This document shows positions 1-64,000 of a stretch of DNA of 64,000 nucleotides, one piece after another. The translations under genes were made by a program, and so were the position numbers. Each line of letters starts with the position of its first letter. The stretch's first letter is position 1. This stretch comes from Diaphorobacter limosus (GTDB lineage: Bacteria > Pseudomonadota > Gammaproteobacteria > Burkholderiales > Burkholderiaceae_C), in the NCBI RefSeq assembly GCF_033100095.1, contig NZ_CP136921.1, positions 2,996,001 through 3,060,000 on the forward strand, in the 5' to 3' direction. Under the pieces are notes generated by a model. The model was not told the DNA's origin. It searched no databases and saw nothing but the letters and a program-made list of their open reading frames with translations.

Positions 1-64
1 CCATTTTACGTCATGGGCCGCGCTGCCTACGATGCGCCCATTCATCATTCAAAGGGAGCGGCAC

Positions 65-2356
65 ATGACCACCATCCACAACCTCGGCTTTCCGCGCATG
101 GGCGCGCGGCGGGAGCTGAAATTTGCACTCGAGTCCTACTGGCGCGGCGAATCCTCGCGCGCGGCGCTGCAGGAGCAGGGCGCGCGGCTGCGCCAGCGGC
201 ATTGGCAGGAGCAGGCGGGGCTGGACTGGGTGCCGGTGGGCGATTTTTCGTTCTACGACCAGGTGCTGGACATGAGCTTCACCCTGGGCCACCTGCCCGA
301 GCGCGTGCAGGGCTTTCATGGCGACGCGCTGGACAACTACTTCCGCGTGGCGCGCGGGCGCAGCGCCCAGGCCGAGGCTCGCCAGGGTTGCTGCGGCGCA
401 GTGGCCGCGGGCGAGATGACCAAGTGGTTCGACACCAACTACCACTACATCGTGCCCGAATTCACCGCCGCCACGCAGTTCCGGCTGGACGCCTCGCGCC
501 TGCTGGCCCAGTTGGCCGAAGCCGGCGCCCAGGGCGTGCCGGCAAAGCCGGTGCTCATCGGCCCGGTGACCTATCTGGCGCTGGGCAAGGCCAAGGACGG
601 CTCGAACCGGCTGGCCCTGCTGGAGCGCCTGCTGCCGGTCTATGCCGAGTTGCTCGAAACCCTGGCTGCGCATGGCGTGCAGTGGGTGCAGATCGACGAA
701 CCCATCCTGGTCACCGAGCTGGACGCCGACTGGCGGCACGCCTTCACCACCGCCTACCACCAGCTCAAGTCCTGCCGCGTAAAGCTGCTGCTGGCGACCT
801 ATTTCGGCCAGCTGCAGGACAACGCCTACCTGGCCGCCAACCTGCCCGTGGCCGGCCTGCATGTGGACGCCGTGAGTGACCCGGACGGCGTGCTGCCCCT
901 CTTGGGCCTGCTGCCGGCGCACAAGGTGCTGTCGCTGGGCGTGGTCAATGGCCGCAATGTCTGGAAAACCGATTTGAACGCCACGCTCGATTGGCTGGAG
1001 CCGCTGGCCGCGCGCCTGGGCGAGCGCCTGTGGCTGGCGCCATCCTGCTCGCTGCTGCATGTGCCGGTCGATCTGGCGCAGGAGCAGCGGTTGGACGCCG
1101 AGCTCAAGTCCTGGCTGGCCTTTGCGCTGCAAAAGCTGGACGAGCTGCGGCTGCTGGGCCGGGCGCTGCGCGACGGGCGTAGCGCGGTCGAGGCCGAGCT
1201 GGCCGAGAACCACGCCGCGCTGGTCGCACGCCGCACCTCGCCGCGCGTGCACAGCCCGGCGGTGCGGGCGGCGGTGGCGGCCATCACGGCCGACATGGGC
1301 CGGTGCCAAAGCCCCTACGCCAGCCGCGCGGCCAGGCAGGCGGCGCTGCTGCAGCTGCCGGCGTACCCGACGACGACGATTGGCTCGTTCCCGCAGACCG
1401 CGCAAATCCGCCAGGCGCGCAGCGCCTTCAAGGCCGGCCAGATCGATGCCGCGGCCTACCGTGAGGCGATGCGTGCCGAGATCGCGCGCAGCGTGCGCGC
1501 GCAGGAAGAGCTGGGCCTGGATGTGCTGGTGCATGGCGAGGCCGAGCGCAACGACATGGTCGAATACTTTGGCGAGCAGCTCGACGGCTACGCCTTCAGC
1601 CAGTTCGGCTGGGTGCAGTCCTACGGCTCGCGCTGCGTCAAGCCGCCGATCCTGTTTGGCGACATCGAGCGCCCGCAGGCCATGACCGTGACTTGGACGC
1701 GCTTTGCCCAGTCGCTGACCGACAGGCCCATGAAGGGCATGCTCACCGGCCCGGTGACCCTGCTCAACTGGTCCTTCGTGCGCGACGACCAGCCGCGCGC
1801 GGCCACCTGCCGGCAGCTGGCGCTGGCCATGCGTGCCGAGGTGCTGGATCTGGAGCGCGCCGGCGTGCGCGTGATCCAGATCGACGAGGCCGCGCTGCGC
1901 GAGGGCCTGCCGCTGCGCCGCGCGCAGTGGTCGCAATACCTGGACTGGGCGGTGCAGGCCTTCCGCATCACCGCCAACGGTGTGCGCGATGAAACCCAGA
2001 TACACACGCATATGTGTTATTCCGGAATCAACGACATCATGGCCGCGATCGCCGCCATGGACGCCGACGTGATCACCATCGAGACCAGCCGTTCCGACAT
2101 GGAGCTGCTCGACGCGTTTGAGGATTTCCAGTATCCGAACCAGATCGGGCCGGGCGTTTACGACATTCATTCACCCAATATTCCCGCGGCACAGCAGATG
2201 ATTGCTCTCATAAAAAAAGCAGCCGAGCGGATTCCTGCGGAGCGCCTGTGGGTCAACCCGGACTGCGGGCTCAAGACCCGCCAATGGGCCGAGGTGGTGC
2301 CAGCGCTGACCGAGATGGTGGCTGCTGCCAGGGCGTTGCGCGCCGGCAGCAGTTGA
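65..2356 (+). CDS. metE: Cobalamin-independent methionine synthase MetE
   Basis: This enzyme transfers the methyl group of 5-methyltetrahydrofolate (polyglutamate) to homocysteine, the last step of methionine synthesis, in the cytoplasm without B12. The 763-residue product is close to E. coli MetE (753). The zinc ligands of the family are all present: His649 and Cys651 in the THMCYS motif, Glu673 and Cys734 in NPDCGLK, with the same spacing as E. coli H641/C643/E665/C726. The ATG at 65 was chosen because AAAGGGAG lies six bases before it. An in-frame ATG at 32 has no such site. The gene is near the left edge, so its upstream regulator (often metR) cannot be seen. No terminator is evident before pyk. 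Confidence 0.97.
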
Positions 2357-2442
2357 GCACGGCGTGCCGGCAAGGGGCTTGCATGTGAGGTGTTCTGTGC
2401 AAAAATCGAAACTCGATTACACGAACAGAAAGAGACCGAGCC

Positions 2443-3879
2443 ATGCAAGTCCGCCGCGCCACCAAGATCGTCGCCACCCTGGGCCCCGCCTCGAGCGACC
2501 CGCAGCTGCTGGAGCAGATGATTGCCGCGGGCGTGAACGTGGTGCGCCTGAACTTCAGCCATGGCAAGGCCAGCGACCATGTGGATCGCGCCACCATGGT
2601 GCGCGAGGCTGCCCGGCGCGCCGGGCGCGAGGTGGCCATCATGGCCGACCTGCAGGGCCCGAAGATCCGCGTCGGCAAGTTTGCCGATGGCAAGGTGATG
2701 CTGGAGCCGGGCGCGCCCTTCGTGCTCGACGCCTCGCGCACCGAGCCCGGCGACCTGCAGGGCGTGGGCCTGGACTACAAGGAGCTGCCGCGCGACGTCA
2801 AGCCCGGCGACACTCTGCTGCTCAACGACGGCCTGATCGTGCTCACGGTGGATGCCGTGCGCGGCGATGCGGTGCATACCACCGTCAAGCTGGGCGGCGA
2901 GCTGTCCAACAACAAGGGCATCAACAAGCAGGGCGGCGGTCTGACGGCGCCGGCGCTGACGGCCAAGGACATGGAGGACATCAAGACGGCGATGAGCTTC
3001 CAGGCCGACTATGTGGCGGTGAGCTTTCCGAAGAACGCCACCGACATGGAGATGGCGCGCCAGCTGTGCAACGTGGCCGCGGCCGAGTTCCGCCACAGGC
3101 CGGGCCTGATCGCAAAAATAGAGCGCGCCGAGGCCATTCCGCGCCTGGAGGAAATCCTCAAGGTGAGCGACGGCATCATGGTCGCGCGCGGTGACCTGGC
3201 GGTGGAGGTGGGCAACGCCGCCGTTCCGGCGCTGCAGAAGAAGATGATCCGCATGGCGCGCGACATGGACAAGGTGGTCATTACCGCTACGCAGATGATG
3301 GAGAGCATGATCACCAACCCCGTGCCCACGCGCGCCGAGGTCAGTGACGTGGCGAATGCCGTGCTCGACGGCACCGACGCCGTGATGCTCAGCGCCGAGA
3401 CCGCCGCTGGCAAGTACCCGCTGGAGACGGTGGAGGAAATGGCCAAGATCTGCGCCGCCGCCGAGGCCGCCGAGGACCCGGATCGCGACGCCGACTTCGA
3501 CGGCCAGACCCTGGGGCGCATCGACCAGTCCGTGGCCATGGGCGCGCTGTTCACGGCGCACCACCTGGGCGCCAAGGCCATCGTGGCCATGACCGACAGC
3601 GGCTCCACCGCGCTGTGGATGAGCCGTAACCGCATCCATATCCCGATCTATGCGCTCACGCCCAAGGTGGCCACGCAGCGGCGCATGGCCATGTACCGCA
3701 ACGTGCGCCCGCTGCTCATGGACACCAGCGCCGACCGCGACACGGCGCTGGAGCAGGCCGAAAACCACCTCAAGATGCGCAACATCGTGCTGCAGGGCGA
3801 CCTGTATGTGATCACCTGCGGCGAGCCCATGGGCCAGCCGGGTGGCACCAATATGCTGAAGATCTGCCGGGTGCATTGA
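2443..3879 (+). CDS. pyk: Pyruvate kinase
   Basis: Pyruvate kinase converts phosphoenolpyruvate and ADP to pyruvate and ATP, the last step of glycolysis. The 478-residue protein begins with the typical RRATKIVATLGP strand. It carries the active-site lysine region IAKIERAEA and the TATQMMESM...PTRAEVSDVANAVLDGTDAVMLSAE catalytic core, followed by a C-terminal allosteric-type domain. Length and motifs fit a type II bacterial enzyme. A purine-rich stretch (AGAAAGAGACCGAG) precedes the ATG. Fructose-bisphosphate aldolase follows on the same strand after 118 bases, so two glycolytic genes lie together, although a hairpin between them may separate their transcripts. Confidence 0.97.
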   Translation: MQVRRATKIVATLGPASSDPQLLEQMIAAGVNVVRLNFSHGKASDHVDRATMVREAARRAGREVAIMADLQGPKIRVGKFADGKVMLEPGAPFVLDASRTEPGDLQGVGLDYKELPRDVKPGDTLLLNDGLIVLTVDAVRGDAVHTTVKLGGELSNNKGINKQGGGLTAPALTAKDMEDIKTAMSFQADYVAVSFPKNATDMEMARQLCNVAAAEFRHRPGLIAKIERAEAIPRLEEILKVSDGIMVARGDLAVEVGNAAVPALQKKMIRMARDMDKVVITATQMMESMITNPVPTRAEVSDVANAVLDGTDAVMLSAETAAGKYPLETVEEMAKICAAAEAAEDPDRDADFDGQTLGRIDQSVAMGALFTAHHLGAKAIVAMTDSGSTALWMSRNRIHIPIYALTPKVATQRRMAMYRNVRPLLMDTSADRDTALEQAENHLKMRNIVLQGDLYVITCGEPMGQPGGTNMLKICRVH

Positions 3880-3882
3880 TCC

Positions 3883-3900
3883 TGCGCGCCTTGGCGCGCA
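3883..3900. terminator. Hairpin after pyk, possible terminator or attenuator
   Basis: A perfect 8-bp inverted repeat (TGCGCGCC, TT, GGCGCGCA) lies four bases after the pyk stop. It has no following T-run, so it may only stabilise the mRNA end or act with Rho. Confidence 0.35.
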
Positions 3901-3997
3901 TGTGGGCATGGGTGGCCCGGGTGGGGCAGGCGGTTAAAATCGGCGGTTACCAAGCGGTTACCACCGCTTTTCCTCAACCCTCGAACGGATCCTCCCC

Positions 3998-5062
3998 ATG
4001 CCTCTCGTCTCGATGCGCGAACTTCTCGACCATGCCGCCGACAACGGCTATGGCATCCCCGCCTTCAACGTCAACAACCTGGAGCAGGTGCAGGCCGTGA
4101 TGACGGCCGCCGACGAGGTGGGCGCTCCCGTGATCCTGCAGGCCAGCGCCGGCGCGCGCAAATATGCCGGCGAGAGCTTCATCAAGTACCTGATCGCCGC
4201 CGCTGCCGAGGCCTATCCGCATATTCCGCTGGTCATGCACCAGGATCACGGCACCTCGCCCGCCATTTGCCAGGGTGCGCTGGATCTGGGCTTTGGCTCG
4301 GTGATGATGGACGGCTCGCTGCGCGAGGATGGCAAGACGCCGGCCGACTTTGACTACAACGTCGACGTGACGCGCCAGGTCGTCGCCATGGCGCACAAGA
4401 TCGGCGCCACGGTGGAGGGCGAGCTCGGCTGCCTGGGCAGCCTGGAAACCGGCGAGGCCGGCGAGGAAGACGGCGTGGGCGCCGCGGGCAAGCTCAGCCA
4501 CAGCCAGCTGCTCACCGACCCGGAAGAGGCGGCTCAATTCGTCAAGGCCACGCAGCTCGACGCCCTGGCGATTGCCATCGGCACCAGCCACGGCGCCTAC
4601 AAGTTCACGCGCCCGCCCACGGGTGATGTGCTGGCCATCTCGCGCGTCAAGGAAATCCACGCGCGCATTCCCAACACCCACCTGGTGATGCATGGCAGCT
4701 CCAGCGTACCTCAGGATCTGCTGGCCATCATCAACCAGTACGGCGGCAAGATGAAGCAGACCTACGGCGTGCCGGTCAAGGAAATCCAGGAAGCCATCAA
4801 GCACGGCGTGCGCAAGATCAACATCGACACCGACATCCGCATGGCCATGACCGGCGCGGTGCGCAAGTTCCAGTTCGAGAACCCGGACAAGTTCGACATG
4901 CGCGAGTGGATGAAGCCTGCACGCGAGGCCGCCAAGGCGATCTGCAAGCAGCGCTATCTGGAGTTCGGCTGCGAGGGCCAGGCTGCCAAGATCAAGGGCT
5001 ACACGCTCGACGAAATGGCGGCCAGGTACGCTGCAGGCGCGCTGCGCCAGGTGGTGAACTGA
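3998..5062 (+). CDS. fba: Class II fructose-1,6-bisphosphate aldolase
   Basis: This metal-dependent aldolase interconverts fructose-1,6-bisphosphate with dihydroxyacetone phosphate and glyceraldehyde-3-phosphate. The 354-residue protein shows class II landmarks: IPAFNVNN near the N terminus, VMHQDHGT with a metal-binding histidine, EGELGCLG, and LVMHGSSS with a further metal-ligand histidine. It also has the [11 protein letters not shown] phosphate-binding segment. The ATG at 3998 is chosen from homology. The ribosome binding site is poor. A strong intrinsic terminator follows, so fba ends its transcription unit. Confidence 0.96.
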
Positions 5063-5091
5063 TGCCACGCTGAGCGCACGCCATGAAAAGA

Positions 5092-5121
5092 CCCGGCCCC
5101 GCAGGGGAGCCGGGTTTTTTT
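5092..5121 (+). terminator. Intrinsic terminator after fba
   Basis: CCCGGC (5092-5097) pairs with GCCGGG (5109-5114), with additional C/G pairing in the loop region, and is followed by seven T residues. It lies 30 bases past the fba stop. Confidence 0.9.
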
Positions 5122-5243
5122 CGCGCTATGCACCGCTGCGCCATTTGTCCCCCAGGTGTGCGGGCGCTAAAGTTCTTTCGTGTAAGCTTGGGGTCAGTAG
5201 GCCCGAGCGGTCATGCTGTGGGCGGTTCTTGCTTTTTCCCTTC

Positions 5244-5963
5244 ATGAATCTGGCGATTTCGACAATCAAATGCCTGTTGCCATGCGCCCTGCTGACGCTG
5301 ACAGCATGCGCGCCCCTGGCTTCGCAGCAGGCGGAATACCCCGCCGGCCGTGCGCGCCTGGCGTTGCCGGCTGGAGCGTGGGAAGATCTGGGCACCTCGG
5401 ACCAGGCGGTTCGCCTGTTGCCGCAGCCCGATGGCCGCATTGCGCTGCAAAGCCGCGTGCTGGGCCTGCGTGGCGCACAGCAGGAGCTGCTGGCCGTGCT
5501 GCGCGTGCAGACCAACCGAGGCAACGACTGGCAAGGCCCGATGTTCTGGACGGGCAGCTGTCTGCCCCAGCAGGGCGTGGCGGTAGAGGACGCCACCAAA
5601 GGCAGCCGCGTGCGCGTGGACTGCCTGCGCTTCAAGCGCTGGGTGGATGGCCCGCAGTGGCTGGAAAAGAACCAGCCGGATTTCGCCCGGTGGCTGCTTG
5701 GCCGCAAGCTGGCCGTGAGCGCACCCTATTCGTACATGAGCTACCGCTATGCCACCGAGGGTGGTGCCATGGTGGCGGTGGATGTGCTCGCCGATCAGCG
5801 GCTGCTGCGCCCCAGGACGCGCAACAACGAGGAATTCCTGGTCGCGGGCCGGCCCGCGCTGCAATGGGGCCATGAGCTGGCCCAGGCGGTGCGCGTGAGC
5901 ACCGGCATGATGGACGGCTACCTGGCCATTCCGCCCTTCCCCTACGCAGCGGCCGCGCCCTGA
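5244..5963 (+). CDS. Orphan exported lipoprotein, unknown function
   Basis: I do not recognise the family. The 239-residue product starts with a lipoprotein signal: a lysine in the n-region, a hydrophobic stretch, and the lipobox LTAC with Cys22 as the lipidation site. The mature part is soluble and rich in Trp/Tyr, with no obvious repeats or catalytic motif. It includes two further cysteines (in TGSCLP and VDCLRF) that could form a disulfide in the periplasm. The ATG at 5244 gives a complete signal peptide; the longer frame to 5145 would bury it. No clear Shine-Dalgarno site is visible. The gene stands alone between the fba terminator and pntA. Lipoprotein call: firm. Function: unknown. Confidence 0.75.
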   Translation: MNLAISTIKCLLPCALLTLTACAPLASQQAEYPAGRARLALPAGAWEDLGTSDQAVRLLPQPDGRIALQSRVLGLRGAQQELLAVLRVQTNRGNDWQGPMFWTGSCLPQQGVAVEDATKGSRVRVDCLRFKRWVDGPQWLEKNQPDFARWLLGRKLAVSAPYSYMSYRYATEGGAMVAVDVLADQRLLRPRTRNNEEFLVAGRPALQWGHELAQAVRVSTGMMDGYLAIPPFPYAAAAP

Positions 5964-6025
5964 CGCACGCAAGCCCCCAGCCTCCCAGACTTGCACAACG
6001 ATTACCAAACTCAAGGAGACCTCCC

Positions 6026-7633
6026 ATGCAGACTGAACCCACGCCCCAGGCGCAGCCACAACGCATTGGCGTGCCCAGGGAAACCTTCCCTGGCGAGAAA
6101 CGCGTCGCCACCGTGCCCGATGTGGTGGAAAAACTGATCAAACTCGGTTTCACGGTGGCCGTTGAATCCGGTGCGGGAGATGCGGCCAATTTCAGCGATG
6201 ACGCCTACCGCGCCGCCGGTGCCGAAGTCGTCGCTGGGGCCGCGCAGCTGTGGTCCACGTCCGACATCGTGCTCAAGGTGCGCCCGCCCAGCGAGGACGA
6301 AGTGGGGCTGATGCGGGGCGGCGGTACGCTGATCGACTTCATCTGGCCGGCGCAGAACCCCCAGCTGATGGAGCAGCTGGCGGCGCGCAAGGCCACGGTG
6401 CTGGCCATCGACTGCCTGCCGCGCACGCTCTCGCGCGCGCAGAAGATGGATGCGCTCACCTCCACCGCGGGTGTGTCCGGCTACCGCGCCGTGATCGAGG
6501 CGGCAAATGCCTTTGGCCGCTATTTCAATGGCCAGATCACGGCCGCGGGCAAGGTGCCGCCGGCCAAGGTGTTCATTGCCGGCGCCGGCGTGGCGGGCCT
6601 GGCGGCCATCGGCACGGCGGCCAATCTGGGCGCCATCGTGCGCGCCAACGACACGCGCGCCGAGGTGGCCGACCAGGTCAAGTCGCTGGGCGGCGAGTTC
6701 GTCAAGGTCGATTACGAAGAAGAGGGCTCGGGCGGCGGCGGCTACGCCAAGGTCATGAGCGAGGGCTTCCAGGCCGCGCAGCGCCAGATGTACGCCACCC
6801 AGGCCAAGGACGCAGACATCATCATCACCACCGCGCTGATCCCCGGCAAGCCGGCGCCCAGGCTGATCACCGCCGAGATGGTGCAGAGCATGAAACCCGG
6901 CAGCGTGATCGTGGACATGGCCGCCGAGCAGGGCGGCAACTGCGAGCTCACGGTGCCCGGGGAGGCCGTGGTGCGCCATGGCGTGACCATCATCGGCTAC
7001 ACCGATCTGGCCTCGCGCCTGGCCAAGCAGTCGTCCACGCTGTATGCCACCAACCTGCTGCGCCTGATGGAGGAGCTGTGCAAGGCCAAGGACGGAGTGG
7101 CCGTGGTGAACATGGAGGACGACGCGATCCGAGGCCTCACGGTCATCAAGGATGGCAGCGTGACCTGGCCCGCCCCACCACTGAAGGCGCCGCCGGCCCC
7201 CGCGCCGAAGGCGGCTGCTGCGCCCATGGCCGAGAAAAAGTCTGCCCATGGCCCGGGCGAGCCGATGTCGGCCAAGGCGCTGAGCATCGTCTTCGCCGTC
7301 GGCGCGGTGCTGTTCTGGCTCATAGGCGCCTACGCGCCCGAGGCGTTCCTGGGTCACTTCACGGTGTTCGTGCTGGCCTGCTTCATCGGTTACATGGTGG
7401 TGTGGAACGTCACGCCGGCGCTGCACACGCCGCTAATGAGCGTCACCAACGCCATCTCCAGCATCATCGCCATCGGCGCGCTGGTGCAGATCGCGCCGCT
7501 GGAGGCCGGTGCCAATGGGCGGCCCGACGGGCTCATCATGTGGCTGGCCTTTGCCGCCCTGGTGCTCACGGCCGTCAACATGTTCGGCGGCTTTGCGGTG
7601 ACGCGCCGCATGCTGGCCATGTTCCGCAAATAA
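6026..7633 (+). CDS. pntA: NAD(P) transhydrogenase subunit alpha
   Basis: This is the alpha subunit of the proton-translocating transhydrogenase, which uses the proton motive force to reduce NADP+ with NADH. The 535-residue protein is the fused form, as in E. coli. The N-terminal NAD(H)-binding domain I has the GAGVAGLAAIGTAANLGA dinucleotide fold and the mobile-loop region. An Ala/Pro-rich linker follows (about residues 390-415). Four hydrophobic segments of domain II occupy the last 120 residues. In some alphaproteobacteria these are two genes, pntAA and pntAB. AAGGAGA precedes the ATG at 6026. pntB follows after 30 bases, clearly an operon. Confidence 0.96.
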   Translation: MQTEPTPQAQPQRIGVPRETFPGEKRVATVPDVVEKLIKLGFTVAVESGAGDAANFSDDAYRAAGAEVVAGAAQLWSTSDIVLKVRPPSEDEVGLMRGGGTLIDFIWPAQNPQLMEQLAARKATVLAIDCLPRTLSRAQKMDALTSTAGVSGYRAVIEAANAFGRYFNGQITAAGKVPPAKVFIAGAGVAGLAAIGTAANLGAIVRANDTRAEVADQVKSLGGEFVKVDYEEEGSGGGGYAKVMSEGFQAAQRQMYATQAKDADIIITTALIPGKPAPRLITAEMVQSMKPGSVIVDMAAEQGGNCELTVPGEAVVRHGVTIIGYTDLASRLAKQSSTLYATNLLRLMEELCKAKDGVAVVNMEDDAIRGLTVIKDGSVTWPAPPLKAPPAPAPKAAAAPMAEKKSAHGPGEPMSAKALSIVFAVGAVLFWLIGAYAPEAFLGHFTVFVLACFIGYMVVWNVTPALHTPLMSVTNAISSIIAIGALVQIAPLEAGANGRPDGLIMWLAFAALVLTAVNMFGGFAVTRRMLAMFRK

Positions 7634-7663
7634 CAACGACAAGAACACAGAGGAGCACAGAAC

Positions 7664-9076
<1,413 letters not shown>

Positions 9077-9084
9077 CGATCATC

Positions 9085-9113
9085 ACTTTAAAAAAGAACG
9101 GTCGTGCTAAAAT
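9085..9113 (+). promoter_or_regulatory. Putative promoter and TetR-type operator of the acyl-CoA ligase gene
   Basis: A palindrome-like site GAACGGTCGTGC (9096-9107; arms GAACG and CGTGC, one mismatch to a perfect repeat) directly precedes a -10-like TAAAAT (9108-9113). The operator therefore sits in the promoter spacer, a repressor position. A nearly identical A-rich context and palindrome recur before the hydrolase gene at 24749. The -35 element is weak. The GAACGNNCGTTC pattern resembles TetR-family regulators of fatty-acid genes in Burkholderiales (FadP-like). That identification is an inference. Confidence 0.55.
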
Positions 9114-9243
9114 TGGAGGGCTTTCTCGTCGCCGGACTGCGCCAGGGTCGATAAGCCCGAGATCAGGGGCTGCGGCCGTACGAAATGAGCAGGCTTCGGG
9201 GGGATTTCCATGCCCCTCATGATAAGAACCAGGAGGCTTGGAG

Positions 9244-10923
9244 ATGACCGATCGCATTTGGCTCAAGAGTTACCCACCCGGCGTGCCCGCCGACATCGAC
9301 CCGACGCAATACCGCTCGCTGGTGCAGTTGATGGAGCAGGCGTTTCGCGACTATGCGGGCCGCACCGCCTACAGCTTCATGGGCAAGGACGTCAGTTTTG
9401 CCGAAACCGATGCACAGAGCCGTCAGCTCGGTGCCTATCTGCAAAACCTGGGCCTGCAGCGCGGTGACCGCGTGGCGCTGATGATGCCGAATGTGCCGCA
9501 GTATCCGGTGGCCGTGGCGGCCGTACTGCGCGCGGGCTTTGTGGTGGTGAACGTGAACCCGCTGTATACGCCGCGAGAACTCGAGCACCAGCTCAAAGAC
9601 TCGGGCGCCAAGGCGATCGTCATCATCGAGAACTTCGCCGCCACGCTGCAGGCCTGCATTGCCAATACGGCCGTCAAGCATGTGGTGCTGTGCGCCATGG
9701 GCGACCGGCTGGGTATCCTCAAGGGCATGCTCGTCAACTATGTGGTGCGCAATGTCAAGAAACTGGTGCCGCCGTTTCAGCTGCCGGGCGCCGTGCGTTT
9801 CAATGACGCGCTGGCCAAGGGGGCGGGTGCCGCTCTTCAGCCGGTGGACATAGGGCCTGACGACATTGCCCTGCTGCAGTACACGGGCGGCACCACGGGT
9901 GTTAGCAAGGGGGCCGTGCTGCTGCACCGTAACGTGATCGCCAACGTGCTGCAGTCCGAGGCCTGGAATGCGCCGGCCCTGGGCAAGATACCGGCGGGCG
10001 AGCAAACCGCGGCGGTGTGCGCGCTGCCGCTCTACCACATCTTCGCCTTCACGGTGAACATGATGCTGTACATGCGCATGGGGGGCAAGAACATCCTGAT
10101 CCCCAACCCGCGCGATCTGGCGGGGACGCTCAAGGAACTGTCCAAACACAGCTTCCACAGCTTTCCGGCCGTCAACACGCTGTTCAACGGCCTGGCCAAT
10201 CACCCGGATTTCAACACGGTGGACTGGAGCCATCTGAAGCTCTCGGTGGGAGGTGGCATGGCCGTGCAGGCGGCCGTGGCCAAGCTGTGGCTGGAGAAGA
10301 CCGGCTGCCCCATCTGCGAGGGCTATGGCCTGTCCGAGACCAGCCCGGTGGCCTGCGCCAACCCGGTCACGGCAACGGAGTTCTCGGGCACGATCGGTGT
10401 GCCCATGCCGAGTACCTACATGCGCATCATCGACGATGAGGGGCGCGACATCTCGGCCACCGGCCAGCCTGGCGAGATCGCCATCCTCGGCCCGCAGGTC
10501 ATGGCCGGCTATTGGCAGCGCCCCGACGAGACCGCCAAGGTCATGACCGAGGACGGCTACTTCAAGACCGGCGACATCGGCGTCATGGACGAGCGTGGCT
10601 ACTTCAAGGTGGTCGATCGCAAGAAGGACATGGTGCTGGTCAGCGGCTTCAACGTCTACCCCAACGAGGTGGAGGACGTGGTGGCCCTGATACCCGGGGT
10701 GCTGGAATGCGCCGTTGTCGGTGTGCCCGACGAGAAGACGGGCGAGGCCGTGAAGCTGGTCATCGTGAAGAAAGACCCGGCCTTGACCGAGGCCCAGGTG
10801 CGCGACTATTGCCGCACCAACCTGACGGGCTACAAGCAGCCCAAGGTGATCGAGTTCCGCACCGATCTGCCCAAGACCCCGGTGGGCAAGATATTGCGGC
10901 GCGAGTTGCGCGACAAGAAATGA
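9244..10923 (+). CDS. fadD: Long-chain fatty-acid-CoA ligase (FadD-like)
   Basis: An acyl-adenylate-forming enzyme that activates fatty acids to acyl-CoA with ATP. The 559-residue product shows the P-loop-like YTGGTTGVSKGA motif and the GYGLSETSPV motif. It also has YFKTGDIGVMDERGYFKVVDRKKDM, typical of the hinge region, and ends with the conserved catalytic lysine in TPVGKILRREL. The ATG at 9244 has a perfect AGGAGG seven bases upstream; a TTG six bases earlier is in frame but overlaps that site. The substrate chain length cannot be read from sequence. An upstream palindrome suggests repression by a fatty-acid-responsive regulator. The gene converges with napB and ends at a strong hairpin. 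Confidence 0.93.
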   Translation: MTDRIWLKSYPPGVPADIDPTQYRSLVQLMEQAFRDYAGRTAYSFMGKDVSFAETDAQSRQLGAYLQNLGLQRGDRVALMMPNVPQYPVAVAAVLRAGFVVVNVNPLYTPRELEHQLKDSGAKAIVIIENFAATLQACIANTAVKHVVLCAMGDRLGILKGMLVNYVVRNVKKLVPPFQLPGAVRFNDALAKGAGAALQPVDIGPDDIALLQYTGGTTGVSKGAVLLHRNVIANVLQSEAWNAPALGKIPAGEQTAAVCALPLYHIFAFTVNMMLYMRMGGKNILIPNPRDLAGTLKELSKHSFHSFPAVNTLFNGLANHPDFNTVDWSHLKLSVGGGMAVQAAVAKLWLEKTGCPICEGYGLSETSPVACANPVTATEFSGTIGVPMPSTYMRIIDDEGRDISATGQPGEIAILGPQVMAGYWQRPDETAKVMTEDGYFKTGDIGVMDERGYFKVVDRKKDMVLVSGFNVYPNEVEDVVALIPGVLECAVVGVPDEKTGEAVKLVIVKKDPALTEAQVRDYCRTNLTGYKQPKVIEFRTDLPKTPVGKILRRELRDKK

Positions 10924-10994
10924 CCATGCCCCGGCATGGCCCGGGGCATGGGGTGAATGGCGTGCCGCCTCCTGGGCGGCGCGCCTTATTTTTT
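10924..10994 (+). terminator. Tandem hairpins and T-run after fadD
   Basis: A perfect 11-bp inverted repeat CCATGCCCCGG / CCGGGGCATGG (10924-10951) is followed by a second GC-rich hairpin (10961-10969 with 10975-10983) and the T-rich run TTATTTTTT. The T-run falls in the end of napB, so the two convergent genes share the region. Confidence 0.75.
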
Positions 10995-11432
10995 GGCGTT
11001 GCCCTTGAAGACGTTTTCCACGAGTGGCTTGGCGTCTATCTGTGGCACATGGCAGGAATTGCATTGCCAGCGCGAGTTGTGCACCTGCGGGGCATCGGCG
11101 TTGACCGGCTTGATCAGGTGGCTCTCCTTGATCTGCGGGATTTTCTGGCCGCGCACCTCCTTGTGGATGTGGCAGTCCAGGCAGGTGTTTTCCTCGGCGG
11201 TGATGTCGTCAAAGCCGTCCACCTTGTGCGGTATCAGCGGCGGCTGCTGCGCGAAGGTGCGCTGGATCAACGCCTGGCCGCCCGGCTTGCTGCCCTGGTA
11301 GTTCTTGATCTCGGGTGCCTGGTCCACGGTCGAGACATCGCTGCCCCGGATGCTGCTCAGCGTCTGCGCCGTGCCCCAGCACGCCGCCACGGACAGCAGG
11401 GTTGCCAGAGAGAGTTTGACGAGCGTCTTCAT
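10986..11432 (-). CDS. napB: Periplasmic nitrate reductase diheme cytochrome c subunit NapB
   Basis: NapB passes electrons to the molybdenum subunit NapA in the periplasm. The 148-residue precursor has a Sec signal peptide ending near GTAQ. It has two CXXCH heme-binding motifs, CLDCH and CNSCH, and distal histidines as expected for bis-His hemes. The ATG at 11432 has GGAGAA upstream; the reading frame continues further but overlaps napH. It is the last gene of the leftward napDAGHB operon, 34 bases after napH. Confidence 0.95.
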   Translation of the reverse strand: MKTLVKLSLATLLSVAACWGTAQTLSSIRGSDVSTVDQAPEIKNYQGSKPGGQALIQRTFAQQPPLIPHKVDGFDDITAEENTCLDCHIHKEVRGQKIPQIKESHLIKPVNADAPQVHNSRWQCNSCHVPQIDAKPLVENVFKGNAKK

Positions 11433-11466
11433 GATGGGCTTCTCCACGGGTGAAAGTTGTTTGAGG

Positions 11467-12366
11467 TCATTGTTCTGGTTGGGCGCCGGGCCGGGCCTGG
11501 TCATCCGCGTTGGGCGCAAAGCGCGGTACGAACTGGAAAACATCCTTGGCGCACACATCGATGCAGCGCCCGCAGCTGGTGCAGTCGCTGTCCTTGATCA
11601 TCGGCCCCACGCCCTTGTGTGCGCCCTTGAGCGGCAGCCGGATGACATGCTGCTCGGGGCAGGCGGTAAAGCAGTCCAGGCAATCGTTGCAATCCTCGCG
11701 CCGCGTGGCCGATACGCGCACCAGGCCGACGCGCCCCAGCAGGCCGTAGAACGCGCCCACCGGGCACAGGTGGCCGCACCAGCCGCGCTTCATGACGAAC
11801 AGGTCAAACAGGAAGATGCCCGCGATCAGCAGCCAGCCGCCGCCCATGCCGAAGATCAATCCGCGCGGCAGCAGCGACACCGGGCTCACCAGCTCCCAGA
11901 CGATGCTGCCCGTGCCCGCCGCCAGCGCCAGGATCAGCGCCAGCATCCAGTAGCGCGTCTGACGCGGCAGGTCGCCACCGCCGCGTATGTCCAGCCTGCG
12001 TCGCAGTGCGCTGGCGGCGTCGGTGACGATGTTCACCGGGCAGACCCAGGCGCAGTACACGCGCCCGCCCACCAGCAGGTAAAAGGCCAGCACGATAGCC
12101 ACGCCGATGATGGCGTTGCGCTCCGGTGCATGGCCAGTCAGCAGCGACTGCAGCATCACCAGCGGGTCGGCCAGCGGCAGTGTGTCCAGCGTCAGGCTGT
12201 AGTTGAGGTTGCCCTTGACGACCCACCAGCCCAGCCAGGGCCCGGCCAGGAACAGTGCCAGCACGCCCAGCTGCACGCTGCGGCGCAGCAGCAGCCAGCG
12301 GTGCGCGCTCCACCAGCCCTTGGCGGCGATGGCATCGCGGGCGAAGGCGTTGCGTGCGGGCTTCAT
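11467..12366 (-). CDS. napH: Quinol dehydrogenase membrane component NapH
   Basis: NapH is an inner-membrane iron-sulfur protein that works with NapG to take electrons from quinol to the periplasmic nitrate reductase. The 299-residue protein has four to five transmembrane helices. It has the two CXXXCP motifs typical of NapH (CAWVCP and CGHLCP) and two C-terminal 4Fe-4S motifs ([12 protein letters not shown] and [11 protein letters not shown]). Its ATG overlaps the napG stop by four bases (ATGA), so the two are translationally coupled. No napC is seen here, so NapGH is the only visible electron entry into NapAB. Confidence 0.94.
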
Positions 12367-13202
12367 CGTGGTGCTCCGTCGGGCAGTTGGCCGCCCGTGC
12401 CCAACGCGCCCGTTCCGCCACTGCTGCCAGGGTCGAAATGGCCGGGCAGCGTGACGCCCTCGGGCATGCGGTCGGGCAGGTCGATCAGGCCGCGCTCTTC
12501 GACCAGCGACTGGCCGGCCTTGCGCTTTTCTTCCCAGCCCACGCGGTAATGCGCGCCGAGTTCTCCCTTGGCCTGGGCGATGGGGTAGACCTTGATGGCC
12601 GCCACCTCCAGCACGCAGGAGGCCTCGCACTTGCCGCAGCCGGTGCAATGCTCGGAATGCACCGTGGGCAGGAACATGGTGTGCTTGGCGGTGCGTTCGT
12701 TGTGTTGCACCTCCAGCGTGATGGCCTTGTCGATCACCGGGCAGACGCGGTAGCACACGTCGCAGCGCAGGCCCAGGAAGTTCAGGCAGGTCTCGTGATC
12801 GACCAGCACCGCCAGGCCCATTTTTGCCTGGTTGATGTCGGTCAGGCCGTGATCCAGCGCCCCCGTGGGGCAGGCCTTGACGCAGGGAATGTCCTCGCAC
12901 ATCTCGCAGGGCTTGCTGCGCGCCACAAAGAAGGGCGTGCCCGTGGCCACCTGCTGCGCCGGCGTGGCCAGCTGCAGGATGTCGTAGGGGCAGTCGCGCA
13001 CGCACAGGCCGCAGCGTATGCAGGCGGACTGAAAGTCCGTCTCGCTGCCCGCGCCCGGGGGGCGTATGGCGCCTGCCGGCAGGGCTCTGGCCTGGCGGTT
13101 GAGCAGCCCCAGGCCCAGGCCGATCACGCCCATGCCGCAGGCCATCTTCGCGGTGTCGAGCATGAATTCACGGCGCGCGGCGGCGCTGACAGGAGCGGTC
13201 AT
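12363..13202 (-). CDS. napG: Ferredoxin-type protein NapG
   Basis: NapG is a periplasm-facing iron-sulfur protein partnering NapH. The product (279 residues from the chosen start) begins with a twin-arginine signal ([14 protein letters not shown]) and contains four 4Fe-4S cysteine clusters: [35 protein letters not shown] and [11 protein letters not shown]. The ATG at 13202 places the twin arginines about 10 residues in, as usual. A further ATG at 13244 is possible but gives an atypical leader. No strong ribosome binding site is visible for either. It lies 67 bases after napA. Confidence 0.94.
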
Positions 13203-13269
13203 GGCGGCTAAGTGGGTGCAGCGATGGGAGTGGGCCGGGCGCATGCAGGTTGCGCGCCCGGGCTGTGGG

Positions 13270-15795
13270 TCAGGCCTTCACGACCTTGCAGGCGCACTTC
13301 TTGAAATCGGTCTCCTTGGAGATCGGGCAGGTGGCGTCCAGCGTCAGCTTGTTCACCAGGCGGTGCTCGTCAAAGAAGGGCATGAACACCAGGCCCTGCG
13401 GCGGCTTGTTACGCCCGCGCGTCTCGACCTTGGTGGCGACCTCGCCACGGCGCGTCATCACCTTGACGGTGTCGCCGCGCTGCAGGCCGCGCTTCTTGGC
13501 GTCCTCGGGGTGCATGTAGAGCCAGGCATCGGGCATGGCACGGTATAGCTCGGGCACGCGGCGCGTCATCGAGCCGGTGTGCCAATGCTCCAGCACGCGG
13601 CCGGAAGACAGCCACAGGTCGTACTCGGCATCCGGCATCTCGGCCGCGGGCTGGTAGGGCAGCGCAAAGATCCAGGCCTTGCCGTCGGGCTTGCCGTAGA
13701 ACTTGAGCACCTCGCCCTTCTTTACATAGGGGTCGTAGCCCTCGCGGAAGCGCCACAGCGTCTCCTTGTTGTCCACCACCGGCCAGCGCAGGCCGCGTGC
13801 CTTGTGATAGACGTCAAAGTCGGCCAGGTCATGCGCATGGCCGCGGCCGAAGCCGGCGTATTCCTCGAACAGGCCCTTCTGCAGGTAGTAGCCCAGCTCC
13901 TTGGATTCGTCGTTGTCGAAACCCTTTTGCAGATCCGACAGCGGGAACCTGTTCACCTGGCCGTTGGCATACAGCACGTCGTACAGGGTCTTGCCCTTGT
14001 ATTCGGGGGCCTTCTCCAGCAGCTCGGCGGGCCAGACCTCGTCGGTCTTGAAGCGCTTGGAGAACTCGACGTACTGCCACAGGTCGGACTTGGCCTGGCC
14101 GGGAGCCTTGACCTGCTGGCGCCAGAACTGCGTGCGCCGCTCGGCGTTGCCAAAGGCCCCTTCCTTCTCCACCCACATGGCCGAGGGCAGGATCAGATCC
14201 GCCGCCAGGGCCGACACCGTCGGGTAGCAGTCCGACACGACGATGAAGTTGGCCGGGTTGCGAAAGCCGGGCCAGATCTCGCCGTTGATGTTGGGCCCGG
14301 CCTGCATGTTGTTGGTGGTCGTGGTCCAGTAGAAGTTGAGCTTGCCGTCCTTCAGGGCGCGGCTTTGCGCCACGGCGTGCAGGCCCACCCAGTCGGGGAT
14401 GGTGCCGGCGGGCAGCTTCCACTCTTTCTCGGAGATCTCGCGGTGCTTGGGGTTGGTGACCACCATGTCGGCGGGAAGGCGGTGCGAGAAGGTGCCCACC
14501 TCGCGCGCCGTGCCGCAGGCCGAGGGCTGGCCGGTGAGCGAGAACGGGCTGTTGCCGGGCTCGGAGATCTTGCCCACCAGCAGGTGCACGTTGTAGATCA
14601 TGTTGTTGACCCAGGTGCCGCGCGTGTGCTGGTTGAAGCCCATGGTCCAGAACGAGGTCACCTTGGTCTTGGGGTCGGCATAGACCTTGGCCAGGGCCTC
14701 GAGCTTGTCCTTGGGCACACCCGAGAGCTCGTGCGCCTTGTCCAGCGTGTACTCGGCGACGAAGGCCTTGAACTCGTCGAAGCTGATGGGCGCCGAGGCG
14801 TCTGGCGAGCCCTTGGGCTTGCCGTCCGCGCCGGGATAGCCGTTGTTGCCGGCCACCTGCTCCAGCGGGTGATTCGGGCGCAGGCCGTAGCCGATGTCGG
14901 TCACGCCCTTGCGGAAGTTGACATGCTTCTTCACGAAGTCCTCGTTCACCGCGCCACTCTGGATGATGTGGTTGCAGATGTAGTTGAGGATGGCCAGGTC
15001 TGATTGCGGCTTGAAGATCAGTTCGCTGTCGGCCAGCTCGCAGGAGCGGTGCGTGAAGGTGGACAGCACATGCAGCTTGACATGCTTGGCCGTCAGGCGC
15101 CGGTCGGTGACGCGCGACCAGAGGATGGGGTGCATCTCGGCCATGTTCGCGCCCCAGAGCACGAAGGCGTCGGCGTGCTCGCAGTCGTCGTAGCAGCCCA
15201 TGGGCTCGTCGATGCCGAAGGTGCGCATGAAGCCGGCCACGGCCGAGGCCATGCAGTGGCGCGCATTCGGGTCGATGTTGTTGGAGCGAAAACCCGCCTT
15301 GAACAGCTTGGAGGCGGCATAGCCCTCCCAGATGGTCCACTGGCCGGAGCCGAACATGCCGATATTGCGCGGCCCGCCCGCCTTCAGCGCGGCCTTGCAC
15401 TTGTCCTCCATGATGTCGAAGGCCTGGTTCCAGCTGATGCGCGTGAACTCGCCGTTCTTGTCGAACTTGCCATCCTTCATGCGCAGCATGGGCTGGGTCA
15501 GGCGATCCTTGCCGTACATGATCTTGGAGAGGAAGTAGCCCTTGATGCAGTTCAGGCCCTTGTTCACCGGCGCGTCCGGGTCGCCCTGGGTGGCGACCAC
15601 GCGCCCGTCCTTGACGCCAATCAATACGCCGCAGCCGGTGCCGCAGAAACGGCAGGCGCCCTTGTCCCAGCGAATATCGTCGGCGGCGCCGGCCGACTGC
15701 GCCAATGCCTGCGCCCCGGGAACGCTCACGCCAATGGCCGTGGCGGCAGCGGTGACCGCATGCGCCTTGATGAGATCACGACGGGTTATTTGCAT
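13270..15795 (-). CDS. napA: Periplasmic nitrate reductase catalytic subunit NapA
   Basis: NapA is the molybdopterin enzyme that reduces nitrate to nitrite in the periplasm. The 841-residue precursor starts with a Tat signal ([11 protein letters not shown]). It carries the N-terminal 4Fe-4S ligands Cys48, Cys51, Cys55 and Cys83, and the molybdenum ligand Cys181 in the NARHCMASA motif. These and the length match Nap-type rather than Nas-type reductases. CAGGAGT precedes the ATG. The napD stop overlaps the napA start by ten bases, so the chaperone and its client are coupled. Expected role: nitrate respiration or redox balancing. Confidence 0.97.
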
Positions 15796-16046
15796 TTGGC
15801 TAACTCCTGGTCAGGATGGGTTTCTGTCTGCTGGAAAATCATGGCGATATTCAGGACATCGTCCATGCGTGCGATGGCCTCATAGGTGTCCATGGCGCCG
15901 CGGTCGTTCTCCGCCTCTATGGTGACGACCAGTCTCCCGTCCTCGGCGGCGGCGTGAACCTCCACGCCGGGAATATGCGGGAGTTGCGCACGCACCATGG
16001 CATCCGTGCCCGGTCTGGCGTAAACGATGGCGCTGGAGATATTCAA
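15786..16046 (-). CDS. napD: NapD, Tat-signal chaperone for NapA
   Basis: NapD binds the NapA twin-arginine signal peptide and delays export until the molybdenum cofactor is inserted. The conserved start of the family (x-N-I-S-S-x-x-V) appears here as [13 protein letters not shown], preceded by AAGG at a seven-base spacing. I therefore assign a TTG start at 16046, giving an 86-residue protein, the usual NapD size. An upstream ATG at 16145 would add 33 residues with no counterpart in the family. It overlaps napA by ten bases and is the first gene of the operon. Confidence 0.88.
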
Positions 16047-16392
16047 GATACTGCCTTCGATCAAATGCCGTTTCGGATATTGCCAATACCCCGGAGTTAA
16101 TCGAATGACAAGTATGCGGCCCCATTTGTAGAACGGGTCGCGCATGGCAGGCGATGCGCCGGGGAGTGGATGTCCGAGTAAAACGGTCGGGGATTATCGT
16201 GGGAGCCGTAAGTTCATTGTTTTTTTGACGATCTAATGGTGAACCCTTATTCGGGGTTGGCATTTGAGAAAAATCAAATCTACGATGCGAGTGGCATGAA
16301 TCGCACCGCCCGTCCGGCCCTGTTGCGGTGCGGGCGGCCCTGGGCGGTCGCGATAATGCGGCTCCCTCTGCCCTTGTGAACCGCCCCCGCCC
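16047..16392. other. Intergenic region between napD and mtnN
   Basis: A 346-base divergent regulatory region. It holds an FNR-like palindrome (16263-16278), an inverted repeat AACCC-N7-GGGTT (16242-16258), a T-run near 16220, and no convincing gene. No other structure was seen. Confidence 0.7.
16264..16277 (-). promoter_or_regulatory. FNR/ANR/DNR-like binding site upstream of napDAGHB
   Basis: On the minus strand the sequence reads TTGAT-N4-CTCAA, one mismatch from the FNR consensus TTGAT-N4-ATCAA. The flanks extend the palindrome to ATTTGA/TCAAAT. An FNR-type site fits a nitrate reductase operon induced by low oxygen. The site is about 220 bases before the napD start, so a long leader is implied if it works at -41.5. 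Confidence 0.6.
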
Positions 16393-17160
16393 ATGACCAC
16401 CGCCATCCTCAGCGCCCTGCCCGAAGAGCAGGGCGGCCTCGTCCAAGCCCTGCAGGCGCCCGAATGCATCACCCATGCCGGGCGCAGCTTCTGGCGCGGC
16501 CGGCTGCTGGGCCAGCCGGTGCTGCTGGCGCTGTCGGGCATAGGCAAGGTGGCGGCGGCCACCACGGCGACGCTGCTGGCCGAGCGCTTTGGCGTGGCGC
16601 GCATCGTCTTCACCGGCGTGGCCGGCGGCTTGGGCGATGGCGTGCAGGTAGGGGATGTGGTGGTGGCGCAGGACTTTCTGCAGCACGACATGGACGCCTC
16701 GCCCATCTTCCCGCGCTGGGAGGTGCCCGGCTACGGGCTGGCGCGCATGCCTTGCGATGCGGCGCTGACCACTATGCTATTTGAAGCTGCCAACGCTTAT
16801 CTGACAAGCGATAGAGCCGGATTTGATCCAAAAAATCCGGTGATTGCGCACCGCCACCCGGCACGCGCGCACCAGGGGCTGATCGTCAGCGGCGACCGCT
16901 TTGTCTCCACCTCGGCCGAATCCGCCGCGCTGCGCCAGGCGCTGGGCGCCGCCGGCCATCAGGTGCTGGCCGTGGAGATGGAGGGCGCGGCCGTGGCCCA
17001 GGTGTGCCGCGACTACGGCCTGCCGTTTGCGGCCGTGCGCACCATCTCGGACCGGGCCGACGACAGCGCGCATGTGGACTTTCCGCATTTCGTGCGCCAT
17101 GTGGCCAGCCGCTATGCCGATCACATCATCCAGGGTTTACTGCAGTCACTATCAAAATAA
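16393..17160 (+). CDS. mtnN: 5'-methylthioadenosine/S-adenosylhomocysteine nucleosidase
   Basis: This enzyme cleaves adenine from methylthioadenosine and S-adenosylhomocysteine, recycling by-products of methylation and polyamine synthesis. The 255-residue product shows GIGKVAAA, FTGVAGGLGDGVQVGDVVVAQDFLQHDMD, the EMEGAAVAQVC substrate-binding motif, and RTISDRAD with the catalytic Asp. It is about 20 residues longer than the usual enzyme. The extra segment around residues 129-147 (LFEAANAYLTSDRAGFDPK) is encoded by a copy of the dispersed 60-bp repeat. A second copy provides the stop codon. It is divergent from the nap operon. Confidence 0.93.
   Translation: MTTAILSALPEEQGGLVQALQAPECITHAGRSFWRGRLLGQPVLLALSGIGKVAAATTATLLAERFGVARIVFTGVAGGLGDGVQVGDVVVAQDFLQHDMDASPIFPRWEVPGYGLARMPCDAALTTMLFEAANAYLTSDRAGFDPKNPVIAHRHPARAHQGLIVSGDRFVSTSAESAALRQALGAAGHQVLAVEMEGAAVAQVCRDYGLPFAAVRTISDRADDSAHVDFPHFVRHVASRYADHIIQGLLQSLSK
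16775..16833 (+). repeat. Dispersed 60-bp repeat, copy 1, in frame within mtnN
   Basis: Carries the core ACGCTT-N7-AAGCGA, preceded by GAAGCTGCC and followed by GCCGGATTTGATCCAAA, so it has the family layout AGCTG, palindrome, GCC, ATTT. Sense to the gene. Confidence 0.75.
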
Positions 17161-17210
17161 GAGCTGTTTGCGCTTGTTGCATAAGCGCTGGCGGCCTATT
17201 TTGCTTGAAA
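17149..17210 (+). repeat. Dispersed 60-bp repeat, copy 2, at the 3' end of mtnN
   Basis: The best-preserved copy: CTATCAAAATAAGAGCTG, then the perfect core GCGCTT-N7-AAGCGC (17170-17188), then TGGCGGCCTATTTTGCTTG. The TAA inside CAAAATAA is the mtnN stop codon. Confidence 0.85.
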
Positions 17211-17235
17211 TGCGTCAGCGCAGCCGGCACCGGGC

Positions 17236-18903
17236 TCACGGCAGCTCGTCGGCCAGCACCAGCACCGCCGCGCGCCCGGACAGTTGCAGCCTGTCCTGGC
17301 TGTCGCGCATGGGCAGCACGCGCAGGGTCAGCGCCCGTGCGCCTGCCGGCCGGTTCAGCCGCAGGCCCATGCTCCAGTGGGCCAGCCGCCGGGGTGCCTG
17401 GGCGGCCTCGGCCAATAGCGCGTCCAGGCGCGGCGCATCGGCGGGCTGGGCCGCGGCCAGCCGGCCGGCGCGCAGGCACAGGGCATCGGCCAGGTTCAAC
17501 AGCGCCTCGGCACGCGCGTTGGCAAACAGCATGCGGCCATTGGCGCTGAGCATGAACACCGCGCAAGGCAGGGCATCCAGCCCGGCGGCCAGTGTTTCGG
17601 CCTGCGGCAGGCGGCGCCAGCGCAGCAGCGCGGCCAGGGCGCGTTGCAGATAGGGCGCCAGGTGCTCCAGCAGATGGGCTGCCTGAGCCGCTTGCTCAGC
17701 CGCATGCGGGCCCGCAAAGCAGATGCTGACGCCGCCCACGTTGAATGGCGCATCCATGGGCAGCTTGATCGCGGTGATGTCGCGAATGTTCTGCGGGCGC
17801 AGGATCTCCTGATGGAAGGCCGAGCGCTGCAACGCACGCGGGTCGGTGATCTGCATCTGGTTCACCCCTTGCCCGAGGCGCACGCGCAGCATGGCGCGTG
17901 CCGTGGGGTTGTCCTGGAAGCGATCCAGAAAGCGTTGCCCGAGCACGGCGTCCAACCCCTGCGTGAGCAGCAGGCCATCTTGCGCGTGGGTGAAGCTGCA
18001 ACCGGCAAACATGCTGCCCAGGCCGTGTGCGGCCTGCGTCAGGCGCTGCAGCAGCAGCGGCCAGTGGCCGGGGTCGGCCATGGTATCCATGGCTGCCAGG
18101 ACGATGGCCTGCACGGCACTGTCTGCCGGTGGGCGCGGGCGCGGCGCGATCAATGGCGCAACCAGTGGTGCAATCAGTGGCGTGGGCATGTGCCCAGGCG
18201 CGTGGGCCAGGGTGGCCAGTTCGGGCGATGGCGTGGCGTCCAGCTCGGCGCGCAGGCGCACGCCGTAGGCCTGCAGCGCACGCAGGCCACGCGGGTGCTC
18301 GCCAAGCGCCGCACAGGCCTGTAGCAGGGTGCGTAGCGCGGCTTCGTCCAGCGGGTCGCGGGCCAGCACCTGCTCGGCTGCGGCGGCCTGCGCCTGCGGT
18401 GTGTGCTGCAGGCCGCCAAGCCAGCATCGCGCGGCGGCGTGCCAGCGTTCATCCAGCCAGGCGCGCTGGCGCGTCAGCCATCGCAGTGCGTCATCGCTCA
18501 GGCCAGAGTCCAGGCCGCTGAGCAGGCCGGGGCGGTAGGCCCGTACGGCGCGTTCCCAGTCTGATTCATCGCAGGCGTGCCGGAAATCATGCAGATCCGT
18601 GGCCGGGCGCCAGCGCAGCTGCCCGCCGTGCAGCTCCACTGGCGGGGCCTGTGCCAGCGTCGCACACAGCCGGTGCGCCTGCAGCAGCGCCTTGCGCAGG
18701 TTGCGGCGTGCGTCGGCGGGCTCACGCTCGGGCCACAGCCATTCGGCCAGCTGGCTGCGCGACACCGGCCCGTCGTGGCAGGCCAGCAGCGCCAGTAGCT
18801 GAAAGCGTCGCTCGGCCTGAAAGGCGACACGGTCGCCTCCATCGCCGGGCCACCAGCACACGCTGCCCAGGAGCTGCAGGCCGGGTGTGGATGCGCTGTT
18901 CAT
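17236..18903 (-). CDS. BTAD-domain transcriptional regulator with PAS-like C terminus
   Basis: Predicted DNA-binding regulator of 555 residues. Residues about 1-90 form an OmpR-type winged helix (VSRSQLAEWLWPEREPADARRNLRKALLQAHR). This is followed by a bacterial transcriptional activation (BTAD) helical repeat domain to about residue 230, as in SARP-like regulators. An Ala/Pro linker follows. The C-terminal half resembles the sensory part of LuxR-type regulators, including a PAS-like segment (LPCAVFMLSANGRMLFANARAEALL), but there is no second helix-turn-helix. The signal and targets are unknown. Start codon uncertain: ATG at 18903 or 18933, neither with a clear ribosome binding site. The gene runs opposite to mtnN. 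Confidence 0.8.
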   Translation of the reverse strand: MNSASTPGLQLLGSVCWWPGDGGDRVAFQAERRFQLLALLACHDGPVSRSQLAEWLWPEREPADARRNLRKALLQAHRLCATLAQAPPVELHGGQLRWRPATDLHDFRHACDESDWERAVRAYRPGLLSGLDSGLSDDALRWLTRQRAWLDERWHAAARCWLGGLQHTPQAQAAAAEQVLARDPLDEAALRTLLQACAALGEHPRGLRALQAYGVRLRAELDATPSPELATLAHAPGHMPTPLIAPLVAPLIAPRPRPPADSAVQAIVLAAMDTMADPGHWPLLLQRLTQAAHGLGSMFAGCSFTHAQDGLLLTQGLDAVLGQRFLDRFQDNPTARAMLRVRLGQGVNQMQITDPRALQRSAFHQEILRPQNIRDITAIKLPMDAPFNVGGVSICFAGPHAAEQAAQAAHLLEHLAPYLQRALAALLRWRRLPQAETLAAGLDALPCAVFMLSANGRMLFANARAEALLNLADALCLRAGRLAAAQPADAPRLDALLAEAAQAPRRLAHWSMGLRLNRPAGARALTLRVLPMRDSQDRLQLSGRAAVLVLADELP

Positions 18904-18996
18904 GGGGCTTTGACGCAGAGTGTGGGCCCACATCGTAGATCGGTTGCGCGCCGCAGCGCAACATCTTGCGGGCGTGCTTGCGGGGCATTGCCGGCG

Positions 18997-19803
18997 CTAC
19001 TCGCCCTGGTCGCAGATCCAGAAGTGCCGCAGCAGCCGCTCCGCCGGGCAGCGCTCTTGCACCACTTGCTGGATCACGCCCGAGGCCAGCACCTGCGGCT
19101 GATCCCAGTTGCGGTCAAGCAGCAGCATGGCCTCGAACAGCGCCTGCGGGTCGCCATCGGCGTCGTAGCGCGCCAGCAGCAGGTCTATCAGGTCAGCCGC
19201 GGCATAGGGCTGGCCCATGGCGGCGTTCGCGCGCAGCTCTGGCAGCGGCGGCAGGGCAGCGTGTCGCAGCGGCGTGGCCATGGCCGCGGTTGCACCGCCG
19301 GCGGTGCTGGGCGGCCTCTGTAGCGGCAGCCACAGCCCGGCCACCAGGGCGCCCGCGCCGGCGGCGACCAGCAGCGGCAGCACGCGCGCCCAGCCGAAGA
19401 CCGAGCGCAGCGCGCCAAGGCGTGGCGCGCGGGCGCTGGGCGTGGGCGCGGCTTGCGACACTGGCCGGGTGCCGGCTGGCGCGCCCTTGTGGTGCCAGCG
19501 CCAGCGGTGCATGGCGGCGATGCCGGTGACGCTGCTGCAGCCCCACAGGTTGATGACGGTGATGACAACAAAGAACGTGTCGTGCAGCACCAGAACCCCA
19601 TAGATCACGCCGCTCAGGTGCGACAGCGCCCAGGAGCCCCAGGCCAGCAGCGAGATTGCCCGGGCCCCGTCGGTGCAGCGCCACACGGCGATGATCTGCG
19701 GCATGTAGGTGACGATGCGGATGGAGTTGCTGGCCAGGTAAAACCAGGCAATGGCCGCCAGCAGCGGCGAGTCGGCCAGGCTGGCCGGGTCGACCGGTGT
19801 CAT
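18997..19803 (-). CDS. PQ-loop (SemiSWEET-like) membrane protein with soluble tail
   Basis: The 268-residue protein has three closely spaced hydrophobic helices in residues 13-100. They include the PQ-loop signature YMPQIIAVWR and a conserved WALSHLSGV segment, like half of a SWEET/PQ-loop transporter. A basic linker, a fourth helix (about 135-155) and a soluble helical C-terminal domain of unknown family follow. Substrate unknown. I chose the ATG at 19803, with GGGAG eight bases before it. An upstream GTG at 19845 in the same frame is an alternative. A 15-codon upstream frame overlaps this start (see separate entry). Confidence 0.7.
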   Translation of the reverse strand: MTPVDPASLADSPLLAAIAWFYLASNSIRIVTYMPQIIAVWRCTDGARAISLLAWGSWALSHLSGVIYGVLVLHDTFFVVITVINLWGCSSVTGIAAMHRWRWHHKGAPAGTRPVSQAAPTPSARAPRLGALRSVFGWARVLPLLVAAGAGALVAGLWLPLQRPPSTAGGATAAMATPLRHAALPPLPELRANAAMGQPYAAADLIDLLLARYDADGDPQALFEAMLLLDRNWDQPQVLASGVIQQVVQERCPAERLLRHFWICDQGE

Positions 19804-19847
19804 GACCGTGCTCCCGGTGCCGGGCCAAGAACGATGAACCTGCACAT
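19800..19847 (-). CDS. Possible 15-residue leader peptide before the PQ-loop gene
   Basis: An ATG with AGGAG seven bases upstream opens the frame MCRFIVLGPAPGARS. Its TGA overlaps the ATG of the membrane protein gene as ATGA, the classic arrangement of translational coupling. It may be a real leader, or the strong ribosome site may instead serve the in-frame GTG at 19845. Confidence 0.35.
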   Translation of the reverse strand: MCRFIVLGPAPGARS

Positions 19848-19985
19848 GGTGGTTCTCCTGCGCTGCGTGCGCCCGCCGCTGGCATGCGCGTCGGCATGTC
19901 GGGCGGGATCACGGGCACCAGCTTAGGTCGGCAGCGTTTCGCAGGCGTTGCCCGGCAAGCGCTGGAAGTACCGGCGCGGGAGGGG

Positions 19986-20972
19986 TTACTTCAACCAGCC
20001 GCGCTTGCGAAAATACAGCATCGGCACCACGGCGCTGGCGATCATCAGGCAGAGGGCGTAGATGTAGCCATGCTCCCATTCCAGCTCGGGCATCAGGCGG
20101 AAGTTCATGCCGTAGACGCTGGCGATCAAGGTGGGTGGCAGCAGGGCGACGCTGGCCACCGAGAAGATCTTGATGATCTTGTTCTGGTTGATGTTCAAAA
20201 AACCGACGGTGGCGTCCATCAGGAAGTTGATCTTGTCGAACAGGAACTGCGTGTGGCTGTCCAGCGACTCGATGTCGCGCAGGATCTGGCGCGCGTCCTC
20301 GAACTGCTCGGCGTTGAGCATCTTGCTGCGCATCATGAAGCTGACGGCGCGGCGCGTGTCCAGCATGTTGCGGCGTATGCGGCCGTTCAAATCCTCCTGC
20401 CAGGCAATGTCGGCCAGCACCTTCTGCGCATGGTCGTCGGTCACATGGCCCTCCAGCACCTGGGTGCTGACCTTCTTCAGATCGTCGTAGATGCCCTCCA
20501 GCGTGTCGGCCGAATACTCCACGTCGGTGTCGAACAGCGACAGCAGCACCTCCTTGGCGTCCTCGATCAGCCCCGGCGCGCGGCGCGCACGCATGCGTAG
20601 CAGTCGGAACACGGGGATGTCTTCCTCGCGGATGGAAAACAGCACGCCGCAGCTTTTCAGCTCGGTGTTGTGCTGGTTCAGGATGAAGGCCACGCGCACC
20701 GAGCGCGGCTCCTCGTCGTCGTCCACCAGAAAGTCGCTGCGGATATGCAGTTCGCCGTTGTCTTCCTCGTAGAAGCGCGCCGACTCTTCGATGTCCTCGT
20801 CCATCACGTCCAGCGGGATGGCCAGGCCGTAATGCTGCTTGACCCAGCGCTTTTCCAGCACCGTGGGCGACTCCATGTCCACCCAGATCGGATGCTGCGG
20901 CGCCTGATCCTCCAGGGAATCGATTTCTTCCTGGACCAGGCGGCCGTTGACGAGTGAAAAGATGTTGAGCAT
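19986..20972 (-). CDS. corA: CorA-family magnesium/divalent cation transporter
   Basis: CorA is a homopentameric inner-membrane channel for Mg2+ (also Co2+/Ni2+). The 328-residue protein has the acidic N-terminal cytoplasmic domain, a long stalk helix, and two C-terminal transmembrane helices. The defining GMN motif is in YGMNFRLMPELEWEHGY at the periplasmic mouth, and the basic tail FRKRGWLK follows. GGGAGAG precedes the ATG. Between corA and the upstream udg-like gene lie 200 bases without an evident magnesium riboswitch. Confidence 0.95.
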   Translation of the reverse strand: MLNIFSLVNGRLVQEEIDSLEDQAPQHPIWVDMESPTVLEKRWVKQHYGLAIPLDVMDEDIEESARFYEEDNGELHIRSDFLVDDDEEPRSVRVAFILNQHNTELKSCGVLFSIREEDIPVFRLLRMRARRAPGLIEDAKEVLLSLFDTDVEYSADTLEGIYDDLKKVSTQVLEGHVTDDHAQKVLADIAWQEDLNGRIRRNMLDTRRAVSFMMRSKMLNAEQFEDARQILRDIESLDSHTQFLFDKINFLMDATVGFLNINQNKIIKIFSVASVALLPPTLIASVYGMNFRLMPELEWEHGYIYALCLMIASAVVPMLYFRKRGWLK

Positions 20973-21173
20973 GGCTCACTCTCCCTGTTGTTCTTGAGGC
21001 GTCTGCGAGGGGTGATGGGGGGCGCTTTCAGCCCCTCGTCAGACCGGGGAGAGGCTGAAAGCTACCAACTGGGGTAGGTTTCCACGGGTAGGCGGCGCGT
21101 GTGTTGCGAAGCCGGCAATTATCGCATTCGCGTCGTGACCGCGCTGTGACCGCGCGTTTGCCCCCAGGTGGTT

Positions 21174-21935
21174 TCAAGCCCCGGGCTGGCGACGCACCAG
21201 GGCCAGCGCGCGGCACAGGTCGATCCAGGCGGCGGCCTTGGCTTCCGGGGCGCGCAGCAGATAGGCCGGGTCGTAGCTGACCACCGCAGGCGTGCCGTCC
21301 GCCAGCTGGTGCGCGCTGGCGCGCAGGCGCCCCAGCGGCTCGCGGCTGCCCAGTACCACGCGCGCCGCACCCAGGCCCAGCACCAGCACCATGGCCGGGC
21401 GCAGCGTGGTCAGGGCCTGCTGCAGGCCGGCGGCCGGCGGTTCGCCCTCGGCCGGCCGGCCCGGCTGGGGCTGTGACAGGGTGGCGACGAAGCAGCGCGG
21501 GTGCCGGTGCAGGCGCATGGCGCGCAGCATGTTGTCCAGCAGCTGGCCGCTGTCGCCCGCCAGGGGTTCGGCCGGTGTCGGGCTCTCCAGCAGCACCAGC
21601 CAGCCGGAGCCCAGTTCCGGCGGCGTGGCCGTCGGGTCGGCCTGCGGGTACAGGGCTATGGGTGGGCGCAGCAGCAGTCCGCCGGCCTGGGCCATGGCTG
21701 CAGCCGGGGTTGGCGCGGCAGCTTGCGTCGGTGCCTGGCGGCGCGTGGTGGGGGGGGGCGCTGCGGCAGCTTGCGCTGCGGGACGGGCCGGGGTGGCGGC
21801 GGGTGCGGGGCGAGTGACGGGAGCGGCCTCGTTGGTCGGCGGCGCCGCTGGCGCGGCGGCCGGGGCCGGGGCCCAGACGGTGACACCCATCTCCAGCAGC
21901 ATGGCGCGTTGGCGCGCGTCCAGTTCCAGGCTCAT
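21174..21935 (-). CDS. Degenerate family 4-type uracil-DNA glycosylase-like protein
   Basis: The 253-residue product has an N-terminal helix (LELDARQRAMLLEMG), a long Ala/Pro-rich linker (about residues 25-85) and a C-terminal domain with the family 4 UDG layout: SGQLLDNMLRAM and DPAYLLRAPEAKAAAWIDLCRAL. However, the catalytic motif GEAPG reads LESPTP, the HPAYLLR histidine is Asp, and only two cysteines remain, too few for the family's 4Fe-4S cluster. It is therefore probably not an active glycosylase. It overlaps rimI by ATGA and is the last gene of the tsaB-rimI-udg operon, a position where an active UDG is common in related species. Confidence 0.75.
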   Translation of the reverse strand: MSLELDARQRAMLLEMGVTVWAPAPAAAPAAPPTNEAAPVTRPAPAATPARPAAQAAAAPPPTTRRQAPTQAAAPTPAAAMAQAGGLLLRPPIALYPQADPTATPPELGSGWLVLLESPTPAEPLAGDSGQLLDNMLRAMRLHRHPRCFVATLSQPQPGRPAEGEPPAAGLQQALTTLRPAMVLVLGLGAARVVLGSREPLGRLRASAHQLADGTPAVVSYDPAYLLRAPEAKAAAWIDLCRALALVRRQPGA

Positions 21936-22408
21936 AGCGGCAGACTCATGACCACGGCGTCCTCGCGTTCGCCATCGCTGGCCGGGTAGTAGCGCTTGCG
22001 CAGGCCCACCTGCTGGTAGCCATGGGCCTCGTACACCTGGCGCGCGCGAGTGTTGCTGGCGCGCACCTCCAGCCACAGCCACTGCGCGCCCTGGCCGCGT
22101 GCCCACAGGGCCAGCGCGTCCAGCATCACATGCGCCCAGCCCTGGCGCTGGAACGCCGGGGCCACGGTGATGTTGAGCAAATGGGCCTCCTGCACCCCGG
22201 GCATGGCAACGAAGTAACCCAGGATCTGCCCGCCCGCCACCAGCAGCTGCGCCTGGTAGCCGGCGGCCAGCGCGTCAATGAAGTTGCCGCGCGTCCACGG
22301 GTGGCTGTAGGCGGCCTGCTCCACGGCCAGCAGCGCGTCCAGGCGCTCTGTCGTGAGCGGTGCAAAAGACGCCTGCATGGCGTCAGCGGGGCGCGGGTTG
22401 GCGTTCAT
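21932..22408 (-). CDS. rimI: Ribosomal protein S18-alanine N-acetyltransferase RimI
   Basis: A GNAT-family acetyltransferase that modifies the N-terminal alanine of ribosomal protein S18. The 158-residue protein has the GNAT core: the acetyl-CoA pyrophosphate-binding loop reads VAPAFQRQGWAHVML (motif A, R/Q-x-x-G-x-A/G), followed by LEVRASNTRARQVYEAHGYQQVGLRKRYYP and the RimI-type ending REDAVVMSL. It overlaps tsaB upstream and the udg-like gene downstream, both as ATGA, so the three are one operon. Confidence 0.93.
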   Translation of the reverse strand: MNANPRPADAMQASFAPLTTERLDALLAVEQAAYSHPWTRGNFIDALAAGYQAQLLVAGGQILGYFVAMPGVQEAHLLNITVAPAFQRQGWAHVMLDALALWARGQGAQWLWLEVRASNTRARQVYEAHGYQQVGLRKRYYPASDGEREDAVVMSLPL

Positions 22409-23142
22409 GATGCTTGCGCCGCGCTGGCGCGGCGCGCGGCCTCGCGCTCGGCCGTGGTTTGCGCCACCTTGTCGCGTATGTAGCGCGGCAGCGCCGCGTC
22501 GGCCGGCACGGCCCTGCCGGCGGCCAGCAGCGCGGGTGCCAGGCGCAGCATGGCGCCGGCCGTGGGCAGGGCGGGCACATCGGGCGCGGTGGGCGAGTCG
22601 GGCGCCAGGCGCGCGCCATAGGCGGCGCGGGCGTTGCCGGCCAGCGTCCAGCCAGCGGGCAGCACCACGGCCTCGGGCGCGCACAGGCTGAAGTCCTGCG
22701 GTTCGCTCCAGCGCCCGCCTGCCGGCATGCCGCCGTCGGGCAGCCATTGGGAGGGGGCGCAGTAGACCTCGTTCATGCGCGCGTCCAGCGTGGCCAGCAC
22801 CCACGTGCAGCCATGCTCGGCGCGCGCCTGCTCGGCCACGGCCAGCAGGCTGTCCACCGGCAGCACCGGCACCCCCAGGCCGCCGCGTGCGCCAAAGGCC
22901 AGGCCCTGGGCCACGGAGCAGGCCGTGCGCAGCCCGGTGAACGAGCCCGGCCCGCGGCCGAAGACCACGGCATCGAGCCGCGCAAACGTGAGCCCGGCCT
23001 GCGCCAGCAGTGCGCGTATGGCGGGGATCAGTGTGGTCGATGCCTGGGCGCCACCGGGGCCGCTGTGCTCAAGCACCTGCGCGCCGTGCTGTACGGCGAC
23101 GGACAGGGTGTCGGTGCTGGTGTCGAAGGCGAGCAGGTTCAT
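22405..23142 (-). CDS. tsaB: tRNA threonylcarbamoyladenosine synthesis protein TsaB
   Basis: TsaB is the scaffold partner of TsaD/TsaE in making t6A37 of tRNAs that read ANN codons. The 245-residue protein begins LLAFDTSTDTLSVAVQ and has FGRGPGSFTGLRTACSVAQGLAFG, which defines the family's ASKHA fold. The Sua5/TsaC protein for the first step is also in this window at 28.1 kb. The ATG at 23142 matches the family start. dacB starts only 41 bases away on the other strand, so the two promoters must overlap. Confidence 0.94.
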   Translation of the reverse strand: MNLLAFDTSTDTLSVAVQHGAQVLEHSGPGGAQASTTLIPAIRALLAQAGLTFARLDAVVFGRGPGSFTGLRTACSVAQGLAFGARGGLGVPVLPVDSLLAVAEQARAEHGCTWVLATLDARMNEVYCAPSQWLPDGGMPAGGRWSEPQDFSLCAPEAVVLPAGWTLAGNARAAYGARLAPDSPTAPDVPALPTAGAMLRLAPALLAAGRAVPADAALPRYIRDKVAQTTAEREAARRASAAQAS

Positions 23143-23183
23143 GGCGGGCGTGATTATCGATGGTGGGCGATAGACTGGCTGGC

Positions 23184-24647
23184 ATGTTGATTTCCCCCCT
23201 CGCATCGGCCCGGCGCCGCGTGGCCGGCGCCCTGTTGGTGCTCACCAGCCTGACGGCCTGCGCCGCCGACCCTGGCGCCAGGCTGGCGCCGGCAACGGAT
23301 GCCGCTGCCCTGCCGCCCGCGGTGATCGCGGCGCTGCAGCGTGCCCGCTTGCCCCAGGATGCGCTGGCGGCCGTGGTGGTGCCGGTCGAGGGGCGCGCCG
23401 CACCGCGCCTGATGCACCAGGCGGATCAGGCGCTGAACCCGGCCTCGGTGATGAAGCTGGTCACCACCTATGCGGCGCTGGACCTGCTCGGCCCGGCCTT
23501 CACCTGGGACACGCCGGTGTATCTGGACACAACGCCCGTGGCTGGGCGGCTGCGCGGCAACGTCTACATCCAGGGCCGGGGTGACCCCAAGCTGGTGGTC
23601 GAGCGCCTGTGGCTGCTCATGCGCCGCCTGCGCGCGCTGGGCATCGATGCCATCGACGGCGACATCGTGCTCGACCGCAGTGCCTTTGCCCTGCCCGCGC
23701 ACGATGCGGCCGATTTTGACGGCGAGCCCTGGCGTCCCTACAACGCCGCGCCCGACGCCCTGCTGCTGAACTACAAGGCCGTGGCCATGGGCTTCACGCC
23801 CGATACCGCCGCCGGCGTGGCCCATGTGCGCTACGAGCCGCCCCTGGCGCGCCTGCAGCTGCCCACCAGCGTGCCGCTGGCGCCCGCCGGTACGGCCTGC
23901 GGCGACTGGCGCATGGGCCTGCAGGCCGAACTGACCCATGCCGAACGCATCGCCTTCCAGGGCGCCTACCCGGCGGCCTGCGGCGCGCGCGAATGGTCCG
24001 TGGCGCCGTCCGACCCCAGCGGCTATGCGGCGCGCGCCGTGGAGGGCATGTGGCGCGAGCTGGGCGGCAGGCTCGCGGGCCGCGTGCGCGACGGCCAGGT
24101 GCCCGCAGGGCTGCAGCCGGCGTACAGCAACCCATCACCGCCGCTGGCCGAGGTGGTGCGCGACATCAACAAGCACAGCAACAACGTCATGACCCAGCAG
24201 CTGCTGCTCACGCTGGGGCTGCAAAAGGCCGGCCAGGGCAGCTTTGATGCCGCGCGTGGCGTGCTCGCGCAATGGTGGCAGGAGCGCCTGGGACCGACCG
24301 ACCAGCCGGTGGTGGACAACGGCGCCGGCCTGAGCCGCGCCGCGCGCCTGAGCCCACGCGCGCTGGCGCGCATGCTGCAGCAGGCCTGGGCCTCGCCGGT
24401 GATGCCGGAGTTCGTGGCCTCGCTGCCCATCGTCGGCGTGGATGGCACGCTGCGCCGCCGGCCGGCCCTGGTCAGCGGCGCGGCGCATCTCAAGAGCGGC
24501 AGCCTGCGCGACGTGACGGCCCTGGCCGGCTATGTCCTGGCCGCCAGCGGTCAGCGCTATGTGCTGGTGGCCATGGTGAATCACCCGAACGCCGGTGCGG
24601 CCAGGCCGGCGCTGGATGCGCTGATTGCCTGGAGCGCGGCCGACTGA
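23184..24647 (+). CDS. dacB: D-alanyl-D-alanine carboxypeptidase/endopeptidase (PBP4, DacB)
   Basis: A class C low-molecular-weight penicillin-binding protein that trims and opens peptidoglycan cross-links in the periplasm. The 487-residue precursor has a hydrophobic signal with a possible lipobox (LTAC). All three active-site motifs are present: SVMK (SxxK, residues about 87-90) with the nucleophile serine, SNN (SxN, about 332-334), and KSG (about 438-440). The spacing between SxxK and SxN reflects the large inserted domain typical of DacB. The ATG at 23184 is preferred because it starts the signal peptide. No terminator is seen after it. Confidence 0.93.
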   Translation: MLISPLASARRRVAGALLVLTSLTACAADPGARLAPATDAAALPPAVIAALQRARLPQDALAAVVVPVEGRAAPRLMHQADQALNPASVMKLVTTYAALDLLGPAFTWDTPVYLDTTPVAGRLRGNVYIQGRGDPKLVVERLWLLMRRLRALGIDAIDGDIVLDRSAFALPAHDAADFDGEPWRPYNAAPDALLLNYKAVAMGFTPDTAAGVAHVRYEPPLARLQLPTSVPLAPAGTACGDWRMGLQAELTHAERIAFQGAYPAACGAREWSVAPSDPSGYAARAVEGMWRELGGRLAGRVRDGQVPAGLQPAYSNPSPPLAEVVRDINKHSNNVMTQQLLLTLGLQKAGQGSFDAARGVLAQWWQERLGPTDQPVVDNGAGLSRAARLSPRALARMLQQAWASPVMPEFVASLPIVGVDGTLRRRPALVSGAAHLKSGSLRDVTALAGYVLAASGQRYVLVAMVNHPNAGAARPALDALIAWSAAD

Positions 24648-24748
24648 ACGCTGGATGCAGATCTGCCGCGCGTGAAATTTCGTGTCGCATTGGTAGTTAC
24701 CCGCCCCTGACTTCAGTGGTTGCCGGATTAACATCGCCGCCTGAAAAA

Positions 24749-24760
24749 GAACGACCGTTC
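24749..24760. promoter_or_regulatory. Perfect palindromic operator before the alpha/beta-hydrolase gene
   Basis: GAACG-AC-CGTTC, a perfect 5-bp palindrome with two central bases in the context AAAAAGAACG...TTTTATTTT. It lies 23 bases before the ATG at 24783, where a bound repressor would block transcription. It matches the site before the fadD-like gene at 9096-9107, suggesting one lipid-responsive regulator controls both. Confidence 0.6.
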
Positions 24761-24782
24761 GTTTTATTTTAGGAGAACATCA

Positions 24783-26345
24783 ATGAACCAATGGCTTGGG
24801 CTGACCATGGTCAGCGCCGCGGCAATGCTCGCCGCCTGTGGAGGCGGATCCGACCTCGGTGGCAGCACCGAAACCGACCTGAGCGGCGCGCGCGGCTCGC
24901 TCATGCACAACCCGCCGCTGCGCGTCACGGCGCTGTCGGCGGGCGAGTTCAAGGACAGGCTGGCGGCCAGCCCCAGCGGCCAGAGCCTGCTGGCCCTGGC
25001 GGGCGCGCCCAAGTGTGGCGTGGACGTGCACTACATCGAGTACGGCACCGTCGGCGGTGCCGGCGAAAAAACCAATGCCTCGGGTGCGCTGATGGTGCCC
25101 ACGGGCGGTGTCGCGGGCTGCGGCGGCGCCCGCCCGGTGGTGCTGTATGCCCATGGCACGACCACCGACCGCGCCTACAACATCGCCGACATCACCGAGC
25201 CCGCACGCCCCGGCGCCTCCGAGGGCTCGCTGCTGGCCGCGATGTACGCGGCCCAGGGCTTCATCGTGGTGGCGCCCAACTACGCCGGCTATGACGTCTC
25301 CAAGCTCGGCTACCACCCCTACCTGAATGCCGACCAGCAGTCCAAGGACATGCTCGACGCGCTGGCCGCCGCGCGCAAGGCGCTGCCGCGCATCGGCAGC
25401 CAGGACGGCGGCAAGCTGCTCGTCGCCGGCTATTCGCAGGGCGGCCATGTCGCCATGGCCACACACCGTGCGCTGCAGGCGGCAGGTCAGCCGGTGACCG
25501 CATCGGCGCCCATGTCCGGCCCCTACGCGCTGGGCGCCTTTGGCGACGCCGTGTATTACGGCAACGTGAACCTGGGTGCCACGGTGTTCACGCCCCTGCT
25601 GGCGGCCAGCTACCAGAAGGCCTACGGCAACCTCTACGCCCAGCCATCGGACATGTTCGAGGCGGCCTATGCCACGGGTATCGAGCAGCTGCTGCCATCG
25701 GCCACGCCGCTGGCCACGCTGGTGGCCCAGGGCAAGCTGCCGCAGACGCAGCTGTTCAGCAGCACGCCGCCGGCTCCGGCCTTCGCCGCCATCACGCCGC
25801 CGACCCAGCCGCCGGCGCTGGCGCCGCTGTTCGCCCTGGGCTTTGGCAGCAACAACCTGGTCAAGAACAGCGCCCGCCTGGCTTACCTGCAGGATGCCGC
25901 CGCCAATCCCGACGGCGCCGTGCCCAATGCCACCACCGGCGCCCAGGCGGCCGCACCGCAGCATCCGCTGCGCAAGGCCTTCAAGGCCAACGATCTGCGC
26001 AACTGGAAGCCCCAGCGCCCGGTGCTGCTGTGCGGCGGCAATGCCGACCCGACGGTGTTCTATGGCGCCAACACCGCGCTGATGCAGAACCTGTGGTCCA
26101 ACCCGGCATCGCCGCTGGCCTTGCCGGCCGGCCTGTTGACGGTGCTGGACGTGGACTCGGCCAGCGCCGGCGCGGCCGACCCGTTTGCCGCCGTCAAGGC
26201 CGGCTTTGCCCAGGCCAAGGCCGGCGCCGCCGCCCAGGGTGGCGCCAATGCGGTGGTGCAGGCCTACCACGGCTCGCTGGTGCCGCCGTTCTGCAATGTG
26301 GCCGCGCGCGCCTTCTTCCAGCAGGTGCTGGCATCTGGCGGTTGA
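24783..26345 (+). CDS. Exported lipoprotein alpha/beta-hydrolase (lipase/esterase-like)
   Basis: A 520-residue secreted hydrolase of the alpha/beta fold. The N terminus is a lipoprotein signal ending in LAAC (Cys19) followed by a Gly-rich stretch. The nucleophile elbow is GYSQGG with Ser218. The strand before it reads PVVLYAHGTTT with the oxyanion region. Late motifs LCGGNADPTVFY and AYHGSLVPP are the likely acid and histidine sites. The overall pattern resembles secretory lipases, but the substrate is not determined. AGGAG precedes the ATG. The upstream operator and the downstream outer-membrane protein gene, 26 bases on, suggest an operon for using lipid or hydrophobic esters. Confidence 0.82.
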   Translation: MNQWLGLTMVSAAAMLAACGGGSDLGGSTETDLSGARGSLMHNPPLRVTALSAGEFKDRLAASPSGQSLLALAGAPKCGVDVHYIEYGTVGGAGEKTNASGALMVPTGGVAGCGGARPVVLYAHGTTTDRAYNIADITEPARPGASEGSLLAAMYAAQGFIVVAPNYAGYDVSKLGYHPYLNADQQSKDMLDALAAARKALPRIGSQDGGKLLVAGYSQGGHVAMATHRALQAAGQPVTASAPMSGPYALGAFGDAVYYGNVNLGATVFTPLLAASYQKAYGNLYAQPSDMFEAAYATGIEQLLPSATPLATLVAQGKLPQTQLFSSTPPAPAFAAITPPTQPPALAPLFALGFGSNNLVKNSARLAYLQDAAANPDGAVPNATTGAQAAAPQHPLRKAFKANDLRNWKPQRPVLLCGGNADPTVFYGANTALMQNLWSNPASPLALPAGLLTVLDVDSASAGAADPFAAVKAGFAQAKAGAAAQGGANAVVQAYHGSLVPPFCNVAARAFFQQVLASGG

Positions 26346-26371
26346 GCAACAAGACAAGAAGGACTGACGAC

Positions 26372-27067
26372 ATGCAACGCAAAATTTCTTCAACCCTGAT
26401 CGGCGTGGCGCTGCTGGCGCTGTGCGGCACGGCCTCGGCGCAATGGAGCGTGCGCGGCGGCCTGACGCATATCGCGCCGCATTCCACGGCCACCGACGCC
26501 GTCGGCCCCATGCTGCCCGGTCCGCCGTCGGGCATCAGCATCGACGTGAAGAACAAGGCCACGGCCTTTCTGTCGCTGGCCTATGGCCTGAACCCCAACA
26601 TGGAGCTGGAGCTGGCCCTGGGCTACCCGCCCACGCATGACGTGACGGCCCGCATCGCCGGCAACCTGCCGCCGCATATCGCGGCCTTCAATGGCCAGAA
26701 GCTGGCCGAGGTGCGCCAGATCGCGCCCACGCTGTTCCTCAACTACAAGTTTGGCGATGCCAGCAGCCAGTGGCGCCCCTTCGTCGGCCTGGGGCTGAAC
26801 TACACCAACTTCGACAAGCGCAAGTCCACGCAAGCCAACAACGCCCTCAACGGCGGCCCCACCGACATCCGCCTGACCGACTCCTGGGGCCTGGCGGGCC
26901 AGGTGGGCCTGAGCTACCGCATCGACGAGCGCTGGTCGGTCACCGGAGCCCTGGCGACGGCACGCGTGAAGAGCCGGCTTACCACCACCACCGCCGGTGT
27001 GCAGCGCAACATCGACATCCGCTTCCACCCCGTGGTGTTCACCGTCCACCTGGGTTACACGTTCTGA
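26372..27067 (+). CDS. OmpW-family outer membrane protein
   Basis: OmpW proteins are small eight-stranded beta-barrels with a hydrophobic channel. The 231-residue precursor has a Sec signal peptide ending TASA-Q. The mature part shows alternating amphipathic strands, the family pattern LSLAYGLNPNMELELALGYP, and ends with the outer-membrane signature VTVHLGYTF with a C-terminal Phe. GAAGGA precedes the ATG. It is co-transcribed with the upstream hydrolase, so it may help bring in the hydrolysis products (inference). It ends at a bidirectional terminator. Confidence 0.88.
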   Translation: MQRKISSTLIGVALLALCGTASAQWSVRGGLTHIAPHSTATDAVGPMLPGPPSGISIDVKNKATAFLSLAYGLNPNMELELALGYPPTHDVTARIAGNLPPHIAAFNGQKLAEVRQIAPTLFLNYKFGDASSQWRPFVGLGLNYTNFDKRKSTQANNALNGGPTDIRLTDSWGLAGQVGLSYRIDERWSVTGALATARVKSRLTTTTAGVQRNIDIRFHPVVFTVHLGYTF

Positions 27068-27088
27068 CCGCCCAACCCTTGCGGGCGC

Positions 27089-27118
27089 AAAAAAGCCGGC
27101 CCAGGGCCGGCTTTTTTT
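27089..27118. terminator. Bidirectional intrinsic terminator
   Basis: A-run (27089-27094), GCCGGCC, three-base loop, GGCCGGC, then seven Ts (27112-27118). It can serve both the OmpW-like gene and the convergent SGNH gene. Confidence 0.92.
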
Positions 27119-27142
27119 GTGCGCCGCCGTGGCGGGGGGCGA

Positions 27143-28096
27143 TCACCAGCGATGGCTGAGGGTCTGCTGGGCGTAGTCGCCGAACAGGCGCTGGGCGTTG
27201 GGCGTCAGGTAGACCTTGTCGGCAAAGACATAGCGGTTGTAGTCGGCGCCCGCGACTATCGTGCTGGGCGTGCACAGGGCCGAGTTCACCTGGCCCGCGC
27301 CAATGCCAATGCCGGGGCCGGCGTCCACCGAGGTGCAGACGGGGTCTTTGCCGTTGTTGAAGCCATTGCCGCCGGGGTTGGCCTCGAACAGGTTGACGTA
27401 GTAGGCCAGATCCACGTAGAGCACCGTCTTGCCCATGTCCTTGATGGCCACCTTCAGCTCGTCGTTGAAGCTCAGGCTGGCCTGGTGGATCAGGGCCTGC
27501 TTGCCCAGGGCCTTGGCCCAGGGGCTGCGCTCCAGGTCGTAGCTGCCGGTGACCACGATGTGCTTGGCACCGGCATCGGACAGGCGGCCGATCTGCGCCG
27601 CCAGATCCTTGCCGGCCTGGCCGGTGGCGGCGACATACTGGGCCTCGGTCTGCGCCGCGGCCTGCACGGCGGCCATGCCGGCAATGATGTCGCTGGCGCC
27701 GGCGCTGATCAGGATCACGTCGTCCGCCTTGAACTGCGGGTTGGCCAGAAACTGGTCGATCTGCTGCTTCACGGTCGGCGTGCCGGCATTGCCGGCGGCG
27801 TCGGGCGTGGCGCTGATGCGCGCATTGCCCTGGGCGTAGCTGGTGCCGCCGGCGGAGACCGGCTTGAGCACCAGGCCGTAGTGCGAGGCCAGCTGCTGCG
27901 TCCAGTTGAAGAGGCTGCCGTCATTGACGGTGTAGCCGCTGCCCTTTTGCCCCACGTCGGCCATTGCATCGCCAAAGGTGATGATGCGCGTCGGCGCGAT
28001 CGCCGAGTCGATGCTGCTGGAACCACAGGCCGCCAGCAGGGCGGTCGTTGCACAGGTGGCGGCCACAAAGCTGCGGCGCATCCAATTTGCTGCCAT
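27143..28096 (-). CDS. SGNH-fold lipoprotein lacking the usual catalytic residues
   Basis: The 317-residue precursor has a lipoprotein signal ending in LAAC followed by GSSS. The fold markers of GDSL/SGNH esterases are visible: block I ITFGDAMADVG, block III ISAGASDII, block V VYLTPNAQRLFGDYA. But the nucleophile Ser of GDS is Ala, the Asn of GxND is Ser, and the His of DxxH is Leu. This points to a non-catalytic binding or structural protein, unless other residues act. The ATG at 28096 has GGAG seven bases upstream. The gene converges on the OmpW-like gene through a shared terminator. Confidence 0.78.
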   Translation of the reverse strand: MAANWMRRSFVAATCATTALLAACGSSSIDSAIAPTRIITFGDAMADVGQKGSGYTVNDGSLFNWTQQLASHYGLVLKPVSAGGTSYAQGNARISATPDAAGNAGTPTVKQQIDQFLANPQFKADDVILISAGASDIIAGMAAVQAAAQTEAQYVAATGQAGKDLAAQIGRLSDAGAKHIVVTGSYDLERSPWAKALGKQALIHQASLSFNDELKVAIKDMGKTVLYVDLAYYVNLFEANPGGNGFNNGKDPVCTSVDAGPGIGIGAGQVNSALCTPSTIVAGADYNRYVFADKVYLTPNAQRLFGDYAQQTLSHRW

Positions 28097-28140
28097 GTAT
28101 ATCTCCGGATTCAAGAGTGCGAGAGTTTAAGCCTTGGTGT

Positions 28141-29139
28141 TCAGCCGGCCGCCGCGGCGCGTTGCAGGCGGTCGCGCACGCCTTCCCAGTCGGGGGTGTC
28201 GGGCGGGGCCTCGATCCAGATCAGGCGCGCGCCGGCATCGTCAAAGCCGCGAAGCACGGCAAACAGCTGCTGGGCGGCGGCGGCGGCATCATCGGGCATG
28301 CGGCGCAGAGTGATTTTCGACGATGCCGAGCGCAGCGGCGCGCGCGCATAGACGGCCAGATGGGCGGCGTCGGCGCCCAGTATGTCCAGGCCGGCCTGCA
28401 GTTGCCTGGCATCCATCAGGCGCACGCGCGCCGTCGGGGCGTAATGAGCCAAAAGCGTGCCTGGCGCTCGTGGAGTATGCGTAGGCAGCTCTTCTTTTGA
28501 TAGTAGTTCTATGCCGCAAACGCGGCGCACGTCGGCGCGCGAGATGGCGCCCGGGCGCAGCAGCACGGGCAGGCCGCGCGTGCAGTCGATGATGGTCGAT
28601 TCGATCCCCACGGCGCAGGGGCCGCCGTCCAGCACCAGCAGCTGGTCGCCAAAGGCCTCTGCCACATGCTGCGCCGTGGTCGGGCTGACCTTGCCGAACA
28701 GATTGGCGCTGGGCGCGGCCACGCCCCAGACGGGCGGATCGAGCCGCTGGCAGGCCGCCAGCACCGCATGGGCCACGGGGTGGGCCGGGCAGCGCAGGCC
28801 CACGCTGTCCTGCCCGCCGGTGGAGGCGCGCGCCGCGGCAGGCAGGCGCGGCAGGATCAGCGTGAGGGGCCCGGGCCAGAAGGCGTCTATCAGCTGCTGC
28901 GCGAACAGCGGCACCTCCTTGGCGTAATGGGTGATGGCCGAGGCATCGGCCACATGCACGATCAGCGGGTGGTTGGCGGGCCGGCCCTTGGCGGCAAAGA
29001 TCTGGGCCACGGCGGCGTCGTTGTCGGCATCGGCCGCCAGGCCGTACACCGTCTCGGTCGGCAGGCCCAGCAGCGCGCCGCGCGCCAGCGCCTGCGCGGC
29101 GGCCTGCACCGAGGCATCGAGCTTGCCGTCGATGATCAC
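28141..29139 (-). CDS. Threonylcarbamoyl-AMP synthase (Sua5 type)
   Basis: This enzyme makes threonylcarbamoyl-AMP from threonine, bicarbonate and ATP for t6A tRNA modification. The 332-residue protein is the two-domain Sua5 form. A YrdC-like catalytic domain (PTETVYGLAADA, KGRPANHPLIVHV, WPGPLTLIL, GVAAPSANLFGKVSPTTA) is followed by a linker and a C-terminal Sua5 domain. The linker segment GIELLSKEELPTHTPRAPGT is encoded by a repeat copy. GTG start at 29139 with GAGGGG before it. It follows purK by ten bases, so it is probably co-transcribed with purEK. Confidence 0.93.
   Translation of the reverse strand: MIIDGKLDASVQAAAQALARGALLGLPTETVYGLAADADNDAAVAQIFAAKGRPANHPLIVHVADASAITHYAKEVPLFAQQLIDAFWPGPLTLILPRLPAAARASTGGQDSVGLRCPAHPVAHAVLAACQRLDPPVWGVAAPSANLFGKVSPTTAQHVAEAFGDQLLVLDGGPCAVGIESTIIDCTRGLPVLLRPGAISRADVRRVCGIELLSKEELPTHTPRAPGTLLAHYAPTARVRLMDARQLQAGLDILGADAAHLAVYARAPLRSASSKITLRRMPDDAAAAAQQLFAVLRGFDDAGARLIWIEAPPDTPDWEGVRDRLQRAAAAG
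28446..28509 (-). repeat. Dispersed 60-bp repeat, copy 3, within the Sua5 gene
   Basis: On the minus strand it reads CTACTATCAAAAGAAGAGCTG, then a diverged palindrome and CTTTTGGCTC. Sense to the gene, but read in a different frame from the mtnN, cnoX and leuS copies. Confidence 0.65.
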
Positions 29140-29149
29140 GCGCGGCCCC

Positions 29150-30319
29150 TCAGAACGGCGCTATGCCGAGAATGGCCGCCGCCTGCAGCGCCACGGCGCG
29201 CACCGCCTCGGGCGTGGCGCCGGTCACGTTCAGGTGGCCCATCTTGCGCCCGCGTTTTGCGTCGCGCTTGCCGTACAGGCGCAGGTGGCAGCCGGGCAAG
29301 GCCAGTACCTGTTCCCAGGCCGGGGTGACGGGCGCATCGCCCTGGGCAAACCACAGGTCGCCCAGCAGGTTCAGCATGATGGTCGGGCTGTGCAGGCGCG
29401 GCTGCGTGAGCGGCAGGCCGGTCATGCAGCGCAGCTGCAGCTCGAACTGCGAGACGTCGCAGGCGTCCTGGCTGTAGTGGCCGCTGTTGTGCGGGCGCGG
29501 GGCGATCTCGTTGACCACCAGGCTGCCGTCCTGCAGCACGAAAAACTCGACGCACAGCACACCCACGTAGTGCAGGCCATCTGCTACTGATTTAGCAGCT
29601 GCCAGCGCTTGGGCGGCAAGCGCTGGCGGCAGATTTTGCTCATAAACCTCGGTCACGGCCAGAATGCCGCCCCGGTGCAGGTTGCGCTGCACCGGCAGGT
29701 GCACCATGGCGCCGTCACGGCCGCGCGCGACGATGACCGAGCATTCCTGCGCCAGCGGCAGCATTTTTTCGAGCACGCAGGGCACGCCGCCCAAGTCTTG
29801 CCAGGCGGCGGCCCGCTCGGCCGGCGTGGACACACGCGCCTGGCCCTTGCCGTCGTAGCCCATGCGCGCGGTTTTCAGGATGCCGGGCAGCAGGTCTGCG
29901 GGCACGGCCGCCATCTGCTCGGGCGATTCGATCAGCGCATGCGGCGCCACGGGCACGCCGCAGCGCACAAAGTGCGCCTTCTCGGCCGCGCGGTCCTGGG
30001 CAATGGCCACGGCGCTGCCTGCGGGCGACACGCGCCGCGTCTGCGCCAGCAGATCGAGCGCCGCGGCCGGCACGTTCTCGAACTCGGTGGTCACGGCGGC
30101 GCACAGGCGCGCCATCTCGGCCAGGCCCTGCGCGTCCTCGTAGCCGGTGCGGATATGGTGGTGACTCACCAGGCCGGCGGGGCTGGTGGGGTCGGCATCG
30201 AGCACGGCGGTGAAGTAGCCCATGGCCTGGGCCTCCTGCACGAACATGCGCCCGAGCTGCCCGCCGCCGAGCACGCCCAGCGTGGCGCCGGGCAGGATCA
30301 CGTCCTGATCGGCGCTCAT
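29150..30319 (-). CDS. purK: N5-carboxyaminoimidazole ribonucleotide synthase PurK
   Basis: PurK uses ATP and bicarbonate to carboxylate AIR, giving the substrate of PurE in purine synthesis. The 389-residue ATP-grasp enzyme shows [22 protein letters not shown], the GYDGKGQ loop, [20 protein letters not shown] residues ([16 protein letters not shown]) and the C-terminal domain. It lies between purE, overlapping by ATGA, and the Sua5 gene. Residues around 225-245 ([20 protein letters not shown]) come from an antisense copy of the dispersed repeat. Confidence 0.95.
29582..29645 (+). repeat. Dispersed 60-bp repeat, copy 4, antisense within purK
   Basis: Perfect core GCGCTT-N7-AAGCGC flanked by AGCAGCTGCCA and TGGCGGCAGATTTTGCTCA. 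Runs opposite to purK yet keeps its frame open. Confidence 0.8.
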
Positions 30320-30813
30320 GCGGCCACCGGCGGCAGCGTCATGGCGCGCGCGGCGGCCGTCTGCTCGGCGCGGAAGGTCTCCAGCTTCTGGCGCAGCGCC
30401 GGGTCGTGGTTCGCCAGCAGGGCCACGGCAAACAGCGCCGCATTCGCCGCCCCGGCCGCGCCAATGGCAAAGGTGGCCACGGGCACGCCCTTGGGCATCT
30501 GCACGATGGAGTGCAGCGAATCCACCCCCTGCAGATGGCGGCTGGCCACAGGCACGCCCAACACCGGCACCACGGTCTTGGCGGCGATCATGCCCGGCAG
30601 ATGCGCCGCGCCGCCCGCGCCGGCGATGATGGCCTGCAGGCCGCGGCTGGCGGCACTCTCGGCGTAGCGGAACATGTCGTCGGGCATGCGGTGGGCCGAG
30701 ACCACCTGGGCCTCGTGCGCGACGCCGAACTGCTCGAGGATGGCTACCGCGTGCTGCATGGTGTCCCAGTCGCTGCTGGAGCCCATGACCACGCCGATCT
30801 GTATGGGGTTCAT
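30316..30813 (-). CDS. purE: N5-carboxyaminoimidazole ribonucleotide mutase PurE
   Basis: PurE (class I) rearranges N5-CAIR to CAIR in de novo purine synthesis. The 165-residue protein has the family's [12 protein letters not shown] phosphate loop, the catalytic-region [10 protein letters not shown] with the conserved His, and [11 protein letters not shown]. Its stop overlaps the purK start as ATGA, so this is a purE-purK unit read leftward. purC, a later step, lies 1.9 kb away on the same strand, with cnoX and a lipoprotein gene between them on the other strand. Confidence 0.95.
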
Positions 30814-30978
30814 GTAAGGGATGGGCAGGTCACGCCCGCAAGGGGAAACCCGCGATTTTACGTTTTATGCCCGGACTGCGTTTGCCGGCCTGGCGCACCC
30901 CGGCGCCGGGAATATGTCCGAGAATCGCCGTTGACCTTGTTAACTCGCGCGCCGCCGCATCACCGGGATTGCCAACAC

Positions 30979-31887
30979 ATGATCGATGTCACCGTAGAAA
31001 ACTTTGAAGCCGAGGTGGTTGCCGCCTCCATGACCACGCCCGTGCTGGTGGACTTCTGGGCGCCCTGGTGCGGCCCCTGCAAGACGCTGGGCCCGGTGCT
31101 GGAGAAGCTGGAGGTGGCCTACGCCGGCCGCTTCACGCTGGCCAAGATCGACTCCGACCAGCAGCAGCAGCTGGCGGCGATGTTCGGCATCCGCAGCATT
31201 CCCACCTGCGTGCTGATGATGAACGGCCAGCCGGTGGACGGCTTCACCGGCGCCCTGCCCGAGGGCCAGCTGCGCGCCTTTCTGGACAAGCACCTGCCCA
31301 GCGCCGAGGAGTTGCAGGCCGAGGAGCAGGAGGAACAGGCCCAGGAGGCCCTGGCCGGCGGCGACACCGCGGGCGCGCTGGAGGCGCTGCAGCAGGCCGT
31401 GCTGACCGACCCGGCCAACGAAGAGGCGCGCTTTGACTACGTCAAACTGCTGCTGCAGCAGGGCCGCGAGGACGACGCCAAGGTGGCCTTCGCCCCGGTG
31501 ATCGCCAAGGCCGAGGGCTCGCGCCGCCTGGGCGCGCTCAAGGCCTGGATGGATGCTCTTGATTTTGTAACTGCAGGCGCTTATGGGGCGGGCGCTGGAG
31601 CCGAATTTGATGCAAAGATTGCCGCCAACAAGCGTGATTTCGAGGCGCGCTACGGCCGCGCCCGCTGGCTCATGGCCCAGCAGCGCTGGACGGACGCCAT
31701 GGACGAGCTGCTGGAAATCCTGATGCGCGACAAGGGCTGGAACGAGGAGGCCGCGCGCAAGACCTATATCGCCATCTTGGAGCTCATCGAGCCGCCCCGG
31801 GTCAAGGTCGCCGAGGGCCAGATCCCGCCCGAGGATCCGGTGCTGGCCAGCTACCGCCGGCGCCTGTCCAGCGTCGTGCTGAGTTGA
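30979..31887 (+). CDS. cnoX: Thioredoxin-fold co-chaperone CnoX (YbbN-like)
   Basis: CnoX-type proteins combine a thioredoxin domain with TPR helices and protect clients from oxidation before passing them to GroEL or DnaK. The 302-residue protein has an N-terminal thioredoxin domain with an intact redox motif WCGPCK (Cys31/Cys34), unlike E. coli CnoX, which lacks the classical pair. An acidic linker and TPR-like helices follow to the C terminus. Residues about 194-211 (FVTAGAYGAGAGAEFDAK) are encoded by a repeat copy. The ATG at 30979 gives the complete thioredoxin fold. It overlaps the next gene's start. Confidence 0.88.
   Translation: MIDVTVENFEAEVVAASMTTPVLVDFWAPWCGPCKTLGPVLEKLEVAYAGRFTLAKIDSDQQQQLAAMFGIRSIPTCVLMMNGQPVDGFTGALPEGQLRAFLDKHLPSAEELQAEEQEEQAQEALAGGDTAGALEALQQAVLTDPANEEARFDYVKLLLQQGREDDAKVAFAPVIAKAEGSRRLGALKAWMDALDFVTAGAYGAGAGAEFDAKIAANKRDFEARYGRARWLMAQQRWTDAMDELLEILMRDKGWNEEAARKTYIAILELIEPPRVKVAEGQIPPEDPVLASYRRRLSSVVLS
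31554..31617 (+). repeat. Dispersed 60-bp repeat, copy 5, in frame within cnoX
   Basis: TGCTCTTGATTTTGTAACTG, a diverged palindrome around GGCGCTTATGGGG, then GGAGCCGAATTTGATGCAAA. Sense to the gene, read in the same frame as the mtnN copy. Confidence 0.7.
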
Positions 31888-32705
31888 GCTGGCGCCGCCG
31901 CGCGTGGCTGGCGCTGGCGGCGCTGTTGGCCGGCTGCGCCAGCGTACCGCCGCCCGATGCCTTCATCACCGGCACCGTCATCGCGCGCGAGCGGCTCTAC
32001 ATCCCCCCTGACGCGGTGTTCGATGCCGCCCTGGTGGATGTCACGCAGGTGGGCGAGCCGCCCCTGGTGCTGGCGCGCCAGCGCATCGCCCCGGCCGGGC
32101 CGCTGCCCTATGAATTGCGCATCCCCTACCGCCAGGCGCTGATACAACCGCGGGGCCGCTATGAGGTGCATGCCGCGGTCACGCAGCAGGGGCGCCTGCT
32201 GCTGGACACGCCGGGCGTGCACCCGGTGCTGCTCAGCCCCGCGTTCCGCCATGTGGATGTGATCCTGGCGCGCCGGCCCTTGCAGGAGGCCACGCTGAAC
32301 GCCAGCGTACCCCTGCGCCAAACCTACTGGAAGCTGATCGAACTGGTGGATGGCGCCGACCTGGCAGCGCCGGCGGACGGGGCCGATGCCGCCCATCTGG
32401 TGCTGGCGCGCGACTCCGACCGGGCCATGGGCTCGGGCGGCTGCAACCGCTTCGCCGCGCGCTACCAGGTAGACGGGGGGCAGTTGCGCTTCGATGCCCT
32501 GGTGTCGGGCCTGCGCCTGTGCCTGCAGGACGGCACCAGCGAGCTGGCCTACCTCGAGCGGCTGGATGCGGTGCGTGCTTACTGGCAGCAGGGCCGCAGC
32601 CTGGAGCTGCGCGATCGGGCCGGCAAGCCCGTGCTGCGCTTCGTGGCCGAGGAACGCGGCGAGCCGCCGCCAGACGACGACGAGCCGCCGCTGCAGCCCT
32701 CGTGA
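31884..32705 (+). CDS. Lipoprotein with YbaY-like and META domains
   Basis: A 273-residue predicted lipoprotein with lipobox LLAGC at residues 14-18. Residues about 28-130 resemble the YbaY family (TVIARERLYIPPDAVFDAALVDVTQ...LPYELRIPYRQALIQPRGRYEVHAAV). Residues about 145-250 are a META/HslJ-like domain (TYWKLIELVDG..., MGSGGCNRFAARYQVDGGQLRFDAL). Both domains are found in envelope stress proteins of unclear function. The TTG start at 31884 overlaps the cnoX stop, so translation is coupled. No ATG is available near the signal peptide. Confidence 0.8.
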   Translation: MSWRRRAWLALAALLAGCASVPPPDAFITGTVIARERLYIPPDAVFDAALVDVTQVGEPPLVLARQRIAPAGPLPYELRIPYRQALIQPRGRYEVHAAVTQQGRLLLDTPGVHPVLLSPAFRHVDVILARRPLQEATLNASVPLRQTYWKLIELVDGADLAAPADGADAAHLVLARDSDRAMGSGGCNRFAARYQVDGGQLRFDALVSGLRLCLQDGTSELAYLERLDAVRAYWQQGRSLELRDRAGKPVLRFVAEERGEPPPDDDEPPLQPS

Positions 32706-32716
32706 TGCGGCCCTGG

Positions 32717-33637
32717 TCAGGCGGTGAGCCGCTGTAGCGCCTCGCGGTACTTGGCGGCGGTGTTTTCCACCACCTCGCGCGGCAGGCGCGGCGCGGGCGC
32801 GGTCTTGTCCCAGGGCTTGCCGCCCACCTGGGCCTGCTCCAGCCAGTCGCGCACGAACTGCTTGTCGTAGCTGGGCGGGTTCTCGCCTTTGGCCAGGGCG
32901 TCGGCGTAGCCCTCGACGGGCCAGTAGCGCGAGCTGTCGGGCGTCAGCACTTCGTCCATCAGCACCAGGCGGCCATTGCCGTCCAGGCCGAACTCGAACT
33001 TGGTGTCGGCAATGATCATGCCCTTTTCCAGGGCCATCGCGGCCGCGGCCTCGTACAGGCGGATGCTGATGTCGCGGATCTGCGTGGCCAGCTCCGGGCC
33101 CACCATCTCCACCGTGCGCTCGAAGGTGATGTTCTCGTCATGCTCGCCCACCGCAGCCTTGGCGGCGGGGGTGTAAATGCTGTGCGGTAGCCTGGCGGCG
33201 TTGGTCAGGCCGTCCGGCAGCGGCACGCCGCAGACCGAGCGCGACTGCTGGTATTCCTTCCAGCCGCTGCCGGCCAGGTAGCCGCGCACCACGGCCTCGA
33301 TGGGCAGGGGCTTGAGGCGCTGCACCAGCATGGAGCGGCCGCGCACCTGGGGTGCCTCGGCGGGCGTGACCACGCTCTCGGGTGCCTCGCCCGTCAGGTG
33401 GTTGGGCACGATATGCCCCAGCTTGTCAAACCAGAACAGCGCCATGCGCGTGAGCAGTTCGCCCTTGCCGGGAATCGGCTCGCCCATGATCACGTCAAAG
33501 GCCGAGAGCCGGTCGCTGGCCACCATCAGGATGCGGTCGTCCCCCACGGCGTAGTTGTCGCGCACCTTGCCGCGCGCCAGCAGCGGCAGCGAGGTCAGGG
33601 CGGAGGTGTGCAGGGCAGGGGTGCTGGGCTGGGTCAT
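32717..33637 (-). CDS. purC: Phosphoribosylaminoimidazole-succinocarboxamide synthase PurC
   Basis: PurC joins aspartate to CAIR using ATP in purine synthesis. The 306-residue product is of the longer (about 300 aa) type, with [13 protein letters not shown] near the N terminus, the [14 protein letters not shown] segment, [32 protein letters not shown], the family signature, and a helical C terminus. It converges on the YbaY-META gene with 11 bases between stops. Upstream are 300 bases shared with the hpf promoter region. Confidence 0.96.
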
Positions 33638-33941
33638 GTCGGTGGGGCAGGCGCGCGCAAAACGAATCGGCTGCGCCGACGGGCGCAGCGAAAGCGGCCC
33701 ATTCTAGCGGTGCGCCCGGGTTGCGCAGGCGGGCGCCGCGCGCAGGGGAAAGCCGGCCCATTGTGGAACATTTCTGCTGGTTTGACATTTGTTCCGCATA
33801 TCCCATATCCGCGGGCCAGGAAAGGCGTTGCGTTCCACGGCCGGCACGCGCATAGTGAATCCAGGGATGTGCGCATGCCATCCCCGGTCGCCCAGCTTCC
33901 AATCGGGTGGGCGGCATTGTTCAATTGAAGGAGGCTTGTCT
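33638..33941. other. Divergent intergenic region between purC and hpf
   Basis: A 304-base stretch with no gene. It holds a sigma-70-like promoter for hpf (33782-33809) and an inverted repeat GGAACA (33766-33771) / TGTTCC (33790-33795) spaced by 18 bases, which flanks the -35 element and could bind a regulator. Confidence 0.6.
33782..33809 (+). promoter_or_regulatory. Candidate sigma-70 promoter of hpf-ptsN-hprK
   Basis: A perfect TTGACA -35 (33782-33787), a 16-base spacer, and a weak CATATC -10 (33804-33809). It would give a leader of about 125 bases before hpf. Confidence 0.4.
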
Positions 33942-34292
33942 ATGAATTTGACGATCAGCGGTCATCATCTCGAAGTGACCCCGGCCTTGCGTAGCTATGT
34001 GACCACCAAGCTGGATCGCATCATTCGCCACTTCGACCAAGTGGTGGACGTGAAGGTACTACTGACCGTAGAGAAGCAAAAGGAGAAGGAAAAACGCCAG
34101 CGCGCGGAATGCACGCTGCATGTGAAAGGCAATGACCTGTTCGTGGAGAGCGCCCATTTCGACCTGTATGCGGCCATCGATGAACTGATGGACAAGCTCG
34201 ACCGCATGGTCGTGCGCCACAAGGATCGCCAGCAGGATCACCAGGCCGGCCTGCGCCGCGCCACGGCCCAGGCGGCCGCCGCGGCGTCCTGA
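33942..34292 (+). CDS. hpf: Ribosome hibernation-promoting factor
   Basis: HPF binds the 30S subunit in stationary phase and drives 100S dimer formation or 70S silencing. The 116-residue protein is the short form. The beta-alpha-beta-beta-beta-alpha fold is recognisable from [32 protein letters not shown] and the final helix [23 protein letters not shown], followed by a disordered Gln/Ala-rich tail. GAAGGAGG precedes the ATG. It lies before ptsN and hprK as in many beta-proteobacteria; rpoN, often its upstream neighbour, is not here. Confidence 0.95.
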
Positions 34293-34345
34293 CAGCCGTG
34301 CCTGCCCTGGCCCGCGCCATCGCCCATGCGGCGGCTGGCGCAGCA

Positions 34346-34367
34346 ACCGCCCCCGTGGCGGTTTTTT
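34346..34367 (+). terminator. Intrinsic terminator after hpf
   Basis: ACCGCC (34346-34351), loop CCCGT, GGCGGT (34357-34362), then a T-run to 34367. It should limit read-through from hpf into ptsN. Confidence 0.85.
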
Positions 34368-34428
34368 GTTGCCGACAGATACACTTTCAGGGTTTCCGCT
34401 AGGCGTGCATAATCGTTACCTACTGACC

Positions 34429-34896
34429 ATGAATCGACTAGCTTCCATATTGCCTGCCGCACAAGTGCTCGTGAGCGTCGATGCCACCAGCAAGAAGCGT
34501 GCGTTCGAGGAGGCCGGGCTGCTGTTTGAGAGCCAGCACGGCCTGTCCCGGGCCCTGATCACCGACAGCCTGTTTGCCCGCGAGCGCCTGGGCTCCACCG
34601 GCCTGGGCCACGGCGTGGCTATTCCGCATGGCCGCATCAAGGGGCTCAAGTCGCCCATGGCGGCGGTGTTCCAGCTGGCGCATCCCATCGGCTTTGACGC
34701 CCCCGACGAACAACCTGTGGCGCTGCTGATCTTTCTGTTGGTGCCCGAGGCGGCGACGCAAAAGCACCTGGAAATCCTCTCCGAGATCGCCGAGCTGCTC
34801 AGCGACAGCGGCCTGCGCGAGCGCATGAAGGCCTGCACCGACGCCGCCAGCCTGCACGCCATGATCTCAGGCTGGCAGTCCGCCCAGGGCGGATGA
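34429..34896 (+). CDS. ptsN: Nitrogen PTS EIIA component PtsN
   Basis: EIIA-Ntr is the regulatory end of the nitrogen phosphotransferase chain and affects potassium transport, nitrogen and carbon balance. The 155-residue product has the phosphorylation site His67 in GVAIPHGR and the typical [27 protein letters not shown] core. The ATG at 34429 follows the family's start; no good ribosome site is visible. hprK follows 25 bases on. In E. coli PtsN interacts with TrkA, and a trkA-trkH pair lies further along this window. Confidence 0.94.
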
Positions 34897-34921
34897 GCCC
34901 GACACCCGCCCGCCAGCCGCC

Positions 34922-35878
34922 GTGAAACCCAACGTCGTCAGTGCCGATGCGCTCTTCGAGGAGTTCCGCGTCCTGCTGAAATGGCAGTGGATCGCCGGCC
35001 TGGGGGCATCGGAGCGGCGCTTCACCGAGGTCGCCGTGCGCGCCGCGCGCTCCAGCGCCGATCTGGTGGGCTACCTGAACTACATCCATCCCTATCGCAC
35101 GCAGGTGCTGGGCGAGCGCGAGATCGCCTACCTGACCAACGCCACGCCCGAGGACTGCGAACGCCGCATTGCGCGCATCGTCACGCTGGAGCCCCCGGTG
35201 CTGGTGCTGGCCGACGGCCAGCAGGCGCCGGACGAGCTGGTGTCGATGTGCGAGCGTGCGCAGATCCCGCTGTTTGCCACGCACGAGTCGGCGGCCTTCA
35301 TCATCGACGTGCTGCGCACCTACCTGTCCAAGCATTTCGCCGACCGCACCACCATGCATGGCGTGTTCATGGACATCCTGGGCCTGGGCGTGCTGATCAC
35401 GGGCGAATCCGGCCTGGGCAAAAGCGAGCTGGGGTTGGAGCTGATCTCGCGCGGCAATGGCCTGGTGGCCGACGATGCGGTGGATCTGTACCGCATCAAC
35501 CAGACCACCATCGAGGGCAAGTGCCCGGAGCTGCTGCAAAACCTGCTCGAGGTGCGCGGCATAGGCCTGCTGGACATCCGCGCCATCTTTGGCGAATCGG
35601 CCGTGCGCCGGCGCATGCGCCTGAAGCTCATCGTGCACCTCGTGCGCAAGGAGACCATGGAGCGCGACTACGAGCGCATGCCCTACGAGCCGCTCACCCA
35701 GGACGTGCTGGGCGTGCCCGTGCTCAAGGTGGTTGTGCAGGTGGTGGCCGGACGCAACATCGCCGTGCTGGTCGAGGCGGCGGTGCGCAATACCATCCTG
35801 CAGTTGCGCGGCATAGACACCTACCAGGAGTTCCTGGAGCGCCACCGCCGGGCCATGGAAAGCGGCAGCGGCGCCTGA
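34922..35878 (+). CDS. hprK: HPr kinase/phosphorylase
   Basis: HprK phosphorylates and dephosphorylates a regulatory serine of HPr-type proteins. The 318-residue protein has the Walker A motif GESGLGKS at residues 161-168 and the HprK signature [25 protein letters not shown]. It also has the catalytic His-containing [16 protein letters not shown] segment. GTG start. In beta-proteobacteria this gene sits with ptsN, as here, and likely tunes the partial PTS. Its stop abuts the fur stop with no bases between. Confidence 0.95.
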
Positions 35879-36298
35879 TCAGCGTTTCTTCGCGCAGTCG
35901 GCGCATTGGCCGTACAGCGCCATCGAGTGGTCGTGGATCACCCAGCCCTTGTCCTTGGCGATCAGGTTCTGGCGCTTCTCGATCTCGGGGTCGTAGAACT
36001 CTTCCACCTTGCTGCAGACCGTGCACACGAAATGGTCGTGGTGCTGGCCCTCGTTGAGTTCGTAGATCGCCTTGCCGCTCTCAAAACTGCTGCGGATCAG
36101 GATGCCGGCCTGCTCGAACTGCGTCAGCACGCGGTACACCGTGGCCAGGCCGATGTCCGAGCGCTCGTCGAGCAGCACGCGGAACACGTCCTCGGCCGTC
36201 ATGTGGCGCTGCGTGCCCTTCTGGAAGATCTCCAGGATCTTCAGCCGTGGCAGGGTGGCCTTGAGGCCGGTGCTTTTGAGTTCGTCGATGTTCGTCAT
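35879..36298 (-). CDS. fur: Ferric uptake regulator Fur
   Basis: Fur is an iron-responsive dimeric repressor. The 139-residue protein has the N-terminal winged helix ([43 protein letters not shown]). The C-terminal metal and dimer domain has [10 protein letters not shown] and a final CADC for the structural zinc. It is divergent from bamE with a 98-base gap, the usual arrangement in this group. No clear Fur box could be picked out by eye in that gap. Confidence 0.96.
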
Positions 36299-36396
36299 GA
36301 CAGGTTCTTTCTGGTGCCAGGGCGAAATCAGCTGGGAGAGCCCCGCGGGCTGTGCGCAAGGCCCCGGCCGCTACAATGGCCCGGATCATATCCCCT

Positions 36397-36957
36397 ATGC
36401 ATAGACCCATGTTTGCTCCCGCCTGTTGGGGCGCCCGCCGGGGCGCCATTGTGTTGTCGGCCCTGGGCCTGTGCACCGGCCTGGCCGGTTGCGCCGGCAC
36501 CGGCGAGCGCCTGGCCAGCATGGTCACGCCCTACAAGGTGGACGTGGTGCAGGGCAACTTCATCTCGCGCGAGCAGGTGCAGGCGCTGCAGCCCGGCATG
36601 GGGCGCCAGCAGGTGCGCGAGATCCTGGGCACGCCGCTGATGGTGAGTCTGTTCCATGGCGACCGCTGGGAATATGTGTTTACCCTGAAGCGCCCGGACG
36701 TGCCGGCGCAGACGCGCAAGCTCACCGTGTTCTTCAAGGACAACATGCTCGATCGTGTCGAGGGCGACGAGATGCCCTCCGAAGCCGAGTTCGTGGCCTC
36801 GCTCAGCTCCAGGCGGGCCCAGGCCAAGGTGCCGCCGCTCGAAGCCACCGAGGCCCAGCTGGAGCGCTTCCCCAAGGCCAAGCCGGCCTCGGCTGCCCCC
36901 GCGGCGCCCACGCCTGCCCCCGCCGCCAGCTACCCGCCGCTGGAATCGCGCCGCTGA
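36397..36957 (+). CDS. bamE: Outer membrane assembly lipoprotein BamE
   Basis: BamE (SmpA) is a lipoprotein of the BAM complex that inserts beta-barrel proteins. The product (186 residues from the chosen ATG) has a lipobox LAGC. The core YKVDVVQGNFISREQVQALQPGMGRQQVREILGTPLM and DRWEYVFTLKR is diagnostic. The C terminus is longer than in E. coli, with an Ala/Pro-rich tail. The start is uncertain between ATGs at 36376, 36397 and 36409; the earliest overlaps a TACAAT -10-like sequence. dapB follows after 60 bases. Confidence 0.92.
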   Translation: MHRPMFAPACWGARRGAIVLSALGLCTGLAGCAGTGERLASMVTPYKVDVVQGNFISREQVQALQPGMGRQQVREILGTPLMVSLFHGDRWEYVFTLKRPDVPAQTRKLTVFFKDNMLDRVEGDEMPSEAEFVASLSSRRAQAKVPPLEATEAQLERFPKAKPASAAPAAPTPAPAASYPPLESRR

Positions 36958-37017
36958 GTCGCGCGCCCGCGGCTGGCCTGGCCAGGCCAGTCCGATTTGT
37001 TTTGATTGCGAGCCGAC

Positions 37018-37842
37018 ATGACCTCTACCTCCTCTACCGCACAGCGCCGCGTGGCCGTCGCCGGCGCCTCCGGCCGCATGGGCCGCATGCTCATCGAGGC
37101 CATTTGCGCCAGCGATGACTGCCTGCTGGCCGGAGCCCTGGATCTGGCCGGCAGCCCCGCCGTGGGCCAGGACGCGGCGGCCTTCCTGGGCCGCGCCAGC
37201 GGTGTCGCCATTACCGCCGACCTGCGCGCGGGCCTGCAGAACGCCGACGTGCTGATCGACTTCACGCGCCCCGAGGGCACGCTGGCGCATGCCGCCATCT
37301 GTGCCGAGCTGGGCGTGCAGATGGTCATAGGCACGACGGGTTTCACCGATGCGCAGAAGGCCGAGCTGGACGCCGCCGCGCGCCGCGTGGCCATGGTGTT
37401 CGCGCCCAACATGAGCGTGGGGGTGAACGTCACGCTCAAGCTGCTGCAAATGGCGGCGCAGGCGCTGGATGCGGGCTACGACATCGAGATCATCGAGGCG
37501 CACCACAAGCACAAGGTGGATGCGCCCTCGGGCACGGCACTGAAGATGGGCGAGGTGATTGCCCAGGCCCAGGGCACGCTGCTGGCCGACCGCGCCGTGT
37601 ACGAGCGCTACGGCCACACCGGTGAGCGCAAGAGCGGCAGCATAGGCTTTGCCACCGTGCGCGGCGGCGACATCGTGGGCGACCACACGGTGCTGTTCGC
37701 CGGCACCGGCGAACGCGTGGAGATCACGCACAAGTCCAGCAGCCGCGCCGGCTACGCCCAGGGCAGCCTGCGCGCCGTGCGCTACCTGGCCGGACAACGT
37801 GCGGGCATGTTCGACATGTTCGACGTGCTGAACCTGAAGTAA
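37018..37842 (+). CDS. dapB: 4-hydroxy-tetrahydrodipicolinate reductase DapB
   Basis: DapB reduces the dihydrodipicolinate intermediate with NAD(P)H in lysine and diaminopimelate synthesis. The 274-residue protein begins with the [17 protein letters not shown] dinucleotide fold. It has [37 protein letters not shown], the catalytic [23 protein letters not shown] and the substrate-binding C-terminal domain. The ATG at 37018 is the family start. It is followed by an ExbB-like gene after six bases, so it leads an operon with exbB and exbD. Confidence 0.96.
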
Positions 37843-37848
37843 GGGCAC

Positions 37849-38508
37849 ATGGACGGCCTGCACTGGTTGCGCCAGGGGGATGCGGTCACGCAGGCCACGG
37901 CGGCGCTGCTGCTGGTCATGTCGGTGGCCAGCTGGGTCGTCATCTTCTGGAAGCTGCGCCTGATGCGCCGCGCCCATGTGGACATGCCGCGCTGCACGGC
38001 CGCCTTCTGGCAGGCACCCACCCTGGCCACCGCGGCCGAGCGCCTGCCCGCCTTCGACCGCGAAGCGCTGATCCTGCCCCTGGTGCGCGCGGCGCAGCAG
38101 GTCGAAGCTGCCCAGGCCGGTGCCCTGGCCAGTCAGGGCAGCCTGTCGCAGCGCCTCACGCGCGTGCTGCGCGATGCGCTGCATGGCGTGCTGGGCCGGT
38201 TGCAATTCGGCCAGGTGCTGCTGGCCACCGTTGGCTCCACCGCGCCCTTCGTGGGCCTGCTGGGCACGGTGTGGGGCATCTACCACGCGCTCACGGCGCT
38301 CACCGGGGCCGAGCAGATCAGCATAGAGCGCCTGGCCGGCCCCGTGGGCGAGGCGCTGATCATGACCGCAGCCGGCCTGACGGTGGCCATCCCCGCCGTG
38401 CTGGCCTACAACTGGTTCGGCCGCGTCAGCGCCCGCATCGAGGCCGACCTGGAGGGCTTCGCGCGCGACCTGCGCGAGCTGCTCGTCGATACCGACCCGC
38501 CCAACTAA
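37849..38508 (+). CDS. exbB: MotA/TolQ/ExbB-family proton channel protein
   Basis: An inner-membrane component that uses the proton gradient to energise TonB- or TolA-type proteins. The 219-residue product has three transmembrane helices (about residues 15-37, 120-145 and 160-185). It carries the conserved TVGSTAPFVGLLGTVWGIYHAL and EALIMTAAGLTVAIPAVLAYNWF segments. ExbD follows ten bases later. No tonB is nearby, so whether this is ExbB or TolQ rests on size and the ExbD partner. Confidence 0.9.
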   Translation: MDGLHWLRQGDAVTQATAALLLVMSVASWVVIFWKLRLMRRAHVDMPRCTAAFWQAPTLATAAERLPAFDREALILPLVRAAQQVEAAQAGALASQGSLSQRLTRVLRDALHGVLGRLQFGQVLLATVGSTAPFVGLLGTVWGIYHALTALTGAEQISIERLAGPVGEALIMTAAGLTVAIPAVLAYNWFGRVSARIEADLEGFARDLRELLVDTDPPN

Positions 38509-38517
38509 CGGCACGCC

Positions 38518-38940
38518 ATGGCATTCGGCCGCCTGGAGCGCACCAAGGGCGCGGAGCCCATGAGCGACATCAACGTGACCCCGCTGGTGGACGTGATGCT
38601 GGTGCTGGTGGTGATCTTCATCCTCACCGCGCCGCTGCTGGCCAGCAGCATCCGCCTGCAACTGCCGCGCGCCGAGGGCGCCCAGGGCGGCACGCCGGAG
38701 CATGCGGTATCGCTGGCGGTCGATGCCGCCGGCCAGGTCTATCTGGACGAAGCGCCGGTGGACGCCGCCACCCTGGCCCAGCGCCTGCGGCAGATCGCCA
38801 ACCAGCGCCCCGACACCGAGGTTCAGCTGCGCGCCGACCGCAGCGTGCCCTATGGGCGTGTGGTCGAGGTCATGGATGCGGCGCAGGCGGCCGGCCTGAC
38901 GCGCATGGGTTTCGTGGCCCAGCCATCAACTCAAAAATAA
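38518..38940 (+). CDS. exbD: ExbD/TolR-family biopolymer transport protein
   Basis: The partner of ExbB. The 140-residue protein has a single transmembrane helix (about residues 23-43) with the conserved Asp in VDVMLVLVVIFILTAP, and a periplasmic domain ending in the TolR/ExbD fold (VPYGRVVEVMDAAQAAGLTRMGFV). The last codons and the TAA stop fall inside a copy of the dispersed repeat (CCATCAACTCAAAAATAA), so the true ancestral C terminus may have been slightly different. Confidence 0.92.
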   Translation: MAFGRLERTKGAEPMSDINVTPLVDVMLVLVVIFILTAPLLASSIRLQLPRAEGAQGGTPEHAVSLAVDAAGQVYLDEAPVDAATLAQRLRQIANQRPDTEVQLRADRSVPYGRVVEVMDAAQAAGLTRMGFVAQPSTQK

Positions 38941-38984
38941 GAGCGTCTGGCGCTTGCTGTACGGGCGTTATAGGCCAAACAACT
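38925..38984 (+). repeat. Dispersed 60-bp repeat, copy 6, at the 3' end of exbD
   Basis: ATCAACTCAAAAATAAGAGC, GGCGCTT-N7-GGGCGTT core, then TAGGCCAAACAACT. Same orientation and same stop-codon position (AAATAA) as copy 2 after mtnN. Confidence 0.75.
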
Positions 38985-39002
38985 CCCAATTCAGGCATCT
39001 CC

Positions 39003-39060
39003 GGGAGCGCCGGCGTCTCGCCGGCATGGTCGTGCGTACAGGCGAGACGCCGGTGCTCCC
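39003..39060. repeat. Long GC-rich inverted repeat between exbD and the MscS gene
   Basis: Arms of 20 bases (39003-39022 and 39041-39060) match at 19 positions, and the odd pair is a G-U in RNA. The loop is 18 bases. It sits between convergent genes and ends four bases before the MscS-family stop. It could act as a terminator or be a REP/BIME-type mobile palindrome. The GCCGGCGTCTCGCC sequence is the kind of palindrome often dispersed in genomes. Confidence 0.85.
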
Positions 39061-39064
39061 GCTG

Positions 39065-40309
39065 TCATGGCAAGCCCTTTTGCTGCAGCCCGCTGCGGAT
39101 GTCCCAGCCCGTGGGGCTTTGGTACAGGCGCAGGTCGAATTCGGGCAGCAGCGCCAGCAGGTGGTCGAAGATGTCGCCCTGTATGGCCTCGTACTGCACC
39201 CAGGCCGTGGTGGCGGTAAAGCAGTACAGCTCCAGCGGCACGCCCTCGGCCGTGGGTTCGAGCATGCGCACCATCAGCGTCATGCCCTGGTGCACGCCGG
39301 GGTGGGCCTGCAGGTAGGCCTGCACATAGGCCCGAAAGGTGCCGATGTTGGTCAGCCGGCGCAGGTTGGCGGGCACGGCGGCGCCCTCGCCCAGCGCGGC
39401 GTTGGCGCTGTGCACGGCCTGGCGCTTGGCCGCCAGATAGGGCGCCAGCAGGGCGATGCGCTCCAGGCGGTCGATGTCCGCGTCGCTCAGGAAGCGCACC
39501 GTGGCGCTGTCGATGCGCAGCTGGCGCTTGATACGGCGCCCGCCCGATTCGCTCATGCCGCGCCAGTTGCGGTAGCTCTCGCTCATCAGGCGCCAGGTGG
39601 GGATGGTGGTGATCGTCTTGTCCCAGTTCTGCACCTTCACCGTGTGCAGGGCGATGTCGATCACCGCGCCGTCGGCGCCCATCTGCGGCATCTCTATCCA
39701 GTCGCCCACGCGCAGCATGTCGTTGGACGACAGCTGCACGCCCGCGGTGAACGACAGGATGGTGTCCTTGAACACCAGCATCAACACCGCCGACATGGCG
39801 CCCAGGCCCGACAGCAGGATCAGCGGCGAGCGGTCGATCAGCACCGCCACGATGACGATGGCACCGATCAACGCCAGCGCCAGCTTGCCCAGCTGCACAT
39901 AGCTCTTGATGGAGCGGGTGGCCGTGCGCGCGCCCTCCGGCCTGCTCTCCTGCTCCTGCAGGATGGCGTTGAGCAAGGCGTTCAGCGTGCGCACCAGCTG
40001 CAGCACGGTCAGCGCGACGGCCAGGTTGCGGATCACCGCAAAGGCCACCGGGTCCAGGTGCGGCACGGCGCCAATGCCCGCCTGCACCACCAGCGACGGC
40101 ACCACGCGCGCCAGGCGGCGCAGCACCTGGTCGTGCCATAACACGCGTGCCCAACGCACATCCATGCGCTCGCGCAGGCGCGGCACCGTGTGCAGCAGCA
40201 GGTATTGCGCCAGCGCCTGTACCACGTAGGCCAGCAGCAGCAGGCAGGCCAGGCCTATGGTGGCCTGCATCCAGGGTGATAGCGACAGAAACAGCGTGAG
40301 GACGGTCAA
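39065..40309 (-). CDS. MscS-family mechanosensitive channel (YbdG-like)
   Basis: A membrane channel that likely opens on hypo-osmotic shock. The 414-residue product has five hydrophobic helices in the first 190 residues. The pore-lining MscS segment (GLGAMSAVLMLVFKDTILSFTAGVQLSSNDMLRVGDWIEMPQMGADGAVIDIALHTVKVQNWD) and a long soluble C-terminal domain follow, as in E. coli YbdG. The start is uncertain: TTG at 40309 (11 bases after AAGGAG), an upstream TTG at 40330, or ATG at 40270. I use 40309. Convergent with exbD. Confidence 0.85.
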   Translation of the reverse strand: MTVLTLFLSLSPWMQATIGLACLLLLAYVVQALAQYLLLHTVPRLRERMDVRWARVLWHDQVLRRLARVVPSLVVQAGIGAVPHLDPVAFAVIRNLAVALTVLQLVRTLNALLNAILQEQESRPEGARTATRSIKSYVQLGKLALALIGAIVIVAVLIDRSPLILLSGLGAMSAVLMLVFKDTILSFTAGVQLSSNDMLRVGDWIEMPQMGADGAVIDIALHTVKVQNWDKTITTIPTWRLMSESYRNWRGMSESGGRRIKRQLRIDSATVRFLSDADIDRLERIALLAPYLAAKRQAVHSANAALGEGAAVPANLRRLTNIGTFRAYVQAYLQAHPGVHQGMTLMVRMLEPTAEGVPLELYCFTATTAWVQYEAIQGDIFDHLLALLPEFDLRLYQSPTGWDIRSGLQQKGLP

Positions 40310-40470
40310 GGGCGGGAAAACTCCTTGCAATGCTGCGGCATGCCGGCCCCATGGGCTGGCGCTGCGCGGTGGTGGGGGGATGAACGCCTAGAATTGGGCG
40401 CAATTGTCAGACCCTTGTGACCACTGCGCAGCAGCGCAGTTCCCCGCCGCCTTTCTTATCCAGCTTCCCG

Positions 40471-43206
40471 ATGCAAGACAAATACAACCACACCGAGGTG
40501 GAGCGCGCCGCGCACGCCCACTGGACGGCCAGCGATGCCTACCGCGTCACCGAGGATCAGGCAAAACCGAAGTACTACGCCTGCTCCATGCTGCCCTACC
40601 CCAGCGGCAAGCTGCACATGGGCCATGTGCGCAACTACACCATCAACGACATGCTCACGCGCCAGCTGCGCATGAAGGGGTTCAATGTACTCATGCCCAT
40701 GGGCTGGGACGCCTTCGGCCTGCCGGCCGAGAACGCCGCGCTGAAGAACAAGGTGCCGCCCGCGCAGTGGACCTACGACAACATCGCCTACATGAAGCAG
40801 CAGATGCAGGCCATGGGCCTGGCCATCGACTGGAGCCGCGAGGTCGCCACCTGCGACCCGGAGTACTACAAGTGGAACCAGTGGCTGTTTTTGAAGATGC
40901 TGGACAAGGGCATTGCCTACCGCAAGACCCAGGTGGTGAACTGGGACCCGGTGGACCAGACCGTGCTGGCCAACGAGCAGGTGATAGACGGCAAGGGCTG
41001 GCGCACCGGCGCGCCGGTGGAAAAGCGCGAGATCCCCGGCTACTACCTGAAGATCACCGACTACGCGCAGGAGCTGCTCGACCATGTGCAGGTCGGCGGC
41101 GAAAAGGCCACCTTGAGCGGCTGGCCCGACAAGGTGCGCCTGATGCAGGAGAACTGGATCGGCAAGAGCGCCGGCGTGCGCTTTGCCTTCACGCACGACA
41201 TCCAGGACGCGCAGGGTCATTTGATCCAGGACGGGAAGATGTATGTCTTCACCACGCGCGCCGACACCATCATGGGCGTGACCTTCTGCGCCGTGGCCCC
41301 CGAGCACCCGCTGGCCACGCACGCCGCGCAGGGCAATGCCAAGCTGGCCGCCTTCATTGAAGAATGCAAGAAGGGCGGCACCACCGAGGCCGAGCTGGCG
41401 CTGAAGGAAAAAGAGGGCATGGCCACCGGCCTGTTCGTCACCCACCCCTTGAGCGGCGAGCAGATCGCCGTCTGGGTCGGCAACTACGTGCTGATGAGCT
41501 ACGGCGACGGCGCCGTGATGGGCGTGCCCGCGCACGACGAGCGTGACTTTGCCTTTGCGCTGAAGTACGACCTGGAGATCGAGCAGGTGATCCTGGTCGA
41601 TGGCGAGCATTTCGACCACGAGCGCTGGCAGGACTGGTACGCCGACAAGGAGCGCGGCGTGACCATCAACTCCGACAACTTCAGCGGCCTGGCCCACAAG
41701 GACGCCGTCGCCGCCGTGGCCGCCGCCCTGGCCGCCAAGGGCCTGGGCGAGCTCAAGACCACCTGGCGCCTGCGCGACTGGGGCGTGAGCCGCCAGCGCT
41801 ACTGGGGCACGCCGATCCCCATCATCCACTGCCCGGACTGCGGCGCCCAGCCCGTGCCCGAGAAGGACCTGCCCGTGGTGCTGCCGCCGGATCTGGTGCC
41901 CGACGGCTCGGGCAACCCGCTGGTGAAAAGCGAGCAGTTTCACGCCGGCGTGGTCTGCCCCTGCTGCGGCAAGGCCGCGCGGCGCGAGACCGACACCATG
42001 GACACCTTCGTCGATAGCTCCTGGTACTTCATGCGCTATTGCGACGCGCAGAACCACGACGCCATGGTCGGCGCCGGCACGGACTACTGGATGCGGGATC
42101 AGAATGCCGCTACCGGTGGCAGCGGCATGGACCAGTACATCGGCGGCATCGAGCACGCCATCCTGCACCTCTTGTACGCGCGCTTCTGGACCAAGGTCAT
42201 GCGCGACCTGGGGCTGGTCAAGGTCGACGAGCCCTTCACCAAACTGCTGACCCAGGGCATGGTCTTGAACCATATCTACAGCCGCAAGAGCGCCAAGGGC
42301 GCGAAGGACTATTTCTGGCCGCATGACGTGGAACACATCCACGACGAGACGGGCAAGATCGTCGGCGCCAAATTGAAGAACGCGGCCGAGAGCACCGACG
42401 GTCTGCTCCCCGTGGGCACGGCCATCACCTACGAGGGCGTGGGCACCATGTCCAAGTCCAAGAACAACGGCGTCGATCCGCAGCACCTGATCGAAAAGTA
42501 CGGCGCCGACACCGCGCGCCTGTACACCATGTTCACCGCGCCGCCCGAGCTGACGCTGGAGTGGAACGACGCGGCGGTGGAGGGCAGCTACCGCTTCCTG
42601 CGCCGGGTGTGGAACTTCGGCGTGAAGCTGTCTGCTATTGATAGAGAAGCTGCCAGCGCAAGTACAGCGGGCGTTACAAGCCTGAATGACGTTGAGTTTG
42701 GCAAGGAGGCGAAGGCCCTGCGCCTGGAGATCCACACCGTGCTCAAGCAGGTGGAGTACGACTACCAGCGCATGCAGTACAACACCGTGGTCTCCGGCGC
42801 CATGAAGATGATCAACGCGCTGGAGGACTTCAAGGCCCAGGACAGCGCAGGCGCCGCCGTGGCGCTGATCGAGGGCTTTGGCATCCTGCTGCGCGTGCTC
42901 TACCCGGCCACGCCGCACATCACGCACGCGCTGTGGACCGAGCTGGGCTACGCCGGCTCCCTGGGCGATCTGCTGGACGCCGCCTGGCCCCAGGTGGACG
43001 CTGGCGCCCTGGTGCAGGACGAGCTGGAGCTGATGCTGCAGGTGGGCGGCAAGCTGCGCGGCGCGATCCGCGTGCCGGCCAGCGCCGACAAGGCCGCCAT
43101 CGAGGCCGCGGCGCTGGCCAGCCCCGACTTCCAGAAATTTGCCGAAGGCAAGGCGCCCAAGAAGGTCATCGTCGTGCCCGGCCGCCTGGTCAACGTGGTG
43201 CTGTGA
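40471..43206 (+). CDS. leuS: Leucyl-tRNA synthetase
   Basis: Class I synthetase that charges tRNA-Leu and edits mischarged products. The 911-residue protein has the HIGH motif in [14 protein letters not shown] (about residue 45), the editing domain with [15 protein letters not shown], the zinc-type CPDCG and CPCCG motifs, and the KMSKS motif as [15 protein letters not shown]. It is longer than the usual 860-880. About 20 extra residues ([19 protein letters not shown]) come from a repeat copy at the start of the anticodon-binding region. The ATG at 40471 is the family start. lptE overlaps its stop by one base. Confidence 0.96.
42633..42697 (+). repeat. Dispersed 60-bp repeat, copy 7, in frame within leuS
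   Basis: TGCTATTGATAGAGAAGCTG, CCAGCGCAAGTACAGCGGGCGTT, then a diverged right end ACAAGCCTGAATGA. Sense to leuS and read in the same frame as the mtnN and cnoX copies. Confidence 0.7.
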
Positions 43207-43715
43207 TGCGCAGACGCAGCCTGCTTGCCTGCCTGGCCGTGGCGCCGCTCACCGCCTGCGGCTTTCGCCTGCGCGGCGTGCCGCAGTTCGCCTTTCGCAC
43301 GCTGTACGTGCAGGCGCCCGAAGGCTCGGCCATGGCGCGCGAGCTGGTGCGCACGCTGCAGGGTGCGGGCGGCAACCTCACGGTGCTGACCGACCCCGCC
43401 CAGCTGCCCCAGGCCGAGGCCGTGCTGGAGCTGCCCGGCGAGCAGCAGGAGCGCATTGCCGTAGGCATGAGCGCCGCCGGCCAGATCCGCGAGCTGCAGC
43501 TGCGCCTGCGCCTGCGCTTTCGGCTGCGTGGCCAGCAGGGCCAGGAATGGATACCCGAGACCGAGCTGCGCCAGCAGCGCGACATCAGCTACAACGAAAC
43601 CCTGGCCCTGTCCAAGGAGGGCGAGGAGGCCATGCTGTTTCGCAATATGCGCACCGACATGGTGCAGCAACTGATGCGCCGCCTGGCGGCGGTGAAGATT
43701 GGTGCAACCCCCTGA
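43206..43715 (+). CDS. lptE: LPS-assembly lipoprotein LptE
   Basis: LptE plugs the LptD barrel and helps place lipopolysaccharide in the outer membrane. The 169-residue product has a lipoprotein signal with lipobox LTAC and the family start CGFRLRGVPQFAFRTLYVQ. The fold of alternating strands ends with DMVQQLMRRLAAV. It overlaps leuS by one base (TGATG) and precedes holA, the standard leuS-lptE-holA order. Confidence 0.93.
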   Translation: MRRRSLLACLAVAPLTACGFRLRGVPQFAFRTLYVQAPEGSAMARELVRTLQGAGGNLTVLTDPAQLPQAEAVLELPGEQQERIAVGMSAAGQIRELQLRLRLRFRLRGQQGQEWIPETELRQQRDISYNETLALSKEGEEAMLFRNMRTDMVQQLMRRLAAVKIGATP

Positions 43716-43730
43716 GTCGCTTCGCGCCTT

Positions 43731-43793
43731 CCCCCTTCTCCTGCGGGAAGGGGGACGCCGCCGGTGGCCTGGCAAAGCCAGCTCCACGGCGGC
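43731..43793. repeat. Two adjacent hairpins between lptE and holA
   Basis: CCCCCTTC (43731-43738) pairs with GAAGGGGG (43747-43754). A second stem pairs 43757-43773 with 43777-43793 (14 of 17 matches, loop AAA). They may be a fragment of the CTCCC-type palindrome seen at 52130 and 55406, or an mRNA processing site. Confidence 0.55.
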
Positions 43794-43835
43794 TGCTGGC
43801 CTTGCGTGCGCCAGTAGCGAAGGTAGCGCATTTCA

Positions 43836-43896
43836 CTATTGTTTATATAGCTGTTTGCGCTTTATGGATAAGAGTTGGAGCCTGATTTGACTCAAA
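43836..43896 (+). repeat. Dispersed 60-bp repeat, copy 8, overlapping the holA start
   Basis: CTATTGTTTATATAGCTG, TTTGCGCTTTATGGATAAGA, then GTTGGAGCCTGATTTGACTCAAA. The right end contains GGAG and the TTG used as the holA start. Confidence 0.75.
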
Positions 43897-44936
43897 TCTC
43901 TCTGAGCCAGCTCGCCGCCCACCTGGCCAAGGGCCCGCGCCCGCTCTACACCCTGCACGGCGACGAGGCCCTGTTGCAGCAGGAGGCGCTGGACGCCATA
44001 CGCGCGGCGGCGCGCGCCCAGGGTTATACCGAGCGCAGCAGCTTCACCGTGGCCGGCGCGCACTTTGACTGGAGCGCGGTGCTGGCCGCTGGCGGCTCAT
44101 TGAGCCTGTTTGCCGACCGGCAGATCGTCGAGATCCGCATCCCCTCGGGCAAGCCCGGCAAGGACGGCGGCGCCGCGCTGCAGCAGATCGCCCAGGCGGC
44201 GCAGGGCAACGACAGCGTGCTCACCCTGGTCGTGCTGCCGCGCCTGGACAAGGCCACCAGGACCGGCGCCTGGTTCTCGGCGCTCGAAGCACATGGCGCC
44301 ACGGTGCAGATCGACCCCGTGGAGCGCGCCCAGCTGCCGGCCTGGATCGCCCAGCGCCTGGCCGCCCAGGGCCAGCGCGTGGCCGCCGGCGAGGAGGGCC
44401 AGCGCACGCTGCAATTCTTTGCCGACCGCGTCGAGGGCAACCTGCTGGCCGCGCACCAGGAGATCCAGAAGCTGGCCCTGCTGCACCCCCAGGGCGAGCT
44501 GTCGCGCGAACAGGTCGAGGCCGCCGTGCTCAACGTCGCGCGCTACGACGTGTTCAAGCTCTCCGAGGCCGTGCTCTCCGGCCAGGTGGCGCGCACCCAG
44601 CGCATGCTCGACGGCCTGCAGGCCGAGGGCGAGGCCGAGGTGCTGGTGCACTGGGCACTGGCCGAGGACATACGCGCCCTGAAGCGCGTGAAGGACGCCA
44701 TGAACGCCGGCAAACCGCTGCCCATGGCGCTGCGCGAAAACCGTGTCTGGGGCGTCAAGGAGCGGCTCTACGAACGCCTGCTGCCCCAGGCCAGCGACGC
44801 GCAGCTGGCGCGCCTGCTGCAATCGGCGCATGTGGTGGACGGGATCGTCAAGGGCTTGAAGCAAGCCGACTGGCCACAGGACGGCTGGCAGGCGCTGTCG
44901 CGCCTGGCGCTGCAGCTGTGCCGCCTGGGGCGCTGA
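43887..44936 (+). CDS. holA: DNA polymerase III delta subunit HolA
   Basis: HolA opens the beta clamp within the clamp loader. The 349-residue product begins with QLAAHLAKGPRPLYTLHGDEALLQQEALDAIRAAA, the family's N-terminal ATP-binding-like fold. It continues with the conserved FADRVEGNLLAAHQEIQKLALLHP and ends in the helical collar domain. I place the start at TTG 43887 because GGAG lies six bases upstream and it matches the family's length before QLAAHL. TTG 43875 is a second choice. Both start codons and the ribosome site lie inside a copy of the dispersed repeat. Confidence 0.92.
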   Translation: MTQISLSQLAAHLAKGPRPLYTLHGDEALLQQEALDAIRAAARAQGYTERSSFTVAGAHFDWSAVLAAGGSLSLFADRQIVEIRIPSGKPGKDGGAALQQIAQAAQGNDSVLTLVVLPRLDKATRTGAWFSALEAHGATVQIDPVERAQLPAWIAQRLAAQGQRVAAGEEGQRTLQFFADRVEGNLLAAHQEIQKLALLHPQGELSREQVEAAVLNVARYDVFKLSEAVLSGQVARTQRMLDGLQAEGEAEVLVHWALAEDIRALKRVKDAMNAGKPLPMALRENRVWGVKERLYERLLPQASDAQLARLLQSAHVVDGIVKGLKQADWPQDGWQALSRLALQLCRLGR

Positions 44937-45101
44937 AGCCGCTGCCCGGCGCCTTGCCGGAGCCTTGCCTGAGCACCGCCGTCAGCCACCGTTGACAGCG
45001 CCATGGCATGGGAGTAAATGCTGACACTGGCGCGCAGGCATGCCGGCGGCCGACACCGCGCGCCCGATCGTTCGACTCACGCTTTTGCGGCAGGAGGTTG
45101 T

Positions 45102-46517
45102 ATGACAGCGCATTCCCATTCCCACGCCCAGGCCCACTCATGCACCATCAAGACGGTAGCCGTTGCCGAACTGGCGGCGGCAGCGGACAGGGCGGTGCAG
45201 ATCAACCCGCTGAATGCCCCATCGATCCAGATGGTGCGCGCGCTCGGCATGCCCGCCGAGATGCCGGTCCAGGCGCGCCTGAGCGTGCTGACGAAAAAAT
45301 ACTGGGGCTCCAAGGGCGTCAAGCTCACGGTCGGCTTCATGGACAGCCCGCCGGCCGACCTGCGCGCGCGCATCCTGAGCCACATGAACGCCTGGGGCGC
45401 GTGGAGCAACGTGCGCTTTGTCGAGACCAAGACCAATCCCCAGGTGCGCATTGCCCGCACCGCGGGCGACGGCTACTGGTCCTACCTGGGCACCGACGTG
45501 CTGTTGATACCTGCCAACGCCCCGACGATGAACTTGGACGGCTTCACCATGAACACCCCGGACTCGGAGTTCTACCGCGTGGTGCGCCACGAGACCGGCC
45601 ATACGCTGGGCTTTCCGCATGAGCATATGCGCAAGGAAATCATCGACCGCATCGACAAGCAAAAGGCCATTGCCCATTTCATGCAAACCCAGGGCTGGAG
45701 CGAGCAGGAAGTGATCCAGCAGGTGCTGACGCCGCTGGCGCAATCGGCCCTGATCGCCACCGCCCAGGCCGACCCGACCTCCATCATGTGCTACTGGCTG
45801 CCGGCCAGCATCATGAAGGACGGCCAGGCCGTCAGCGGCGGCAACGACATCAACGCGCTTGATGCCCAGTTCTCCGGCCTCATTTACCCCGGCCCGGTGG
45901 CGCCATCGTGCATCTGGCCCAACGGCAAGGCCTATTTCTTCAAGGGCAAGCAATACCTGCGCTACGACCCCAAGGCCGACAAGACCGACGCCGGCTACCC
46001 CAAGCCCATGGCCGGCAACTGGCCCGGCTTTCCCACCACCTTCAGCAACAAGGTCGATGCCTTCGTGCTCTGGGGTGGCGGCAAGGCCTATTTCTTCAAG
46101 GGCAAGCAATACCTGCGCTACGACGTGGTGGCCGACCATGTCGATCCCGGCTACCCGCGCCCCATCGCCGGCAACTGGCCCGGCATGTGGCCCGAGAAGA
46201 TAGACGCCGCTATCTGCTGGCCCGGCAACGGCAAGGCCTATTTCTTCAAGGGCGACCAGTACCTGCGCTACGACATCGCCGGCGACAAGACCGATGCCGG
46301 CTACCCCAGGCCGATTGCCGGCAACTGGCCGGGCTTCCCGGCCGACTTTGCCGCCGGCGTGCAGGCCGCGGCCGTGTGGAACAACGGCAAGGCCTATTTC
46401 TTCAAGGGCAGCCAGTACCTGCGCTACGACATCGCCGCCGACAAGGTCGATGCCGGCTACCCCAAGCCGATTGCCGGCAACTGGCCGGGTTTCTGGCCCG
46501 GGGGGCTGGATGCCTGA
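45102..46517 (+). CDS. Hemopexin-repeat metzincin protease
   Basis: A predicted zinc metalloprotease of 471 residues. The metzincin motif HETGHTLGFPH (His163, Glu164, His167, His173) gives three zinc-binding histidines and the catalytic Glu; IMCYW further on could be the Met-turn. Residues about 265-471 form four hemopexin-like repeats of about 52 residues, each with GKAYFFKGxQYLRYD and GYPxPxAGNWPG. Such repeats form a beta-propeller for binding substrate or surfaces, as in animal matrix metalloproteases. No signal peptide: the N terminus is His/Ser-rich and polar. AGGAGG precedes the ATG. It opens a cassette with the next four genes. Confidence 0.85.
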   Translation: MTAHSHSHAQAHSCTIKTVAVAELAAAADRAVQINPLNAPSIQMVRALGMPAEMPVQARLSVLTKKYWGSKGVKLTVGFMDSPPADLRARILSHMNAWGAWSNVRFVETKTNPQVRIARTAGDGYWSYLGTDVLLIPANAPTMNLDGFTMNTPDSEFYRVVRHETGHTLGFPHEHMRKEIIDRIDKQKAIAHFMQTQGWSEQEVIQQVLTPLAQSALIATAQADPTSIMCYWLPASIMKDGQAVSGGNDINALDAQFSGLIYPGPVAPSCIWPNGKAYFFKGKQYLRYDPKADKTDAGYPKPMAGNWPGFPTTFSNKVDAFVLWGGGKAYFFKGKQYLRYDVVADHVDPGYPRPIAGNWPGMWPEKIDAAICWPGNGKAYFFKGDQYLRYDIAGDKTDAGYPRPIAGNWPGFPADFAAGVQAAAVWNNGKAYFFKGSQYLRYDIAADKVDAGYPKPIAGNWPGFWPGGLDA

Positions 46518-47085
46518 TGGGCCACCGGGGCCCTTCGGGCCCGTGCTTGACGCGGCGCCATGGCCCGACGCACAGCCGGCGCCCGCCGCGCCCTGGTCGC
46601 GCACCGAGGACGCCCTGCCGCCCGAGATCGCGCGCATTGCCGAGGGCGCGGTCACCCTGTTCAAGGGCGGGCTGATGAACGCCGGCCGGCAGACCTGGTA
46701 CGCACTCGATCTGCAGCGCCGCTGCTTTCTGGCCGTGCTGCGCCAAAGCGGTGCCGGTGCGGCCCTGCCGGCGGGCGCCAGACCGGTGGCCACATGCCCG
46801 GCGGCCACCGAATCACTGCACCAGGCGAGCGCCAGCGCCGCGCAGTGCCAGGCCTTTGCTGCGCTGGCGCAGCGCCTGCTGGCCTGTGCCGACGCACAGG
46901 ACGGCCAGCCCGAGCCCCTGCCCCAGGGCCCGCTGCGCCGCAGCCTGCTGCTGCTGCACCAGGGGCAGGCGCTGGCGCTGCCGGGCGGGGCCGCCGCGCA
47001 AGCGCTGCGCGCCGAGATCATCTGGCTGATCCAGCAGCCGCTGCAGCAGGAGCTGCTGGGGCCCGATCCACATGCCGGCGCTTGA
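46510..47085 (+). CDS. Unknown protein coupled to the hemopexin metzincin
   Basis: I do not recognise this 191-residue protein. It starts at an ATG inside the end of the metzincin gene (8-base overlap), so its translation is coupled. A Pro-rich N terminus (MPDGPPGPFGPVLDAAP) is followed by a helical, Ala/Leu/Gln-rich domain with three cysteines and no signal peptide or membrane helix. Its position suggests a partner, inhibitor or chaperone of the protease, but nothing in the sequence proves it. Codon bias matches its neighbours, which supports a real gene. Confidence 0.65.
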   Translation: MPDGPPGPFGPVLDAAPWPDAQPAPAAPWSRTEDALPPEIARIAEGAVTLFKGGLMNAGRQTWYALDLQRRCFLAVLRQSGAGAALPAGARPVATCPAATESLHQASASAAQCQAFAALAQRLLACADAQDGQPEPLPQGPLRRSLLLLHQGQALALPGGAAAQALRAEIIWLIQQPLQQELLGPDPHAGA

Positions 47086-47117
47086 CGCGCGCCAAGCCCG
47101 GTAGGACACTCGTTAGT

Positions 47118-47134
47118 CACGACTTACTGTCGTG
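47118..47134. promoter_or_regulatory. Palindromic operator-like site before the astacin gene
   Basis: CACGAC-TTACT-GTCGTG, a perfect 6-bp inverted repeat in the 213-base gap between the unknown gene and the astacin-like gene. The gap also holds a 16-codon frame (47214-47264, MKQAFIALVTTGSPPS) with GAAGGAG just before its ATG, possibly a leader or a decayed gene start. Confidence 0.4.
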
Positions 47135-47298
47135 CAACGATCAGAACCATGTGCATCCTGCCCTTGCTGGCCATGGATTCGCAGCCGGTTTCGGGATCTG
47201 ACCTTGAAGGAGCATGAAGCAGGCATTCATCGCGCTGGTCACTACAGGCAGTCCCCCCTCGTAGCCGATTCGCGCCCACTTCAGCGAGGTAAATCATC

Positions 47299-48621
47299 AT
47301 GGCAACCAGACGCAAAACCGAAGGCGGATCGACGGGTGCTGGCGGCGCCGACCCCTGTGAATGCCGCGCCGGCCCGCTGGCGGGCACGGCCTTCGTGGGC
47401 TTCAGGGGGCTGCATGGGGCCACGGGCAAGTGGCTGCACTATGCCGATGTCGATGGCCAGGCCATCTTCGAGGGCGACATCGTGCTTGGCAGCGTGGCCG
47501 ACATGCAGGCCGACGAATCCGGCAACCCGGTGCTGTTCTCGGTGGGCATCACCAGCCCGGACGGCGTGCAGTTCCGCTGGGCCGGCGGCCGCGTGCCCTA
47601 TGAGGTGGACCCGGCGCTGCCCAACCAGGCGCGCATCACCGATGCCATTGCGCATTGGGAGTCCAACACCGTGATCCGCTTCGTGCTGCGCACGGCGGCC
47701 AACGCCGCGCAGCACCCGGACTATGTGCGCTTCGTGCCCGGCGGCGGCTGCTCCTCGCATGTGGGGCGGCGCGGCGGCATGCAGGCCATCACGCTGGGCG
47801 CGGGCTGCACCACCGGCAACACCATCCACGAGATCGGCCACGCCGTGGGCCTGTGGCATGAGCAAAGCCGCGAGGACCGCGACCAGTTCGTGCAGGTCAA
47901 CTGGGCCAACATCGACCCGGCGATGCAGCACAACTTCAACCAGCACATACAGGACGGCGACGACCTGGGCGCCTACGACTTCGGCTCCATCATGCATTAC
48001 CCGGGCACGGCCTTTTCCATCAACGGCCAGCCCACCCTGGTGCCGCGCGTGGCCCTGCCGCCGGGCGTGGTGATGGGGCAGCGCACCGGCCTGTCGGCCG
48101 GTGACATTGCCGGCGTGCTGGCCATGTACCCCAATGTGCGGCCGACGATCAAGGAGGTGGGCAAGGACCCCATCCGCGACACCATCAAGGAGGTGCGCAA
48201 GGACGTCATCCGCGACACCATCAAGGAGGTGCGCAAGGACCCCATCCAGGACACCGTCAAGGAGGTGCGCAAGGATCCCATCCGCGACACGGCCAAGGAG
48301 CTGCGCAAGGACCCCATCACCGACCCGATCACGGTCAAGGAGGTCGGCCGCGACCCCATAGGCCCGATAGGCCCGGGCCCGGTGATCAATCCGGCCATTC
48401 GCGATTACTCCGCCCCCTTCGTGCTGGCCGGCGCCAGCCGCCAGCCGCTGGGCAACGACCTTGGCGGCGGGCTGGGCGATGCGCTGCAGCAGGCCGCCGC
48501 GCAGGTCGATCAGCTGGCCGCGGCCCACGAAGAGGCCCAGGCCATGGCCGACGCCCTGGCGCAAGAGCTGGAGCAGGCCGTGGCGCAATGGCAGGCGCTG
48601 GGGGGTGAGGGCGGCGCATGA
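47299..48621 (+). CDS. Astacin-like metalloprotease with tandem-repeat C-terminal tail
   Basis: A 440-residue protein with an astacin (M12A-like) domain. The zinc motif is HEIGHAVGLWHEQ (His177, Glu178, His181, His187) and the Met-turn is SIMHY (Met232, Tyr234). Residues 284-355 are about six 12-residue repeats of the form IKEVRKDPIRDT, rich in Lys, Glu, Asp and Thr. The tail (about 365-440) has a motif near DYSAPFVLAGA and an Ala/Gln coiled-coil. No signal peptide is present. The stop overlaps the start of the ATP-grasp ligase gene as ATGA. The tail could be a substrate of that ligase (inference) or a spacer. Confidence 0.87.
   Translation: MATRRKTEGGSTGAGGADPCECRAGPLAGTAFVGFRGLHGATGKWLHYADVDGQAIFEGDIVLGSVADMQADESGNPVLFSVGITSPDGVQFRWAGGRVPYEVDPALPNQARITDAIAHWESNTVIRFVLRTAANAAQHPDYVRFVPGGGCSSHVGRRGGMQAITLGAGCTTGNTIHEIGHAVGLWHEQSREDRDQFVQVNWANIDPAMQHNFNQHIQDGDDLGAYDFGSIMHYPGTAFSINGQPTLVPRVALPPGVVMGQRTGLSAGDIAGVLAMYPNVRPTIKEVGKDPIRDTIKEVRKDVIRDTIKEVRKDPIQDTVKEVRKDPIRDTAKELRKDPITDPITVKEVGRDPIGPIGPGPVINPAIRDYSAPFVLAGASRQPLGNDLGGGLGDALQQAAAQVDQLAAAHEEAQAMADALAQELEQAVAQWQALGGEGGA
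48148..48363 (+). repeat. 36-bp tandem repeats in the astacin-like gene
   Basis: Five units of exactly 36 bases start at 48148, 48184, 48220, 48256 and 48292, encoding IKEVGKDPIRDT, IKEVRKDVIRDT, IKEVRKDPIQDT, VKEVRKDPIRDT and AKELRKDPITDP. A diverged sixth follows after two codons. Lys, Glu and Asp positions are kept while codons vary, which suggests selection on the protein. Confidence 0.95.
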
Positions 48622-49616
48622 TCCTGGTCGTCTCCTACCCGGGCGAGGAGCACACCGACGCCGTCTGCGCGCGCCTGGCCGCCGCGGGCGAGCCGGTGCA
48701 CCGGCTGAATCTGGCCGACTTTCCCGCCCGGCTGCCGCTGGCCTGCGCCTGGACTAGCCAGGCGGCGCCGGCGCTGCGGCTGCTGGGCGCAGAGCCCATC
48801 GACCTGGCGGTGGTGGACGCCGTCTGGTGGCGGCGCGTGCAGCCGTTCGAGATCGACCCCGGCATTGGCCCGGCAGACCGCCGGCAGTTCGTGCACAGCG
48901 AGACCGAGCAGGCCGTGCTGGGCATGCTCGACTCCATCGACGCGCCCTGGATCAACCCGCGCCTGGCCGACGACGCCGCGCACCGCAAGCCGCTGCAGTG
49001 GACGCAGGCCGCCGCCGTCGGCCTGACGCTGCCGCCCACCTGCGTGACCACCGCGCCCGACCAGGCGCGCGCCTTCTGCGCCGCGCACCACAGCGCCGGC
49101 GTGGTGTTCAAGCCCTTCCTGGCCAGCATTGCCGACTGGCGCGAGACACGCCTGGTGGAGGCCGAAGACCTGGCGCGGCTGGAGCTGGTGCGGCTGGCGC
49201 CGGTGATCTTCCAGCGCCGCATACAGGGTGTGGATTTGCGCGTCACGGTGATAGGCGAGGCCCTCTTTGCCGCCGAGATCGACGCGCGCGACAGCAGCTA
49301 CCCCGTGGACATGCGCATGGTCATAGGCGAGGCAAAAATCCGCGCCGTGGACCTACCGCCGGCACTGAGCCAGCGGCTGCTGGCGCTGATGCGCCGGCTG
49401 GGGCTGGTCTACGGCGCCATCGACCTGAAGCAGGACGAGCACGGCGACTACTACTTTCTGGAGGTCAACCCCGCCGGCCAATGGCAGTTCGTAGAATCGC
49501 GCGCCGGCCTGCCCATCACCCAGGCCCATGCCGACGCCCTGCGCCGCATGGCCAGCGCGCAGCGCCGGCGCCGCGGCAAAACAGCCAGAAGCACCCAAGA
49601 CCATGCAACACCTTGA
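48618..49616 (+). CDS. MvdD/RimK-type ATP-grasp peptide ligase
   Basis: The 332-residue protein has the ATP-grasp fold: a preATP domain starting ILVVSYPGEEHTDAV, a central FKPFLASI strand with the ATP lysine, FQRRIQGVDLRVTVIG, and the metal-binding YGAIDLKQDEHGDYYFLEVNPAGQWQFVE. The last motif (F/Y-L-E-V-N-P-x-G-Q-W) is characteristic of graspetide (microviridin-type) macrocyclases such as MvdC/MvdD, which join Lys/Ser/Thr side chains to Glu/Asp. The start overlaps the astacin-like gene by ATGA, so both are made together. No separate precursor gene was recognised; the repeat tail of the astacin is the candidate. Confidence 0.85.
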   Translation: MILVVSYPGEEHTDAVCARLAAAGEPVHRLNLADFPARLPLACAWTSQAAPALRLLGAEPIDLAVVDAVWWRRVQPFEIDPGIGPADRRQFVHSETEQAVLGMLDSIDAPWINPRLADDAAHRKPLQWTQAAAVGLTLPPTCVTTAPDQARAFCAAHHSAGVVFKPFLASIADWRETRLVEAEDLARLELVRLAPVIFQRRIQGVDLRVTVIGEALFAAEIDARDSSYPVDMRMVIGEAKIRAVDLPPALSQRLLALMRRLGLVYGAIDLKQDEHGDYYFLEVNPAGQWQFVESRAGLPITQAHADALRRMASAQRRRRGKTARSTQDHATP

Positions 49617-49938
49617 AGGCCAGGTCATCTGGCCCGCCGACACCGCCAGCGACGGCGCCGGGCTCACCCTCACCGTGCAGCTGCGCGACGTGGCGCTGCA
49701 GGACATCGCCGCGCCCCTGGTGGCCGAACATGTCGCCCCGGTTGCGGCCCCCGCCGCCGGCCAGGCCAGCGCCTTCCGGCTCGCCTGGCGTGCCCCCGCC
49801 GCCGCACCCGGCCAGGGCGCGCCCCAGCTGGCCCTGCAGGCACGCGTGGTGGACGCCAGCGGCCGCCTGCGCTACATCAGCACCGAGCATGTCGCCGCCG
49901 CTCCGGGCGCCAGGATCAGGCTGCAGCGGGTGGGGTGA
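49603..49938 (+). CDS. Small YbaY-like protein in the ATP-grasp cassette
   Basis: A 111-residue protein that starts inside the ATP-grasp gene (14-base overlap). The whole sequence resembles a YbaY domain (VIWPADTASDGAGLTLTVQLRDVALQDIAAPLVAEHV..., ALQARVVDASGRLRYIS), the same fold as the lipoprotein at 31884, but without a signal peptide or lipobox. Function unknown. Its coupling to the cassette suggests a shared task. Confidence 0.7.
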   Translation: MQHLEGQVIWPADTASDGAGLTLTVQLRDVALQDIAAPLVAEHVAPVAAPAAGQASAFRLAWRAPAAAPGQGAPQLALQARVVDASGRLRYISTEHVAAAPGARIRLQRVG

Positions 49939-49968
49939 AGCGACTTGGCCCCGTAACAATGGATCCGG

Positions 49969-50104
49969 CAACCAAGCGCTGACCGTCATCCAGGCGACTC
50001 CGCAACCAAGCGTTGACCGTCATCCCGGCGCAGGCCGGGATCCAGGGATGCCCTTGGCCAGCCTGGATGCCGGATGCTGGATCCCGGCCTGCGCCGGGAT
50101 GACG
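49969..50104. repeat. Direct repeat plus perfect 28-bp inverted repeat
   Basis: Two 23-base direct repeats (49969-49991 and 50003-50025, one mismatch) lead into a perfect 28-base inverted repeat (50018-50045 and 50077-50104, 31-base loop). Each arm contains an inner palindrome CCCGGC-N4-GCCGGG. The sequence resembles the GTCATCCCGGC... REP/BIME elements that are dispersed in many Proteobacteria. It ends the cassette and separates it from the MmeI-like unit. Confidence 0.9.
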
Positions 50105-50175
50105 ACAGCCAACGACCGCTACTTGCCGGATCAAAAGGCTTGTTCCTCGGGCGCCAGATCGATTTTTCTGGCGGC

Positions 50176-50442
50176 CTACTCCTCCCAGAACGCCTCGATC
50201 AAATCGCCCTCGGCGTCCAGCAGCCACCATTCGATCACCACGTCGCGCTGGCCCATGCCCAGCAGCCCGAGGAGGCCGCGCGGGGCGCCGCGGCGCGGGC
50301 AGCGCCACAGCTGGTCGCCCGGCTGCATGCGCGCCAGCACGGCGCGGCGCAGGTCGGGATGCACCTCGGGGCCGTGGACATCGACCAGGCGGTCCTGGCC
50401 GTCGCCGATCTCGGCGGGCGTTGCGGGGCGGGGGCGGCTCAT
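50176..50442 (-). CDS. Small unknown protein downstream of the MmeI-like gene
   Basis: An 88-residue protein (MSRPRPATPAEIGDG...) whose ATG overlaps the stop of the restriction-modification gene as ATGA. The C-terminal half (VVIEWWLLDAEGDLIEAFWEE) is acidic and Trp-rich. I recognise no family. The translational coupling supports a real gene that may work with or protect against the enzyme. A chance open frame is less likely but possible. Confidence 0.6.
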   Translation of the reverse strand: MSRPRPATPAEIGDGQDRLVDVHGPEVHPDLRRAVLARMQPGDQLWRCPRRGAPRGLLGLLGMGQRDVVIEWWLLDAEGDLIEAFWEE

Positions 50443-53400
50443 GGGGCGTCTGCGGTGCGGCTGCGCTCGTGGTTCAGCGCCAGCAGGCGGCGCAGGATTT
50501 CGTCGTCGGGCATGTCGGCGCGCCAGTCCTGCCAGCCGTAGGCCGCGGCCACGGCAGCGTCCAGTTGCGCGTGGGCCTGGGCCAGCCAGGCGGGGCGCTG
50601 GTTGTAGAGGTTGGTCAGGGTGCGTTTTTGCAGGGCCTTGGCGTCGGCTTCGCTCAGGTTGGGGCGCGGCTCGATGCGGTCGGGGTAGGGCGAGGCGTCC
50701 ATGCCCAGCGGCACGGCCTCAGGCACGGCCCGTGTCCACTCGGGCGGGTTGAGCCAGTTGCGGCGCAGCTGGTCCAGGCGCTGGGCGGCCTGGGCGATGG
50801 CGCTGGCGGCGGCGCGTGCGTCTATGTTTTTGATAGCTGTTTGCGCTTGCTGGGTGGGCGCTAGCGGCATTTTTTGCTTGAAATCTTCCGCCAGGCCGGA
50901 GGGGATCAGCGCGCCGCCCTCCAGGGCCTCGGTGCGCTGGTGGGCCGTGTCCGCGGGGGTCAGGCCGGCGGGGAAGGGGAAGGTTTCGAAGCAGGTGGTG
51001 GGGGTGTAGCGCGGGTCGTTGCCCACGCCTAGCCAGGTGCCCATGCGCAGCGACCACAGCTCGTGCATGCGGCTGTGCAGGATGCCGAAGGTGGTGTCGT
51101 CGGCGCGGGCGATGGCGACGGTGGCGGTGTCGGGGATGGCGCTGCCCGGGCTCCACACGAAGAGTCGGTGTTTGGATACACGGACGGTGAGCGCAAAACG
51201 TGCCAAGCGCTCCAGCGCGATGCGCATTGCGGGGCGACTGCGCTCATGTAACCACCACTTGGCATCCTTGCGTGTGGGCTTTACATGCTTCAAGACGTGT
51301 TCGAACGGAGCCTCGTAGAGCGATGCTTCGGGTTCGGTGGCGTTTACACCGAAATCGACAATCCACATGTCTTGCGGGCGGCGCACAACGTTTGCGCCAT
51401 TACTCCACGGGCGGATTACCCGGCTGTTGCTCATGCCGTTGACGTTAGGCAATCGCAGCCAATACCTGGCGATCTCACCCGAGATCTCAAAGGTGCCGTA
51501 TTTCTTGGTGCCCTCGAATGCTGTGTTTTCGTTTTCCGGCAAATGAACGGCGGTACTGGCATCGAAGCCGGCAAGGTCAGCCAAATTGGCATCGATGTGC
51601 GTGGTCGTGCGGCCGTTAAGGCGTGTGGCGTTGCAATTGCCAAAACAGACCAATGACACTCGCACTGCTGCCCCGTCGTTGACCCACGGCTCGTCAGACC
51701 AAGCATCAAAAATTGCAGAGTCTTTGCATATGGCCTCCAGGACGGTGCGGTTGACGCCGCCGCGAATGGAGTTGGTTGCGACCAGCCCTGCCGCTTGTAA
51801 ACCGTGCAACTGAATTTCTTGCAGGGCTTTGTCGAACCAATAGCACACCAAGTCAGCAAACCCGGGGACGCGGCTGCCATAGACGAGGTTGAGAGCATCA
51901 AAGTAGTTGCCTCCCAGCTCGCCGCGTTTCTTGCTGCCCCCCAAAAACGGCGGATTGCCCACCACCACGTCGGCGCGGGGCCAGGGGGCTTCGGTGGCGG
52001 TAGCGCCCGGTGGGCCGGCTTCGGGGTCGGAGCCCGAGTTTCGCTGCGCGAAATCGGGATCCGACCCCGAAGCCTGGGTGGCTGGGTGCGCGGGGGCTAG
52101 CGCTGGCGCGGCGGCGGTTGCGGCTGTTGCTCCCTCGCCCCCTTGGGGGAGAGGGTGGGGGTGAGGGGGTGCTTCGGCGCTGCGCCCGGTGGAGTCACCC
52201 TCACCCCAGCCCTCTCCCGCTTGCGGGCGAGGGGGCAAGGACAGCAGCGCGTCGCGGCATTCGATCTGCTCCAGCGGCTCCAGCACGGGGTTGGTCTTGA
52301 CCTCGTAGCCGTGGGCGATGCGCCACTGGATCTCGCCTATCCACAGCGACACGCGCGCCAGCTCGGCGGCGTATTCGTTCAGCTCTATGCCCAGCATGTT
52401 GTGCGGGCCGGTGACCAGATCCTGCTCGCGCGCCAGGCCCAGGTTGGCGGCCTGGGTGATGCAGTACAGCTCCACGTCCTTCAGTGCCTTCAGGCCCAGG
52501 AACAGAAAGTTGCCGCTGCCGCAGGCGGGGTCGAGGATGCGGAACGCGCGCAGCCGCTCCAGCCATTGCACGAAGCGGTTGTGGGCCTTTTTGTAGGCGG
52601 CGTCGCCATGTTTCCTGATCTTGGCCGTTTGCGCTTGCAGGTCTTGCGCCAGAAGCTCCCATTCTTGTAGCAATGGCCGGGTGATGACGGGCTCGATGAT
52701 GCGGGCTATTGTTGCCGGGTCGGTGTAGTGCGCGCCCAGCTGGCTGCGCTTGGCGGGGTCCAGGCCGCGTTCGAACAGGGTGCCGAAGATGGAGACGTCG
52801 ATGGCGCTCCAGTTCAGGCCGGCGGCGTTGCGCAACTCGGTGATGTCGAGGATCTCCAGCTTCGGGACATGGATGTGCGCGAACAGCCCGCCGTTGAACC
52901 AGGGGATGTCGTCCGGCCCGTACAGGCCGCCGGTCTGCATGGTGGTGAAGAGCTGCGCCAGGCCGGTGGTCAGGCGCTCGCTGGTGATCTGGCGGTTGCC
53001 CACCAGGCGCTCGAACATGCGCCCGGGCAGCAGGCCCACGTCTTCGGCAAAGAAGCAGAACAGGCATTGGGTGAGGAAATGCGCCACCGCGTCGGGGTGG
53101 TGGCCGCGCCCGCGCAGCTGCTCGGCCAGCAGGGCAAAGCTTTTGGCGGCGGCCTCGGTGATGTCGCGGTTGGTCTGGCGCGGGCGAAAGCTTTGCGGGT
53201 CGGTCCACAGCCGGCGCAGCAGCTGGCGCTTCTCCGGCTGGTCGAGCTGCTCGATGCGCACGGTGTGCGTCTCGCTCGGGTGGCCGTTGAACTGGGTGTG
53301 GATGCGGATGGTCAGGCGGTCGCAGACCACCAGCAGCGGCGGGTTGGAGAGTGCCAGGCTGTACTGCTGCAGCTGGCGCAGCGCGGCGTCCAGGTTCTTG

Positions 53401-53648
53401 CCGGGGGCCTTGTTCTCCCAGGCGAAATGGTCGCGGTAGAACACGTCGGCATAGCCGCGCGCCTCGCCCAGGATGAGGGACTGGCGCTCGAAGCTGTATT
53501 CCTGCGCGACGTCGGGGCTGCCGGGCTTGGGGACGCCCAGCAGCTCGCACAGGCCCAGGAAATGGCTTTGCGCGCCCTGCTCCTCGTTCAGGTGGGCGCT
53601 GCTGCCGCCGGGGCCCCATTGGGCGATGAAGTCGGTGGGGGTGGTCAC
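50439..53648 (-). CDS. MmeI-like fused restriction endonuclease/DNA methyltransferase
   Basis: Predicted type IIL enzyme (1069 residues) that both methylates and cuts DNA. Asp68, Glu78 and Lys80 in DVFYRDHFAWENK keep the exact D-X9-E-X-K spacing of the MmeI nuclease site. The SAM motif I is ILDPACGSGNFL (about residue 375). The adenine-methyltransferase motif IV is NPPF (about 565), followed by a helical and target-recognition region. It is longer than MmeI partly because about 85 residues between ECRDALL and PWPRADVVVGNPPF (about 465-550) are encoded by palindromic repeats. Another dispersed repeat lies in the C-terminal third. GTG start at 53648 with a weak ribosome site. Confidence 0.88.
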   Translation of the reverse strand: MTTPTDFIAQWGPGGSSAHLNEEQGAQSHFLGLCELLGVPKPGSPDVAQEYSFERQSLILGEARGYADVFYRDHFAWENKAPGKNLDAALRQLQQYSLALSNPPLLVVCDRLTIRIHTQFNGHPSETHTVRIEQLDQPEKRQLLRRLWTDPQSFRPRQTNRDITEAAAKSFALLAEQLRGRGHHPDAVAHFLTQCLFCFFAEDVGLLPGRMFERLVGNRQITSERLTTGLAQLFTTMQTGGLYGPDDIPWFNGGLFAHIHVPKLEILDITELRNAAGLNWSAIDVSIFGTLFERGLDPAKRSQLGAHYTDPATIARIIEPVITRPLLQEWELLAQDLQAQTAKIRKHGDAAYKKAHNRFVQWLERLRAFRILDPACGSGNFLFLGLKALKDVELYCITQAANLGLAREQDLVTGPHNMLGIELNEYAAELARVSLWIGEIQWRIAHGYEVKTNPVLEPLEQIECRDALLSLPPRPQAGEGWGEGDSTGRSAEAPPHPHPLPQGGEGATAATAAAPALAPAHPATQASGSDPDFAQRNSGSDPEAGPPGATATEAPWPRADVVVGNPPFLGGSKKRGELGGNYFDALNLVYGSRVPGFADLVCYWFDKALQEIQLHGLQAAGLVATNSIRGGVNRTVLEAICKDSAIFDAWSDEPWVNDGAAVRVSLVCFGNCNATRLNGRTTTHIDANLADLAGFDASTAVHLPENENTAFEGTKKYGTFEISGEIARYWLRLPNVNGMSNSRVIRPWSNGANVVRRPQDMWIVDFGVNATEPEASLYEAPFEHVLKHVKPTRKDAKWWLHERSRPAMRIALERLARFALTVRVSKHRLFVWSPGSAIPDTATVAIARADDTTFGILHSRMHELWSLRMGTWLGVGNDPRYTPTTCFETFPFPAGLTPADTAHQRTEALEGGALIPSGLAEDFKQKMPLAPTQQAQTAIKNIDARAAASAIAQAAQRLDQLRRNWLNPPEWTRAVPEAVPLGMDASPYPDRIEPRPNLSEADAKALQKRTLTNLYNQRPAWLAQAHAQLDAAVAAAYGWQDWRADMPDDEILRRLLALNHERSRTADAP
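50823..50884 (+). repeat. Dispersed 60-bp repeat, copy 9, antisense in the MmeI-like gene
   Basis: TTTTTGATAGCTG, TTTGCGCTTGCTGGGTGGGC, GCTAGCGGCATTTTTTGCTTGAAA. Opposite to the gene and in frame (protein FKQKMPLAPTQQAQTAIKN), the same frame as the antisense purK and proA copies. Confidence 0.75.
52019..52072. repeat. 54-bp palindrome inserted in the MmeI-like gene
   Basis: CTTCGGGGTCGGA...TTTCGC, TGC, GCGAAA...TCCGACCCCGAAG: nearly perfect inverted arms of about 25 bases with a 3-base loop. Translated in frame as the repeated peptide SGSDPDFAQRNSGSDPE. Confidence 0.88.
52130..52235. repeat. Bipartite CTCCCTCGCCC palindrome inserted in the MmeI-like gene
   Basis: Two inverted halves (52130-52171 and about 52195-52235), each with its own hairpin (GCCCCCTTGGGGG and CCCGCTTGCGGG). 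Homologous to 55406-55514. In frame, giving a Pro/Gly-rich peptide (PHPHPLPQGGEG). Confidence 0.88.
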
Positions 53649-53657
53649 GGGTTGCTT

Positions 53658-53709
53658 TTGTTTTGCTAGCTGCTGGCGCTGGTTTGGCGGGCGTATCAGG
53701 CGGTTTTGC
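53658..53709 (+). repeat. Dispersed 60-bp repeat, copy 10, between the 97-aa gene and the MmeI-like gene
   Basis: TTTTGCTAGCTG, CTGGCGCTGGTTTGGCGGGC, GTATCAGGCGGTTTTGC. It contains the stop codon of the 97-residue gene on the other strand. Confidence 0.65.
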
Positions 53710-53989
53710 CCGCAAGTGTGGCACGCGCCTTGTCCAGCCATTGCTGCAGGCTGTCCAGCAGGCCCTGGTGGCTGAAGGAGCAGCTTTCCTCGGTGAACAG
53801 GGCGCCGGCCTCCAGGCGGTCGAGCAGGGCCAGCAGCACCTCGGCGTAGCGCGGCGGCAGGGCGGCCAGCAGGGCGGCGTGGCCGCGCGCGCCGGCGCTG
53901 AAGGCGTGGTTGCTGGTCTGCTGCGCGCGCAGGGCGTGCAGCTGGGCTTGCAGCTCGTCGAGCTGGCGCAGGGCGGTGTTGTGGCTCAT
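53696..53989 (-). CDS. Small helical protein upstream of the MmeI-like gene
   Basis: A 97-residue protein ([23 protein letters not shown]...) with an N-terminal amphipathic coiled-coil followed by helical segments ([36 protein letters not shown]). No recognised family. It lies 47 bases before the MmeI-like start, on the same strand and divergent from proA, so it probably begins the same transcription unit. Its stop lies inside a repeat copy. Confidence 0.65.
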
Positions 53990-54056
53990 GGGGCGTAGCG
54001 TAGCGCCTGTGCCCTGGCGGGCGCGTGGCGTGGTGATCTGCGTCAGAATCGCACCC

Positions 54057-55337
54057 ATGAATGCCCTGAACATCGCCGAATACACGCACACCCTGGGTTT
54101 ACAGGCAAAAACGGCTTCCGCGCTTATGGCGCGGGCGCAAGCAGCTATTAAAAACAAAGCATTGCTGGCGCTGGCGCGGCTGTTGCGCGAGAACGTGCAG
54201 GCCCTGCAGGCGGACAACGCCGCCGACCTTGCGCGCGCCCGCGCCGCCGGGTTGCCTGAGCCCATGGTCGATCGCCTGAAGCTGACCCCCGCGGTGCTGG
54301 AGACCTGCGCCCTGGGCTGCGAGCAGCTGGCGGCCATGCCGGACATCATTGGCGAGATCATCGGGATGAAGCAGCAGCCCAGCGGCATCCGCGTGGGCCA
54401 GATGCGCGTGCCGATTGGCGTGTTCGGCATGATTTACGAGAGCCGGCCGAATGTGACCATCGAGGCGGCCAGTCTGTCGATCAAGAGCGGCAACGCCTGC
54501 ATTCTGCGCGGCGGATCGGAGGCGATTGACTCCAACCGCGCGCTGGCGCGGCTGGTGGCGCTGGCGCTGGCCGAGGCCGGCCTGCCCGAGCACGGTGTGC
54601 AGCTGGTGCAGACCACAGACCGCGCCGCCGTGGGCCAGCTGATCGCCATGCCCGCGTATGTGGACGTGATCATTCCGCGCGGCGGCAAGGGGCTGATAGA
54701 GCGCATCAGCGCGGAGGCCAAGGTGCCGGTGATCAAGCACCTGGACGGCAATTGCCACAGCTATGTCGATGACCCTTGCGACCTGGATCTGGCCGTGACG
54801 GTGGTGGACAACGCCAAGACGCAGAAATACAGCCCCTGCAACGCCACCGAGAGCCTGCTGGTGGCGCGCGCCGTGGCGCCGGCCTTTTTACCGCGCATCG
54901 GCGCCGTCTTCGCCGAAAAAGGGGTGGAAATGCGGGTTTGCGCTGAAAGTAGGGCGCTGCTGGCTACTGTTTCAGGAGCAAAACTGGTCGACGCCACCGA
55001 GGCTGACTGGAGCGAGGAGTATCTGGCGCCCATCATCAGTATCAAGGTGGTGGCGGGGCTGGACGAGGCGATTGCCTGGATCAACCGCTACAGCAGCCAC
55101 CACACCGAGGCCATTCTGACCACCGACCACCGGCATGCGCAGCGCTTTTTGCGCGAGGTGGATTCGGCCAGCTGCATGGTCAACGCCAGCACGCGCTTTG
55201 CCGATGGTTTTGAGTACGGTCTGGGCGCGGAGATCGGCATCAGCACCGATAAATTCCACGCGCGCGGGCCGGTGGGGCTGGAGGGGCTGACGTCGCTGAA
55301 GTATGTGGTGCTGGGCGAGGGCGAGGTGCGGCGCTGA
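54057..55337 (+). CDS. proA: Gamma-glutamyl phosphate reductase ProA
   Basis: ProA reduces gamma-glutamyl phosphate with NADPH in proline synthesis. The 426-residue protein has the aldehyde-dehydrogenase fold: [43 protein letters not shown] and the catalytic-cysteine region [37 protein letters not shown] follows at the end. The ATG at 54057 fits the family start. Residues about 16-35 ([19 protein letters not shown]) lie in a repeat copy; a second, weaker copy may cover about residues 294-311. Confidence 0.95.
54098..54161 (-). repeat. Dispersed 60-bp repeat, copy 11, antisense within proA
   Basis: On the minus strand TTTTTAATAGCTG, CTTGCGCCCGCGCCATAAGC, then GCGGAAGCCGTTTTTGCCTG. Antisense, in frame, and in the same frame as the purK and MmeI-like copies. 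A more diverged copy may lie at 54936-54990. Confidence 0.65.
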
Positions 55338-55405
55338 GCCGCTGGGCCATGCGCTTGTTTTTGGATAGCGCGTTGCGCCGTATCCGCAAGGGTGGGGCCC
55401 GGCTT

Positions 55406-55514
55406 CTCCCTCGCCCCCTTGGGGGAGAGGGTAGGGGTGAGGGGGTTGTTCAGGCGCAGTGGCTGTTGACATACAGCCCTCACCCCCGCCCTCTCCCGCG
55501 CGCGGGAGAGGGAG
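55406..55514. repeat. Bipartite CTCCCTCGCCC palindrome between proA and trkA
   Basis: Left half CTCCCTCGCCCCCTTGGGGG and onward to about 55448; right half from 55474 ending GCGCGCGGGAGAGGGAG. The halves are inverted and each has an inner hairpin. Same element as 52130-52235, here in a 250-base gap where it may also end proA transcription. Confidence 0.88.
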
Positions 55515-55587
55515 TCGAGACGCCGCGCGCTGGCGACAGGTGTGCGCATGGTGGCCCAGTGCGGTGGGTCAAGACAGGTCGGCAAAC

Positions 55588-57081
55588 ATGAAAATCATCA
55601 TCCTCGGCGCCGGCCGCGTGGGTCAGAGTGCGGCGGCCAGTCTGGTGTCGGAGCACAACGACATCACCGTCATCGACACCGACGCGGCGCGCCTGCGCGA
55701 GCTGGAGTCGCGCCTGGACTTGCGCGGTGTGGTGGGCAGCGGCATAGACCCCAAGGTGCTGGCCGAGGCCGGCGCGCGCGATACCGACCTGTTGATTGCC
55801 TGCGCCGCGCAGGACGAGACCAACCTGGTCTGCGCCAAGGTGGCGCAGATGCAGTTCAACGTGCCGCAATGCGTGGCGCGCGTGCGCACCAGTGGCTTCG
55901 AGGACGGCAGCGCGCTGCTCTCGCGCGAGGGTTTCGCGGTAGACCACATTCTGTGCCCCGAAAATTCCTTGGTGAACTACATCGCCAAGCTGGTGGAGTA
56001 CCCCGGCGCACTGCAGGTGCGCGAGTTCGCCGGCGGGCGTGCCTGCCTGGTGTCGGCGCGCGCGCGTGCCGGCGCGCCGGCGGTGGGGCTGGAAATCAGG
56101 CACCTGCGCGAGCAGATGCCCGAGGTGGCGGTGCGCATCGTCGCCATCTACCGGCGCTTTCCCGACGAGCCCGACCGCTTCGTGCCCTGCGACGGCACCA
56201 CGCGCATCGAGCCGGGCGACGAGGTGTTCGCGCTGGCGGGGATGCAGCGCGTGCGCCAGGTGCTGGCCGCTCTGCGCCTGCGTGCGGGCCAGCCGCCGCG
56301 CGTGGTCAAGCGCATCATGATGGCCGGCGGCGGCGTGGTCAGCGAGCGCCTGGCACGTGCCCTGGCGGCCGAGCAGGGGCGCTTTCATATCAAGATCGTC
56401 GAGCCGGGCCAGGAGCGCAGCGTGGCGCTGGCTTCCAGCCTGCCCGAACAGGTGCTGGTGCTGCAGGGCGAGACCTCGGACGAGGAGCTGCTGGCCGAGG
56501 AGGGCATCGAGGAGGTGGACTTCTTCCTGGCCCTGTCGGACGACGACGAGAACAACATCATGTCCTGCCTGCTGGCCAAGCGCATGGGCGCGCGCCGCGT
56601 GCTGGCGCTGATCCACCGCCAGGCCTATGCCGAGCTGATGCACGGCACGCAGATCGACATTGCGCTGTCGCCGGCCCAGGCCATGCTGGGCGAGCTGCTG
56701 GCCTACACGCGCCGTGGCGACGTGCAGGCCGTGCACAGCCTGCGCCGCGGCGTGGCCGAGGCGCTGGAGATCGTGGCGCGCGGCGACAGGAAGAGCTCGC
56801 GCGTGGTCGGCCGGCGCGTGGAAGAGCTGCCGCTGCCGCCCCAGGTGCACATGGGCCTGATCGTGCGCGGCCTGCCCGATGCCGACGCGCCGCCACCGGC
56901 CGATGGCGAGGGTGAGGGCGAGGGCGAGGCACCACCGGCCGCGCCGGCGGAGCCCGAGGTGATCATTCCGCGCAGCCATACGGTCATCGAGAGCAACGAC
57001 CATGTGGTGTTCTTTCTGCCGAACAAGCGCCTGGTGCGCGAGGTGGAAAAGCTGTTCCGCGTGAGCGCCACGTTCTTTTGA
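55588..57081 (+). CDS. trkA: Trk system potassium uptake regulator TrkA
   Basis: TrkA is the cytoplasmic NAD(H)/ATP-binding ring that controls the TrkH channel. The 497-residue protein has two RCK units: KIIILGAGRVGQSAAASLVSEHNDITVID for the first and RIMMAGGGVVSERLARALAAEQ for the second, each followed by a TrkA-C domain. A Pro/Glu-rich insertion (about residues 430-455, PPADGEGEGEGEAPPAAPAE) in the final domain makes it longer than E. coli TrkA (458). trkH follows after ten bases. Confidence 0.94.
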   Translation: MKIIILGAGRVGQSAAASLVSEHNDITVIDTDAARLRELESRLDLRGVVGSGIDPKVLAEAGARDTDLLIACAAQDETNLVCAKVAQMQFNVPQCVARVRTSGFEDGSALLSREGFAVDHILCPENSLVNYIAKLVEYPGALQVREFAGGRACLVSARARAGAPAVGLEIRHLREQMPEVAVRIVAIYRRFPDEPDRFVPCDGTTRIEPGDEVFALAGMQRVRQVLAALRLRAGQPPRVVKRIMMAGGGVVSERLARALAAEQGRFHIKIVEPGQERSVALASSLPEQVLVLQGETSDEELLAEEGIEEVDFFLALSDDDENNIMSCLLAKRMGARRVLALIHRQAYAELMHGTQIDIALSPAQAMLGELLAYTRRGDVQAVHSLRRGVAEALEIVARGDRKSSRVVGRRVEELPLPPQVHMGLIVRGLPDADAPPPADGEGEGEGEAPPAAPAEPEVIIPRSHTVIESNDHVVFFLPNKRLVREVEKLFRVSATFF

Positions 57082-57091
57082 GCCCTCGGCC

Positions 57092-58558
57092 ATGCGTGAC
57101 CTGTTCCCCGTTCTGCGTGTGCTGGGCATGCTGATGTGCATGTTTGCGCTGGCCATGGCGCTGCCCGGCGCCGTGTCGTGGTGGCAGCAGGAGAGCGTGT
57201 GGCGCGTCTACCCGCTGTCCATGGCCGTGACCATGGGCGCGGGCCTGCTGCTCTGGTGGCTGCTGCGCCACCACCGCCAGGAGCTGCAGCCGCGCCATGG
57301 CGTGATCCTGGTGACGCTGGTGTGGGTGCTGCTGCCGCTGGCGGCCAGCCTGCCGCTGTGGCTGGCCATGGCGCAGGTGGCGCGGCCGATCAGCTTCACG
57401 CATGCCTATTTCGAGGCCGTCTCGGGCCTGACCACCACCGGCTCCACGGTGCTGTCGGGGCTGGATGCGCTGCCGCTGTCGGTCAATATCTGGCGCACCT
57501 TTTTGCAGTGGATGGGCGGCATGGGCATCCTGATCCTGGCCGTGGCCGTGCTGCCGCTGCTGGGCGTGGGCGGCAGCCAGCTGTTCAAGGCCGAGGCCGC
57601 CGGCCCCATCAAGGACACCAAGCTGACCCCGCGCATGACCGAGACGGCCAAGGGGCTGTGGGGTGTGTATGCGGGGTTTTCGGTGCTGTGCGCCATCGCC
57701 TTCTGGGCGGCGGGCATGTCACCCATGGATGCGCTGATGCATATGTTCACCACCGTCAGCCTGGGCGGGCTGTCCTCGCACGACAGCAGCTTTGCCTTCT
57801 TTGACTCGCCCCTGCTGGAGGCCGTGGCGGTGTTCTTCATGCTGGTGGCCAGCTGCAACTTTGCGCTGTACTTCGTGGCGCTGCGCAAGGGGCATTGGCA
57901 GTCGTTCTGGCGCGACCCCGAGGTGCGCGCCACGCTGGTGGCGCTGGTCGGCGGCGGCCTGCTGGTGGCGCTGCTGCTCTGGGCCAAGGGGATGTACGGG
58001 CCGTTGACGGCGCTGCGCCACGGCATGTTCCATGTGGTGTCGGTGGCCACCACCACCGGCTATGCCACGGTGGACTACCTGGCCTGGCCGGTGTTCGCGC
58101 CGGTGTTCATGCTGCTCTTGTCGGGCGTGGCCACCAGCGCCGGATCGACCGGCGGCGGCATCAAGATGGTGCGCATGCTGATCCTGGTGCAGCAGGCGCG
58201 GCGCGAGCTCACGCGCCTGGTGCACCCGCGCGCCGTGCAGCCGGTGCTGCTGGGCGGCAGGGTGGTGGACAGCCGCATGATCTTCTCGGTGATGGCCTTC
58301 ATGCTGGTCTACGGCGCCACGGTGATCGTGCTGAGCATGGTGCTGCTGCTGACCGATCTGGATGCGGTGACGGCGTTTTCGGCCGTGCTGGCCAGCGTGC
58401 ACTGCACCGGGCCGGGGCTGGGCATGATTGGGCCCAGCTCCAACTACGCGCAGCTGACCGACTTCCAGGTCTGGGTCTGCACGCTGGGCATGCTGCTCGG
58501 GCGGCTGGAGATTCTGAGCTTCATGGCGCTGCTGTCCCCCGCGTTCTGGCGTCGTTGA
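57092..58558 (+). CDS. trkH: Trk system potassium channel TrkH
   Basis: The potassium-translocating membrane subunit. The 488-residue protein has about ten hydrophobic helices. It has four pore-loop repeats with the glycine filter positions, recognisable as LTTTGSTV, TVSLGGLSS, VATTTGYAT and ASVHCTGPGLG; SAGSTGGGIKMVR is the intramembrane gate loop region. It is paired with trkA in an operon. Together with kup two genes on, the cell has both a proton-motive and a Kup-type potassium uptake route. Confidence 0.94.
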   Translation: MRDLFPVLRVLGMLMCMFALAMALPGAVSWWQQESVWRVYPLSMAVTMGAGLLLWWLLRHHRQELQPRHGVILVTLVWVLLPLAASLPLWLAMAQVARPISFTHAYFEAVSGLTTTGSTVLSGLDALPLSVNIWRTFLQWMGGMGILILAVAVLPLLGVGGSQLFKAEAAGPIKDTKLTPRMTETAKGLWGVYAGFSVLCAIAFWAAGMSPMDALMHMFTTVSLGGLSSHDSSFAFFDSPLLEAVAVFFMLVASCNFALYFVALRKGHWQSFWRDPEVRATLVALVGGGLLVALLLWAKGMYGPLTALRHGMFHVVSVATTTGYATVDYLAWPVFAPVFMLLLSGVATSAGSTGGGIKMVRMLILVQQARRELTRLVHPRAVQPVLLGGRVVDSRMIFSVMAFMLVYGATVIVLSMVLLLTDLDAVTAFSAVLASVHCTGPGLGMIGPSSNYAQLTDFQVWVCTLGMLLGRLEILSFMALLSPAFWRR

Positions 58559-58625
58559 ACTACGTATGCGCCCGCCTGGGGCGCGTCCCTACAATGCTGC
58601 GCTTGACTGCATTACATGGGGTTAT

Positions 58626-59921
58626 ATGGTTCCGCACCTTGTTACCGCACTCACGGGCCCGATCAACGAGCTGGAGCAGCGCATTCTCGACTCCATGCCG
58701 GCCATCGAGCGCTGGTTTCGCCTGGAGTGGATGGAGCACACGCCGCCGTTCTACACCTCGGTGGACATCCGCAACGCCGGCTTCAAGCTGGCGCCGGTGG
58801 ATACCAACCTGTTTCCCGGCGGCTGGAACAATCTGACCAACGAGATGCTGCCGCTGGCGGTGCAGGCGGCCATGGCGGCCATCGAGAAGATCTGCCCCGA
58901 GGCGCGCAACCTGCTCATCATCCCGGAGAACCATTCGCGCAACACCTTCTACCTGGCCAACGTTGCTCAGCTGATGCGCATCTTCAACATGGCGGGGCTG
59001 AACGTGCGCGTGGGCTCGATCAGCGCTGACATCAAGAAGAGCACCACCATCAACCTGCCGCATGGCGAGTCGGTGACGCTGGAGCCGGTGATACGCAACA
59101 AGCGCCGCCTGGGGCTGAAGAACTTCGACCCCTGCACCATCTTGCTGAACAACGACCTGTCGGCCGGTGCGCCGGGCATCCTCGAAGAGCTGTACGAGCA
59201 ATACCTGTTGCCGCCGCTGCACGCGGGCTGGAGCGTGCGCAGAAAGAGTCACCACTTCAAGAGCTACGAGGAGGTGACCAAGCGCTTTGGCAAGATGCTG
59301 GGCATAGACCCCTGGCTCATCAACCCGCTGTTCGGTCATTGCGAGGGCGTGGACTTCAATGAGGGCACCGGCCTGGACGGCCTGCGCGCCACGGTGGATG
59401 CGGTGCTGGCCAAGGTGCGGCGCAAGTACAAGGAATACGGCATCAAGGAAAAGCCCTTCGTCGTGGTGAAGCCCGACAACGGCACCTATGGCATGGGCAT
59501 CATGACGGTGCACGACGCCAAGGAGCTGGACGATCTGAGCCGCAAGACGCGCAACAAGATGGCCGTGATCAAGGACGGCCAGGTGGTGCATGACGTGATC
59601 GTGCAGGAGGGCGTGCTGACGCAGGAGCGCGTGCACGAGGCCGTCGCCGAGCCCGTGGTCTACATGATGGATCGCTATGTGGTCGGGGGCTTTTATCGCA
59701 TCAATTCCGAGCGCGGCGTGGACGAGAACCTGAACGCCCCCGGCGCCAGCTTTGTGCCGCTGGCCTTCGAGCACAGCACCCATCTGCCGCAGCCCGGTGC
59801 GCGCCCGGGTGTCAGCGCGCCGAACCGCTTCTACATGTACGGCGTGATCGCACGCCTGGCCATGCTGGCGGCCAGCTACGAGCTGGAGGCCACCGACCCG
59901 GAGGCCGAGGTCTACGACTGA
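58626..59921 (+). CDS. gshA: Glutamate-cysteine ligase, proteobacterial type
   Basis: First and rate-limiting step of glutathione synthesis, joining glutamate and cysteine with ATP. The 431-residue protein matches the proteobacterial GshA group distinct from the E. coli enzyme: MVPHLVTALTGPINELEQRILD, DTNLFPGGWNNL, IIPENHSRNTFYLANVAQL, KPDNGTYGMGIMTVHD and DRYVVGGFYRINSERG. The ATG at 58626 fits the family start. gshB for the second step lies 3.3 kb on, on the same strand, with kup and benE between. Confidence 0.95.
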   Translation: MVPHLVTALTGPINELEQRILDSMPAIERWFRLEWMEHTPPFYTSVDIRNAGFKLAPVDTNLFPGGWNNLTNEMLPLAVQAAMAAIEKICPEARNLLIIPENHSRNTFYLANVAQLMRIFNMAGLNVRVGSISADIKKSTTINLPHGESVTLEPVIRNKRRLGLKNFDPCTILLNNDLSAGAPGILEELYEQYLLPPLHAGWSVRRKSHHFKSYEEVTKRFGKMLGIDPWLINPLFGHCEGVDFNEGTGLDGLRATVDAVLAKVRRKYKEYGIKEKPFVVVKPDNGTYGMGIMTVHDAKELDDLSRKTRNKMAVIKDGQVVHDVIVQEGVLTQERVHEAVAEPVVYMMDRYVVGGFYRINSERGVDENLNAPGASFVPLAFEHSTHLPQPGARPGVSAPNRFYMYGVIARLAMLAASYELEATDPEAEVYD

Positions 59922-60038
59922 GCCCGGTTCAGCGCCCGTGGCAGCCCTGCCACGGGCTTGGTGCGCGGCGCCTGCGGCGGGCGCACAATCAGCATCCCTT
60001 CCTACCAGGAACCCCGGCCGCGCGCCGGGAGACAGTCC

Positions 60039-61907
60039 GTGCAAAACTCGAAATCCTCGCTCGCGGGTCTGACCGTGGGCGCCATCGGCGTGGTCTTCGG
60101 CGACATCGGCACCAGCGTGCTCTACACCGTCAAGGAGGTGTTCGCCACCGGCCATGTGCAGTTCACCCATGACAACGTGTATGGCGTGCTGTCGCTGATC
60201 TTCTGGACGCTCACCATCATCGTCTCCGTCAAATATGTGGTGCTGGTGCTGCGCGCCGACAACAACGGCGAGGGCGGCCTGGTGGCCATGCTCACGCTGG
60301 CGTCGCGCGCCGTGGCGGATCGGCCCCGGCTGCGCCACTGGATGCTGCTGGTGGGCATTTTTGGCACCTGCCTGTTCTATGGCGACGGTGTCATCACCCC
60401 CGCGATCACGGTGCTGGGCGCCATGGAGGGGCTGGAGGTGATGTCGCCCGAGCTGACCAAGTACGTCATCCCGCTGACGCTGCTGGTGTTGTTTCTGCTG
60501 TTTTTGTTCCAGAAGCAGGGCACGGCCGGCATAGGCAAGTTCTTCGGCCCGGTGATGCTGCTGTGGTTTGCCACCATCGCGGCGCTGGGGCTGCTGCACA
60601 TCGCCCGGCACCCGGAGATTCTGTGGGCCGTCTCGCCGCATTACGCCTGGGTGTTCGCGCTGCACAACCCGGGCATCACCTTCATCATCCTGGGCGCGGT
60701 GGTGCTGTGCGTCACCGGCGGCGAGGCGCTGTACGCCGACATGGGGCATTTTGGCAAGCGCCCGATTCGCCTGGCCTGGTTCTCCATCGCCATGCCGGCG
60801 CTGGTGTTGAACTACTTTGGCCAGGGCGCGCTGCTGCTGGCCGAGCCCGAGGCGGTGAAGAACCCGTTCTTCAACCTGGCGCCCGAATGGGCCACGCTGC
60901 CGCTGGTCTGCCTGGCCACGGCGGCGGCGGTGATCGCCTCGCAGGCGCTGATCTCGGGCGCTTTCAGCGTCACCAAGCAGGTGATACAGCTCGGGTTTCT
61001 GCCGCGCCTGCAGATCCAGCACACCAGCGTGCATGACAAGGGGCAGATCTACATGCCCTTTGTCAACTGGGGGCTGTTCGTGCTGATCGTGCTGGCGGTG
61101 GGCATGTTCCGCAGCTCGGGCAACCTGGCGGCGGCCTACGGCATTGCGGTGACCACCGACATGCTGATCACCACCGTGCTCACCTTCTTCGTCGTGCGCT
61201 ATGCCTGGAAGCTGCCGCTGTTGCTGTGCATAGGGGCGTCGGGCCTGTTCTTCACGGTGGACATCCTGTTCTGGTCGTCGAATCTGCTCAAGCTGATCCA
61301 CGGCGGCTGGTTCCCGCTGGTGATCGCCGGGGCGGTGTTCCTGCTGATGGTGACCTGGCGCGACGGCCGCGCGCTGCTGACCCAGGCGCTGCAGGACCAG
61401 GCGCTGGATCTGAAGGATTTTCTGTCGGCGCTGTTCATTGCCCCGCCCACGCGCGTCGAGGGCGCGGCGGTGTTCCTTACCTCGCGCGACGGCATCGTGC
61501 CCAATGCCCTGCTGCACAACCTCAAGCACAACAAGGTGCTGCACGGGCAAAACCTGTTCGTCACCGTGCAGAACCACGAGGTGCCCTGGATAGGCATGGA
61601 AAAGCGGCTGGAGGCCGAGGCGCTGGGCAATGACTGCTGGCGCGTGATCGTCAATTACGGCTTCAAGAACGACTACGACCTGCCCAAGGCGCTGTCCCTG
61701 CTGCGGGAGCAGGGCGTGGATCTGAACCCGATGACGACCAGCTACTTCCTCTCGCGCGACATCGTCACGCCCACGCTGGGTGTGGGCATGGCGCTGTGGC
61801 GTGAAAAGCTGTTTGCCCAGATGCACCACAGCGCCAGCGCGGCGGCGGAGTTCCTGAATCTGCCCAACAACGCGGTGGTGGAGCTGGGCTCCAAGGTGGA
61901 GATTTGA
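60039..61907 (+). CDS. kup: Kup potassium transporter
   Basis: Low-affinity K+/H+ symporter. The 622-residue protein equals the E. coli Kup length. It begins [28 protein letters not shown], has about twelve transmembrane helices including [27 protein letters not shown], and a long cytoplasmic C terminus. GTG start at 60039 with GGGAGA eight bases upstream. The stop TGA lies within a repeat copy. Confidence 0.95.
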
Positions 61908-61966
61908 AGTGTTTTTGGCCGTTTGCACATGCTGGTAAAGCGCAAACAGCTATCAAATATATAGTG
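61901..61966 (-). repeat. Dispersed 60-bp repeat, copy 12, at the 3' end of kup
   Basis: On the minus strand CTATATATTTGATAGCTG, TTTGCGCTTTACCAGCATGT, GCAAACGGCCAAAAACACTT. Antisense to kup and supplying its stop codon. Confidence 0.75.
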
Positions 61967-62010
61967 AATGCCGCTGCGCGATACCGGCGGCGCTGCCACA
62001 ATCCGTCGCC

Positions 62011-63195
62011 ATGCAGTTCTTCAAAGACCTGAGCCTGTCGGCAGCCACCGCGGGCTTTGTGGCCGTGCTGGTGGGTTTCACCAGCTCGGTGGCCATCGTG
62101 TTCCAGGCGGCCCAGGCGTTTGGCGCCACGCCGGGGCAGATCACCTCGTGGATGTGGGCCCTGGGCTTAGGCATGGGCCTGTGCTCGCTGGTGCCCTCGC
62201 TCATCCTGCGCCAGCCGGTGATGGTGGCCTGGTCCACGCCGGGCGCTGCGGTGCTGGCCACGGCCGGGCTGGCGGGGGGCTTTTCGATGGGCGAGGCCAT
62301 AGGCGCCTTCATGGTCTGCGCGCTGTTGATCACGCTGGCGGGGGTGACCGGCTGGTTCGAGCGTGTGATGAACCGCATTCCCATGGAAATCGCCTCGGCC
62401 CTGCTGGCGGGCGTGCTGGCGCGCTTTGGCATGCAGGCCTTTGCGGCGCTGCAGACGGCGCTGCCGCTGGTGCTGGTCATGCTGGCCGCCTACCTGCTGG
62501 CGCGTCGCCTGCTGCCGCGCTACGCGGTGGTGCTCACGCTGGCCGTGGGCATCGCCTGGGCCGCGGTCGATGGGCAGATGCGCTGGTCCGAGGTGCATTT
62601 CGCGCTGGCCGTTCCCGTCTTTACCGCGCCCAGCTTCAGCCTGCAGGCGCTGATGAGCCTGGCCCTGCCGCTGTTCATCGTCACCATGGCATCGCAAAAC
62701 CTGCCCGGCGTGGCCGTGATGCGCGCCACGGGCTACCAGCTGCCGGTCTCGCGGCTGATCAGCATGACGGGCCTTGCCACGCTGCTGCTGGCGCCCTTTG
62801 GCGCGTTTGCGCTGAACTTCAGCGCCATCACCGCCGCCATCTGCATGGGGCCCGAGGCGCACCCGGATCCGGCACGGCGCTACACCGCCGCGGCCTCCTG
62901 CGGGCTGCTGTACATCGCCGTCGGCATCTTCGGCGCAGTGGTCACGGGGCTGCTGACAGCCTTCCCTGCGGAGCTGGTGGTGGCCATTGCCGGGCTGGCG
63001 CTGCTGGGCGCCATCGGCGGTGGCCTGGCATCGGCGCTGGCCGATGAGGGCCACCGCGAGGCCGCCCTCATCACCTTCCTGGTCACCCTCAGCGGCGTGA
63101 GCCTAGCCGGCATAGGCTCGGCATTCTGGGGCGTGGTCGCCGGCAGCGCGGCGCTGTTTGTGCAACAGTATGGGCGCCGCGGCGCGCACCATTGA
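62011..63195 (+). CDS. benE: BenE-family benzoate/H+ symporter
   Basis: A 394-residue membrane protein with about twelve hydrophobic helices. It has the BenE signature: FKDLSLSAATAGFVAVLVGFTSSVAIVFQAAQAFGA, SWMWALGLGMG, VMVAWSTPGAAVLA, and MASQNLPGVAVMRATGYQ. It may take up benzoate or related aromatic acids. No benzoate catabolic gene is near, so the substrate is uncertain. It lies between kup and gshB on the same strand. Confidence 0.88.
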   Translation: MQFFKDLSLSAATAGFVAVLVGFTSSVAIVFQAAQAFGATPGQITSWMWALGLGMGLCSLVPSLILRQPVMVAWSTPGAAVLATAGLAGGFSMGEAIGAFMVCALLITLAGVTGWFERVMNRIPMEIASALLAGVLARFGMQAFAALQTALPLVLVMLAAYLLARRLLPRYAVVLTLAVGIAWAAVDGQMRWSEVHFALAVPVFTAPSFSLQALMSLALPLFIVTMASQNLPGVAVMRATGYQLPVSRLISMTGLATLLLAPFGAFALNFSAITAAICMGPEAHPDPARRYTAAASCGLLYIAVGIFGAVVTGLLTAFPAELVVAIAGLALLGAIGGGLASALADEGHREAALITFLVTLSGVSLAGIGSAFWGVVAGSAALFVQQYGRRGAHH

Positions 63196-63222
63196 CGCCG
63201 GCCGCTGAAGCCACAGCCTGCC

Positions 63223-64000
63223 ATGAACCTCCTCTTCATCGCCGACCCCGTCGAGCATTTCAAGATCTACAAGGACACCACCTTCGCCATGATGCGTGAG
63301 GCCCAGCGGCGCGGCCATGCGCTGGCCGTGAGCGAGCCGCGCCACATGCACTGGCAGCGCGGCGGCAGGGTGGTGGCGCGCGTGCGCGACATCACGCTCA
63401 CCGGCCATGCGCAGGACTGGTTCATTGCCGGCGAGCCACGCGAAGTGGCGCTGGCCGAGTACGACGCCGTGCTCATGCGCAAGGATCCGCCCTTCGACAG
63501 CGAGTATTTCTACGCCACCCACCTGCTGGAGCAGGCCGAGCGCGAGGGCGCCCGCGTGTTCAATAAGCCCCGGGCGCTGCGCGACCACCCGGAGAAGCTG
63601 GCCATTCTGGAGTTCCCGCAATTCATCGGCCCCACGCTGGTGACGCGCGACGCGCAGGACATTCGGCGCTTTCACGCCGAGCATGGAGACATCATCCTCA
63701 AGCCCCTGGACGGGATGGGCGGCATGGGCATCTTCCGCGTCGGGCCCGATGGCATGAACCTGGGCAGCATCATCGAGACCCTGAACCGGGACGGCAGCCA
63801 GAGCGTCATGGTGCAAAAGTTTCTGCCCGAGATCACCGAAGGGGACAAGCGTGTGCTCGTCATCGGCGGAAAGCCCGTGCCGTACTGCCTGGCACGTATT
63901 CCGCAGGGCACCGAGGTGCGCGGCAACCTGGCCGCAGGTGGGCTGGGCGTGGCGCGCGCGCTCTCGGTACGCGATCGCGAGATCGGCGAGGCCCTGGGCC
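63223..64000 (+). CDS. gshB: Glutathione synthetase (partial, cut by the window edge)
   Basis: Second step of glutathione synthesis. The 259 residues present start MNLLFIADPVEHFKIYKDTTFAMM. They show MRKDPPFDSEYFYATHLLEQA, NKPRALRDHPEKLAILEF, the ATP-grasp LKPLDGMGGMGIFRV and the RVLVIGGKPVPYCLARIPQ strand, all typical of bacterial GshB. About the last 55 residues are beyond the window. Confidence 0.95.
   Translation, partial: MNLLFIADPVEHFKIYKDTTFAMMREAQRRGHALAVSEPRHMHWQRGGRVVARVRDITLTGHAQDWFIAGEPREVALAEYDAVLMRKDPPFDSEYFYATHLLEQAEREGARVFNKPRALRDHPEKLAILEFPQFIGPTLVTRDAQDIRRFHAEHGDIILKPLDGMGGMGIFRVGPDGMNLGSIIETLNRDGSQSVMVQKFLPEITEGDKRVLVIGGKPVPYCLARIPQGTEVRGNLAAGGLGVARALSVRDREIGEALG

Follow-up and report, generated by a model that had tools for sequence, protein, structure and literature searches.

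Background

Uptake sequences, termed DUS in Neisseriaceae and USS in Pasteurellaceae, have cores of 9 - 12 bp. For Neisseria, the literature gives a density of one DUS per 1.15 - 1.5 kb and describes terminator pairs, an occurrence in permissive regions, gain through recombination and point mutation, and conservation above that of the flanks (PMC2397512). BRE, a dispersed repeat of Comamonadaceae and Bordetella with some copies inside coding sequences, is characterised as 75 - 91 bp at full length in Bordetella, with about 69% GC, some tandem copies and at most 29 copies per genome (PMC3110155).

In a 64-kb stretch of the Diaphorobacter limosus genome (the window in the following; positions 2996001-3060000 of a 4.10-Mb single contig), a palindrome-cored repeat had been predicted and compared with Rickettsia palindromic elements (RPE), which insert into proteins. 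Here we describe this repeat as a motif with several hundred copies per genome and a rigid spacing, in which the sequence is kept and the pairing of the core stem is not; at several sites its copies lie on ancestral codons with no change of length, and the motif and several of its sites are common to other genera. With a probability that we put at roughly 0.4, it is a two-armed double-stranded DNA recognition motif which would be spread and kept by sequence-biased recombination in a DUS-like manner, the recogniser and the drive being what we infer.

The motif shares with DUS and USS the many copies, the occurrence in genes and the permissive regions, and their inverted pairs at gene ends and gain by base change and recombination have probable parallels here (PMC2397512 and PMC1939737). 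It differs in its length of about 64 bp and two-armed form, in half-motifs that are unenriched, in a lower density and in belonging to another bacterial family, and a role in uptake would be putative. To our knowledge, no uptake sequence approaches 64 bp or about 58 bits, the present motif being far longer. This length and the density of about one copy per 6 kb, below that of Neisseria DUS, speak against a recognition motif, and conservation above the flanks, as in DUS, holds only in the high-information columns. The RPEs, reported as palindrome-cored repeats in frame inside unrelated metabolic genes (PMC10969869), are similar in this respect, but they measure about 150 bp as against 64 bp and occur in a different class of bacteria, while several sites of the present motif are occupied in place, not by insertion, and its core arms show no covariation. 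By its description BRE is set apart from the motif, which has 42 - 49% GC and about 656 copies per genome. REP and REPIN, finally, resemble it as short palindromic repeats near gene ends.

Results and discussion

Copy number of the repeat family

A hidden Markov model (h3) was trained on 40 evenly spaced 20-kb stretches of this genome, an 800-kb sample that did not include the window. At E<=0.01, the threshold on which the window calls rest, h3 recovered 128 copies in the sample, or about 656 per genome by extrapolation, and 13 in the window, in agreement with the twelve or more copies that had been proposed; sample and window together (864 kb) hold 141 distinct copies. The strand tally amounts to 72 + and 68 - copies, and in the window, too, both orientations occur, as predicted. 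The first sequence-only model, made from nine window copies, had yielded at least 150 matches in the genome, with 150 of 1732 candidates scored. Reversed sequence gave no h3 match at E<=1 and six at E<=10.

Ten of the window copies score 26-59 bits with h3. The other three are weak (15.6-19.9 bits) and begin at 42626, in leuS, and at 52618 and 53648, in and beside the gene of an MmeI-like protein; no copy at E<=0.01 lies within 1-16.7 kb of the window. The bare core GCGCTT-N7-AAGCGC has two exact matches in the window, and with up to two mismatches it has 25, compared with 10.3 on average and at most 18 in 100 shuffles. By itself this pattern is modest evidence for a family; that of the full profile is strong, and the repeat family is confirmed as real. 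Its copies are AT-richer than their surroundings, as had been noticed in the window: GC is below that of the flanks in all 141 (0.493 against 0.711 for in-gene copies, 0.416 against 0.681 outside genes).

The window has no Rfam match at gathering scores. Literature searches (BRE, REP, MITE-type and uptake-sequence papers, and the letters of the motif) brought up no name or description of it in the portions of text retrieved, which bears out the view of an unnamed family. Phage records held no match at E<=0.01 to the query, a single 66-bp copy, which has little power for a family as diverged as this one; the exact core pattern is present in 66 stretches of IMG/VR contigs.

Anatomy and rigidity of the motif

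The h3 consensus is CTATtAAAtTAATAGCTGtTtGCGCTTgattgacAAGCGCTAgAGGCcaATTTgaCTtaAAAt. Over about 64 bp the layout comprises CTAT, a tract of either A or T, ATAGCTG-NNN-GCGCTT, 7 bp, AAGCGC-TAG-AGGC, a second such tract and CTTGAAA. The loop measures 7 bp in 138 of the 141 copies and 6 bp in two, one copy lacking the anchor. A PSSM made from 131 copies, with those of other loop length or with cut ends left out, contains about 58 bits of information over all copies and 47 bits for the 29 in-gene ones. Among the 131, 67 have an A-rich and 59 a T-rich left tract, and for the right tract the counts are 88 T-rich and 38 A-rich copies; adjacent to the loop, the dinucleotides AA and GG predominate and mixed ones are rare. 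Linkage between columns is mostly local, and at distances above about 4 bp its mean is close to zero with few exceptions; an invariant column produces an artefactual average at distance 8.

Core-stem pairing does not exceed that with shuffled partners (z 0.9 over 131 copies; 1.6 over the 102 outside genes and -1.4 over the 29 in genes), which indicates that what is conserved is the duplex sequence with its spacing and not a hairpin. In the outer stem, a small pairing signal exists outside genes (z 2.9). Copies outside genes are off consensus at a mean of 21.4 of 62 columns (about 34%), and despite this some columns stand at 97-100%. An indel within the 64 core columns was seen in one of 150 alignments, which represent the 141 distinct copies; the expected share of indel-bearing detected copies would be 32, 65 and 87% at 2, 5 and 10 indels per 100 substitutions. 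In a check, the parser flagged 226 of 395 detected single-indel simulations and one of 399 controls. Incomplete, end-cut alignments are more numerous (26 of 150) than in indel-free (8 of 399) or single-indel (31 of 395) simulations, so that some indels may hide there, and this surplus counts against a recognition motif.

Copies in the window

Eight of the 13 window copies are in-gene, namely in mtnN, sua5, purK, cnoX, proA, leuS (weak) and the MmeI-like gene (two, one of them weak), and their presence inside these seven genes, in frame, agrees with the original prediction. The interior copy of mtnN (16759..16847, +; same strand as the gene, 43.5 bits with h3) has a core that is gap-free in six of eight relatives, with gaps of 1-3 nt in the other two. 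A second copy covers the stop codon of mtnN (17137..17225, +); at 59.2 bits it is the strongest of the window, and five relatives carry a whole or partial copy at the same place. The sua5 copy (28441..28511, -; 26.3 bits) is on the strand of its gene and gap-free in eight of eight relatives. Within purK the motif is antisense to the gene (29572..29657, +; 44.1 bits), within cnoX it is on the same strand (31547..31632, +; 34.6 bits), and the weak copy in leuS (42626..42702, +; 19.9 bits) is gap-free in five of six relatives.

Two copies lie at the 3' ends of genes (38931..39000, +, 27.5 bits; 61891..61977, -, 45.2 bits), and an intergenic one extends to a called gene start (43823..43911, +; 51.9 bits). 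In the MmeI-like gene an antisense copy (50822..50898, +; 49.7 bits) encodes KMPLAPTQQAQTAIK, and a second, weak copy follows at 52618..52679 (-; 15.6 bits). Another weak copy (53648..53723, +; 19.3 bits) is situated between the start of this gene, as called, and the 3' end of the next. That of proA (54092..54171, -; 37.3 bits) is antisense over the early codons of the gene as called.

Position relative to genes

By the calls of an in-house ORF scorer (coding share 89%), 30 of the 141 copies are in genes, 51 over 3' ends, 14 over 5' ends and 46 intergenic. The in-gene copies, 15 on each strand, exceed codon expectation. With h3 there are 30 of them in 864 kb and none in six synonymous-codon shuffles, 18 of the 22 in-gene sample copies having fallen within the h3 training threshold. 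With a PSSM for codon-level tests, built solely from non-gene copies, including a few from the window, gene-interior positions gave 24 real against 0.2 shuffled matches at >=30 bits, 46 against 5.6 at >=0 bits and 61 against 16.6 at >=-10 bits. One could suspect a chance resemblance of alanine-rich coding sequence to a loose profile, given the modest enrichment of the bare core and the three weak window copies. The copies nevertheless align better than shuffled sequence, with no in-gene match in the six synonymous-shuffle runs and none in reversed sequence at E<=1; chance has next to no probability as an explanation, and for the strong copies these controls refute it.

All genes with one of the 30 in-gene copies are free of internal stop codons, and antisense copies tend toward one stop-free frame. 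Host genes outside the window, with names inferred from Pfam, include an M20 peptidase (dapE-like), a methyltransferase (prmB-like), hemD, dapF, murD and miaA. Half-motifs by themselves are not enriched in genes, unlike what short uptake cores that work singly would lead one to expect, and this observation stands against a recognition motif; the right half-motif is about twofold enriched between genes.

Convergent gene ends are crowded with non-gene copies. Of 105 such copies flanked by called genes, 37 lie between convergent, 62 between tandem and 6 between divergent genes, and the 485 gaps of >=20 bp divide into 61, 333 and 91, respectively. This distribution (37/105 against 61/485 convergent, 6/105 against 91/485 divergent), the rigid two-armed motif, the tracts of either sense and the retention in another genus would suit a binding site for a chromosomal protein, be it a nucleoid organiser or a two-way terminator factor, under direct selection at each site and with no drive. 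About 14 bits would, however, suffice for 650 sites, where about 58 are present, and direct selection over 650 sites, many of them in genes, would be a heavy load. In-gene copies in both orientations are also ill-suited to a terminator, and a simple terminator scan of two stretches flagged some copies but overall no more than chance (9 against 9.9; 11 against 8.7). Such a binding site is unlikely in our opinion.

Orthologue lengths: overwritten or inserted

In mtnN, sua5, purK, cnoX, leuS and proA, compared with up to eight relatives each, the 64-bp core is gap-free in 37 of 42 comparisons, the tally consisting of those pairs with a spanning alignment. In 15 of these comparisons the relative scores <10 bits; ten of the 15 are gap-free, and in the other five the gaps measure 1-12 nt and do not come near 64. 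The segment of purK measures 47 residues in all 23 occupied orthologues (h3 >=15 bits) and in 57 of the 68 others; the remaining unoccupied ones have 46 residues in ten cases and 51 in one, and the segment measures 47 in Polynucleobacter and 46 in outgroups of Nitrosomonas type. In cnoX it is 46 residues in 14 of 14 occupied orthologues and in 32 of 50 unoccupied ones, one of which is cut by a contig end and the rest of which range over 42-52. In sua5, 41 residues are found in four of four occupied and 35 of 69 other orthologues (38-55 in the remainder). Among 23 other orthologues of mtnN, six reach >=15 bits, with segments of 49, 49, 49, 49, 47 and 40 residues, while of the 17 below 15 bits twelve have 49 and the others 32-45. 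One distant mtnN orthologue attains 27.2 bits despite a segment shorter by 9 residues, an observation that runs against a recognition motif.

The segment of murD has 53 residues in occupied and unoccupied family members alike, except for five of 55 residues and one that has an insert of 45 residues beyond the motif. Of the 21 residues under the motif, 12 match in G008 and 14 in G022, and these two genomes hold 18 of 46 majority bases, as against 31 in the D. limosus genome. The proA copy is gap-free in five of five relatives. To judge from these alignments, the copies in purK, murD and proA lie on ancestral coding sequence with no change of length, and this appears largely true of sua5, cnoX, leuS and mtnN. 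For mtnN, sua5, purK, cnoX, leuS and proA, the equal or near-equal lengths of orthologues speak against the insertion that had been predicted.

Other places vary in length. The linker of the MmeI-like protein, compared on proteins only, has 9 residues in five of 117 homologues and at least 27 in the other 112 (27-39 in most), three of 120 homologues having no anchor match; some long linkers hold other inserts, and many have a recurrent peptide like PLA-x-QAQxAIK. Most occupied orthologues of dapE have 51 residues; the unoccupied ones within the family have 39-50, and nine of eleven genomes of other families have 39. Length differences in hemD and dapF amount to few residues, and the dapF of G019 is 13 residues longer. 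A whole in-frame gain or loss is indicated for the MmeI-like linker, and smaller in-frame gains are indicated for dapE and dapF. From this variation it seems that permissive places may also gain or lose whole units. The idea of copies inserted into proteins is therefore retained for the MmeI-like linker and in part for dapE and the dapF of G019, but not as a general rule. For repeats inside proteins, orthologue lengths should be checked before insertions are called.

A miniature mobile element of RPE or MITE type, inserted whole, with old copies decayed and unoccupied orthologues that lost or never had it, would explain the MmeI-like linker with its recurrent peptide, the extra residues in dapE (51 when occupied, 39 in most other families) and in the dapF of G019, and the one stop-free frame favoured by antisense copies. 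That unit gain or loss in the MmeI-like linker also fits a mobile unit is a point against a recognition motif. Yet purK, murD and proA have equal length and similar protein either way, diverged copies keep a fixed spacing with nearly no indels, columns stand at 97-100% in copies 34% off consensus, and the core stem has no covariation; we consider a mobile element somewhat doubtful, one whose copies were kept up after insertion being conceivable.

Spread and upkeep across genomes

The profile search that had been suggested for relatives of D. limosus located the family at E<=1e-8 in 17 of 35 same-family genomes, six of them of the same genus, and not in any of the 24 genomes from other families; up to 78 candidates were scored in each genome. 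G019, of another genus, has 37 copies in 180 kb with much the same consensus and a loop of 7 in 36 of them; in G008, 120 kb contain 8 copies, and the 100 kb of G022 contain none. The 80 public contigs around purE include 18 with at least one copy, among them records of Comamonas, Acidovorax, Polaromonas and Ramlibacter.

An orthologue was counted as above shuffle where its best score exceeded all 100 synonymous shuffles by >5 bits. By the PSSM of non-gene copies, this holds for 28 of 91 orthologues of purK and 15 of 63 of cnoX. With D. limosus counted, the figures are 9/30 for dapE, 11/17 for prmB, 12/30 for dapF, 11/30 for hemD and 8/30 for murD. The h3 bits for these five genes are not independent, h3 having learned from in-gene sample copies, and orthologue matches to the window-trained profile are partly circular for the window's own genes. 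Orthologues of purK, cnoX, dapE, prmB, dapF and hemD from other genera reach >=15 bits at the codon-aligned site.

Over nine genes there are 64 pairs in which both partners have >=15 bits at the codon-aligned site, a choice of occupied partners that favours conservation. Identity in the high-information columns is 0.882 within the genus and 0.836 outside it, compared with 0.864 and 0.769 in the flanks and 0.692 and 0.637 in the low-information columns; the high-information columns exceed the flanks in 43 of the 64 pairs. At the six window sites, in-gene identity to relatives is mostly lower under the motif than in the flanks because the low-information columns turn over, and this lower identity is to be set against a recognition motif.

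Ectopic gene conversion among dispersed copies could likewise rewrite partly similar sequence in place. It would accord with in-place copies on alanine-rich coding stretches that were already motif-like and with the fast turnover of low-information columns (0.69 against 0.86 in flanks, within the genus), but there are no clear subfamilies, columns more than about 4 bp apart show almost no linkage on average, with few exceptions, and half-length products are not enriched in genes. Gene conversion is improbable on these grounds.

A proposed recognition motif with biased recombination

The fixed spacing, the conservation of the duplex, the copies over codons and at permissive positions, the bias toward gene ends and the patchy persistence together fit a recognition motif under biased recombination best. 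A rigid, roughly dyad-symmetric duplex of about 64 bp would be recognised by a conserved protein, and DNA with a better motif would be preferentially taken up or recombined. Copies would then build up wherever the protein or the intergenic sequence tolerates them, mostly gained through base changes in place and occasionally as a whole unit, and those at gene ends may double as two-way terminators. Only tentatively do we suggest that sequence-biased DNA exchange could have arisen here independently for a third time, through a 64-bp two-armed uptake or recombination signal of this family of betaproteobacteria, which would rewrite conserved codons in place and would have kept the same sites across genera. 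If the motif overwrites conserved codons and persists across genera, cells may select DNA by its sequence, and the origin and spread of uptake signals would become testable in a new bacterial group.

ComEC was considered as a predictor of motif carriage. It is present in 17 of 17 motif genomes (E<=1e-8), in pieces in G008 and partial in G002, and also in 52 of all 59 genomes, motif-bearing or not; it is thus not discriminating and fails to account for the patchy spread.

The D. limosus genome holds one Y1-transposase gene, which we take to be of RAYT type. A RAYT-driven REP is not supported as an identity of the motif. Among 16 loci of such a gene, that of G014 alone has a strong copy next to it, and weak copies at the gene's end occur in the D. 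limosus genome, G004 and G019. By eye, the consensus has no GTAG or CGTC tag, and another motif (GGGGTCAGA...) lies beside the Y1-transposase gene and most of the 16 loci.

Transposase gene and repetitive sequences

The genome of Diaphorobacter limosus contains a single match to PF01797, a family with matches in 44 of 59 genomes. This match is a Y1-transposase gene of 230 amino acids located outside the window (L356:6579-7271), which we take to be of the RAYT type, and inspection by eye revealed inverted pairs of a separate motif, AATTGGGGTCAGATTCCAATTA, on its flanks.

Tandem repeats with units of about 150 bp (window 45920-46500) and about 36 bp (window 48113-48334) apparently lie within reading frames. 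The linker of the MmeI-like gene (window 50439-53648; homologues P0024, P0057, P0059 and P0119) harbours additional recurrent peptide inserts, EGGWAAEGSAQ... and RRSGAILKSEAYEPPASEPAAPGES, which are possibly further protein-inserting repeats.

Two places resembling the 64-bp repeat were found on a plasmid of Pseudomonas sp. ADP (NC_004956.1:33912-33961), and these may hint at DNA derived from a carrier lineage. In G008, a relative with fewer motif copies, comEC seems to be split into three pieces (G008:C1:1836740-1837544), which could be a sequencing error.
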